From contig JAMPAI010000001.1 of assembly GCA_023667315.1 (NCBI GenBank), forward strand, positions 136,914 through 180,812: 43,899 nucleotides of DNA, read 5' to 3'. The notes under the pieces were generated by a model. It saw nothing but the letters and a program-made list of their open reading frames with translations, had not been told where the DNA came from and searched no databases. Made by a program: the position numbers and the translations under genes. The stretch comes from Ruminococcus flavefaciens (GTDB lineage Bacteria; Bacteroidota; Bacteroidia; Bacteroidales; P3). Shown piece after piece: positions 1 through 43,899 of the stretch. Within the stretch, counting starts at the first letter, position 1. Each line of letters begins with the position of its first letter.

Positions 1-110
1 GGCAGAAGGTGAAGGTGTATGTGGACGGGGAAAGGGAAGGCTATGCCGAGGTGAAAGTGGGGGTGCGGGTCAAGATAAAGCAGAAAGGACTGCTGACGAT
101 AGGGGAATGA
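1..110 (+). CDS. 3' end of an unidentified gene (partial)
   Basis: The frame beginning at base 3 is open from the left edge and ends at TGA 108-110. It encodes a 35-residue tail rich in Lys, Val and Gly that ends in LLTIGE. The alternating charged and hydrophobic pattern looks like beta-strands, but the fragment is too short to assign to a family. Its stop overlaps the ATG of the next gene in an ATGA arrangement (107-110), so the two are almost certainly co-transcribed and translationally coupled. The start and most of the gene lie outside the window. Confidence 0.6.
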   Translation, partial: QKVKVYVDGEREGYAEVKVGVRVKIKQKGLLTIGE

Positions 111-1519
111 GAACGAGAAACATTTTTACAGCGACCCTGTTGGCGGCGTTTTGCCTGGGTCTTGCACAGGCGCAGACCGGCACGAATTTCTACTTTAACG
201 GGGTTCAGCTGCAGCGCAACAACCTTAATCCGGCCTTTGAAAGCCCGTACAGTGTGTCGGTGGGTATTCCCGGCATTTCGGGCCTGAACATGCGTTTAGA
301 GAACAACTTCTTTTCGTGGGATGCCCTGGTGACCCGGGGCGCGGACGACAGCCTCCGCTTCGACGTGCAGCGCCTGATCGGCAAGGCCAACCACCGTTCC
401 CGCATCGCGGCCACGCTCGACGAGGAAGTGCTCAGGGTGGGCTGGCGGCACAAACGCAACAGTTTCGTGATCGGGCTTTCGGTGCACGCCGACATGCAGC
501 TGGTGTTGGGCAAGGAAACCCTGTCGTTCTTCCTGCAGGGCCCCGGTGCCCATATCGGCAACAACACGCTGTCCGGCAACCGCTTCGACTTCAACAGCTA
601 CGCCTGTCTCTATTTCGGCTATTCGCGCCTCATCAACAAGAACCTTTCGGTGGGCGGGCGTTTCAAACTGATTCACGGGCTTTACAACTTCCATACGCAG
701 AACATCAAGCTCAAGTGCAATATCCTCAACGAGGACATGTCGGATCCCGAACTGGTTCCCTACCAGTACCAGATACACATCGACGGCTCGTTCCGCACCA
801 ACCTGCCCATCGACAACGATTTTAAATTGGGGAGCCTTTCTTTCCAGCCTTTCCGCAATATGGGGGCGGCCATCGACCTGGGTGTGGACTACCGTTTCGA
901 CAACGGTTTCGAAGTGTCGGCCTCGGTACTCGACCTGGGCTTTATCGTGTGGGGCGACGACAACGCGGCCAAGTTCAGGAGCATCCAGAGCAACACCGAC
1001 TTCAAGGGGATCGATATCAACCGGATCAAGAGAGAAGGGGCGTCGGCATTGGAGGTGGTGAAAGATATGGTGGGCGAAGTGTGGGATTCCCTGGGCTTGA
1101 AGCGGAATGACAGCGTGTCGGGTAAGTACGCCAATATGCTGCCGGCCAGCATCAACCTCGGCTTTTCCTATACGCTGCTGGACATACACCGATTCGGCGT
1201 TTTATTGCGCGGGCAGTTCTACAACAGGTATTTCGCGCCCGAAGTGGGGGTCTCCTACACTATCATGCCCTGCAAGAACTTTGCCCTGAGCGTAAGCAAC
1301 ACCTTCTGCAGCGGCAATATCCTGAATCTGGGGCTTTCGCTGGCGGTGAACGCCGGGCCGGTGCAGTTCCACATAGGGGTTGACCGCATCAATTCGTTCA
1401 ATGTGGCCAAGATGCGCACGGCCAGCGTAAGTTTCGGGATAAACCTCGTGTTCGGAAAGTCTAAGTACGACTGGTACACGGGCGATGCTGATTATGGCGA
1501 AGATGACGCAGGCTACTGA
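107..1519 (+). CDS. DUF5723-like outer-membrane beta-barrel protein
   Basis: This is a 470-residue protein with a clear signal peptide (hydrophobic stretch about residues 7-20, cleavage probably after AQA). The mature N-terminus has the pattern LNPAFESPYSVSVGIPGISG. That pattern is typical of Bacteroidota outer-membrane proteins of the DUF5723 type, which are relatives of the PorP/SprF barrels. Alternating strands with Gly and aromatic residues continue to the C-terminus (for example FGVLLRGQFYNRYF and SVSFGINLVFG), as expected for a transmembrane barrel; the extreme C-terminus is an acidic tail. The start ATG overlaps the previous stop. Its own end overlaps the rsmG start, so it sits in a compact operon. 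DUF5723 proteins have no firmly established function. Association with T9SS or gliding is possible but not shown by this sequence. The family call rests on memory of family patterns, not a search. Confidence 0.75.
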   Translation: MRTRNIFTATLLAAFCLGLAQAQTGTNFYFNGVQLQRNNLNPAFESPYSVSVGIPGISGLNMRLENNFFSWDALVTRGADDSLRFDVQRLIGKANHRSRIAATLDEEVLRVGWRHKRNSFVIGLSVHADMQLVLGKETLSFFLQGPGAHIGNNTLSGNRFDFNSYACLYFGYSRLINKNLSVGGRFKLIHGLYNFHTQNIKLKCNILNEDMSDPELVPYQYQIHIDGSFRTNLPIDNDFKLGSLSFQPFRNMGAAIDLGVDYRFDNGFEVSASVLDLGFIVWGDDNAAKFRSIQSNTDFKGIDINRIKREGASALEVVKDMVGEVWDSLGLKRNDSVSGKYANMLPASINLGFSYTLLDIHRFGVLLRGQFYNRYFAPEVGVSYTIMPCKNFALSVSNTFCSGNILNLGLSLAVNAGPVQFHIGVDRINSFNVAKMRTASVSFGINLVFGKSKYDWYTGDADYGEDDAGY

Positions 1520-2195
1520 AAATAACGTGAACTGGCAGACGGTGGATGTCGTGCGGCATTTCTTTCCGGAACTGATTCCGTGTCAGGTGGAGAGGTTCGA
1601 AAGCATGTCCGCGCTCTACCGGGAGTGGAACGCCATGATCAACGTGATTTCGCGCAAGGATATCGACAACCTCTACCTGCATCACGTGCTGCACAGCCTT
1701 TCCATTGCCCGGCTGGTACGTTTCGCGCCGGAAGCGAACGTGCTCGATGTGGGCACGGGCGGCGGTTTTCCCGGTATTCCTTTGGCGGTGATGTTTCCCG
1801 AAACGCAATTCCTGCTGGTCGATTCCATCGGCAAGAAGATAAAGGTGGTGCAGGCGGTGGCCGACGCGCTGGAACTCAAGAACGTGCAGACGCAGGTGTG
1901 CCGCGCCGAAACCCTGCGCGGTTCCTACGATTTCGTGCTGAGCCGTGCCGTTACCCGGCTTCCCGAATTCTACGGCTGGGTGCAGCGGCTGGTGTCCAAG
2001 AAACAGCGCCACGTGTTGCCCAACGGCATACTGTACCTGAAAGGGGGCGACTTGCAGGACGAACTGAAACCCTTCGGCCGCCGGATCACCCAATACGGGC
2101 TGCCGGCCTTGTTCGGGCTGGATCCAAAGGATGCAGCCACGGCACCCGTTTTCGAATTCTTTGAAACCAAAAAACTGATACATCTTGTTTTCTGA
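1485..2195 (+). CDS. rsmG: 16S rRNA (guanine-527-N7)-methyltransferase RsmG
   Basis: RsmG (GidB) uses S-adenosylmethionine to methylate N7 of G527 in 16S rRNA in the cytoplasm. The SAM-binding motif I is plain: NVLDVGTGGGFPGIPLAV at about residues 85-102. It is preceded by the family signature WNAMINVISRKDIDNLYLHH (about residues 47-66) and followed by the LSRAVTRLPEF segment. The frame could start at ATG 1485, 1494 or 1503. All three overlap the upstream barrel gene (by 35, 26 or 17 bases). From 1485 the protein is 236 residues, somewhat longer than the usual 205-210, so a later start is plausible. The 3' end overlaps the next gene by 11 bases. The assignment is secure; the exact start is not. 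Confidence 0.95.
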   Translation: MLIMAKMTQATENNVNWQTVDVVRHFFPELIPCQVERFESMSALYREWNAMINVISRKDIDNLYLHHVLHSLSIARLVRFAPEANVLDVGTGGGFPGIPLAVMFPETQFLLVDSIGKKIKVVQAVADALELKNVQTQVCRAETLRGSYDFVLSRAVTRLPEFYGWVQRLVSKKQRHVLPNGILYLKGGDLQDELKPFGRRITQYGLPALFGLDPKDAATAPVFEFFETKKLIHLVF

Positions 2196-2790
2196 CATCG
2201 TACAATTCGACCAACAGATCAGCCTGGCCGTGAACCAGTGGCACGCACCTTGGGCGGACGCGTTCATGCACACGGTAAGCGGTACGCTTACCTGGGTTCC
2301 GCTGTATCTGGTTTTGATAGGCTTGATTATCTACGGATATAAGAAACCGGCCTGGATCCTGATTCTGGGCGTGATCCTGCTGGTGGGCATGGCCGATTGG
2401 ACGAGCGTGCATTTCTTTAAGAACACCGTGATGAGGTTACGTCCAAGCCATGAGCCGGCTCTGGAAGGACTGGTGCGTCTGCCTTACGGAAAGGGCGGCC
2501 TGTACGGATTCATTTCCTCGCACGCCAGCAACTGCTTTGCCATCGCCGCCTACGTTACCTTCGCGCTGCACCGCCGGTTCAGGATTTTCCGTTACGGAAT
2601 ACTGTATGTGTGGGCGGCCTTGGTGTGCTACAGCCGCGTGTATCTGGCAAGGCACTATGTGGGCGACGTGCTTTGCGGCGCCCTGTGGGGAATTTTCTTA
2701 GCTTGGGTGATGTGGAAGCTTACGCGTTCAGTGCTTGCCAAAGCATATCCTTCAACGCCTCGATTCCTGTATTCGCCACCGACGAGATAA
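2185..2790 (+). CDS. PAP2-family membrane phosphatase
   Basis: This 201-residue integral membrane protein has the three-part phosphatase signature of the PAP2 superfamily. The parts are KNTVMRLRP (K-x6-RP), the SSHAS segment (the PSGH-type motif with its catalytic His) and [12 protein letters not shown] (SR-x5-H-x3-D). Transmembrane helices cover about residues 35-75, 108-132 and 138-175. Such enzymes dephosphorylate lipid phosphates such as undecaprenyl pyrophosphate, phosphatidic acid or lipid A phosphates; the substrate here is unknown. Translation apparently starts at TTG 2185, inside the end of rsmG, because no ATG in this frame precedes the first conserved residues. The last 24 codons lie opposite the 3' end of obgE, so the C-terminal tail is constrained by two genes at once. 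Confidence 0.88.
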
Positions 2791-3730
2791 ATACGGCCGG
2801 CAAGTCTGCCGGCAGCTTTTTCTGCAGGCGTTTCTTCTCTTTCTCGATATCCTGTGCGGAAAGCAGGTCGCATTTGGTAACGGCCAGCATGCGCTGTTTG
2901 TCCAACAGTTCGGGGTTATAGCGTTTAAGTTCGTCCAAGAGCACCGCGTATTGCTGTTCTATGCTCTTTTCGGCATCTTCTAAGCTGGCCATGAACAGCA
3001 GGATGGAGTTGCGTTCGATATGGCGCAGGAAGCGCAGTCCGAGCCCCTTGCCCTCGGCCGCGCCCTCGATGATGCCGGGAATGTCGGCCATTACGAACGA
3101 CTTGCCGTCGCGGTAGCTTACCATGCCCAGGTTGGGCACGAGCGTGGTGAAAGGGTAGTTGGCTATTTCGGGTTTGGCGGCCGAAACCACCGACAGCAAG
3201 GTCGATTTGCCCGCGTTCGGAAAGCCCACCAGGCCTACGTCGGCCAGCACTTTCAGTTCCAAGATTTTCCAGGCCTCGATGCCTTCCTCTCCGGGTTGGG
3301 CGAATTTGGGCGCCTGCAGGGTGGCCGTCTTAAAGAAATCGTTGCCCTTGCCGCCGCGTCCGCCCTGCATCAGGATCACCTGTTCGCCGTCTTGGGTCAC
3401 TTCGGCCTCGATTTCGCCGCTCTCGGCATCGCGCACGATGGTGCCTAACGGAACCTGCACGAACACGTCCTTGCCGTTGGCGCCGGTGCTGCGGTTCTCG
3501 CCGCCGTTGCCGCCGTTCTCGGCCATGATGTGCTTGGTGTATTTAAGGTGAAGCAGTGTCCAGAGTTGGGCGTTGCCCTGCAGTATGATGTGGCCGCCGC
3601 GCCCGCCGTTGCCCCCGTCGGGACCTCCCTTGGGATTCTTCTTGCTCCTGAAGAAGTGGCACGAACCGGCGCCTCCGTTCCCGGAACGGCAAAAAATCTT
3701 TACGTAATCAACAAAATTGGATGTCGCCAT
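2720..3730 (-). CDS. obgE: Obg-family ribosome-assembly GTPase
   Basis: This 336-residue cytoplasmic GTPase associates with the 50S subunit and is normally essential. The N-terminal Obg fold (about residues 1-158) has the characteristic glycine runs, such as [12 protein letters not shown] and ENGGNGG. The G domain follows: G1 GFPNAGKS (169-176), switch FTTLVPN (194-200), G3 DIPG (216-219), G4 TKCD (285-288) and G5 SSVA (316-319). The length fits the short Bacteroidota form without the extra C-terminal OCT domain. The ATG at 3730 lies only 8 bases downstream of a TAnnTTTG box read on the same strand, implying a very short leader. It is convergent with the PAP2 gene, with a 71-base overlap of coding ends and no room for a conventional terminator between them. 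Confidence 0.97.
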
Positions 3731-3738
3731 AATGGTTA

Positions 3739-3746
3739 CAAAGATA
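3739..3746 (-). promoter_or_regulatory. -7 box of the obgE promoter
   Basis: Read on the minus strand, these bases are TATCTTTG, an exact match to the Bacteroides -7 consensus TAnnTTTG. The expected transcription start lies only a few bases before the obgE ATG (3730), so the mRNA would be nearly leaderless. I see no good TTTG at the -33 position. Confidence 0.6.
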
Positions 3747-3773
3747 CGATTATTACTCTTTTGAGGGTTAGGG

Positions 3774-3898
3774 GAAGTTGTTCAAAAAGTGCTTGGATGC
3801 GAGGCTTTGATTTACCAGGCTGAGGGAGCTTACTTTTGTAAGTGACCGAGGTTTGGTAAATCAGTAACGAAACAGACGGGTGCTTTTTGGACAACTTC
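3774..3898. repeat. 125-bp imperfect palindromic element
   Basis: The element folds on itself almost end to end. The outer arms (3774-3792 and 3880-3898) are complementary with few mismatches. The middle arms TGATTTACCA (3808-3817) and TGGTAAATCA (3854-3863) are perfectly complementary. The tip is CTTAC-TTTT-GTAAG (3829-3842). It lies in the gap between the divergent obgE and tRNA-Phe genes and contains no convincing gene. It resembles a miniature inverted-repeat or REP-like dispersed element, or a structured RNA. The sequence alone does not distinguish these. Confidence 0.7.
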
Positions 3899-3901
3899 GA
3901 T

Positions 3902-3932
3902 TTTGTTTATTGCGAAATAAAGCATACCTTTG
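3902..3932 (+). promoter_or_regulatory. Promoter of tRNA-Phe
   Basis: TTTG at 3902-3905 and TACCTTTG at 3925-3932 are separated by exactly 19 bases, an ideal match to the Bacteroides-type promoter (TTTG, N19, TAnnTTTG). The expected start is within a few bases of 3938, just ahead of the tRNA. Confidence 0.85.
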
Positions 3933-3945
3933 CACCTCTCAAAAC

Positions 3946-4018
<73 letters not shown>

Positions 4019-4024
4019 CACCGC

Positions 4025-4056
4025 AAAAGGCGATTCTGAAAAGGGTCGCCTTTTTT
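4025..4056 (+). terminator. Rho-independent terminator after tRNA-Phe
   Basis: The inverted repeat AAAAGGCGA (4025-4033) and TCGCCTTTT (4046-4054) encloses a 12-base loop. Its right arm ends in, and is followed by, a run of T, directly downstream of the tRNA. Confidence 0.75.
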
Positions 4057-4084
4057 CGTGCCTGTTAGCAGCAGGCTTCATCCC

Positions 4085-4128
4085 AAACCAAAAGAGGCGC
4101 AACGGATCCGTTGCGCCTCTTTTGGTTT
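4085..4128. terminator. Perfect 22-bp-arm palindrome, likely bidirectional terminator
   Basis: The left arm (4085-4106) and right arm (4107-4128) are exact reverse complements with no spacer, centred on GGATCC. Each strand ends the stem in TTTTGGTTT, so it could terminate from either side. It lies 16 bases past the stop codon of the minus-strand TPR gene and downstream of the tRNA terminator. Its main role is probably terminating the minus-strand operon. Confidence 0.75.
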
Positions 4129-4143
4129 AATTAAAGAATAAGG

Positions 4144-4785
4144 TTACTGCAAATCTTGGCAGTTGCGATATTCGGGTATCATATTCTTCCAAGGCACTTT
4201 TTCGAAATCGACACAGGCTTCCTTAGTCTTTCCTAATTTGTATAAAGCCCGTCCTCTTTGTGAGTAGGCCTCTAGATATTCCGGCGCTGCATTGATGGCT
4301 TTGGTGGCCAATTCAACTGCCTGATCTGCCGGGGTGTTGTTGTCTATCTGCAGGAGATAAGTGTCGGGTTCGTTGGGAAATTTTTCGATAATTTCCTGCT
4401 TTAAGGCTTTTATCTTGGCGGCATAGGTGGCATTAGCGAGGTCCAAGGAATGAGCTTGTTCGTAAACTGTCATTTCAAGAAACAATAATTGGAACGGGTT
4501 GGCTTTTTTGAGTCCAGCCTTGAACTTTTCGAATTCGCTTAAGGCTTGTGCAATCCTGCCTTCTTGAAGCAATTGTTCTACAATGGGCGGCGTGGGAATG
4601 CCGCGATCGGGCAGGGTGTCTGTTTGATCGGTCGTAGCGTTTACCGGAGGGACAAACTGATCTGAAGACGTGGGGTTGGTAACAACGATATCCCGGCTGC
4701 TACCGGCTGCCGATTGGGCGGAAACGTAGCCAAAGCCGGCAAAAACCAAGGCCCCGAGAATAAAAAACCTGACAATGGATTTCAT
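4144..4785 (-). CDS. Secreted TPR-containing protein
   Basis: This 213-residue protein begins with a signal peptide (hydrophobic residues about 7-22, probable cleavage after VSA). A Thr/Pro/Asp-rich linker follows to about residue 65, then helices with tetratricopeptide character. The clearest TPR is near the C-terminus: AINAAPEYLEAYSQRGRALY, then LGKTKEACVDFEK. TPR proteins are scaffolds for protein-protein contacts; no enzymatic motif is seen. The location is periplasmic or outer-membrane-associated by inference. It lies 30 bases downstream of the lipoprotein gene on the same strand, so the two probably form one transcript ending at the palindrome at 4085-4128. The name of the biological process is unknown. 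Confidence 0.75.
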   Translation of the reverse strand: MKSIVRFFILGALVFAGFGYVSAQSAAGSSRDIVVTNPTSSDQFVPPVNATTDQTDTLPDRGIPTPPIVEQLLQEGRIAQALSEFEKFKAGLKKANPFQLLFLEMTVYEQAHSLDLANATYAAKIKALKQEIIEKFPNEPDTYLLQIDNNTPADQAVELATKAINAAPEYLEAYSQRGRALYKLGKTKEACVDFEKVPWKNMIPEYRNCQDLQ

Positions 4786-4815
4786 ATTGCTTTGATTTTT
4801 AATGTTTTTAATCTG

Positions 4816-5319
4816 CTAATTGCCTTGACGGCGTTTTTTGTATTTGATTTCCCCGCTGGCGGAGGAAGCAAACCCGTTGGTACCGTCTTGCGACAGGGTG
4901 ATAAATTCGCCTTCGAACCCCGTGGTTTCCACGGTACTATCTCCTAAATCCACGAGCCATACATTGTTGAACCGGCGCAAGGGCAAGGTCCTTTCCACCC
5001 GGTTGCAGGTATAGGTGCAGGTGGCGGTTGCCGGATTGTTGGGATCGATTTCGGTTTTGCGGATTACAATGTCGGGAGTTTCGTCTTTGGCATAGGGGTT
5101 TAAATTGATCATGGACGCTTGTTTCTCAATGGCCCATTGGGAAGCGTCGCTGCACAGACGCTTGGCCTGTTCAAAATCCAGATCGGTATAATAGGCTTGC
5201 AAAAAGGCTTTGGCGGTTGCCGCCGCCTTTTTCTGGTTGCCCTTGCACGAAAGCAAAAGCCCTGCCATAAGTGTCAGAACTACATATCCGGTTATCCGGT
5301 TCACTGCCATGTTCTTCAT
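4816..5319 (-). CDS. Small lipoprotein, DUF4878-like
   Basis: From ATG 5319 the protein is 167 residues. It opens with a basic N-terminus, a hydrophobic stretch and the lipobox LLLSC (lipidated Cys at about residue 24), so it is probably anchored in the inner or outer membrane. The mature part (AATAKAFLQAYYTDLDFEQA, then strands with TCTYTCNR and NVWLVDLG) resembles the small cystatin/NTF2-like lipoproteins of the DUF4878 type. That family link is tentative. The frame extends upstream to a TTG at 5343, but this would lie at the expected transcription start. The ATG at 5319, or a second ATG at 5310, is a better choice. It is the first gene of a two-gene minus-strand unit and is divergent from the DUF6057-like gene. 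Confidence 0.7.
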   Translation of the reverse strand: MKNMAVNRITGYVVLTLMAGLLLSCKGNQKKAAATAKAFLQAYYTDLDFEQAKRLCSDASQWAIEKQASMINLNPYAKDETPDIVIRKTEIDPNNPATATCTYTCNRVERTLPLRRFNNVWLVDLGDSTVETTGFEGEFITLSQDGTNGFASSASGEIKYKKRRQGN

Positions 5320-5350
5320 AAGAAGTATTGTATCAAACGGCAAATATACA

Positions 5351-5358
5351 CAAAGATA
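5351..5358 (-). promoter_or_regulatory. -7 box of the lipoprotein-TPR operon
   Basis: Read on the minus strand this is TATCTTTG, matching TAnnTTTG. It places the transcription start near 5345, about 25 bases before the ATG at 5319. The -33 element is not evident. This box and the plus-strand box at 5371-5378 lie 13 bases apart, forming a compact divergent promoter. Confidence 0.55.
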
Positions 5359-5370
5359 AGAAATAAAGAT

Positions 5371-5378
5371 TACCTTTG
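5371..5378 (+). promoter_or_regulatory. -7 box of the DUF6057-like operon
   Basis: TACCTTTG matches TAnnTTTG exactly. The predicted transcription start is about base 5384, essentially at the GTG proposed as the start codon (5385), so this mRNA may be leaderless. Confidence 0.5.
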
Positions 5379-5384
5379 TGTCTC

Positions 5385-6941
5385 GTGAACAGGAAGAAAA
5401 TAGTTTGTGTCTTGCCTTATGTGGCCGCCGTTCTGCTGTTGGTCGGCAACACCCTGTTTTTTTACGAACTGCTGCTGAGCCGGGGGCGGAATTCCTTCTT
5501 TACCTTTCATTCCGATTTTCTGGCGTGTTTTATGCCTTGGAACAAAAGCTTGAGCATGTACCCGGGGCAGCCTTTCGGTCTGGCGGATTTCTCTGCCTCC
5601 TTTTGCGAACAGTTTTACCGTTCTTGGGGGGGGATGGCCTTTAGTGTAACGGCCGGCTTGTTGTTCTGCCTGCTGTTGAGTTTTGTTTGCCGTCGCCTTT
5701 TGGGTTTAAACGGCAAGAAGCGCAACGGGGCCTCTTTTCCCGGTTGGAAAACGGCTGTTTCTTTTGCCTTGCCCTTATTTTGGGCGGCGGTTTTTGCATT
5801 TTGTCAAATAAGCATCTCCTTTGCCCGGCAACCCTACTACAAGGGATTAAAAGAATACGGGTTCAACCGCATTCTAATGAAAACAGATCGCCTTCTTACC
5901 GAAGGCCGCTATCGGGAGGCTCTGCAGGTGGTTAATGACTACTGGTTTTCAAAGCCCTGCGCCATCGACGATGTGGTTACGGGCAGAAACACCTTATATG
6001 CCGGCATGTCGCCCCAAGAGATATTTTTCCGTCAGGAATTGGCAGACTATACACGCGTGGCCTTGTTGGGAACACATAGCCTTACCGACAACTTTTTCGA
6101 TTACTACCGGGTACCCGAAATTTACGGGCAGCTCGACGATTTCCCTACGCCGTTCCGAAGAAAGGTTTCTATCTTGAGAGGCAGGTTGATAGGCAATCAT
6201 ACATTTGTTTATGAACAGATTTTGAACGAAATGGAGAGCGAAGGCATGAATTATTTTATGCTGGAGCAGTCAGTTTTTTCTGCCTTGACCTGCCATCAAT
6301 ATGCACTTGCCGATAAATATATCCGTTTGCTTGGCAAGACCTTGTTTTACCGTAAGCAAGCGGCGTGTTACGCGGCGGTTTCCGCCATTCTGCAGCAGGG
6401 GGGCGACCCTTCGGAACTTTTGCCCGAAGCGAGCTGCATGCTACGGAAAATACAACGGGAACGCCTTAGAATACCGAATGGCTATACGCACTTGAACGGA
6501 GTAAGGGAATTGGAATTTAGGGAGTTATGGAAACAAACCCCCTGTTCGTTAGAAAACTTGGAGCAAATAACCCTCTTCGACTTACTTTACAAGCGCAACG
6601 ATAGCGTAATGGCGCATATAGGCGATTACTTGCGTTTAAGCGGCCAGCAAAAGCCGCCGTACCGTTTGCCTCGTGCGTGGCAGGAATTGTTGTTGGTGGA
6701 AATGGAAGAGCGGGGGGGGCTGCCGGAAGTGGCGGCCAAGTATATGAAGGATTTGCAGTGGGACAAAGGCCTTTTGATTCAAACCCAACGTTTTTTTCAG
6801 GAAAGGGAAAGATTGCGTTTGGGTTTATCAAGCCCACGGCAGATTACGCAAGGTTTTGGGCACACCTTTGCCTACAACTATTACTACAGCAGGTTCGTTA
6901 CGCCGTCGTCGTCCTACAACGAACAGAACAGCATTCACTAA
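5385..6941 (+). CDS. DUF6057-like integral membrane protein
   Basis: This protein is 518 residues from GTG 5385; the frame could begin at TTG 5376, but that codon lies inside the promoter box. Three hydrophobic helices lie in the first 150 residues (PYVAAVLLLVGNTLFFYELL; MAFSVTAGLLFCLLLSFVC; AVSFALPLFWAAVFAFC). A large soluble helical domain follows, with repeat-like segments such as LLTEGRYREALQVVNDYW and ALADKYIRLLGKTLFYRKQA. This layout matches Bacteroidota proteins of the DUF6057 family, which have no established function. It is followed after 3 bases by the CxxCH/beta-propeller lipoprotein gene, and the two are surely co-transcribed. The soluble part may act like a TPR-type scaffold; this is inference. 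Confidence 0.75.
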   Translation: MNRKKIVCVLPYVAAVLLLVGNTLFFYELLLSRGRNSFFTFHSDFLACFMPWNKSLSMYPGQPFGLADFSASFCEQFYRSWGGMAFSVTAGLLFCLLLSFVCRRLLGLNGKKRNGASFPGWKTAVSFALPLFWAAVFAFCQISISFARQPYYKGLKEYGFNRILMKTDRLLTEGRYREALQVVNDYWFSKPCAIDDVVTGRNTLYAGMSPQEIFFRQELADYTRVALLGTHSLTDNFFDYYRVPEIYGQLDDFPTPFRRKVSILRGRLIGNHTFVYEQILNEMESEGMNYFMLEQSVFSALTCHQYALADKYIRLLGKTLFYRKQAACYAAVSAILQQGGDPSELLPEASCMLRKIQRERLRIPNGYTHLNGVRELEFRELWKQTPCSLENLEQITLFDLLYKRNDSVMAHIGDYLRLSGQQKPPYRLPRAWQELLLVEMEERGGLPEVAAKYMKDLQWDKGLLIQTQRFFQERERLRLGLSSPRQITQGFGHTFAYNYYYSRFVTPSSSYNEQNSIH

Positions 6942-6944
6942 GCC

Positions 6945-8471
6945 ATGAAAAACGCCGTTGTTGTTTTTTTAAGTTGTGTTTTGTTCGGGCTCGCCTGTAC
7001 GCCGCAAATGCCCCGGAAAGTGGTGGACCTGCAGGCGGAAGCCCCTGTGTTTCCGGCTTACGAAAGCGGAACGCAGATACCCTGTAATATCGCCCCGCTT
7101 AACTTTACACTGCCCGATACCGTAAGTAGGGTGTATGCGGAAGTCTATTCTTCGTCCGGGCATTATATTATTAAGGGCGGGCGGAGTGTGTCTTTTTCGC
7201 AAAGAAGCTGGAAAACCCTTACTGAACGTGCCCGGCAGGGAAGCCTGGATACGCTTACGGTCAAACTGGTGGTTCACGGCCAATCGCACGCTTGGTATGC
7301 CTATCCCGAAATACGTTGGGTGTTGCGTCCCGAACCCATAGACCCTTATCTCACCTATCGTTTGGTACAGCCCACGGCCAATGCCTATAACGTATTGGAG
7401 ATAAGGGAACGCTGTTTGGAAAATTTTAGTGAGAGGGTGTTGGTGTCCAACCGCTTGATGAATGGAAACTGCTTTAATTGCCATACGTATCACGGGGGGG
7501 ATGCCAACCGGATGATTATACATCTGCGCAAGCCTTCCGAAGGTTCCCTGCTGTTTTACGACGGCTACACGCAAAAGGTGCGCTTGCCGGCGGTAGATAA
7601 AGCCCTTGCCGATATGCCGGATTCGTTGCGTATGCCGCTCAACTTCATTTATGCCGCCTGGCATCCGAAGGGCGATTATATAGCTTTCTGCACCAATATA
7701 ATGGGGCTTAGCGGTTATACGGCACACCGTCAGTATGTGGATTTATTGGATAGTGCAAGCAACATTATTCTCTATCACCCCCAAAGCAACAGCATAAGCC
7801 TGCCTCCGGCTCTTTGGACCGCCGGCTACGAAGAAACCTGGCCAACATGGAGCCCCGATGGAAAGTGGCTGTATTTTTGCCGCACCCCTAAACCGGGCCA
7901 CGATACGGTAATGCGTTATCCGGAAGTGGGAGAGCGGGTGCAGCATATCTTTTTTGATCTTTGCCGGGTGGGGTTCGATGCCGTTACGGGCCGATTTTCC
8001 GATACGGTGCAGGTGGTCTTGAAGTCTGCACCGGGCAAAAGTTATTCTATACCCCGGGTGCATCCCGATGGCAAGTATCTACTGGTTTGCCGAGGCTTGT
8101 TTAATTCGGTGCCGTATCATGCCTTGGGCGATCTGGAATTGGTCGATTTAGAAAAGAACAGGGCAGGTAACGAGGCGGATATTTTAAACTCCTTAGAATG
8201 TGAGAGTTGGCACGAGTGGAGCAGCAATGGCTTTTGGGTGGTATTCGGCAGCAAACGGCAAGACGGGCATTATGCCTTGCCTTACATTGCTTTTTTTGAC
8301 GGAGAAAAGTTTGGCAAGCCGTTTGTGCTGCCCCAACGCAAGGGCTCCTTTTATCAAACCAACCTTAGGGCATATAATCTGCCCACCTTTACGCACAACG
8401 CCTCGAAATTGAATCCACGGCGGGCGGCTCAGGCTAAAGAGGCACCCGTTATGGAAATAGGCTTGCGATAA
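6945..8471 (+). CDS. TolB/PD40 beta-propeller lipoprotein with a CxxCH motif
   Basis: This 508-residue protein has a lipoprotein signal (FGLAC, lipidated Cys18). The N-terminal half is mostly beta. A single CFNCH sequence at residues 176-180 is a canonical c-type haem attachment site (Cys176, Cys179, His180). It is followed by TYHGG, which offers another His. The C-terminal half contains PD40/TolB-type propeller blades: AAWHPKGDYIAFC, PTWSPDGKWLYFC, RVHPDGKYLLVCR and a related WHEWSSNGFWVVF. It is probably a periplasm-facing or surface lipoprotein that may carry one covalent haem. The substrate and partner are unknown. It is translationally close to the DUF6057-like gene, and the conserved-looking pair suggests a joint envelope function. 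The CxxCH could instead be a metal or structural Cys pair. Confidence 0.78.
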   Translation: MKNAVVVFLSCVLFGLACTPQMPRKVVDLQAEAPVFPAYESGTQIPCNIAPLNFTLPDTVSRVYAEVYSSSGHYIIKGGRSVSFSQRSWKTLTERARQGSLDTLTVKLVVHGQSHAWYAYPEIRWVLRPEPIDPYLTYRLVQPTANAYNVLEIRERCLENFSERVLVSNRLMNGNCFNCHTYHGGDANRMIIHLRKPSEGSLLFYDGYTQKVRLPAVDKALADMPDSLRMPLNFIYAAWHPKGDYIAFCTNIMGLSGYTAHRQYVDLLDSASNIILYHPQSNSISLPPALWTAGYEETWPTWSPDGKWLYFCRTPKPGHDTVMRYPEVGERVQHIFFDLCRVGFDAVTGRFSDTVQVVLKSAPGKSYSIPRVHPDGKYLLVCRGLFNSVPYHALGDLELVDLEKNRAGNEADILNSLECESWHEWSSNGFWVVFGSKRQDGHYALPYIAFFDGEKFGKPFVLPQRKGSFYQTNLRAYNLPTFTHNASKLNPRRAAQAKEAPVMEIGLR

Positions 8472-8686
8472 TCGGATGCCGCCGAACCCATTGCAGGGGT
8501 CTTGGGCCAAGAGCGAACGCTCAAAATTTAAGCTAAAAAAATTTTTTAACAAATATCTGTTTGCAATAAGGGGGTGAATTTTGTTAACAATCTTTGTTGT
8601 TTTTCGGAGAATGAGTAACTTAGCAGTTTATAAGTAATGTTTTCAACAAATTGTTGATAAGTTAAAAAACTCTAAATAAATAGATT
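8472..8686. other. Intergenic region before the FGE/giant-protein cluster
   Basis: This 215-base gap holds no gene. Just past the lipoprotein stop there are two short inverted repeats, CTTGG-G-CCAAG and GAGCG-AA-CGCTC, followed by AT-rich sequence including an A-run/T-run. These could form a weak terminator. The promoter for the downstream cluster lies at 8593-8623. The stretch after it is AT-rich and forms a leader of roughly 55 bases. Confidence 0.5.
8593..8623 (+). promoter_or_regulatory. Predicted promoter of the FGE/giant-protein cluster
   Basis: TTTG (8593-8596) and TAACTTAG (8616-8623, one mismatch to TAnnTTTG) are separated by exactly 19 bases, as in Bacteroides promoters. The predicted start is about 8630, giving a 55-60-base leader before the ATG at 8687. 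It may drive the whole run of genes to the window edge. Confidence 0.6.
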
Positions 8687-10591
8687 ATGAAGAGCAATAA
8701 TCTTGCGGGACGCGTGCTTCGCGCTCTTTTAGTGTTTGCACTAATCGGGGTGTTTTCGGGCATTTCTTATGCCAACAACATCCGGATTATCGGCAAGCCG
8801 GTTATTACGAATCAAGACACCCTAAAGAAAACGGTCTTGATTAAGTTCGACTTGGCTTGGGATAACAGTTGGAAGACTTCCAAGCCGGCCAATTACGATG
8901 CCGCCTGGATTTTTGTAAAATGCTGGGACGGTGAAAGCTGGAATCATGTTTACTTGGAAGAAGACGGCAAGGTTCCCGGTAGCTCGAAAGTGGGCGATGC
9001 GGTAAACAAGGATGTAACCTATTACGTAACCGATAGGGAAGGCAAGGTAAAGAATATGCCGATGGTATTGGAACCCGGCTATTCTTACGCCTGGAAAAAA
9101 TGGCATTTGGAACCGACGGAAGATTCGGTAAAATGTGTGGTGGGGTATTTTCTGTATCGCGAGCAAATCGGGGCCGGACATGTGGTGGTACCCGGTGTTA
9201 CTTTTAAGTGGAATTATGGGAATCAAGGTTTTGTGGATGAAGACGATTTGGTGGTAAAGGTATTTGCCGTCGAAATGGTGTATGTGCCTGCCGGCCCGTA
9301 TTATTTGGGAGGAAAAGGCAATGCGGCCTGGCAGACGGGTTCCTTTACGACCAATGGCAATACGTTCGGAACGCCTATGGTGGTGAAATCAGAAGGCGCC
9401 ATAAAGGTAGAGAATAGTGCGGATGTGGGTACTTTGTGGGCGGCCAACGATTATATGGAGGCTGGTACGATACCTGCGGCTTTCCCCAAGGGGTATAATG
9501 CTTTCTATATTATGAAATATGAAATGACGCAGGAAGCCTATTGTGAGTTTCTCAACACCTTAAATCAGGGTCAACAGGATGGGCGTACCCAGGGTCGATT
9601 GGATCTTCTGGGTGTTGGAAGTTTTGCCTGGGGTGGTGATGTATCGTTGGGAAAAAACCATATTAAGGTAAAGCAAGCGGCTCCGGTAGCCATTTTTGCC
9701 ATGGATGCGGACAATGATGGAGTGTTTAATGAAACTGATAAAGTGAAATACGATAGCCGAGATTCCTTGGTGCGCAATATCGACGGTCAGGATCTGGCGG
9801 TAAACTTTGTTTCGTTGTATGATTTGTTGGCCTACGCCGAGTTTGCCGGTCTTCGCCCGATGACGGAATTGGAGTTCGAAAAGGCTTGTCGCGGACCTCG
9901 TGAGCCGGTAAATGACGAATACGCTTGGGGTAGTGTTACCAAGGTTATGTTTGCATGGGCTTGGAATGCGGTGGCAGGACAATGGTACAATTATAGAAAT
10001 GATGCCAATCTGTGGGATCAGAATACGGGAACGGAAAAGGTGGCAGATAGATTCAATGCAGGTGTTGGACATTCTCATACATGGGCTAATAACTGGTGGG
10101 ATAGATGGTTGTATTATCATCCGTCTCCTCTTCGGGTGGGAATTTTTGCGGATTCCACTTCTACTCGTGCGGCTTCAGGTGCTACATTCTGGGGTGTAAT
10201 GAATATGAGTGACAATTTATCGGAAATGTGTATTTCGGCAGGGTATGAGATTGGCCGAAAGTTTATTGGAGTACATGGCAGTGGGCGGTTGGATGGAAAT
10301 GGTAATGCCATTTGTAAGGAGTGGAATATAACGAATGCGGCACAGTATTATATTATGAAAGGGATGAGTTTCTATTATTGGGCTGGACATTGTAGGAGTT
10401 GGGGTGATAGAACAAATGTGGAGGAATATTGTCCCGGATGCTCGCTTATAGACCATGACTGGCTTTACCCTGGAATGGTGTCGAGTCGGCATCGTTTCAA
10501 TCATGGAGTAGATGGAACCCTAAGGGATTATATTTCTTATGGTCCCCAGCGTGGTATCCGTTGTGTACGTACCCAAAATGCTGAAAGGTAG
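8687..10591 (+). CDS. Secreted SUMF1/FGE-fold protein 1
   Basis: This 634-residue protein has a signal peptide cleaved probably after SYA (about residue 29). Residues 30-195 form a beta-rich N-terminal domain shared with the paralogue at 10754. It begins ANNI and contains FDLAWDNSWK and YDAAWIFVK. From about residue 195 the formylglycine-generating-enzyme (SUMF1/EgtB/PvdO) fold begins. Its hallmarks are MVYVPAGPYYLGG, FYIMKYEMTQEAYCEFLNTL, LRPMTELEFEKACRG, FWGVMNMSDNLSEMC and the terminal GIRCVR. The usual GNVWEW core is altered to DNLSEM. Several Cys lie near the C-terminus, but none sits in an obvious copy of the catalytic pair, so activity is uncertain. Related FGE-fold proteins GldJ and GldK are structural parts of gliding/T9SS machinery, which makes a non-enzymatic role plausible. 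The 3' half is visibly more AT-rich than its neighbours. Confidence 0.82.
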   Translation: MKSNNLAGRVLRALLVFALIGVFSGISYANNIRIIGKPVITNQDTLKKTVLIKFDLAWDNSWKTSKPANYDAAWIFVKCWDGESWNHVYLEEDGKVPGSSKVGDAVNKDVTYYVTDREGKVKNMPMVLEPGYSYAWKKWHLEPTEDSVKCVVGYFLYREQIGAGHVVVPGVTFKWNYGNQGFVDEDDLVVKVFAVEMVYVPAGPYYLGGKGNAAWQTGSFTTNGNTFGTPMVVKSEGAIKVENSADVGTLWAANDYMEAGTIPAAFPKGYNAFYIMKYEMTQEAYCEFLNTLNQGQQDGRTQGRLDLLGVGSFAWGGDVSLGKNHIKVKQAAPVAIFAMDADNDGVFNETDKVKYDSRDSLVRNIDGQDLAVNFVSLYDLLAYAEFAGLRPMTELEFEKACRGPREPVNDEYAWGSVTKVMFAWAWNAVAGQWYNYRNDANLWDQNTGTEKVADRFNAGVGHSHTWANNWWDRWLYYHPSPLRVGIFADSTSTRAASGATFWGVMNMSDNLSEMCISAGYEIGRKFIGVHGSGRLDGNGNAICKEWNITNAAQYYIMKGMSFYYWAGHCRSWGDRTNVEEYCPGCSLIDHDWLYPGMVSSRHRFNHGVDGTLRDYISYGPQRGIRCVRTQNAER

Positions 10592-10603
10592 TTTTATCTT
10601 AAA

Positions 10604-10649
10604 AAACGTTGGAGAATCCGGAGTTTAACCTTCGGGTTTTCCGGCGTTT
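10604..10649 (+). terminator. Hairpin between the two FGE-like genes (terminator or attenuator)
   Basis: AAACG near the left end pairs with CGTTT at the right. Inside it, TCCGG pairs with CCGG(A)-type bases, and AACC-TTCG-GGTT forms a stable UUCG-capped stem. The downstream T-richness is broken rather than a clean run, so it may only partly terminate or may stabilise the upstream mRNA. The remaining bases to 10753 show no gene and no clear promoter. Confidence 0.45.
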
Positions 10650-10753
10650 ATTTGATCCTATTTCGTTTTGATTCTTACGTCAACCTGGTTCAGGTCTATT
10701 TATTCGGCTTGGGTTTCAGGTTTGATGATAAAGATTAATAAGCGCGAGCAAAA

Positions 10754-12406
10754 TTGAATAGAACAACCAAAATATTATTTGTTGTTCTCCTGTTGGGAGG
10801 CTTGCTTTTTAAGGCAGGGGCCAACAATATCCAGATCAGTTCGGTGTCGGTAGAGGGTAAGGACACCCTGCAGGGTACTGCTTTCGTGCAGTTCACCCTT
10901 TCGTGGGATCATTCGTGGAAAGACCGCTTGCACCGGAACTGGGATGCGGCCTGGGTGTTTGTTAAAACCTACAATCCCAACGAAAGGATCTGGCGGCATG
11001 TAGCGCTTACACCGCCTGTGGGTACTCCTGTGCAGAATGTGGGCAACAATTGTTATATGGCGCTTCCGCACAGTATCGGTAAGGCCAATGTACCTATGTG
11101 GAGCGAATTCGCCACTTCTCAGACCGATTTCGGCACCACGTTTAATTCGGGAGTATTTATCTATCGTAAGGATGTGGGTAACGGCAGTAATTTGATAGAA
11201 GATATAAGGCTCCAGTTCAACTACCGGGATTACAATTTTACCAACGACGACGAGATACAAGTAACCGTGTACGCCATCGAAATGGTGTATGTGGCCTCCC
11301 ACGACTTCTTTATCGGCGACGGTACATCGCCTAATGCGCTCTATGCCGATGGCAAAAACTTGATTATCAAGACGGATGTTCCTAACGGTCAAACGGCCTT
11401 GATGGGCAAGGTTACCTCCGAAACGGGTTGGACCTATAACGGGGTGGCGGTTCCCGATACCTTTCCCAAGGGCAAGCGGGAGTTCTATATGATGAAGTAT
11501 GAAATTTCCCAGCATGGCTATGCCGACTTCCTCAATACGCTTAATCCCGACCAACAAACCAATAGAACTTCCTGTAATCCTTTTGCTGCCAAGGGAACCA
11601 TAGCATTGGTGGCAACGGGTTACACGTCTAATCCTTTGCAGTACCGCAACTATGTGCGCATTAAAATTCCTGCAGAGGAAGAAACCGAGGATTATCCTGC
11701 CAAAGGCGCCGTTTTTGGTCACAGCATAACGGGAGCGAATGTGGATTCCCTTTGGGCGATGGAAAGCAATGGCGGCAATATCGCCTGCAATTTCCTTTCC
11801 TGGGATGATGGTTTGGCATATTTGGACTGGGCCTGCCTGCGTCCCATGACCGAAATGGAATACGAAAAGGCCTGTCGGGGCAATCAGTTCCTGCGCCGGG
11901 GCATGGCTTGGGGTTATCAATATGGCATTGCCGCCAACGCATACGCCATTACCGATCCTGGTCTGGCTACCGAAATAAGTTCCTATCCGGCCACCTGCTA
12001 TTTGGAAACCGGCAAAGCCCCTTGGGTCATGCGGGTGGGGTGTTTTGCCAAAGACAGCACCATGCGTAATGAAGCCGGCGCCAGTTATTACGGTATTATG
12101 GAACTGAGCGGCAACCTTTGGGAACGTTGCGTAAATGTAAGTACCGAAGAAGGCCGTAGTTTTATTCCCCGCGACGGCGACGGGGCCTTGAACGACCAAA
12201 CCGGCGATGCCGAGGTGGAAGACATGATAAGCGGGATTACCTGTTGGCCCTCGGAAACGGGCGGTGGTTTCAGGAGTTTTCAGGTGTCGAACCGCACTTA
12301 CGCGGAATCGACATATACCAATAATGCCAGAGAGGGTAGCCGTACTCCCTGGAATGGTTTTAGAGGTGTTCGCTATGCTCCGGCGGCCACTAAGTTTGAC
12401 TTATAA
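10754..12406 (+). CDS. Secreted SUMF1/FGE-fold protein 2 (paralogue)
   Basis: This 550-residue protein starts at TTG 10754, which is followed at once by a typical signal peptide (MNRTTKILFVVLLLGGLLF, cleavage about residue 22). Residues 23-175 repeat the N-terminal domain of the preceding protein (ANNI start, FTLSWDHSWK, WDAAWVFVK). The FGE-fold domain follows, with IEMVYVASHDFFIG, FYMMKYEISQHGYADFLNTL, LRPMTEMEYEKACRG, YYGIMELSGNLWERC and the final GFRGVRYAP. The C-terminal Cys residues found in active aerobic FGEs are missing here (GVRYA where they often have a Cys). This copy is therefore more likely structural than catalytic. It ends 9 bases before the TTG of the giant gene, so the two are in one transcript and probably function together. 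Confidence 0.82.
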   Translation: MNRTTKILFVVLLLGGLLFKAGANNIQISSVSVEGKDTLQGTAFVQFTLSWDHSWKDRLHRNWDAAWVFVKTYNPNERIWRHVALTPPVGTPVQNVGNNCYMALPHSIGKANVPMWSEFATSQTDFGTTFNSGVFIYRKDVGNGSNLIEDIRLQFNYRDYNFTNDDEIQVTVYAIEMVYVASHDFFIGDGTSPNALYADGKNLIIKTDVPNGQTALMGKVTSETGWTYNGVAVPDTFPKGKREFYMMKYEISQHGYADFLNTLNPDQQTNRTSCNPFAAKGTIALVATGYTSNPLQYRNYVRIKIPAEEETEDYPAKGAVFGHSITGANVDSLWAMESNGGNIACNFLSWDDGLAYLDWACLRPMTEMEYEKACRGNQFLRRGMAWGYQYGIAANAYAITDPGLATEISSYPATCYLETGKAPWVMRVGCFAKDSTMRNEAGASYYGIMELSGNLWERCVNVSTEEGRSFIPRDGDGALNDQTGDAEVEDMISGITCWPSETGGGFRSFQVSNRTYAESTYTNNAREGSRTPWNGFRGVRYAPAATKFDL

Positions 12407-12415
12407 CGATAGGAT

Positions 12416-12493
12416 TTGAAGCTGAATAGATTGGACATACGTAAATGGGTGATTGCCGGTTTTTGTTTGACCGGTGTTGCCGTGGGGAGTGCC
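12416..12493 (+). other. Signal peptide and TTG start of the giant protein
   Basis: TTG 12416 is the first possible start after the in-frame TAG at 12410-12412. It reads MKLNRLDIRKWVIAGFCLTG, followed by VAVGSA. Lys2, Arg5, Arg9 and Lys10 give the positive n-region, and WVIAGFCLTGVAVG the hydrophobic core. Cleavage is possible after GSA (about residue 26). A second TTG at 12431 is the only nearby alternative and would shorten the basic region. No ATG occurs before the mature sequence. Confidence 0.7.
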
Positions 12494-15400
12494 ACTGTGG
12501 GGCGGCTTTCTTCTTTGCGTGAGAGCAGGGAGGAGGTCGCTTTGTCTGTTGCCGACCCTGCGCTTTTGCCCAATCTGTATGCTTCTTCATCTGTATTTAG
12601 CGGAGAACCGGTTCTTTACCCGCAGTTAGAGGATTTCGATTTCGATATGCCGCTGCCCGAACCGGCTTCCGGGAGTTATATTGTTCCCTTGGAACCGTCG
12701 ATTCCTCCCCTTCCGGCAGATGCAGATATGTTTGCCGAGCCGGATCCATTGATGGATATGGCGCCATTCCGTTTGGCAGGCAATGTAAAATGGAATAATC
12801 AGGGAAATGTTGTGGGGGGAGACGGTATGGCGGCTGCCATTAGTGCCCTGCCGGCATCGGGCGCTCCATACAAGGGCGGTATCGGAGAAGGTACGAAAAA
12901 CGCCAATAATACGGTAATCTATAAGCCTATCTATTTAGGCGGTATCGGCGATGGAGGTAGTGCGTCCGCCATGCCCATTATCTACAAGCCCACCTATCTG
13001 GGCGGTTTCGGCGACGGACATACTTCGTCGTCCATGCCCATTATCTACAAGCCCACCTATCTGGGCGGTTTCGGCGATGGTCATACATCGTCATCCATGC
13101 CCATTATCTACAAGCCCACCTATCTGGGTGGTTTCGGTGACGGACATACTTCGGTATCGACCCCCATGATTTACAGTACTGTATATCTGGGCGGTATCGG
13201 TGATGGACATCATTCCTCATCGATGGATATGATTTATAAGCCTACCTACCTGGGTGGTTTCGGCGACGGTCATACCACGGCTGCCATGCCTGCAATCCCG
13301 GCACCTCCATTCGTGGGTGGTTTGGGCGATGGTCATATCACGGCTACGATGCCTACCATACCGGCACCTCCGTTTGTGGGCGGTATCGGCGACGGTCATA
13401 TCACGGCCACTATGCCGCAATTACCGGCACCCCCGTTTGTGGGCGGTATCGGCGACGGTCACCATTCCATGAAGATGGATGAACCCAAGCCTTGGCCGTA
13501 TATGGGTGGTATTGCTGACGGTCATATCACATTGCAGGTTCCCGGTGTATTCTATCCGCTTTATGTGGGTGGACAGTCCGACGGTTTTGCCAAGCGCGGT
13601 CTGCCTTGCGATACCACCAAGTATAAGATCTACTCCGATTCGGCCATCTGTATCGGAGACACCTTGTTCTTAGAAACCGACAGCGTGCCTTCGGCCTCCT
13701 ATATATGGAGAGGTCCCGACGGTTGGCGTGGCGACGGCATGCGGGTGTTCCGCCCTGGCTTTACGGCCAAGATGGCGGGTACCTATACCGTTACCATCGA
13801 TCCGGGTTGCGCCGATGCCGAAGACCTGCCCATGGCCATGAAGGTAATCGACGCCATTATCCCCGATCCCGTATATGCTATTATCGACAGCGTGGTGCCC
13901 AATATGCCCTACGAACGCATGTGTTTCGGCGATTCGGCGGTGTTTGCGGTACATGGCTACGGCTGGGGCGACAGCGCGCTGTTCGACTGGCGCATCAACG
14001 GCAACTCCATTGGCGAGCCCACGCGCGATTCGGTGGTTCGGCTGGCGGGTATCGACGATGGCTTTAATGTAACGGTGGCGGTTTATTCCTCGCTCTCCTG
14101 CGTGGATGCCCGTCCGTACGTAACCAAGCCTATCCGCACCGCCGTTGACGAAAAGAAAACGGTTAACGTTAAGATTGCCTGCGATATCGACCAGAGCCTC
14201 GACAGCATCGTGGTTTGCCGCGGTTATCCGGTGCGTTTCAGTTCCTCGTATGTAAACCAAGGCGACGATCCGCGCTTTATCTGGTTGCGCAACAACGATA
14301 CCATTCTCAACGGTACACAAGACTACATTGTGCTCGACTCCCTGAAGGATGGCGACAGTATCCGCATGCTGTTGATTTCGAGCATCCGTTGTGTGGACTG
14401 CCGTCCCAAGGTGTCGAACACCATCAGGTTTACGGTTAAGGACCAACCGGTGCTCAAGGTGCCCGGCACGCAGGAAATCAACCTGGGCGAAAGCGTTACA
14501 TTGGGCGTGAGCGGCGGCAGCGAGCAGGCCGAATATACCTGGAGTCCTTGCGCTTCTTCCTGCAAGGGCGATACGGTGGTGGCCAGTCCGCGTACCAGCA
14601 CCCGCTATAAGGTTACGCTTACCGAACCTTGGCGTTGCCAGGTGGAAGACACCATCTGGGTTGAGGTCTATACCGACGTGCGTGTGCTTAACCATGCGCA
14701 GCCCATCACGGTCTGCGACAGCTCGCAAGCCAAGTTCGAGGTTAGGGCCTCGGGTGCCGAACTTTCGTTCGACTGGCAGGTGGATCAGGGCGACGGTATC
14801 TGGCGCACCATTAAGGATATGCCCAAGCCGAATCCTTATTCCGAAGTGCTGGCCAGCAGCTTTACCTCTGTATTGTATGTGGGCTTGCCCAAGAAAGACA
14901 GTGTAAACGCCACGATAAGCCAGCTTAACCTGGGCATGAACAACTACAAGTACCGTTGCCGGGTAAGCGGTGTTACCGACAAGACCCAGAAGCGCGATAC
15001 GCTCTATTCCAACGATCCCGAGAAATTCTACGGTACGGCCCGCTTGTTGATCAATCCGTTGCAAACGGCCTATGGTTCCATTTCGTTCAATACCAAAGAC
15101 ACCGTCTGCGAAGGCACGCCGGTAACCTTTACGCTCAATACCCAGAATAACCTGGCCTCCAACTATTCTATCAACTGGCTGGTAAACGATACGAGCCGTC
15201 AGGTAGGCAGGAGCACCACTTATACTTTGCCTTCCAACTTGAGCAAAAACAATACCCGGGTCAAGGCGCTCATTACCACCGGGTATGCTTGTCCGTCGTG
15301 GAATCCCGAGCCTACGGCGGAAGTTACGATGCCCGCCTTCAAGAATCCTGAAGTTCATTCGGGTGCGGATGGTACGGTTATCGTTCAGTACAATACGCGC

Positions 15401-18400
15401 GACACCTTGCGCGGCAAGGTCATCAGCACCGGTATGAAGGCTGGCGAAGACCAGACCTTGGTTTATGCCTGGACCCCGGCCAACAAGATAGAAGGTGCCA
15501 CCGATCAGCTCAACGCTCTCACCACGCCGGTACAAATCCCTGTGAAATACACCTTTACAGCCAAGAATGCTCATGGCTGTATTGGAGAACACAGCCATAC
15601 GGTAAGCCTTAAGGGTGGTAAATTGATGGCAAGAATGGGCGATGTTACGGCTTGCGAAGGCGACACGATCTGCATGCAGGTGGAAGTTTGGGGTGGTTCT
15701 GGTTCTTACAGTTTTGAATGGACGACTGCTCCACAGAACGACACACCTGCCAATCCGGATTTTGAATCGAAAGATACAGCCGACCTTTGCATGGTAAGTC
15801 CGGTGGGGCTCACCAACTATACTGTAAAGGTATCCGACGGGGTGGATGTTGTGGTTGTAACCGCCAAGGCAACCATCAATAAGCGTATGTTGAGCCAGCC
15901 GGTTCTTGCGGGCGACACCAACTATTGCGCCAATACCACCAAAGCCTTTAAGCTCAGGGTTCAGAACGATGCCTATGCCGGCAGGGTAAGCATGTACCGT
16001 TGGTATGTAAACGATACCTTGGATGCCCGTTTCGACGGTTCGATCGAATATAGCAGCATTCCCAAAGACGGCAGCCGCGTTCATTGCGAGGTAACGGTAG
16101 GTTACGCCTGTCCGGCCAAGAATCCGGTGAACACGCCTAAGGTGGGCATCCATATCTTCCCGATACCGAAACTCACCAAGATTACCGGCGACACCACGAT
16201 TTGTCCGGGTACGAGCATACAGCTTTCGGTAACCGGCAAGAAGATAGACAGTCTGTCTTGGACACCCAAAAACGAAATCGTAACGGGTGCCAATGCCACG
16301 AGCGCGTCTCAAACGGTTATCGCCAAGCCGAGTGTATCCACCGTTTATAATATAGGTCTGTTTACCAACAAGGGATGTGTGGTTAACTACAAGGTGAATG
16401 TAAACGTTCATCCGGTAACGGCGGCCACCACGCAATCGCCCACCATCTACGCCTGCGAATCGGGCGAAGCCCGCCTGCCGGTCAAGACCTCGGGTGTGGA
16501 TCTGGTTTACGATTGGCAGAAACTCGACGGCGGCAGCTGGAACAGCGTTACCAATACCACCAAATATGGCGACCTGAATACGCCTCAGCTGTTGGTTAGG
16601 GATGTGGCTCTTACCGAAGACGGCGACCAATACCGCCTGCACGTTTCCGGTCTTTGCCAGCCCGACTCCACCAGTGCGCCCATTACCTTGCACGTTATCG
16701 ATTCGGTTTACTTTGATATTGAATTGGTGGATACGCCGCGTTGCGAGAACGACCCCGCCAAGATCCGCTTCATCACCAACCTTAAAGGGCTGGAAAAGAA
16801 GATAGATGTGGTGATAAAAGGTTCTTACGGAACCCGCAGCTACATTACCCGCGACAGCGTATATACCATCCGGGCCGTATATCCCAACGACAGGGTTCAG
16901 GCATACCTTACGCCTCAGGGCATCATCGCCCAGTGCGTTACGCCGAATCCCATGCCTTCGAGCATCATCGATTTGGGTGTCAAGGAAGCGCCGTCGTTAA
17001 CCTACAAGGCGGTGAACCCCAAGGCCTGCGCCACCAACGACGGCAGCATCACGCTTAACGTTACCCGTGGCAACCAGCCCTATACCTATTATTTCGACGG
17101 GGTGGCCAATACGAACAATGTATTCGACAACTTGGGTGCCGAAATGTATGTTGCCGGCGTAACCGACAATAACGGTTGCCAGAGCAAGAATGTGGAAATA
17201 AGCCTGCGCGATCCCAACGGTCCGGTGGAACCCGTGGTTTCGAACGCCGGATTCCATTGCTCTGCCGACGGCTTGCCCGGCTTCCTCCTGATTGATCCCA
17301 AGACCAAGAAAGCGGATATCAAGTGGCATTCCGATTCCCGTTGCACCAGTTTGATCCATACGGGCGATTCCTTGGCCTTCCCCACGACGCCGGGCCTGCA
17401 TACCTATTATCTGTACCAGCAGTTCGGCAACTGCAAGAGCGGTACGGTTCGCGTGGATGTGTTCGTGGGTCAGATGCCTTCCATCGACCGCATCGATGCG
17501 GTGGTTCCCTCTTCCTGCGACCGCAGCGACGGTATCATCAGCGTCTATGCCACCGGCGACACCACGCTCGAGTACTCGATTTATGTTCCGCAACGTTTCG
17601 GCACGAACTCCGACTTTATCGACCTGCCCAACGCAACCTATCCGGTGGCGGTACGCACCTTGGCCGGTTGCACCGTGTACGATACCGTGGAACTGTACGC
17701 CTACAATACGCCCGATGCGCCCAAGATGTTGAGCCACGACACGGTTTACTGTGCCGGTTCGCCGCGTAAGCCATTGGAAGTAAGACCCGACAGGAAGGGT
17801 GCGGTTACCTGGTTCAACGACCTTACGCTGCAGAGCGTGGCCTATCGCGGCAATCCGTACAACATCAACGGCCTTAAGGAAGGCGACTATCTGTTTAGCG
17901 CCGTAGAGGCTGTGGGTACCTGCAACAGCAAGCCCGCCACGGTAAAGGTTAAGATTCTGCCCGCCATCACCACGGGTGTTCCCGATAAGGTTTACGGCTG
18001 CAAGGGCGGCTGGATGACCGTGAAGGCCAACGATGTGGAAGGCGTAAGCTATAAGTGGTACGATCCATCCAATAAATTGATTTCCACCACCGACAGCATC
18101 TATGTAAAGGTTCCCGACGATCCGAAGGTATATGTATTGGAAGCCACGCTGAGTGTGGACGGCTATACCTGCGACCTGCGTCAGAACGTTACGTTGCACT
18201 ACACCACGGATCCCGTTTACAAGGATACCACCGTATGCTTCGGCGATACGGTAGTCATTACCGTTCCCAACGGTATCGCTTATGAATGGCCCGACGGTTC
18301 GACTTCCAACACCTATCGTGTGGCCGCCGGCGGCAAGAACGGCGACAAGGAAAGCATTCCGGTTTGGGTTGAATTTGACGATGGCTGCCGTATGCAGTAC

Positions 18401-21400
18401 ATCTATGTGGTGACCACCCGTTTGGGCCAGCCCACCGATGTAAGCATCAATAAGGATTTTGAACTGTATTGCTCCGGTGAGAAACATAAGCTCACGGCCA
18501 AATTGAGCAATCCTACCGTGCCCGTTACCTTGCAGTGGTATAAAGACGGTATGGATATTTCGGATGCCAATGCCGGCACCTTGAATATCGACGGTCTGGA
18601 AGCCGGCAACTATACCTATGTGGTAACTTCCACCGCCAAGGAATTCTGCACCACGCCGCGCGTTACCTCCGATACTGTTCAGATCAGGGTATATGAAACG
18701 CCTACGGTGGAAGCCGGTACCGATATTCCCGATGTGGCTTACGGCGAAAAGACCATTATAGGCAAGGATGCCGACGTTACCGGAGGCATAACGCCCTACA
18801 CCTATCTGTGGACGGGCAACGGCGTGGGTTCCGACAACGATCGCCTTACCATTCTTTCGAACCGTCTTTACAGCAGCACCACGGTTACCCTTACCGCTAC
18901 CGATTCGGTAGGTTGCTCGGCCAAGGACGATCTTAAGATTACCGTTATCGGCGGTCCGTTCCGCATCAGTCTGGATAAGCCTTACGACTTCCCGATGGAT
19001 AAATTCAGTGAGGTAGTCTGTCTGAACGATAGCGTAAGGTTGCGCGTTAAGCCTGAAGGCGGTTCGGGTTCCTATCAGGTTATCTGGAAAGAGTTGTTTG
19101 CCGACGGCACCACGAGCGGTGTGCTCGATACACTGGCAGATTACATCTTTACGGCTCACCACAGCGCTACGTATAAGGTTACCGTGATCAACCTTACCGG
19201 TGCCGGCGATGCCACGGCCGCCGATACGCTTACAGGCACGGTAAGCCTTACGGTGAATATGCCGCCTGCGGCAGGCATTATCTCCACACCCGACACCACG
19301 ATGTGTTCCGATACGGCCTACACGGTCCGTCTCAACGGCTATTTCGGCGATAAGATTGTATGGCAGTACTCCTACGACAGCATGATCTGGAGCGGGTTGG
19401 CGAACAATGTGGATTCGGTTCGCCTTGCCTCCGGTGCCGCCCAGACCAGACAGACCACCTATTATCGGGTAGGGGTTTCCAACGGGGTTTGCCCCATGCA
19501 GTATGCCGAAGACTTTAAGGTCTTGGTATATGAAGATCTGAATAACAATATCAATTATCAGGGTCCGGATCAACCGCTCTGTCCCGAAGTTACCGATGTT
19601 AAGTTCAGCGGCAACGAAGTTACCGAAGGTGGAAACGGCACGTACGAATACAAGTGGCAGTGGAGTAAGACGGCTAATGGAACCTATGCGCCCTGTCCTT
19701 CCGATTTGGGTACCCAGGGTTACACATGGCCCGGCAGAATCGATTCTTCGCGCTATGTACGCCGCGTGGTGTTCTCCGACGGCTGTCCGTTCTTCAGCCA
19801 GAGTGTCAAGGTGTCGGTTTACGATGATTCCAATATCGGCGAGATCGAAGGCGAGAACTACGTCTGCATCGATTCGGTAGGCTATCTGTCTGTTCCCAAC
19901 ACAAAGATGGAAAGCTATCGTTGGGAAGTGGCCACCGATACCGCGGTAGCCTCGTCCGACTGGGCGGAAATCGCGGGAGCCATGATGTCGTCTTACCAGA
20001 CCGACCCGATGAAGCGGGGCGATACGCTCTTCTATCGCGCCATCGGTCAGAAGAACGGTTGTGAGCCCGACACCACCGCCGCTTTCCATGTTATCGCCAC
20101 CGACCCGCTGCCGGTTGCGGCCTTTATCAGCGTGGATACCATGGAAGCTTGTTTGAATACCCTGGTTGTATTCCAGTTGGATTCGGTACACTTCCCCGGA
20201 AACAAGCCTTCGTATGCATGGTATGTGAACGGCAGTAAGCTTACCTTGCCTGTAAAGAATGGCAAAGACACGCTGGCGTATGCCTCGAAGGATGGCAAGA
20301 CATTGTACATCAAGAATCTCCAGCCGGGCGACAGCGTACAATGCGCCTTGATGTCGAGCATCGGCTGTGTAACCGAACGGGTGGCGCTCAGCAATGCCGT
20401 CAAGCCCACCATTTATGTGCCGGAAGTATATATCGTAAGTCCTGCCGACGACTTGACCTTCTGCCGTCGCGACACCGTCTCGATTTTGGCCGACAGTGCC
20501 GACTTCTACCGTTGGATCTATTTCGGCGAAGGCGACACCTCGCTCGGCATACTGCATACGGGTTCATACGTATATCAGGATACCTTGATCAAGGTAAGCC
20601 CGGAAAAGCCCACGATGTATTACGTACAGGGGGTTGACCGTCATGGATGCTACGGTATCGACAGCGTGCGGCTTACGCCCGAGCCGGTTATCGACCGTAC
20701 ACCCGACACTGTTCTTTGTGCCGGCAACACATTGACCATCAAGGCGGTGGCCACCAGTCCCACCAAGGGGGTAACCTATAGCTGGAAAGAAGTCGCGGTG
20801 GCCGCTCCCGCCTCTCCCGCCACCTTGAAAGGTGCGCTTACCGTAAATACGTTCAAGAAAGTAGAACCCAAGGATTCGCTTACCTATTATATATACACGG
20901 TCAAGACCTCCGCGCCGCGCTATTGCACCTATACCGACACCATCAGGGTTGAGGTTCAGCAGAATATGCAGCCCAAGGTGGATGTGGTGTACGACGGCAC
21001 GATGCTGCCGCCCGATACGGCCCATATCGTTGAATGCGAAAAGGTTGAACACTTCTTCAGTTACGAAAGCGAATGGGGCGGCGACGAGCCTAAATACACC
21101 TGGTTCTTCAACGGAGAGGCGGTGAGCAGCGACACCATCTTCTCCGACCGCTATCCCGATATGGTGGATCACTCCTCCATCTATGTGGAAATGGAATCCT
21201 CGCGCCGTTGTGTAACGCAGCGTACCGTCAAGAGCAATCAGCTTAAGGTTAAATACACCAAGATGCCCGAGGCGGTTGTGGCCATCAACAGCAACAAGGG
21301 CACCTCGATCTGTCCGAGCGAGGAGGTGGTTATCTTCCAGGCGCACGCGCCCACCTACGACACGGGTATCTTCGAATGGTACGTGAAACGTGTTGACAGC

Positions 21401-24400
21401 GTTAAGTTTAGCCGCGTCCATATCGGCGACTCCCTGGTGTCCACTTTTGGCACCGGCGATCAGGTATATTGTGTCTATATCGCGCAAGACAGCTGTATCA
21501 AGTATTCGCCCAAGCGGAGCAACACGCTTACGTTCACCAACTATAAACTGTGGAAGCCTACGGTAGAGATTATCCGTCTGGATGCCGGCCGTGAAGGCAG
21601 GGGTGATACGGTTTGCGAAATGACAGATGTGGTGTTCCAGGCCCGCATCGCCGACCAGGGTACGGATTACCGCTTTACCTGGCTGGTGGACGGTATGGAA
21701 GTGGGAACGGTAAACAACCTGACCCTTACCTACAGCGACTTTATCGCGCAGCAGGGAGACGAATACAAGCAGAACCACATAACCGCCCGTCTGGAAACCA
21801 AGCATACCTGCGCGGTTCCCTCCAACCTGAACTCCGACGACACAATCGTTTATGTTCAGCCGCGAAAGAACTTCGGCGTAACCATCGAACAGGATGTACT
21901 GCAGGCCTGCAACTCGCTTAAATACGAACCGGTGGCCTTTACGCATATCTATGGCCCGTTGAGCGTAAGCGGCAACTCCATCGCCAACAATTGCCACGAC
22001 AGCTATTGGAACACGGGTGCGATTTCCCAGCAGAGTATCGAAGGCAACGGCGGCGTAAGCGCCTACGCCGGCACCACGGGCTTCCACCAGATGTTCGGCC
22101 TTACCTCGCGCAAGAACGTCAAGTCGTACACCGACCTCGATTACGCCATCTATTTTAACTGGGGTAAGCTTGAAGTGTACGAAAACGGTGCTTACAAAGG
22201 TTCGTTCGGCGGATACAACACGGTACAGAAATATACCGTAGAAATAGCCGACAGCGTAGTCCGCTACCTGCGTGACGGTTCGGTATTCTACACATCTACA
22301 GTTCAGGATACGATAGGCTTGTACTATGGCGGGTTCTCCCTCTATTCGATCTGCCATGCCGGCTGCACCAACCCCGACCATTCGCATTTCCCCAACATGC
22401 GGGCGTATATCGAATACCGCAGCTCCAGCATAACGTTCGGTTCCTCGGTATTCGCTCCCCCGATCAACAAACCGGACTACGATTGGCTTGTCAACGACAA
22501 TTCGTTTGAGTTCGGCAATGGAGGCGACAGTCTCTACGACCATAAATACCGTTTTGAACCCAACGATGTGGTGACGCTCGTGGTTCACAGCAACGATGTA
22601 TGTATGGAACGTCTGGTGGCCGAATCCAACCCGGTTACGGTTCATCCTACCGATCCGGGCGAGTTCCTGCATCTGGCCGATACGGCTTACGTATGCCTGG
22701 GCGATTCGGTCCGCCTTACCGCTTCCGGCGCCAAGACCTACACGTGGGAACTGCCGCTGGATATGGATACGGCGACTGTTCACGACAACAGCATCCTGGT
22801 ATGGCCTCAAAAGACCACCACCTACCGTGTAACGGGATTCAACGAAGACGGTTGCTCCGACTTTAAGCGTATCGTGGTGGTTGTGTTCGAGCTGCCTAAG
22901 CCCGACTTGGGTCCCGACAGGGAAGCCTGCTACGCCGACAGCCTCTATTTCAGTGTAACCAAAGGGTCGGTTCCCGACAGCGTTACCGATAGGTTCCACC
23001 GTACCGAATGGGTGTTCATGACAGCCTCCGACACCGTGGCCATGGCTTCCGAATACGATAACGCCATCCGCTTCGTGGCCGAAGAAAGCGGAAAGCTGGT
23101 GGCCACGATGATCAACAAGTTCAGCGGCTGCTACACGGTAGATACGCTTAGGCTTACCGTTCATCCGTTGCCGCTGGTAAAGATGCCCGACGATACACTC
23201 GAAATCTGCATCAAGCATGATTTGGCCATCTACGATACCGCCTACGACCAAGATTACAAGAAGGTCAACACGTACACTTGGACTCCGGCCACAGGATTGA
23301 GCAACGGAAACGGCTACACGAACGGTTCCTGCAAGATCTTCAACCGTGCCGACACGGGCTTGTTTACCTATTATGTAGACGTTAAGTCGCCCAAGGGTTG
23401 TCACTCCTACGATACGGTATACGTACGCAATATCAAGCAGGAGCTTTCGCTCGGCATCGACTTGATCCGCAGCACGGTCTGCGAGGGCGAGGCGCCGCAG
23501 TTCATACTTACCGGCCAGTGGTGGGATACCCTTGCCACGGCCACTCTGTACCGAAACGGTTCGCAGGTGGCCACCTATGCGGTGGGTCGTCCGGGTGAGT
23601 TCCAGCGCGACACCGTTTCTTATACCGGAACGATTGCCCATAACGACAGGTATCAGTTCAAGATCAGCAGTCTGAACCAGTGTCTGGTGGTAAAAGAAGT
23701 ATGGAGTGCAACCGATACATTGGGTGTTGTCTATACCACCACGCTGGCGCCCACGCCCGATTCGCTCTGTATCGGCCACGACCTGTTGTTGAAGGCGCTG
23801 CCCGCACAAGACAGCAACGTTCACTACAAGTGGACGATGTGCAACAGTTACGAGCAGACTGTAATCAAATTTATCGGCGCTACGCCCGATACCGTTCACG
23901 AAACGGTATATATCAACCATGCCTCGTTTGGAAAAGATACCAATACGCTCGTTGTCAAGATGCCGGCCTTGCCCACTTATTTTATGGTGGAAGCCGACGG
24001 CGGACATGGTTGCGTAACCCGCGATACAACTTATGTGAATATCATAGAGGCGGATACCCTTTGGGCGAAAGCCGAACAGAGCCTGGATTCCTGCTACAAT
24101 CCGGAAATGCTCACGCCTACCTGGGACTTCACCTCGAACGCCCTTATCCCCATGGCGGGTGGCCAGATTATTAAGGACGGCGCGCAAAGCCATGCCTGGA
24201 CGTATATCACGTCGCCCACCAAGCTGCACGGTAACTTTATGTACCGTTACGTAATCAACGGTACGGAAGGCTCCTCGATGGTGGGTATCAATTACGAAGG
24301 CCGCCGACATACTGGTTGCAGCAACTGGTGGTACAACTGGTGCGGATACGATGCCGATTACACCTTCTACCTGAGCTGGCAGAACAACCGGCCGATTCTG

Positions 24401-27400
24401 GAAATCTACGAACGGGGCAACTATATCGCCAAGTACGGCGAATACAAGGAAGGCGATGTATTGTTCATTATCCGTCAGAGCGGCTATATCAGCTACTACC
24501 ACAACGAAAACCTGTTGCGTCGGGTAAGGGAACGTTCGCCCGAAAAGAACTTCAACCCCGAAGTGTCGATGCACTGTCCGGGAACTGCCGTCGAACCGGT
24601 ACACTATGTTGAATTGCAGGATATCGAGCTTACCAACAGCGCCGGTACCATTGCGGCTCCGATGGCCCACAAGTGGTATCTGAACGGCAAGCTGGTATCG
24701 AAAGACAGTGTGCTCAAGGTTTATAACGTTAACTTTACCGGCAACCACGATACGCTGGTTTACGAAGTGAGCGGACAGACCAAGTGCGACGGCTATGTAA
24801 CGGTTCGCGATACGGTGGCGGTTAAGAGCCCGAAGGGTTTCAGCCCCGTATTCCTGCAACTCAGCACCGACGAAAAGAAATGCCAGGGTAGAGACTTTAC
24901 CGTTCGCGCCCACCTGATCAACCGTAGCGGCGAAGTGCCCGATACGGCCATCCGCTACAATTGGTACCGGGGCGACGTACTCTTTGCTGGCGGTACGCGC
25001 GCCGACAGCATCCTTGTTCCGAACGTGGGCATCAACGAATACGTTTGGGCGCAGGCTTACGTGGATACGGCCTCCATGCATTGCGCGTTCAACAACATCA
25101 AGAACCCGGTTCGCTCCTCTTACCTGACCCTGCCGGTAGAACCCGCCAAGGTATTGGGCGTGAATGTGGACGTGTTCCCCGGCGAAACCGTCTGCCTGTT
25201 CTCCGATGTGCTGTTTAACGTAACCCAGGTGGTTTCGGGTCAGCTCGATGCCGGTGACAATCCCACGGTGGAATGGTATCTGAACGACCGATTGGTAAGC
25301 ACCGACCGTACCTATAAGACCGACAGCCTGCAACAGGGCGACAGCGTGTATGCCATCGTTACCGCCAGCACCGAAGTAAGCTGTCTTGACACCAACCGCA
25401 AGCAGACCAGGGTGGTGCACATGAACGTATTGCCCGCTCCCGTTCTTGCGGCGCACAAAGACACCATCGTTACCTATAACTCCGAAGCCGGTCTGTGGGC
25501 GGAAGTAATCAAGAACTGGGAACCCGGCATTACCTACGAATGGTATCCTGCCTTCGATATCAATGAACCCTATAAGGCTACCGACAGCGCCACGGTGGTT
25601 CGTTCGAGAATTGACCACTACTATACGGTTCAGGCACGCAACTCCATCGGTTGCTACAGTAACGAAGCCTCCGTACACGTGGAAGTGCTTACCTGCCCGC
25701 AGTTTATCCTGCGCGGTTCGGGAACCAAGGCCTGCGCAGGCGACAGCGCCTTCCTCTACCTGCAGGTTCAGGGCTTCCGTCCGTACACCAACAACTACTT
25801 CTGGCAGATTTCGCACGATAACGGCACCACCTGGCGTACGCTCGACGAAACTACCGACGCCAACTTCGGCATCCGGGTGGGTACCAACAGCGTTACCTTG
25901 GTGTTCAGTCAGGCCTTGGCCATCTACGACAAGTCGCAGTCCATATTCCGTTGCGCGGCCGTGGCCACCGACACCATGCTTTCCTGCGACACCGTCTACA
26001 GTCGTGAACTGTTCCTCGATATCGTGGATTACACGATTCCCGTGGCCAGCATCAGCGGCGATACGTCCATATGCCCCCGCTCGCCGGTTATCTTTACCGC
26101 TTCGGGCGCCGTCAACAAGGGCGATTACTACCAGTGGTATGTAAACGGCAAGATGGTTTCCGGCAACGGAAACACGCTGCAGCTCGACAGTGTGAACGCC
26201 AATACCGAGATTTCGGTAACCACGGTTATCCGCAACGACCAGAACGCCTGTGTGGACAACGCCCACGCCACGGATACGTTGAACATAATGGTTCTGCCCA
26301 AACCGCAGCTCGTCATGTATCCCGATACCTCGATCCATATCGGCGACACGGCTCCGGTAGGGGTTCGGGTAAGCGGCGGATTCGCTCCCTACACCTATAG
26401 CTGGAATGGTTTGCCCAACACCACGCTGTTTAATGCCCACGTGGATTCCACGGCCACCAAGAAGCAGATATTCACCACGATATACACGGTAACGGTTACC
26501 GATTCCAATGGCTGTTTCGCCAAGGGCAGCATGACGGTGAACATCGAGGATACCTGCAAGCTCTACGCCTCCATTTACGGACCCAAGACGATATGCTTCG
26601 ATTCTACCGCAACCTTCAAGGGTCTTGTTACCGGCGGCTTGCAGAACGGAGACCTCCACTATCTGTGGAAGTGTGAACCGGTGGCCGATACCACGGTGAT
26701 TACCTTTACCGGTAAGGAATTCACGCTTACGGCCATGATACCGGGCGAATACGAGCTTACCTTCATGGTAATCGATTCCACCGAATACATTCCCGAGTTC
26801 TGTCCGAACGAAAGCCACTCGGCCTCGGCTACCTTTACCTTTACGGTGGCTCCGCCCAAGACCTTCCATACGGCCATCGACAGTCTGGGTGCCGTTTGCT
26901 TCGGAACAGGCAGCACGCTCACGGCCAAGGCCTTCGTCGACAGCCTGCCTACCCGCATTGCCGTATCCTATAACTGGAAACAGCACAACATGTTCGGCGA
27001 TGTAATCAGGCAGCAGTACAGCACCAAGAACCAGTTCGACGTCAAGAAGTGGAGCGATGGCGACTGGATCAGCCTTACCGCCGTTCTGGGTGGAAATGAA
27101 TGTGAAACCGGCGTAACGGCTCACGATACCTTGCGTCCCGTCATCAACCCGCTGCCCGGTCCGCTCAAGACCAACCGTATGTATGTGGGCGGTCTTGAAC
27201 CCTGTACGTTCGACACGGCCTCCATCGGCCTAAGCGTTCCCATCGGCCAGAAGGGTCTGGTTCAGTTTACCATCGACGGAGGCAAGACCTGGCATAACGA
27301 CAGCCTGTTCAAGCCCGTTGTTGACGGTGTATATTATCCGGGCGTGAAGTATGTCGCCACCGGTTGCGAATACATTTCCGATACCGCCATCGAGGTTACG

Positions 27401-30400
27401 ATACCGGAACCCACCAAGATGCCCGATGTGGATGTGGCGGGCGACAACGACTTCTGTGCGGGCAGTCCCATCGATGACTTCGTGGCCTCCAACGGCTCCC
27501 ATGACGCCATTGTAGGTTGGTATTCTGCGCAAGACTTCGATTCGGTGCTTGTTGAAGGCGCGATAGGTCAGGATAGGGTGGCTTACACCTTGCCCGATTC
27601 CGTCAAGAACGTTTTGGGTGAACATACGATTTATGCGGCACAACGTGCGGGCGACTGCAAGAGTGACTTCAAACCCTTTACGTTCAATGTTCGCGAACGC
27701 GACACGGCCGACGGCCTTTACCTGAAATACGTAAGGAGATTCAAGTGTATCGCCGATAGTAATCCGTTGGATGTCAAGATTCTGGCATTCTTCGATTCCA
27801 TCAATGTGGAAGGCACCTATATATGGACCTCGCTCAACAATGTGCCCATTACCGGCACGGGCAGCGAAATTGTGGCGAGCGTGATCGACAGCACGCGGAT
27901 CTACCTCACCTTTACCTATGTCTCGTCCTGCGATTCCACGACCCGTACCTTGGTTCACAGCGACACCATCTCCATCAACGTGCTCGATCCGGGCAACGAT
28001 CTGGAAGAAGGTTCGGTGCTCTGCATCAATGAATCGAAGGTGGCCCGCTCGCTCGACCAAAGCGCCATCAACGACGAAGAAATCTTCCACTACACCTGGT
28101 ACGCCAAACGTTACAATGCGGACGGAACCTATACCTGGAGTGCCGCCACCGGCGACAACGCCCACGAAAACTACACGGTACTCCACAGTTACCTTGCCTC
28201 CGTACCCGGCAAGCCCGCCGATTACAAGGAACTGACCTTGCGCCGCATCGTGAGCGCCGACGGCTGTGTGGACACCAGCAACGAAATAACCTTCTACTAC
28301 CAGCCCGCACCCTTGGCCACGGCTACCTTGACCGTGCTCGAAGTTTGTCCCGGACAGGATGTGGAAGCTGTCGTGAACGGAACCGACCTCGGAACGGCGC
28401 CCTATGTGAAGTGGTACGTGGACGGCAAGCGTAAACCCGCTTACGACACCTTGGTGGCCAACTTTGGCCCGTTGAAAGACGGCGCGAAGATCCGTGCGGT
28501 GGTCTATCCGGTTTACGACACCCTCTGCACCATCGTGGATTCGATTGCGATGGATGCGGTGGTCAAGGTGGTGGATGCCATCGAAGCCGATGTCAAGGTG
28601 GAAGTTTCCGATACATTGTTCTGTACGTTGAACAATACCTTCAAGGCGGTTTACAATGCCGCATACAGCACGGATCCGCAGTACCGGTGGTTCTACAACG
28701 GCGTTCATGTACCGGAAGCCGACGGCAAGGCCACGTATTCGCGCAGCGACGTCCAGCCGGGCGACCTGGTATCCGTAACCATTGCCGCCACCGGCGATTG
28801 TCCCGCCGCGCCGACCGCAAGCAGTACGCCCGTTCTGGCAAGCCATAAGGGCGCTACCGTTCAGGGTTCGGTTCAGGCGGTGATCGATGCCGAACTGAGC
28901 AGGCTCGACAGTGTCAAGTTCCAGGCCACCGGCGCCCAAAGCTATATCTGGCAAGACAACAACGCCACCGGCAGCACCCATGTGGTATATGCCAAGAGCG
29001 GCAACAACGTATATTGCGTTCAGCTGCATACCGACGGCTATTGCGACACGGTACTTTGCGTAAGCTCTGTGGTTCCCACCGCAGAACTCGAAATTCCCAC
29101 GGTTTGCGCCATCCAGGATGTTCAGGCCACGGTAAGCGGCACCAACCTGGGTACCGCGCCTACGGTGGATTGGTATGTAAACGGCAATAAGGTATCGGCC
29201 AACGATGTGCTGAACAAGAACTTAGGCCAGCTGATGGACGGCACCCCGGTTACGGCGGTGGTTTGGCCCGACTATTCCGCCCTCGGTCTGCCGGCAGGAA
29301 CGGCCACCGTCGATTCGCTTGTATTGAACGGAACGGCCACCGTAACGCCTTCGATCGACGGAACGGTTACCCTTACCGTAAGCGACACGCTCTTCTGCAA
29401 CGTAACCAATACGTTTACGGCCTCGTACAACACCGAATACAGCGACAAGCCGAACTACAGATGGTATCACAACGGTGTGCTGAAGACCGCCGCCAACGGC
29501 AAGAATACCTACAGCGCGGCTGTTCAGGACGGCGACAGCGTCTATGTATGGATATTCGCCCACAACGATTGCCCGGCTTCCGATTCGGTACGTTCCGAAG
29601 CCTACCGTGTGGTTAAGGGCCTGACGGTTCCCGCACGTATCGATGTGGCCGTAAACGACACGCTTTGCCTGGGCGATACCCTGAAGGTAACCGCTGCCGG
29701 CGCGGCATCCTATGAATGGAACGACAAATCCACCGATGCGGTCCGCGAATTTGTGGCCGCCGATAGACCGGCCACCTATACGGTAACGGCCCATACCGAC
29801 GGTTACTGCGACACCACGATGAGCGTAACGGTGGTAAGCCGCGTGCGTCCGGCCAACACCAAGCTGGATCAAAAAGACCTTACCGTCTGCGGTGCAGACA
29901 CGGTACTGCTTTCGGTATCGAGGGATCCTTCGGCAAGCGTGCTTTGGAACACCGGCAGCACCGCCGATACCGTTCGGTTCATCGTACCCAGCATCAAGAC
30001 GAGCGACACCACCTTTACGGCCACCTTTACCGATGCCTACGGATGCGAATACGGTCCGGATGCGGTAACGGTACATATCCGCGACAGCCGTCCCGTAAAC
30101 TTTATCTCCGACAACCTCGGCCTGCCCGACACGGCTTGCTGGAGAAGCACGTTCTCGGCCGTTGCCAAGGTAGAACCGAACGACAAGGCGGAGATGTACT
30201 ATACCTGGTACAGGAGCGGCGCCTACTGGAAGTCCGGCTACAACTTAGACAGCCTCTCCCTGAAGGGTACCGACTTCCCCTCCGCATCGCCCTATGTAAT
30301 CAAGGTGATCCTGCAAGACAATGGCGTCTGCCTGCGCATGCGTCAGGATACGATCGTGGATACCATTATCGTGGAACAGCCCAAGGAAGCCGGTATCAAT

Positions 30401-33400
30401 ATCCAGTCGAACAGCCATATCGACAACGATACCCTGCGTATCTGCGTGGGTGAACCCACCCGTCTGTTCGCCGCCGTTTCCAACGCTGGCCCGGTATTTG
30501 CCGACGGCAGCCACAACTGGTATATCGAATGGTACAAGAACGGCCAGTTCGTTCAACGCAGCGATACCGTAACCTTTGCCGAACTGGCGGTGGGCAGCAA
30601 GATCTACGCCATCCTGTATGTGGATACCACCGAATGCAACTATGCGATCAACAGTCCCGTCAAGTCGCGCGTGCTTACCGTGGTTTCGGTTCCGCAGCCC
30701 GACGTACGGGTTGATCTGAGCCTGAGGATCGATACCATCTGCTCCAACCGCGACTATGAAGTTACCGCTGCGGTTACCAATGGCGGCACCGATCCTACCT
30801 ACCGTTGGTATGTAAACGGTTTCCTGATGACCACCGGCGACGAACGGGGCAACACCGTTCCTATCGACGGCCCCATCCTCGATATGGTCAATATCAGACA
30901 GCAGTCGGCTCAGGAAGGCACCAACTACGATATCGTATGCTGGGTTAAGTCCAGTCTGGCTTGTGCCGCCGACAGCGTGCGCAACCAGGGTGTGGCTACC
31001 TTGGTGGTGTTCCCCGCCGATACGCTGAAGGTGGTTATCACGCCGCAGATCGACACGGCCTGCGCCTACGAAAACGGAGACGTGGTGGTGAACATGCATG
31101 CCGATGTAAGCGGTATGGCGGAAGGCTATGATGTGGAAGAACCCGACCTGCAGTGGTATGTGGCCGCCGACGAAAACAGTGCCTCGACCCCGATTGCCGG
31201 CGAAAGGAACAAAGACCTGCACTACATCACCAAGAACCTTACCGGAAACGAAGTGTTCAGCGTACGGGCGTTCAGCAAGTACCGCTGCACCTGGAACAGT
31301 ACCCTGGTGAGCGAAAAGGCCAAGATATTCTTGTGGCCCATCCGTTCGGAAGCCGGCAACAACGACACGGCGCGCAACTATGCCCCCGTTACGCTCTCCA
31401 CCGACTCGGCCACCGGCGGCAGCCCGCACTGGATTACCCGTGGCGACGGTCATTTCGTGAAGGCCGACACCTCGCATCCCACCTATGTATTGGGTGCGAA
31501 TGACAAGCTTGCCGACGGTGTATGGCTGGTACAGGAAGTCTCGAACCGTTTCGGCTGCTTGGTTGCCGACAGCATGTACCTCGTTATCTCGCATTGTGAT
31601 GATTACACCTGGAAGACCGACCTGCAGGCCGTTACCGTATGCCACGACCGACCTGTATCGTTGAATAACGGCGTGGTGGCCAAGACCAATGCCCCGGATG
31701 CGGTGAAGAGCGCCGAATACGTGCTGGTGGCCCTCGCTTCGGGTTCGCATCCTGTCGATACCCTGGCGGTGAGCGACAGCGTGGTGTTCGATTGGAGCGG
31801 GGTAGTGGATACGACCCGCAACCTGGTGCTGATAGGCCATATCAACAACACCGACTGCCTCTATACGGATACGATTCCTGTAACGGTACTGCCCAGGAAC
31901 GAGATTGCGGTAGAACTTACGCAAGACGGTGCGGATACCTGCCAGAGCTACAAGGCCGACACGGCCAGCTGGGAAATCGGCGGCTGGAACATGCCCTTGC
32001 ACTGGAACCTGAACGGCGGCACCTTGAACCACGTACACTGCAGCAATATGCAGCGCGTGTTCTCGGGCAACTACGGCGGCGCCAACACCACGGTACGCTA
32101 CGTGGCCACGGGTAGGGAATACACCTCGATCGTGGGCTTCAGCTACGAAGGCAGCAACGGTCACTACAACGACATCAACCTCGACTACGGATTCTACTTC
32201 AGCGAAGGCAAGGTAGGCGTATATAACCGGGGTCTGGTAGGTGAGTACCAGCTGGAAAATCCCTACGAAGCGGGCGACGTGTTTACCGTGATCCGCCGCA
32301 ACCACAAGGTTTACTTCTATCTTGACCAGCGCAACGAACACAAGCTGCTGCAGGTGATCGACGAACCTGAAAGCGGTTGGGAAAGAAGGGTGCGCTACGC
32401 CATCGGCTCGCCCAATGTAGGCAGCAGTTACAACCCGCTGGTATATATCAACGAACCGGCCATCACGGTAAGCGACAGCATTCGCTTCTCGCCGCTCGAA
32501 GGCAGCTTCCTCTACAGCTGGACGCTGAACGACACCCTGCACAGCTCGGCCTCGGTATGGGAAGCCGAAAAGTACAACCTGAAGGCCGGCGACCGCCTTA
32601 AATTGGAGGTTAAGGGCATTACGGAATGCGACACCGTAGAGGCCGCCGACAGCATCGTGATTGTCAAGAGCCACGACTACGAACCGATTTACGTAACCTT
32701 GGTACACGACAGCGCGGGCGATTGCGAATACGACGAATTCACGCTTACCGCCACCGTACACAACCTGCCGGCGGGTGTAAGCGCGGGCGACCTGCGGTAC
32801 AACTGGTACAGGAACGGTGTGGCCGAAGTAAAGGGCACGACCGACAACGTATATGTACTTAAGGACGTGAAGATAGGCGACTACGCTTACGCGGAAGCCT
32901 ACATTACGGGTACCACCTGCGTGCTGAACCCCGAAGCCAACCCGGCTCCCTCGCACCGTGTAACCTTCAGCCTGAAGGAAAACAAGAAGCTGGGAATCAG
33001 GCTCGTACAGCAGACCAAGACCGAACCGGCCATCTGTCCGGGCGATGAGGTTAAGATGCAGGCCGTGGTTACCAACGGCGGCAGCTACGAAATAAGCTGG
33101 TACGTAAACGATGCGTTATACACCACGGGCGAGAACCTGAGCCTCGTTCCCACGGGCGACGTTACGATCTACGCCCTCGTATCGGCCAAGAACGAAGACG
33201 TTTGCCTTGATACAACCTTAGTGTCGTCGGATACCGTTTCGGTACACATGTCTGTTATACCGGTGGTACGTGCCTGGGCCGACACCACCGTAACGCGCAA
33301 CAGCCGCGTGCCTCTGCACGGGGAAGTGATTGCAAACGCCGACGAAGCCGTACGCTTTGCCTGGACCTCGAACTGCGGCGGAGTGGAAAACGCCTCGAAA

Positions 33401-36400
33401 CTGAATACGGAAATCACGGCCAGGAACAGCTGCATGTACTACCTGCGGGCCTACAACAGCGTGGGCTGTGCCTCCGAACCCGATACGGTAGAGGTGAACG
33501 TTTACGATTGCCCGGCGCTGAGCAGCATAGGGGTTCCGGCCTCGGTATGCGAAGGCGACAGCGCCGCCATCAGCATCACCATGTCGGGCTACAAGCCCTC
33601 CACCAACACCTACGAATGGCAGTTGAGCACCGACGGCGGCACCAACTGGACCGATATCTCGGGTGACGCCCGCTTTACCTCCGCCACGACCGCCACCGGC
33701 AGCGTATTGGGCATCCGCAGCGCCACCTTCGACCTCGACGCCCGCAACAACACCCTGTTCCGTTGCGTGGTAACGGCCACCGACACCAACCTGCAGTTCT
33801 GCCCGAGCGTAACCACGAGTGACATCAAGTTGAACGTGGATACGGCAACGCGTCAGCTGCCCACCATCAAGATAACCGGACCCACCGACCTCTGTGCCAC
33901 GGCCTCCACGATGAGCGCCATCTATGCGGCGCAGCTCACTCCGGGCTACGAAGTGATGTGGAAGCAGAACGGCAGCGGCGTACTCGAATACGACGGCAAC
34001 GACCACATAAGGGGCTACACGGTACGCGACGGCGACAAGGTGATTGGCGTTCTTTACGGCGCCAGCCCCTGCGTGAACCGTCTGGAAATCAGCGATACGC
34101 TTACGGTACGCTTCTTCAAGCAGCCTACGCTTAAGGCCTGGAAAGACACGATCGTGGCATTCAACACCAATGCAACGGTTAATGCCCTGCTCGATAATCC
34201 CAATGGGGATGTAACCTACAGCTGGACTCCGGCCGACCAAGTGGCCGATGCCGGCGCGGCCTCCACGATTACGGCTAAGCTTACCAAATCCACGGTATTC
34301 ACGGTAAGCGCTTCCGATACGGCAAGCTGCTCGGCCGAAGCCAAGGTAACGGTAATCGTTAGCGACACCTGCGTAAGGAGTGTTGAACTTACCGGCCCCG
34401 AAAGCGTCTGCATCAACGAAACGGCCACGTTTACCGGTCTGGTGACGGGTGGCGGCGTACTCGGCAAATACGACATCAGCTGGACGGTAAGTCCCGCCCT
34501 GGACAACAACGACGGTCTGGAAGAAATGAACAACGGCGGCGTTCCCGTGCTGTCGTTCTCCAACCCCACGCCGGGCGACTACATGGTAACCTTTACCGTA
34601 ACCGATACGGGCGAGGCGGTACGCAAGTTCTGCTACGAAAACGGTATCGTGCTGAGTGCCAGCAAGACCCTGCATATTCCGGAACGCGACACCTTCGGCG
34701 TAAGCCTCAAGGTGGAAAAAGACAGCGTATGCGAAGGCAGCGCGATCACCCTTGCGGCCAGCGCCACCTTGAACGGTAACGAAGCCGGTACGGACCTGAA
34801 CTACGCATGGTACCGGATTCGCGACGGCAGGACGGCCTACGTGGGCAGCAGCTCGCCTGTACTTACCGTTCCCGACGCCAAAGACAAAGACCGCTACTAT
34901 GTGGTGGTGAACCCGAAGGAAGGCTGCCGCAAGGACGACAAGGCACAGAGCAACGAGGTAGAGGTAACGGTTTATCCGGTTCCCGAACCGCTCAAGCCCT
35001 ATCAGGTATATGCCCACAGCCATCTCTCCTGTGCCGACGACACGGCTTTTATCCTGATCGATGCCGGCCTGCAGCAGAACCTGCTGTACAGTATCGACAG
35101 CGGCGCCACCTGGCACGCGGAAACCTTGTTCAAGCCGCTGGCCAAGGGCACCTACCACGTTATGGTCAAGGGCGAAGCGGGTTGTGAGGCGGCCGGTGTA
35201 CAGACCGTATATATCGACGTACAGCCCGAATACAACTTTACCGCTCCCGATGTGGTTCCCGACTCGGTGGTAAGCTGTATCAACGATCCGGCGCCCATCA
35301 AGGCCTACAACGACCAGCCCGGCTATATGGCTTGGTACGCCGACGCAGACTTGACCCAGCGTCTTGCCGTAAGCGTTCAGGATGCCGATTCCATGCTCTA
35401 TGTACCGGCTGTCGATACGCCGGGCCGCTATGTGTTCTACGTTAAGAAGGCCTTGGTGGATTGCGAAGGTCCCGCCACGGAAGTTCCCTATATCGCCGGA
35501 ACCTGCGACATCAGGCTCGAACCTGCTCCGGCAGGCTTGTGCCCGGGCAGCGATACGCCTTTGTATATCGTGGCCGACGAAGCTACGCGCAACATTTCCA
35601 AGAACTGGATCTACCAGTACAGCGAAGACGGCAAGTTCGTCGACACCGCCACCGTGACGGTGAGCGCGCGCGACCGCATGGACACCGTATTCGTGAGCAA
35701 GCCCGGTTACTACCGCATTGTGGATACCACGATCTGGAATACGGTGATGTACAGCAATGTATCCGAGGTTCAGTTGGGTTCGTACGCAATCTTGGATAAC
35801 CTCTTTACCGTAGAATATCCTATCAACGGAGCTACGTCGATGTGTCCGGGCAAATACACTACGATCCGCCTTAACGGATTGAGCCCCGACTACTATGTGG
35901 AATGGCCTGACACTACCAATGGCAGCAGTTATACGCATAAGTACGATACCACTACGGATGTCAAGGTGGTCGTTAAGAGCGTTATCGGTGGATGCGCCGT
36001 CGATACCTCCATCCATATCATTGTACTTGAAAAGCAGTATATCAAGTTGTCTTACAACGATACCACCATCTGTCTGGGGCGCGGTCAGCAGGCCTCGCTG
36101 GTTCTTCCCAAGATTATGGATAGCGGAGAGGTATTCCCGGCATACACGAACTACACCTGGTATAGGAACGGTTTGATTCATGTAACCGGCAGATACGACA
36201 GACAGGATCCTGCCAGCGTTGTCCGCCTTACCATCGAGCCGGAAGTGGGAGATTACGTCTATGTTGCCCAGGCTCATTCGTTGAAGGATTGTCCTTCCAT
36301 GCCCGACACGGTACGTATCCATGTACGTCAGCTCGACTTCGAACTGAACCCCGACAGTCTGGCGTTCTGCGGCGGCGAAAGCGACAGCATCAGCCTGCCG

Positions 36401-39400
36401 GCGGCCGACAGCATAAGCGTTAACGGAGTGTTCATGCCGTACGTAAGCAAGCTGGCGGTAGGCCCCATTGTCCGCGACAGCGTGATGGCCATTACCCTCT
36501 ACAGCGATGTTTGCCGCGCCACCGATACGCTTAAGCTGCACTACATCCAGCCCGACAGCCTGGTGGCCGAACTGAAGCCCGTGGCCGATACCTGTCTCGA
36601 AATCACGGCCGACACGATGAGGTGGAACGGCTCCACGCTCCATACCGCCGCCAACGGATGGCAGAGCGTATATGCCGCCGACACCATCCGTGCCAATGCC
36701 GAACTCAACTACGTGGTGAGCGGTGCCGAAGGCGCCATGGTGATCGGTCTCGAATACGTAGGCGATGCCCGCGGATTGTGGAACAAGCCGTTCAGCATCT
36801 ACCTCTCCGACAACGGCAGTGCAGACGCCAGGAAGTTCTACCTCTACGAAAACGGTTGGGAAGTGAACTACACCGCCATGGGCGATTACAGGACCGGCGA
36901 CCTCTTTACCGTCCGTCGCGAAGGCGGCGCTGTGGAATACTACCATAACGGCAGCCTGCTGCGCCGTGTGGAAGAAAGCGGATCACTCCGCTCCAAGGCG
37001 CTCCGAGCCTCGGCATCCACCTACTATCATGGCAGCGAAATTGCCGCGATGCGTATCGACAACCTGCCCGCTCCGCAGGTAGGCACCTCGCTCTACCACC
37101 GTTATGACGACCTGCACTACGCATGGTTCGTAAACGGCAGGGCGGCCGGCACCGACAGCGTTCTTTCCGACAACTACATCCTCGTGGCGGGCGACACCGT
37201 GGTATGGCAGGTAACCTCCTATGGCCTCTGCGACACCGCCTTCAGCGCCGACACCTTGGTGGTCGACACCGCGAACGCCTACGCTTCCATCGGACTGAAG
37301 CTTACCGCCGACAACGAATCCGTATGCAAGGGCGAAGCGGTGCTGCTCACCGCCAACATCACCCGTCTGCCCGAAGGCGTATCCTTGAGCGACTTGCGTT
37401 ACAATTGGTATATCAACGGCAGTGCGGCAGCCCTCGGCACGACCTCGGCCACCTATACGCACAATAACGTACAGGACGGCGACTACGCCCGCGTGGAAGC
37501 CTATGCCGACAGCAAGCTCTGCCTGCTCAACGGCAGGAACAACCCGGCGCTCAGCAACACGCTCTACCTTAAGGTCGATTCCGCCGACAAGATCGAGTTC
37601 GCCTTGGATGTACAGCCCGATGCCGTTGTCTGCGAAGGCGATGAACTCACCTTCAGTGCGGTGGCAAGCGGACTCAAGTACGCGCCCACGGTAGAATGGT
37701 TCGTGAACGATGTGAAGAAGGGCAGCGGCAACAGCTTCAGCCTGGCCGACGCCAAGAACGGCGACAAGGTCTATGCGGTGGCCACCTTCGACGCCAAGGA
37801 AAACTGCCAGGGCGGCAAGACCCTGCGCAGCAATACGGTGACGATTACGGTGAACCCCGTTCCGGCGGTACGCGCCCTGGCCGATGTTACGGTGAACCGT
37901 GGCGATGAAGTTAGCCTTACGGGTATCGTTACCTCCGGCTGGACACCCGGCATGGCCTACACCTGGACGCCCTCGACCCTTACGGCCGATACGGTTACCA
38001 AGGTAATCGCCCATAACAGCACCACCTACACCTTTACCGCCGTGAACGCCTACGGTTGCGAAGCCGAGGCCGATGTTCGGGTGGATGTGGACGAATGCGC
38101 CTACATCGCCGCCCAAAGTTCGGTTCATGCGCCGGCAGTATGTGTGGGAGACAGCACCGACTTTACCGTTAACGTTTCCGGATACCAGGCGGATACCTAT
38201 ACCTACATCTGGCAGATCTCGTCCGACAACGGCAACACCTGGGGCGATGTGGCCGCACCTATGTATGTAAACCGTGGCATGAGCCTGCATATACCTGCGG
38301 TGACCTCGCAGATGAACGGCAGCCAGTACCGCGCCGTGGTAACGCCCAATGCAGCGCACAGCCATTGCGACACGCTCTATTCCCTGCCGTTCACGCTTAC
38401 GGTCAACACCAATACCCGTCAGGGTACGATGGATATCGATGGTTTGGAAGACCTTTGCGCCAACAACGAAACCTTTACCTACCGCATGAACGCTTCCGTT
38501 CAGACGGGAGACCACTTCTACTGGTATCTGAACGACGTGGTGGTGGGTCAGGATATCAATACGCTGAACCTCACCAAGGAACAGATCGGCAAGGGCGGTA
38601 TCCTGAAGTCGGTATGGAATATGGCCGACGGGGCTTGCGCCTCGCAGAAGGCCTATGCCGACAGCATCGAGATCTCGATGGGCTCCGAACTGAGCGTGAT
38701 TGCCGGCAACGACACCGTGATAACCAAGAACACCCAGGCAGCGCTCTTCGCGCAGGCTGTGGGTGGCACTGAACCCTACACCTACACTTGGTCGCCCGCT
38801 CTGTCGGCCACGACCACCGGCCAGCGTACGCTTACGCAGCCTTTGGCCTCCACCACGGTGTTTACCGTAACGGCCACCGGTGCCCACGGCTGTCAGGCTC
38901 AGGCACAGGTTAAGGTAACGGTTATGGATACTTGTCTGCAGGATGTGGTTATCTCGGGCGAACAGGGCACGGGCGACCAGACCTCCTGCCAGGGCGAACA
39001 GGTGGAACTGCAGGCCTTGGTAAGCGGAGGCATGCCGGGCAACTACACCATCAACTGGAGCATCACCCCGGCCTTGGCCGCCAACGACTACGTTCCCGTA
39101 CAGAACAACAGCGACCTGTGGATCAGGCCTTCCGTACCGGGTGTATACACCATTAAGGTAACGGTTAACGACACCTCGGCTTTGTCGGCCGAACACTGCG
39201 ATGCGGCCCACCGCACCGTAACCAACCAGATCAACCTTACCGTAACGGGCAAGGACACCCTGGCCGTAAGCCTGGCCGAACCCGACAGCGTGTGCAAGAA
39301 TACCGAGTTCAGCCTTACCGCCAAGGCCACCGTTAACGGCAAGGCCGCCAACAACGTAAGCTACCACTGGTACCGCATCCGCGAAGACGTGCTCCACGAC

Positions 39401-42400
39401 CTGGGTATGGGCAACGCCACCCTGGTACCCGCCGATGCGCTCGATGCCGACCGCTACTTCGTGGTGGCCACCTCCGCAGATAACTGCCTGGCCGACAGCG
39501 TGGCCGTGAGCGATACGGTAGAATCGGTACTCTATCCTGTACCTACGCCGCTCAAGCCTTCCGACGTGGTTTACACGCCCGCCCGTCTGTGCAGCAACGA
39601 CTCGGCATCCATCGAGATCAAGGGTTCGTACAAGGTATCGCAGATCAAGAGCCGCTGGCCGCAAACGCTCTATTACAGCATCGACAACGGCGCCACCTGG
39701 CAAACCAGCGCCTCCTTCAAGCCGCTGCCCGACGCCGCCGTATACGAAATCCTCGTCAAGAACCAGTACGGCTGTCAGGATGCCGCCAACAGGCTCAATA
39801 TCAAGCGTGCTCCGCAGAGCACCGACGTTTGGCTGGAAGCCGGTCCCGACGACACCATCGTAGCCGGCCAGACCTTCCGCGTTCACGGCGACACCGTGGC
39901 CGCCGACGGCACCCCGCAATGGACCACGGCCGGAACGGGCACGTTCGACAACGCCAACACCCTGCATCCCGTCTATACGCCTTCCGACGCCGATATCGCC
40001 GTCGGTCAGGTTAAACTCTACCTGGGCGTGAACAGCAGCGACGAGTGTCCGCTCAAAGACAGCCTTACGCTCTATATCCTCCAGTGCGGCGTTTACGAAA
40101 TCGTACGCAACGCCAGCGATACGGCGGTGGCCTGCGAAGAGTCTCCCTACACGATGATCGCCAAGCTGGTAAGCACCAATCCCGCCCTGAGCGTTCCCAA
40201 GGCCGATTACGAATGGCGCCTGATTGATGAGGTATTCGGCGGTTATACGGTTGAACATGCGGATAGCGATGCCGACAGCTCCAAGTGGACCGATCAGCAC
40301 ACGATGCCGGGTCTGTACGAACTGTACGTAAAGACCTCCACCAACTGTATCCTTACCGATACGTTCCAGCTTGAACTGCAGCCCGTACCCACGGGAGACG
40401 GCAAGATTGAGGTCCGCTATCCGGGCGGCGCCAACGCCATCAGCATGTGTGCCAACGATACGGCGCGTCTCGTGATTGTCGATGCAAGCGAACAGTATAT
40501 CTACACATGGCCCGACGGTTCCACGAGCGATGGTATCACCGATAACGAATATCCCGTAACCGCCACCAAGGATACCTCGGTGATTGTTAAGATTACCAGC
40601 AAGAAGGGCGGATGCGAAGGTTACGATACCTTAGAAATCCTGGTTGACAAACCGTTCGTAATAACCCTTACCAGCAACGATACTACGGTTTGTCCGGGTT
40701 CGGAAGTGCGTCTGCCCAAGATCTCGGTTGCCGGCTTCGGTGCGGGCGTTCCCCTTACCGACTACTGGTGGACGAACGTTCAGGGCGATACCGTGGATGC
40801 CGGAGCCTACGCTTCGCAGAACCGTCCGGTAATGAGGATCGACAGAGACACCGTTTACCGTGGCTACGCCACTACAACGGCCAAGTGCCAGAGCGCGATG
40901 GCGGAATTCAAGGTAACGGTGGATAAGTACACCTTGGCACTCGGCGATACCTTGGCCATCTGCAACGGCGAACAGGCCAGGATCTCCATGCCGGCCAACA
41001 CGAAGAACTACACCGTAAACGGCCGCGTGCTCACGGCTGCCTCGAATGCTGCCTTCGACTTCAGCACGGCTGCTCTTTACCGCGACACTGTATTGGTGGT
41101 AACGGCCAACAGTTCCTTGGGCTGCGGTTATATCGACACCTTGTTTGTGGATGTACTGCCTGTTCCCGACATGAACATCGTGAATGCCGGTGCCTGCGCC
41201 AACCAGCCGGTTGTCCTGAGCCTGCCCAATCTGGATGAAACCGATGAATGCGCGTGGAACGTAAGCACCGTTTCGGGCAGCTACAGCTTTACCGGCGACA
41301 GCATCAGCTTCAGGCCCGCCGCCAAAGACAGTGTATTGTACATCGACCTGAAGGTGACCAACCGTCTGGGTTGCGAATACACCAAGAAAGACACCATCGG
41401 AATATATACGTGGCCGAACCTGAACATTCACGACACCACGGTCTGCGAAGGCACGCCCAAGGTGGAACTGATACCCGATATGGCGAAGGTAACCGCGCAG
41501 TACAGGATTACCTGGCTCGATAAGGGCTTGGATACCTCCGTTAAGTTGCCGAACGCGCTTACGCACAGACTTTCTGTGGCCGATACGGTAAGTCACCGTT
41601 ACTACTACGTTGTTCAGAACCGGAACAACGGATGTACGGATACAGCCTCCGTAATGGTTAACATTACCCGTCTGCCCAAACTTGATCACAAGGTGGATGA
41701 TACGCTTTGTGAACCCGCTACAAGGTTTACCTACATTTACAATACTATTGTGAACTGGAGTGCGGCTGAATACCTTTCCGATGGAACGTTAAATGTCGGA
41801 TTGTTATCTCCTGTGAGAGGTATAAGATCGTCGTACACTCCCTCCACTAAATTCTGGAACATCGGTGGTGAAGTTCGCTTGAAAGTTTCTGTACAAGGAC
41901 AAGCGGAATGTAAAGACAGAACGGTTTATGACTCCTTTAAGATTGTCTATACCTCTCCGTTGAATGTGCCTTCTATCGATAATAAGTTTATATGTTTGAG
42001 CAGCAAGGATAATGCTAAGGTAGAAGTGGACTTGACCGGCACACGTAAGAATATGGCCGGTATGGAATGGAAGCTCAGCAATAACGAAGTGGTTCCGAGT
42101 TTGGATACGACCAATCAGAAATATAAATATACCTTGGTTTATACCAATCCGGGAGGCGATACGAATGTGGTATATAGAGATACCCTTAGGGTTTGGAATG
42201 CAGTGAACTGTATGATTGTTCGTCCTTTCCGCGTTGAGTTTATATCGGCACCCTATATTGCGCCCGATACGGTTACGATATGCCCCGGAGATACGGTATC
42301 GCTGAAAGTGTCCAACCCGAATTCCACACGGAGTGCCTATTGGTTTAATATGGAAACCGGAAAACGTGATGCGACGGGTAATGTGGTTAAGTTGCATCCT

Positions 42401-43899
42401 GCGAAGACTACGACCTATAGGGTTACGCAATTATATAGTGCAAACTCGAACTGTAGCAGTACTAATGTCGAGGATACCGTAACGGTGGTGGTTCGCGACC
42501 GCATCCTGGTGGAAACCGCGGGCGACACCAATGTCTGCGAGATTACCGACGTGAAGGTGGGCGTTACCAAGGTTTCGCAGAACGTACACCGTTACGAATG
42601 GATAGACAGTGCCTCCGGTAGCGTGGTAAGCACCGACAGCGCGTTCATGATGAAGGCCGTGTCCGAAAACCATACCTATTACCTCACGGTATGGAACGAC
42701 AGCACCGGCTGCTCCGACCGCGACACCCTGCACCTTACCTACGGCGGCAACCTCTACAAGCTGAACTTCTACGACACGACGGTTTACCGTGGAACCACTA
42801 TCGATGTGGTGGTGAGCGGCCCGTGGCCCACCGACAAGCCGGCCAACTGTCCGTACGAATGGTTCAACAATACGGATACCGTAACCATCTGCAATACAGA
42901 CAGTATCTGGCATCTGAAGGCCGAAAAAGACGCTTACTATACGCTTTACCTGCGTGGCGGTGAAACCGAATGTTACAATAACCTGAATGTTAAGGTTATC
43001 GGTTTGAACCTGCACGACACGGCGGTTTGCGACTACTGTCCGACCGAAATCGGCATCGATTCGGTAGAACTGGATTACGTGGAATGGATCTATCTGGATA
43101 CCTTGCGCTTTACCTCCGGCCATACCGATCCGGTGGAAATGCACTTCTGCTTTGATGATACGGTAAAGAACAAGCATCAGGTAATCAGCGACTCGCTCTA
43201 TTACCATGCCTATGTGATTCCGTATCCCTACAAGGTTAAGGAAAGCGACACCGTGCCCGCCGGTCCGTTCTGCGACACCATTTTCTCCGAACCGCGCATC
43301 GAACTGGCATACGACGGCAAGCGTCCCGCCACTCACGGAACCAAGACCGAAGACATCGATGTCTATAAGGAATTCCTGCACTGGAACAAGGTAGAGGTGG
43401 TATGCCAAGAAGCCGCCCCCGGCAAGAAATTCGTCTGCGACACCTTGTTTGCGGTAAATGTTTATATCGATTGGATGACAGGAATGGATGTAATAGAACG
43501 ACAAGATAAAGGTACGCTTGTTAATTGCCGTGAGGTAGATAGTGTTTGTGTGGCAGTAGGTATTGAAGATCATTTGACGGATTTGAATGATTATGATACT
43601 GTGGTGGTTAAATGGAACTGCTCAACAATAACTCCGCCTACAAATGTTAAGCAAGTTTGTGATACAATCTACGACGTCACGACGGTGCCGGGTACGTTCC
43701 CGTGGGATCCGGTAGTTGAAAAACTGGTGTTGAACAGGGTAGAGAACTGCCAGGACGTAGCCGAGGGTTGTACGGTAAGCTATAAGAAGGAACGTTCATC
43801 CGACGGAATGACGGAAACCGTGAAGGCGACGGTAGAATGTGGCGGAGGCGAAACACCGAAGAAGACGGTATGCGACACGATCTACGACATCACGACGGT
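12416..43899 (+). CDS. Giant secreted multi-domain surface protein, at least 10,494 residues (3' partial)
   Basis: One frame stays open from just after TAG 12410-12412 to the right edge: 31,484 bases without a stop in every stretch I translated. No separately terminated frame occurs in this register anywhere between. The best start is TTG 12416, giving a basic N-terminus and a hydrophobic core (signal peptide). Layout: acidic/Pro linker; 12 GGxGDG-type repeats (12875-13630); a long array of roughly 80-100-residue Ig/PKD/SprB-like modules, most with a Cys near the first strand (xxCxGD) and one near the end (xGC); four lectin-like domains (21908, 24092, 31940, 36593); large super-repeats; and a 71-codon repeat beginning at the edge. 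I saw no enzyme motif. By analogy with SprB-like and other Bacteroidota giants it is probably a T9SS-exported adhesin. The C-terminal sorting domain lies outside the window. Mass exceeds 1 MDa. It follows the second FGE-like gene by 9 bases. Confidence 0.93.
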   Translation, partial: MKLNRLDIRKWVIAGFCLTGVAVGSATVGRLSSLRESREEVALSVADPALLPNLYASSSVFSGEPVLYPQLEDFDFDMPLPEPASGSYIVPLEPSIPPLPADADMFAEPDPLMDMAPFRLAGNVKWNNQGNVVGGDGMAAAISALPASGAPYKGGIGEGTKNANNTVIYKPIYLGGIGDGGSASAMPIIYKPTYLGGFGDGHTSSSMPIIYKPTYLGGFGDGHTSSSMPIIYKPTYLGGFGDGHTSVSTPMIYSTVYLGGIGDGHHSSSMDMIYKPTYLGGFGDGHTTAAMPAIPAPPFVGGLGDGHITATMPTIPAPPFVGGIGDGHITATMPQLPAPPFVGGIGDGHHSMKMDEPKPWPYMGGIADGHITLQVPGVFYPLYVGGQSDGFAKRGLPCDTTKYKIYSDSAICIGDTLFLETDSVPSASYIWRGPDGWRGDGMRVFRPGFTAKMAGTYTVTIDPGCADAEDLPMAMKVIDAIIPDPVYAIIDSVVPNMPYERMCFGDSAVFAVHGYGWGDSALFDWRINGNSIGEPTRDSVVRLAGIDDGFNVTVAVYSSLSCVDARPYVTKPIRTAVDEKKTVNVKIACDIDQSLDSIVVCRGYPVRFSSSYVNQGDDPRFIWLRNNDTILNGTQDYIVLDSLKDGDSIRMLLISSIRCVDCRPKVSNTIRFTVKDQPVLKVPGTQEINLGESVTLGVSGGSEQAEYTWSPCASSCKGDTVVASPRTSTRYKVTLTEPWRCQVEDTIWVEVYTDVRVLNHAQPITVCDSSQAKFEVRASGAELSFDWQVDQGDGIWRTIKDMPKPNPYSEVLASSFTSVLYVGLPKKDSVNATISQLNLGMNNYKYRCRVSGVTDKTQKRDTLYSNDPEKFYGTARLLINPLQTAYGSISFNTKDTVCEGTPVTFTLNTQNNLASNYSINWLVNDTSRQVGRSTTYTLPSNLSKNNTRVKALITTGYACPSWNPEPTAEVTMPAFKNPEVHSGADGTVIVQYNTRDTLRGKVISTGMKAGEDQTLVYAWTPANKIEGATDQLNALTTPVQIPVKYTFTAKNAHGCIGEHSHTVSLKGGKLMARMGDVTACEGDTICMQVEVWGGSGSYSFEWTTAPQNDTPANPDFESKDTADLCMVSPVGLTNYTVKVSDGVDVVVVTAKATINKRMLSQPVLAGDTNYCANTTKAFKLRVQNDAYAGRVSMYRWYVNDTLDARFDGSIEYSSIPKDGSRVHCEVTVGYACPAKNPVNTPKVGIHIFPIPKLTKITGDTTICPGTSIQLSVTGKKIDSLSWTPKNEIVTGANATSASQTVIAKPSVSTVYNIGLFTNKGCVVNYKVNVNVHPVTAATTQSPTIYACESGEARLPVKTSGVDLVYDWQKLDGGSWNSVTNTTKYGDLNTPQLLVRDVALTEDGDQYRLHVSGLCQPDSTSAPITLHVIDSVYFDIELVDTPRCENDPAKIRFITNLKGLEKKIDVVIKGSYGTRSYITRDSVYTIRAVYPNDRVQAYLTPQGIIAQCVTPNPMPSSIIDLGVKEAPSLTYKAVNPKACATNDGSITLNVTRGNQPYTYYFDGVANTNNVFDNLGAEMYVAGVTDNNGCQSKNVEISLRDPNGPVEPVVSNAGFHCSADGLPGFLLIDPKTKKADIKWHSDSRCTSLIHTGDSLAFPTTPGLHTYYLYQQFGNCKSGTVRVDVFVGQMPSIDRIDAVVPSSCDRSDGIISVYATGDTTLEYSIYVPQRFGTNSDFIDLPNATYPVAVRTLAGCTVYDTVELYAYNTPDAPKMLSHDTVYCAGSPRKPLEVRPDRKGAVTWFNDLTLQSVAYRGNPYNINGLKEGDYLFSAVEAVGTCNSKPATVKVKILPAITTGVPDKVYGCKGGWMTVKANDVEGVSYKWYDPSNKLISTTDSIYVKVPDDPKVYVLEATLSVDGYTCDLRQNVTLHYTTDPVYKDTTVCFGDTVVITVPNGIAYEWPDGSTSNTYRVAAGGKNGDKESIPVWVEFDDGCRMQYIYVVTTRLGQPTDVSINKDFELYCSGEKHKLTAKLSNPTVPVTLQWYKDGMDISDANAGTLNIDGLEAGNYTYVVTSTAKEFCTTPRVTSDTVQIRVYETPTVEAGTDIPDVAYGEKTIIGKDADVTGGITPYTYLWTGNGVGSDNDRLTILSNRLYSSTTVTLTATDSVGCSAKDDLKITVIGGPFRISLDKPYDFPMDKFSEVVCLNDSVRLRVKPEGGSGSYQVIWKELFADGTTSGVLDTLADYIFTAHHSATYKVTVINLTGAGDATAADTLTGTVSLTVNMPPAAGIISTPDTTMCSDTAYTVRLNGYFGDKIVWQYSYDSMIWSGLANNVDSVRLASGAAQTRQTTYYRVGVSNGVCPMQYAEDFKVLVYEDLNNNINYQGPDQPLCPEVTDVKFSGNEVTEGGNGTYEYKWQWSKTANGTYAPCPSDLGTQGYTWPGRIDSSRYVRRVVFSDGCPFFSQSVKVSVYDDSNIGEIEGENYVCIDSVGYLSVPNTKMESYRWEVATDTAVASSDWAEIAGAMMSSYQTDPMKRGDTLFYRAIGQKNGCEPDTTAAFHVIATDPLPVAAFISVDTMEACLNTLVVFQLDSVHFPGNKPSYAWYVNGSKLTLPVKNGKDTLAYASKDGKTLYIKNLQPGDSVQCALMSSIGCVTERVALSNAVKPTIYVPEVYIVSPADDLTFCRRDTVSILADSADFYRWIYFGEGDTSLGILHTGSYVYQDTLIKVSPEKPTMYYVQGVDRHGCYGIDSVRLTPEPVIDRTPDTVLCAGNTLTIKAVATSPTKGVTYSWKEVAVAAPASPATLKGALTVNTFKKVEPKDSLTYYIYTVKTSAPRYCTYTDTIRVEVQQNMQPKVDVVYDGTMLPPDTAHIVECEKVEHFFSYESEWGGDEPKYTWFFNGEAVSSDTIFSDRYPDMVDHSSIYVEMESSRRCVTQRTVKSNQLKVKYTKMPEAVVAINSNKGTSICPSEEVVIFQAHAPTYDTGIFEWYVKRVDSVKFSRVHIGDSLVSTFGTGDQVYCVYIAQDSCIKYSPKRSNTLTFTNYKLWKPTVEIIRLDAGREGRGDTVCEMTDVVFQARIADQGTDYRFTWLVDGMEVGTVNNLTLTYSDFIAQQGDEYKQNHITARLETKHTCAVPSNLNSDDTIVYVQPRKNFGVTIEQDVLQACNSLKYEPVAFTHIYGPLSVSGNSIANNCHDSYWNTGAISQQSIEGNGGVSAYAGTTGFHQMFGLTSRKNVKSYTDLDYAIYFNWGKLEVYENGAYKGSFGGYNTVQKYTVEIADSVVRYLRDGSVFYTSTVQDTIGLYYGGFSLYSICHAGCTNPDHSHFPNMRAYIEYRSSSITFGSSVFAPPINKPDYDWLVNDNSFEFGNGGDSLYDHKYRFEPNDVVTLVVHSNDVCMERLVAESNPVTVHPTDPGEFLHLADTAYVCLGDSVRLTASGAKTYTWELPLDMDTATVHDNSILVWPQKTTTYRVTGFNEDGCSDFKRIVVVVFELPKPDLGPDREACYADSLYFSVTKGSVPDSVTDRFHRTEWVFMTASDTVAMASEYDNAIRFVAEESGKLVATMINKFSGCYTVDTLRLTVHPLPLVKMPDDTLEICIKHDLAIYDTAYDQDYKKVNTYTWTPATGLSNGNGYTNGSCKIFNRADTGLFTYYVDVKSPKGCHSYDTVYVRNIKQELSLGIDLIRSTVCEGEAPQFILTGQWWDTLATATLYRNGSQVATYAVGRPGEFQRDTVSYTGTIAHNDRYQFKISSLNQCLVVKEVWSATDTLGVVYTTTLAPTPDSLCIGHDLLLKALPAQDSNVHYKWTMCNSYEQTVIKFIGATPDTVHETVYINHASFGKDTNTLVVKMPALPTYFMVEADGGHGCVTRDTTYVNIIEADTLWAKAEQSLDSCYNPEMLTPTWDFTSNALIPMAGGQIIKDGAQSHAWTYITSPTKLHGNFMYRYVINGTEGSSMVGINYEGRRHTGCSNWWYNWCGYDADYTFYLSWQNNRPILEIYERGNYIAKYGEYKEGDVLFIIRQSGYISYYHNENLLRRVRERSPEKNFNPEVSMHCPGTAVEPVHYVELQDIELTNSAGTIAAPMAHKWYLNGKLVSKDSVLKVYNVNFTGNHDTLVYEVSGQTKCDGYVTVRDTVAVKSPKGFSPVFLQLSTDEKKCQGRDFTVRAHLINRSGEVPDTAIRYNWYRGDVLFAGGTRADSILVPNVGINEYVWAQAYVDTASMHCAFNNIKNPVRSSYLTLPVEPAKVLGVNVDVFPGETVCLFSDVLFNVTQVVSGQLDAGDNPTVEWYLNDRLVSTDRTYKTDSLQQGDSVYAIVTASTEVSCLDTNRKQTRVVHMNVLPAPVLAAHKDTIVTYNSEAGLWAEVIKNWEPGITYEWYPAFDINEPYKATDSATVVRSRIDHYYTVQARNSIGCYSNEASVHVEVLTCPQFILRGSGTKACAGDSAFLYLQVQGFRPYTNNYFWQISHDNGTTWRTLDETTDANFGIRVGTNSVTLVFSQALAIYDKSQSIFRCAAVATDTMLSCDTVYSRELFLDIVDYTIPVASISGDTSICPRSPVIFTASGAVNKGDYYQWYVNGKMVSGNGNTLQLDSVNANTEISVTTVIRNDQNACVDNAHATDTLNIMVLPKPQLVMYPDTSIHIGDTAPVGVRVSGGFAPYTYSWNGLPNTTLFNAHVDSTATKKQIFTTIYTVTVTDSNGCFAKGSMTVNIEDTCKLYASIYGPKTICFDSTATFKGLVTGGLQNGDLHYLWKCEPVADTTVITFTGKEFTLTAMIPGEYELTFMVIDSTEYIPEFCPNESHSASATFTFTVAPPKTFHTAIDSLGAVCFGTGSTLTAKAFVDSLPTRIAVSYNWKQHNMFGDVIRQQYSTKNQFDVKKWSDGDWISLTAVLGGNECETGVTAHDTLRPVINPLPGPLKTNRMYVGGLEPCTFDTASIGLSVPIGQKGLVQFTIDGGKTWHNDSLFKPVVDGVYYPGVKYVATGCEYISDTAIEVTIPEPTKMPDVDVAGDNDFCAGSPIDDFVASNGSHDAIVGWYSAQDFDSVLVEGAIGQDRVAYTLPDSVKNVLGEHTIYAAQRAGDCKSDFKPFTFNVRERDTADGLYLKYVRRFKCIADSNPLDVKILAFFDSINVEGTYIWTSLNNVPITGTGSEIVASVIDSTRIYLTFTYVSSCDSTTRTLVHSDTISINVLDPGNDLEEGSVLCINESKVARSLDQSAINDEEIFHYTWYAKRYNADGTYTWSAATGDNAHENYTVLHSYLASVPGKPADYKELTLRRIVSADGCVDTSNEITFYYQPAPLATATLTVLEVCPGQDVEAVVNGTDLGTAPYVKWYVDGKRKPAYDTLVANFGPLKDGAKIRAVVYPVYDTLCTIVDSIAMDAVVKVVDAIEADVKVEVSDTLFCTLNNTFKAVYNAAYSTDPQYRWFYNGVHVPEADGKATYSRSDVQPGDLVSVTIAATGDCPAAPTASSTPVLASHKGATVQGSVQAVIDAELSRLDSVKFQATGAQSYIWQDNNATGSTHVVYAKSGNNVYCVQLHTDGYCDTVLCVSSVVPTAELEIPTVCAIQDVQATVSGTNLGTAPTVDWYVNGNKVSANDVLNKNLGQLMDGTPVTAVVWPDYSALGLPAGTATVDSLVLNGTATVTPSIDGTVTLTVSDTLFCNVTNTFTASYNTEYSDKPNYRWYHNGVLKTAANGKNTYSAAVQDGDSVYVWIFAHNDCPASDSVRSEAYRVVKGLTVPARIDVAVNDTLCLGDTLKVTAAGAASYEWNDKSTDAVREFVAADRPATYTVTAHTDGYCDTTMSVTVVSRVRPANTKLDQKDLTVCGADTVLLSVSRDPSASVLWNTGSTADTVRFIVPSIKTSDTTFTATFTDAYGCEYGPDAVTVHIRDSRPVNFISDNLGLPDTACWRSTFSAVAKVEPNDKAEMYYTWYRSGAYWKSGYNLDSLSLKGTDFPSASPYVIKVILQDNGVCLRMRQDTIVDTIIVEQPKEAGINIQSNSHIDNDTLRICVGEPTRLFAAVSNAGPVFADGSHNWYIEWYKNGQFVQRSDTVTFAELAVGSKIYAILYVDTTECNYAINSPVKSRVLTVVSVPQPDVRVDLSLRIDTICSNRDYEVTAAVTNGGTDPTYRWYVNGFLMTTGDERGNTVPIDGPILDMVNIRQQSAQEGTNYDIVCWVKSSLACAADSVRNQGVATLVVFPADTLKVVITPQIDTACAYENGDVVVNMHADVSGMAEGYDVEEPDLQWYVAADENSASTPIAGERNKDLHYITKNLTGNEVFSVRAFSKYRCTWNSTLVSEKAKIFLWPIRSEAGNNDTARNYAPVTLSTDSATGGSPHWITRGDGHFVKADTSHPTYVLGANDKLADGVWLVQEVSNRFGCLVADSMYLVISHCDDYTWKTDLQAVTVCHDRPVSLNNGVVAKTNAPDAVKSAEYVLVALASGSHPVDTLAVSDSVVFDWSGVVDTTRNLVLIGHINNTDCLYTDTIPVTVLPRNEIAVELTQDGADTCQSYKADTASWEIGGWNMPLHWNLNGGTLNHVHCSNMQRVFSGNYGGANTTVRYVATGREYTSIVGFSYEGSNGHYNDINLDYGFYFSEGKVGVYNRGLVGEYQLENPYEAGDVFTVIRRNHKVYFYLDQRNEHKLLQVIDEPESGWERRVRYAIGSPNVGSSYNPLVYINEPAITVSDSIRFSPLEGSFLYSWTLNDTLHSSASVWEAEKYNLKAGDRLKLEVKGITECDTVEAADSIVIVKSHDYEPIYVTLVHDSAGDCEYDEFTLTATVHNLPAGVSAGDLRYNWYRNGVAEVKGTTDNVYVLKDVKIGDYAYAEAYITGTTCVLNPEANPAPSHRVTFSLKENKKLGIRLVQQTKTEPAICPGDEVKMQAVVTNGGSYEISWYVNDALYTTGENLSLVPTGDVTIYALVSAKNEDVCLDTTLVSSDTVSVHMSVIPVVRAWADTTVTRNSRVPLHGEVIANADEAVRFAWTSNCGGVENASKLNTEITARNSCMYYLRAYNSVGCASEPDTVEVNVYDCPALSSIGVPASVCEGDSAAISITMSGYKPSTNTYEWQLSTDGGTNWTDISGDARFTSATTATGSVLGIRSATFDLDARNNTLFRCVVTATDTNLQFCPSVTTSDIKLNVDTATRQLPTIKITGPTDLCATASTMSAIYAAQLTPGYEVMWKQNGSGVLEYDGNDHIRGYTVRDGDKVIGVLYGASPCVNRLEISDTLTVRFFKQPTLKAWKDTIVAFNTNATVNALLDNPNGDVTYSWTPADQVADAGAASTITAKLTKSTVFTVSASDTASCSAEAKVTVIVSDTCVRSVELTGPESVCINETATFTGLVTGGGVLGKYDISWTVSPALDNNDGLEEMNNGGVPVLSFSNPTPGDYMVTFTVTDTGEAVRKFCYENGIVLSASKTLHIPERDTFGVSLKVEKDSVCEGSAITLAASATLNGNEAGTDLNYAWYRIRDGRTAYVGSSSPVLTVPDAKDKDRYYVVVNPKEGCRKDDKAQSNEVEVTVYPVPEPLKPYQVYAHSHLSCADDTAFILIDAGLQQNLLYSIDSGATWHAETLFKPLAKGTYHVMVKGEAGCEAAGVQTVYIDVQPEYNFTAPDVVPDSVVSCINDPAPIKAYNDQPGYMAWYADADLTQRLAVSVQDADSMLYVPAVDTPGRYVFYVKKALVDCEGPATEVPYIAGTCDIRLEPAPAGLCPGSDTPLYIVADEATRNISKNWIYQYSEDGKFVDTATVTVSARDRMDTVFVSKPGYYRIVDTTIWNTVMYSNVSEVQLGSYAILDNLFTVEYPINGATSMCPGKYTTIRLNGLSPDYYVEWPDTTNGSSYTHKYDTTTDVKVVVKSVIGGCAVDTSIHIIVLEKQYIKLSYNDTTICLGRGQQASLVLPKIMDSGEVFPAYTNYTWYRNGLIHVTGRYDRQDPASVVRLTIEPEVGDYVYVAQAHSLKDCPSMPDTVRIHVRQLDFELNPDSLAFCGGESDSISLPAADSISVNGVFMPYVSKLAVGPIVRDSVMAITLYSDVCRATDTLKLHYIQPDSLVAELKPVADTCLEITADTMRWNGSTLHTAANGWQSVYAADTIRANAELNYVVSGAEGAMVIGLEYVGDARGLWNKPFSIYLSDNGSADARKFYLYENGWEVNYTAMGDYRTGDLFTVRREGGAVEYYHNGSLLRRVEESGSLRSKALRASASTYYHGSEIAAMRIDNLPAPQVGTSLYHRYDDLHYAWFVNGRAAGTDSVLSDNYILVAGDTVVWQVTSYGLCDTAFSADTLVVDTANAYASIGLKLTADNESVCKGEAVLLTANITRLPEGVSLSDLRYNWYINGSAAALGTTSATYTHNNVQDGDYARVEAYADSKLCLLNGRNNPALSNTLYLKVDSADKIEFALDVQPDAVVCEGDELTFSAVASGLKYAPTVEWFVNDVKKGSGNSFSLADAKNGDKVYAVATFDAKENCQGGKTLRSNTVTITVNPVPAVRALADVTVNRGDEVSLTGIVTSGWTPGMAYTWTPSTLTADTVTKVIAHNSTTYTFTAVNAYGCEAEADVRVDVDECAYIAAQSSVHAPAVCVGDSTDFTVNVSGYQADTYTYIWQISSDNGNTWGDVAAPMYVNRGMSLHIPAVTSQMNGSQYRAVVTPNAAHSHCDTLYSLPFTLTVNTNTRQGTMDIDGLEDLCANNETFTYRMNASVQTGDHFYWYLNDVVVGQDINTLNLTKEQIGKGGILKSVWNMADGACASQKAYADSIEISMGSELSVIAGNDTVITKNTQAALFAQAVGGTEPYTYTWSPALSATTTGQRTLTQPLASTTVFTVTATGAHGCQAQAQVKVTVMDTCLQDVVISGEQGTGDQTSCQGEQVELQALVSGGMPGNYTINWSITPALAANDYVPVQNNSDLWIRPSVPGVYTIKVTVNDTSALSAEHCDAAHRTVTNQINLTVTGKDTLAVSLAEPDSVCKNTEFSLTAKATVNGKAANNVSYHWYRIREDVLHDLGMGNATLVPADALDADRYFVVATSADNCLADSVAVSDTVESVLYPVPTPLKPSDVVYTPARLCSNDSASIEIKGSYKVSQIKSRWPQTLYYSIDNGATWQTSASFKPLPDAAVYEILVKNQYGCQDAANRLNIKRAPQSTDVWLEAGPDDTIVAGQTFRVHGDTVAADGTPQWTTAGTGTFDNANTLHPVYTPSDADIAVGQVKLYLGVNSSDECPLKDSLTLYILQCGVYEIVRNASDTAVACEESPYTMIAKLVSTNPALSVPKADYEWRLIDEVFGGYTVEHADSDADSSKWTDQHTMPGLYELYVKTSTNCILTDTFQLELQPVPTGDGKIEVRYPGGANAISMCANDTARLVIVDASEQYIYTWPDGSTSDGITDNEYPVTATKDTSVIVKITSKKGGCEGYDTLEILVDKPFVITLTSNDTTVCPGSEVRLPKISVAGFGAGVPLTDYWWTNVQGDTVDAGAYASQNRPVMRIDRDTVYRGYATTTAKCQSAMAEFKVTVDKYTLALGDTLAICNGEQARISMPANTKNYTVNGRVLTAASNAAFDFSTAALYRDTVLVVTANSSLGCGYIDTLFVDVLPVPDMNIVNAGACANQPVVLSLPNLDETDECAWNVSTVSGSYSFTGDSISFRPAAKDSVLYIDLKVTNRLGCEYTKKDTIGIYTWPNLNIHDTTVCEGTPKVELIPDMAKVTAQYRITWLDKGLDTSVKLPNALTHRLSVADTVSHRYYYVVQNRNNGCTDTASVMVNITRLPKLDHKVDDTLCEPATRFTYIYNTIVNWSAAEYLSDGTLNVGLLSPVRGIRSSYTPSTKFWNIGGEVRLKVSVQGQAECKDRTVYDSFKIVYTSPLNVPSIDNKFICLSSKDNAKVEVDLTGTRKNMAGMEWKLSNNEVVPSLDTTNQKYKYTLVYTNPGGDTNVVYRDTLRVWNAVNCMIVRPFRVEFISAPYIAPDTVTICPGDTVSLKVSNPNSTRSAYWFNMETGKRDATGNVVKLHPAKTTTYRVTQLYSANSNCSSTNVEDTVTVVVRDRILVETAGDTNVCEITDVKVGVTKVSQNVHRYEWIDSASGSVVSTDSAFMMKAVSENHTYYLTVWNDSTGCSDRDTLHLTYGGNLYKLNFYDTTVYRGTTIDVVVSGPWPTDKPANCPYEWFNNTDTVTICNTDSIWHLKAEKDAYYTLYLRGGETECYNNLNVKVIGLNLHDTAVCDYCPTEIGIDSVELDYVEWIYLDTLRFTSGHTDPVEMHFCFDDTVKNKHQVISDSLYYHAYVIPYPYKVKESDTVPAGPFCDTIFSEPRIELAYDGKRPATHGTKTEDIDVYKEFLHWNKVEVVCQEAAPGKKFVCDTLFAVNVYIDWMTGMDVIERQDKGTLVNCREVDSVCVAVGIEDHLTDLNDYDTVVVKWNCSTITPPTNVKQVCDTIYDVTTVPGTFPWDPVVEKLVLNRVENCQDVAEGCTVSYKKERSSDGMTETVKATVECGGGETPKKTVCDTIYDITT
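12812..13630 (+). repeat. 63-bp (21-residue) GGxGDG tandem repeats
   Basis: The Gly-Gly dipeptide starts at 12875, 12938, 13001, 13064, 13127, 13190, 13253, 13316, 13379, 13442, 13505 and 13568, a spacing of exactly 63 bases each time. A degenerate first unit lies at 12815. Two unit types are visible: YKPTYLGGFGDGHTSSSMPI in the first half and PAPPFVGGIGDGHITATMP in the second. The outermost units are the most diverged (GEG, ADG, QSDG). The pattern is not the RTX nonapeptide, because the period is 21 residues. The acidic GDG/H positions could bind a metal; that is inference. It separates the signal region from the Ig-like array. Confidence 0.95.
13631..21907 (+). other. First Ig/PKD-like array of the giant protein
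   Basis: About residues 406-3164 are a continuous run of beta-sandwich-like modules. Typical cues recur: a Cys followed by a GD/GE step (ICIGDTLFLET near 13650, CFGDSAVFAVHG near 13920, VTACEGDTICMQV near 15645, TTICPGTSIQLSV near 16190), a central W or F in a YxW strand, and a closing TVTV...GC strand. This is the Ig-like/PKD-like pattern seen in Bacteroidota surface proteins. Module boundaries cannot be placed exactly by eye. Confidence 0.75.
17027..17220 (+). other. SprB-repeat-like module
   Basis: The segment runs from Cys (17027) through NDGSITLNVTRGNQPYTYYF to VAGVTDNNGCQSKNVEISL. This matches the SprB-repeat pattern: DGSI, then GGxxPYxYxW, then the closing YxVxVxDxxGC. The repeat is named after the Flavobacterium gliding adhesin SprB. 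A looser copy follows at about 17480-17730 (SCDRSDGIISVYATGD). The match is to a family pattern, not proof of gliding. Confidence 0.6.
21908..22427 (+). other. Lectin-like (ConA/SPRY-like) domain 1
   Basis: Residues about 3165-3337 begin at Cys (CNSLKYEP) and break the Ig pattern. The core LDYAIYFNWGKLEVYENG, then KGSFGGY, then VRYLRDGSVFYTS is the signature of a concanavalin/SPRY-like bacterial domain: a jelly-roll of paired strands with YENG and a repeated NG turn. Carbohydrate binding is the usual suggestion for this fold and is inferred here. Confidence 0.65.
22428..24091 (+). other. Ig/PKD-like modules between lectin-like domains 1 and 2
   Basis: Several modules with the usual cues: AYVCLGDSVRLTASGAKTYTWE, closing YRVTGFNEDGC; DREACYADSLYFSV; a TWTPATGLSNGNG strand; and STVCEGEAPQFILTG. 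This stretch links the first lectin-like domain to super-repeat A. Confidence 0.65.
24092..24630 (+). other. Lectin-like domain 2
   Basis: Residues about 3893-4071 start at Cys (CYNPEMLTPTWDF). The core includes DADYTFYLSW, LEIYERGNYIAKYGEYKEGD, and then ISYYHNENLLRRV. It shares the Y-E-x-G, GD-x-(F/L) and YY-x-N-x-x-LLRRV positions with the other copies. It heads super-repeat A. Confidence 0.65.
24092..27690 (+). repeat. Super-repeat A of the giant protein
   Basis: The order is lectin-like domain 2; a module with IRYNWYRG; a PKD-like module (TIVTYNSEAGLWAEV, closing ARNSIGC); a module with FWQISHDNGTTW; a TASGAVNKGDYYQWYVNG module; a PYTYSWNG module; a CFDSTATFKGLVTGG module; and a module with FTIDGGKTWHNDSLFKP. 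Super-repeats B and C show the same order with clear residue similarity but considerable divergence. The distance from the lectin Cys to the IDGGKTW motif (27272) is 3180 bases. Confidence 0.75.
27691..31939 (+). other. Ig/PKD-like modules between super-repeats A and B
   Basis: This stretch interrupts the super-repeat series. It includes the internal duplication at 28331-29850, further Ig-like modules (LCLGDTLKVTAAGAASYEWN; RICVGEPTRLFAAVSNAG), and a module with HWITRGDGHFVKADTSHPTY near 31430. That last type recurs after super-repeat C near 39890 (QWTTAGTGTFDNANTLHPVY). Confidence 0.65.
28331..29850 (+). repeat. Tandem duplication of a three-module block (about 759 bp)
   Basis: Two consecutive blocks match along their length. 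Each opens with a Cys then QDV (CPGQDVEAVVNGTDLGTAP, Cys at 28346; CAIQDVQATVSGTNLGTAP, Cys at 29105; offset exactly 759 bases or 253 codons). Each continues with VSDTLFC...NTF and YRW..NGV and ends with HTDGYCDT (about 29029 and 29793). The copies differ at many residues, so the duplication is not recent. Confidence 0.8.
31940..32470 (+). other. Lectin-like domain 3
   Basis: Residues about 6509-6685 start at Cys (CQSYKADTASWEIGG). The core contains INLDYGFYFSEGKVGVYNRG, then PYEAGDVFTVIRRNHKVYFY. It keeps the Y-x-x-G, GD-x-F-x-V-x-R and terminal hydrophobic strand of the family. It heads super-repeat B. Confidence 0.65.
31940..36592 (+). repeat. Super-repeat B (about 4.65 kb)
   Basis: Lectin-like domain 3 is followed by the same module order as A: LRYNWYRNG, TVTRNSRVPLHGEV closing YNSVGC, YEWQLSTDGGTNW, TYSWTPADQ, CINETATFTGLVTGG, LNYAWYRIRDG, and YSIDSGATWHAETLFKP (ATC of SID at 35093, 3153 bases after the lectin Cys). 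It extends further with MCPGKYTTIRL, DTTICLGRGQQ and FCGGESDSISLPA modules that reappear in C. It directly abuts super-repeat C. Confidence 0.8.
36593..37084 (+). other. Lectin-like domain 4
   Basis: Residues about 8060-8222 start at Cys (CLEITADTMRWNGS). The core is FYLYENGWEVNYTAMGDYRT, then GDLFTVRREGGAVEYYHNGS and LLRRVEE. It is the copy closest to domain 2 at the YYHN/LLRRV end. It heads super-repeat C. Confidence 0.65.
36593..41160 (+). repeat. Super-repeat C (about 4.57 kb)
   Basis: Lectin-like domain 4 is followed by LRYNWYINGS, DVTVNRGDEVSLTG closing NAYGC, YIWQISSDNGNTW, PYTYTWSPALS, SCQGEQVELQALVSGG, VSYHWYRIRED, and YSIDNGATWQTSASFKP (39680, 3087 bases after the lectin Cys). MCANDTARLVI, DTTVCPGSEVRLP and AICNGEQARISMPA modules follow. 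The order parallels B module by module. One added module, QWTTAGTGTFDNANTLHPVY, is absent at that place in B. Confidence 0.8.
41161..43654 (+). other. Distal modules of the giant protein, with AT-rich patches
   Basis: Ig-like modules continue (TTVCEGTPKVELIPDMAK; VTICPGDTVSLKVSNPNS; TNVCEITDVKVGV) without a lectin-like domain. Base composition drops visibly to AT-rich at about 41690-42480 and again at about 43465-43680, while the frame stays open. The last part (42960-43440) is Cys-rich and less Ig-like (CDYCPTEIGIDSVELDYVEW). It may be the transition to the C-terminal region. Confidence 0.55.
43655..43899 (+). repeat. Start of a 71-codon tandem repeat at the window edge
   Basis: VCDTIYDVTTV begins at 43655 and VCDTIYDITTV at 43868, exactly 213 bases (71 codons) apart. 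The intervening unit includes WDPVVEKLVLNRVENCQD and KKERSSDGMTETVKATVEC. Only one full unit and the start of a second are inside the window. The related earlier phrase FVCDTLFAVNV (about 43432) may be a diverged copy. Confidence 0.6.

What the first reader, a model, noticed from the sequence alone, without database searches (positions are those of the whole stretch)
12416..43899. Open reading frame of at least 10,494 codons, cut by the window edge
A single frame runs 31,484 bases to the edge with no stop, opening at a TTG with a signal peptide. Even incomplete, the product exceeds 1 MDa, which puts it among the largest bacterial proteins. The structure (signal peptide, Gly-rich repeats, around a hundred Ig-like modules estimated from length, lectin-like domains) indicates a giant cell-surface fibre or adhesin. 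To my knowledge this domain layout has no named counterpart.
Basis: partly seen in the sequence, partly recalled or inferred. Interest (0 to 1): 0.92.

Follow-up and report, generated by a model that had tools for sequence, protein, structure and literature searches.

The report
Giant surface fibre with detached export tag
This is a real gene for a 10,624-residue bacterial protein, most likely a surface fibre built from some 76-89 immunoglobulin-like modules; unusually, the tag that should send it out of the cell lies on a separate neighbouring gene in this genus, but on the same protein in the sister genus.

Summary

The unexpected part is the end. The giant has no type IX secretion (T9SS) sorting domain. 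The next gene, a 1,010-residue 'cap' with its own signal-like N-terminus, carries a type A one. In sister genus g9 (2 of 2 genomes covering the junction) both are one reading frame, and g7 is consistent with that; in genus g1 they are separate in 7 of 7 genomes. The split is thus probably derived. I infer that the cap binds the giant's C-terminus and carries it out: a two-piece cargo. The split is shown; binding and co-export are not. Otherwise it is a giant adhesin-like protein of the SprB kind.

The parts
12416..43899 (+). Giant open reading frame, codons 1-10,494 of 10,624 (stop outside the window at C11:181201-181203)
   Evidence: orthologues and dN/dS
12416..12511 (+). N-terminal basic and hydrophobic segment (signal peptide or anchor), TTG start
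   Evidence: TTG-AAR start and hydrophobic stretch in 7 of 7 genus g1 genomes with the giant
12938..13630 (+). Eleven 21-residue Gly-rich repeats, GGxGDG or variant (residues 175-405)
   Evidence: exact 21-residue period
13595..43072 (+). Ig-like modules, mostly head to tail (residues 394-10,219), 76 at i-E<0.01, 89 at <1
   Evidence: iterated profile, shuffles 0; Pfam Ig_7 hits
21878..22465 (+). Jelly-roll-family domain 1
   Evidence: profile, alignment A3
24068..24631 (+). Jelly-roll-family domain 2
31913..32485 (+). [not shown]
36563..37099 (+). Jelly-roll-family domain 4
43271..43899 (+). C-terminal array of cysteine units (CD[TS]xY...), continuing past the window; the place of the split
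   Evidence: alignments; units listed
10742..12406 (+). FGE-sulfatase-fold protein with signal-like N-terminus, immediate upstream neighbour (start codon unresolved)
   Evidence: Pfam PF03781 E 2e-9; present in 11 of 11 family genomes with the giant
8687..10591 (+). Second FGE-sulfatase-fold protein with signal-like N-terminus
   Evidence: Pfam PF03781 E 6.5e-13; sequence

Best explanation
A surface fibre of about 1.16 MDa: N-terminal Gly-rich repeats, a shaft of 76-89 Ig-like modules with four jelly-roll domains (ligand unknown), and a C-terminal array of cysteine units. Its ancestor was one T9SS type A cargo with its sorting domain at the C-terminus. On the stem of genus g1 the gene split just after the cysteine array: the giant kept its N-terminus but lost the sorting domain, and the last roughly 1,000 residues became a separate 'cap' protein with its own signal peptide and the type A domain. 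Both are encoded by adjacent genes. I infer that the cap binds the cysteine array in the periplasm, gives the T9SS its signal in trans, pulls the giant through the SprA translocon, and anchors its base at the cell surface. Shown: ORF reality, domain layout, split in g1, fusion in g9, constraint on both halves. Probable: that the split is the derived state. Inferred: binding, co-export, anchoring, adhesion.
For: ORF and constraint. The giant's last 624 residues match no NCBIfam family at E<=0.1 and in Pfam only a sub-threshold Ig_7; none of the 84 TIGR04183 or 9 TIGR04131 matches in its own genome lies in the giant, while one TIGR04183 match lies in the cap. Cap: TIGR04183 E 1e-9, CTD dN/dS 0-0.05. 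Junction: 7 of 7 g1 genomes split, stops TAG/TAG/TAA/TAG/TAG/TGA/TAA; in the 6 with a readable cap start the gap is 20-89 nt, offsets fall in all three frames, and the cap begins with a hydrophobic segment, so readthrough or a common frameshift does not join them. Fused in G020 and G040 (g9): units before the cap match the giant's unit profile at E 3e-7 and 2e-9, with no comparably hydrophobic segment (best 12-residue mean 1.3 and 1.5 against 2.0-3.3 in the split caps). In G039 (g7) the cap homologue ends a 1,219-codon frame open at the contig edge. SprA tree ((g7,g8),(g10,(g9,g1))), ultrafast bootstrap 100 at these forks. Cap found at E<=1e-20 in 7 of 13 g1 genomes, the same 7 that hold the giant or its N-terminus. 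T9SS substrates are deduced to leave SprA CTD-first (PMC10994853, passages).
Against: No binding or secretion data. The two genes are adjacent, so shared presence may be linkage. The cap's N-terminal part does not match the giant's unit profile better than shuffles. In G039 the frame before the cap holds other cysteine-bearing repeats, which match the unit profile only at 0.055 or worse, so its fusion to the giant is likely, not shown, and with it the direction of change. Giants of g9 and g7 lie on several contigs; no whole fused giant was seen in one piece. G040 also has, in tandem, a second cap-like protein (1,347-codon frame) with its own signal-like N-terminus, so free-standing CTD proteins of this family occur outside g1. 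The model of the giant's C-terminal region is poor (pLDDT 49) and says nothing on binding.
Confidence: 0.5

Rival explanations
1. The C-terminal cysteine array is itself a new kind of T9SS sorting signal, so the giant is exported on its own and the cap is an independent cargo left over from the split.
For: The array is conserved in g1 and ends within a few residues of the stop in G000, G003, G006, G007, G008 and G012.
Against: The same kind of unit lies internal to the protein, before the type A domain, in g9. In 101 genomes all 17 matches to the giant's last 424 residues lie at the giant or cap loci or at contig ends that fit them, none as the tail of other cargo. G005 carries 49 further unrelated residues after its last unit. 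No match to known CTD models.
Confidence: 0.22
2. The split has ended export: the giant is now a periplasmic or outer-membrane-retained scaffold, and the cap serves alone.
For: The giant has an N-terminal export-like segment but no CTD.
Against: Purifying selection over the whole length, and giant length (8.4-10.6 thousand codons) in six g1 genomes, suggest an unchanged role.
Confidence: 0.17
3. Assembly or base-calling error in the repeat array separates what is really one gene.
For: Several assemblies break or hold N runs in the array (contig ends in G006, G008 and G012; N in G003), and G000 has two unresolved residues there.
Against: 7 of 7 g1 genomes show a stop after the array, and the 6 readable ones a short gap and a new start with a hydrophobic segment; stops, gap lengths and frame offsets differ between species.
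Confidence: 0.05

Closest known systems
SprB of Flavobacterium johnsoniae (giant T9SS gliding adhesin)
   Same: Huge repeat-built protein of Bacteroidota; SprB-repeat Pfam matches in the giant, below the curated cut-off (E 3e-6); PorP/SprF-family gene in the neighbourhood.
   Different: SprB carries its own type B CTD, with the shuttle SprF encoded immediately downstream (PMC12618676, passages read); here no CTD is found on the giant, the cap has a type A CTD, and the PorP/SprF gene lies about 18 kb downstream behind a separate type B protein.
RemA-type T9SS type A adhesin with lectin domain
   Same: Type A CTD (on the cap), lectin-like folds; type A CTDs gave surface anchoring or release (PMC12618676, passages).
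   Different: 76-89 Ig-like modules and a sorting domain encoded by a separate gene.
Large extracellular proteins Giant1-5 of Apilactobacillus kunkeei (PMC12863079, start of abstract seen in listing)
   Same: Size class of 3,000-8,000 residues, extracellular.
   Different: Other lineage (lactic acid bacteria); no relation tested.

Membership tests
[quoted passage not shown]
   Giant's last 624 residues: no NCBIfam hit at E<=0.1, Pfam only a sub-threshold Ig_7; no TIGR04183/TIGR04131 match in the gene. Met by the neighbouring cap and by the fused g9 ends; Por_Secre_tail found in 9 of 9 caps or fused ends scanned.
[quoted passage not shown]
   TIGR04189, 2474 bits at G000:C77; 40 of 41 genomes searched.
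[quoted passage not shown]
   Conserved basic and hydrophobic N-terminus in 7 of 7 g1 genomes with the giant; no signal-peptide predictor available.
SprB-type gliding adhesin | Type B CTD with cognate SprF encoded next door | tested here: not met
   No TIGR04131 match in the giant; the PorP/SprF gene follows a separate 3,246-codon type B protein and an OmpA-domain protein.
SprB-type gliding adhesin | Moves along the cell surface and is needed for gliding | not testable with these tools
   Needs live cells.
Concanavalin A-like / SPRY jelly roll | Two-sheet jelly-roll fold | tested here: met
   [not shown]
Concanavalin A-like / SPRY jelly roll | Sugar binding | not testable with these tools
   Fold does not show ligand; no convincing Pfam match in 9 of 9 members scanned.

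The most novel reading that the evidence does not exclude
An obligate two-piece T9SS cargo: a megadalton fibre with no sorting signal is exported in trans by a separate, signal-bearing cap protein that was once its own C-terminus. In the listings of searches of the held papers (15 of 32, 7 of 7, 6 of 6, 10 of 214 and 8 of 13 papers listed) I saw no title or abstract start that describes such a case; these papers were not read through.
Probability: 0.42. Interest if true: 0.8.

Novelty: new variant of a known kind. Interest (0 to 1): 0.6.

Why it matters
T9SS cargo of human pathogens is described as invariably carrying a C-terminal sorting domain (PMC8545088, abstract passage), and substrates are deduced to leave the translocon CTD-first (PMC10994853, passages). 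A natural split of cargo and signal, seen in every genome of the genus that carries the pair (7 of 7) and with fused relatives as a built-in control, makes it directly testable whether the T9SS can carry a partner protein, and of what size. It also suggests how a megadalton fibre could be separated from its anchor.

Tried and rejected
Known CTD hidden in the giant's tail: not found. Cap N-terminus as a further cysteine unit: the unit profile does not match it better than shuffled caps. The repeats before the G039 cap as the same unit: not supported (best 0.055). Stop-codon readthrough or one common frameshift joining the genes: rejected because stops and frame offsets differ between species. 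Sulfatase-type CxPxR motif as a target of the neighbouring FGE-fold proteins: none in the giant. FGE-fold neighbours as GldJ/GldK: no such NCBIfam hit. Jelly-roll domains by sequence: no useful Pfam or PDB-sequence match; the fold comparison was needed. Structure of the C-terminal region (A4): accepted only and of low confidence (pLDDT 49.2, pTM 0.30), so not used and not searched. The Foldseek 'pdb' search did not run. A habitat search gave only two listings; the label Kf353 occurs in one, a termite-gut paper.

Full report
Observation. The frame starting at TTG 12416 runs to the window edge without a stop, 10,494 codons. The window lies in a 476,293-base contig, C11. Adding the adjacent contig stretch puts the stop at C11:181201-181203, so the full protein has 10,624 residues, 1,161 kDa, pI 4.9, 244 cysteines. 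Long open frames on the opposite strand (up to 2,221 codons) look like shadows: G000 and G008 differ by 919, 718 and 2,458 substitutions at positions 1, 2 and 3 of the giant's codons, and dN/dS is 0.186 with no 1,000-codon window above 0.34; for G000-G006 it is 0.278 with none above 0.37. The TTG start is conserved in the 7 g1 genomes that carry the gene.

Relatives. Of 101 genomes (own plus 100 relatives), the N-terminal 900 residues match with E<=4.5e-82 in ten: G000, G003, G005, G006, G007 (a fragment at a contig end), G008, G012 (genus g1), G020 and G040 (g9), G031 (g10); G039 (g7) matches at 2e-16 with a frame of at least 7,113 codons.

The export problem. T9SS cargo carries a C-terminal sorting domain. 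The last 624 residues of the giant match no NCBIfam family at E<=0.1 and in Pfam only a sub-threshold Ig_7. The genome has SprA, 84 type A matches (82 over cut-off) and 9 type B matches (8 over cut-off); none falls in the giant. The next gene, C11:181274-184303, encodes a 1,010-residue protein, which I call the cap, with a hydrophobic N-terminus and a type A domain (TIGR04183 E 1e-9).

Split and fusion. In genus g1 the giant ends after its last cysteine unit (G005 with 49 extra residues) and the cap begins separately in 7 of 7 genomes that hold them: G000, G003, G005, G006, G007, G008, G012; in G012 the cap start is obscured by N. In G006, G008, G012 and G007 the end of the array and the cap are read from a contig other than the one with the rest of the giant. 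Stops are TAG, TAG, TAA, TAG, TAG, TGA and TAA (order G000, G008, G006, G003, G005, G007, G012), gaps 20-89 nt, offsets in all three frames. In genus g9 (G020, G040) cysteine units run without a stop into the homologue of the cap; those units match the giant's unit profile at E 3e-7 and 2e-9, while the g1 caps do not match it. In g7 (G039) the cap homologue ends a frame of 1,219 codons that reaches the contig edge, about 677 codons before the matched stretch (which begins at cap residue 488); that part holds other cysteine-bearing repeats that do not clearly match the unit profile (best 0.055) and no obvious signal peptide. It is consistent with fusion but does not show it. All 9 caps or fused ends scanned carry Por_Secre_tail. 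A tree of SprA (17 rows; g7, g10 and g9 stand in as G018, G021 and G020; G018 has an odd letter make-up) groups g9 with g1, then g10, then g7+g8, ultrafast bootstrap 100 at each of these forks. If G039 is fused, one split on the g1 stem explains the pattern and a split ancestor would need two fusions; without G039 the direction is open. G031 (g10) ends at a contig edge and no cap was found. The cap is constrained (dN/dS 0.145-0.18), its sorting domain strongly (0-0.05), and its first 85 residues little (0.5-0.8). At E<=1e-20 it is present in 10 of 190 family genomes. G040 has a second, tandem cap-like protein with its own signal-like N-terminus.

Interpretation. The conserved separation, with both halves under selection, is most simply explained if the cap still does for the giant what it did when they were one protein: deliver it to the translocon and hold it at the surface. 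Published work shows a type A CTD bound inside SprA and deduces that it leaves first (PMC10994853, passages), and type A CTDs giving static anchoring or release (PMC12618676, passages). Binding and co-export are inferences; the rivals are a new sorting signal in the cysteine array, or loss of export. The model of the giant's C-terminal region is too poor to help.

Neighbourhood. Two FGE-sulfatase-fold proteins with signal-like N-termini lie immediately upstream. Their homologue is found (E<=1e-15) in 11 of 11 family genomes with the giant, and in none of the 6 g1 genomes without it. In other families of the order I looked at 10 of the 11 loci with this FGE gene: 6 (G087, G093, G100, G070, G072 twice) have a nearby protein with, by eye, a Gly-rich GGxGxG-like motif at its N-terminus, several with a tail that looks like a type A CTD; 4 (G077, G086, G098, G099) do not. 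The giant may thus be an extreme form of a widespread pair. Downstream lie a C69 peptidase, a 3,246-codon type B cargo, an OmpA-domain protein that resembles PorE (below that family's cut-off) and a PorP/SprF-family protein.

Noticed in passing
window 8687-12406 and loci L118-L127: FGE-sulfatase-fold genes with signal-like N-termini pair with proteins bearing N-terminal Gly-rich GGxGxG motifs: beside the giant in g1, g7, g9 and g10, and near much smaller proteins in 6 of 10 loci looked at (of 11) from other families (motif judged by eye). What the pair does is unknown.
   Followed up: partly
window about 30416-36415 (codons 6000-8000): Non-synonymous divergence between G000 and G008 rises to 0.145-0.20 here against 0.03-0.07 in the other full 1,000-codon windows (the last 545 codons are also high, 0.15), as if this block had been exchanged by recombination.
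   Followed up: no
G031:C61 (L043-L045): A relative in genus g10 has an open frame of at least 13,428 codons, cut by the contig edge.
   Followed up: partly
G040:C32 (L055), ORF from nt 3012: A second cap-like protein (1,347-codon frame) with its own signal-like N-terminus follows the fused one in tandem.
   Followed up: no
C11 about 186186-200130 (L002, L003): Separate T9SS type B module: 3,246-codon PKD/CHU_C protein, OmpA-domain protein and PorP/SprF-family protein.
   Followed up: partly
window 13673-40630, minus strand: Very long shadow open frames opposite the giant, up to 2,221 codons.
   Followed up: partly
G039:C61 (L096): Upstream of the g7 cap homologue the frame holds tandem repeats of about 133 residues with CDSLV motifs, unlike the g1 units.
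   Followed up: partly
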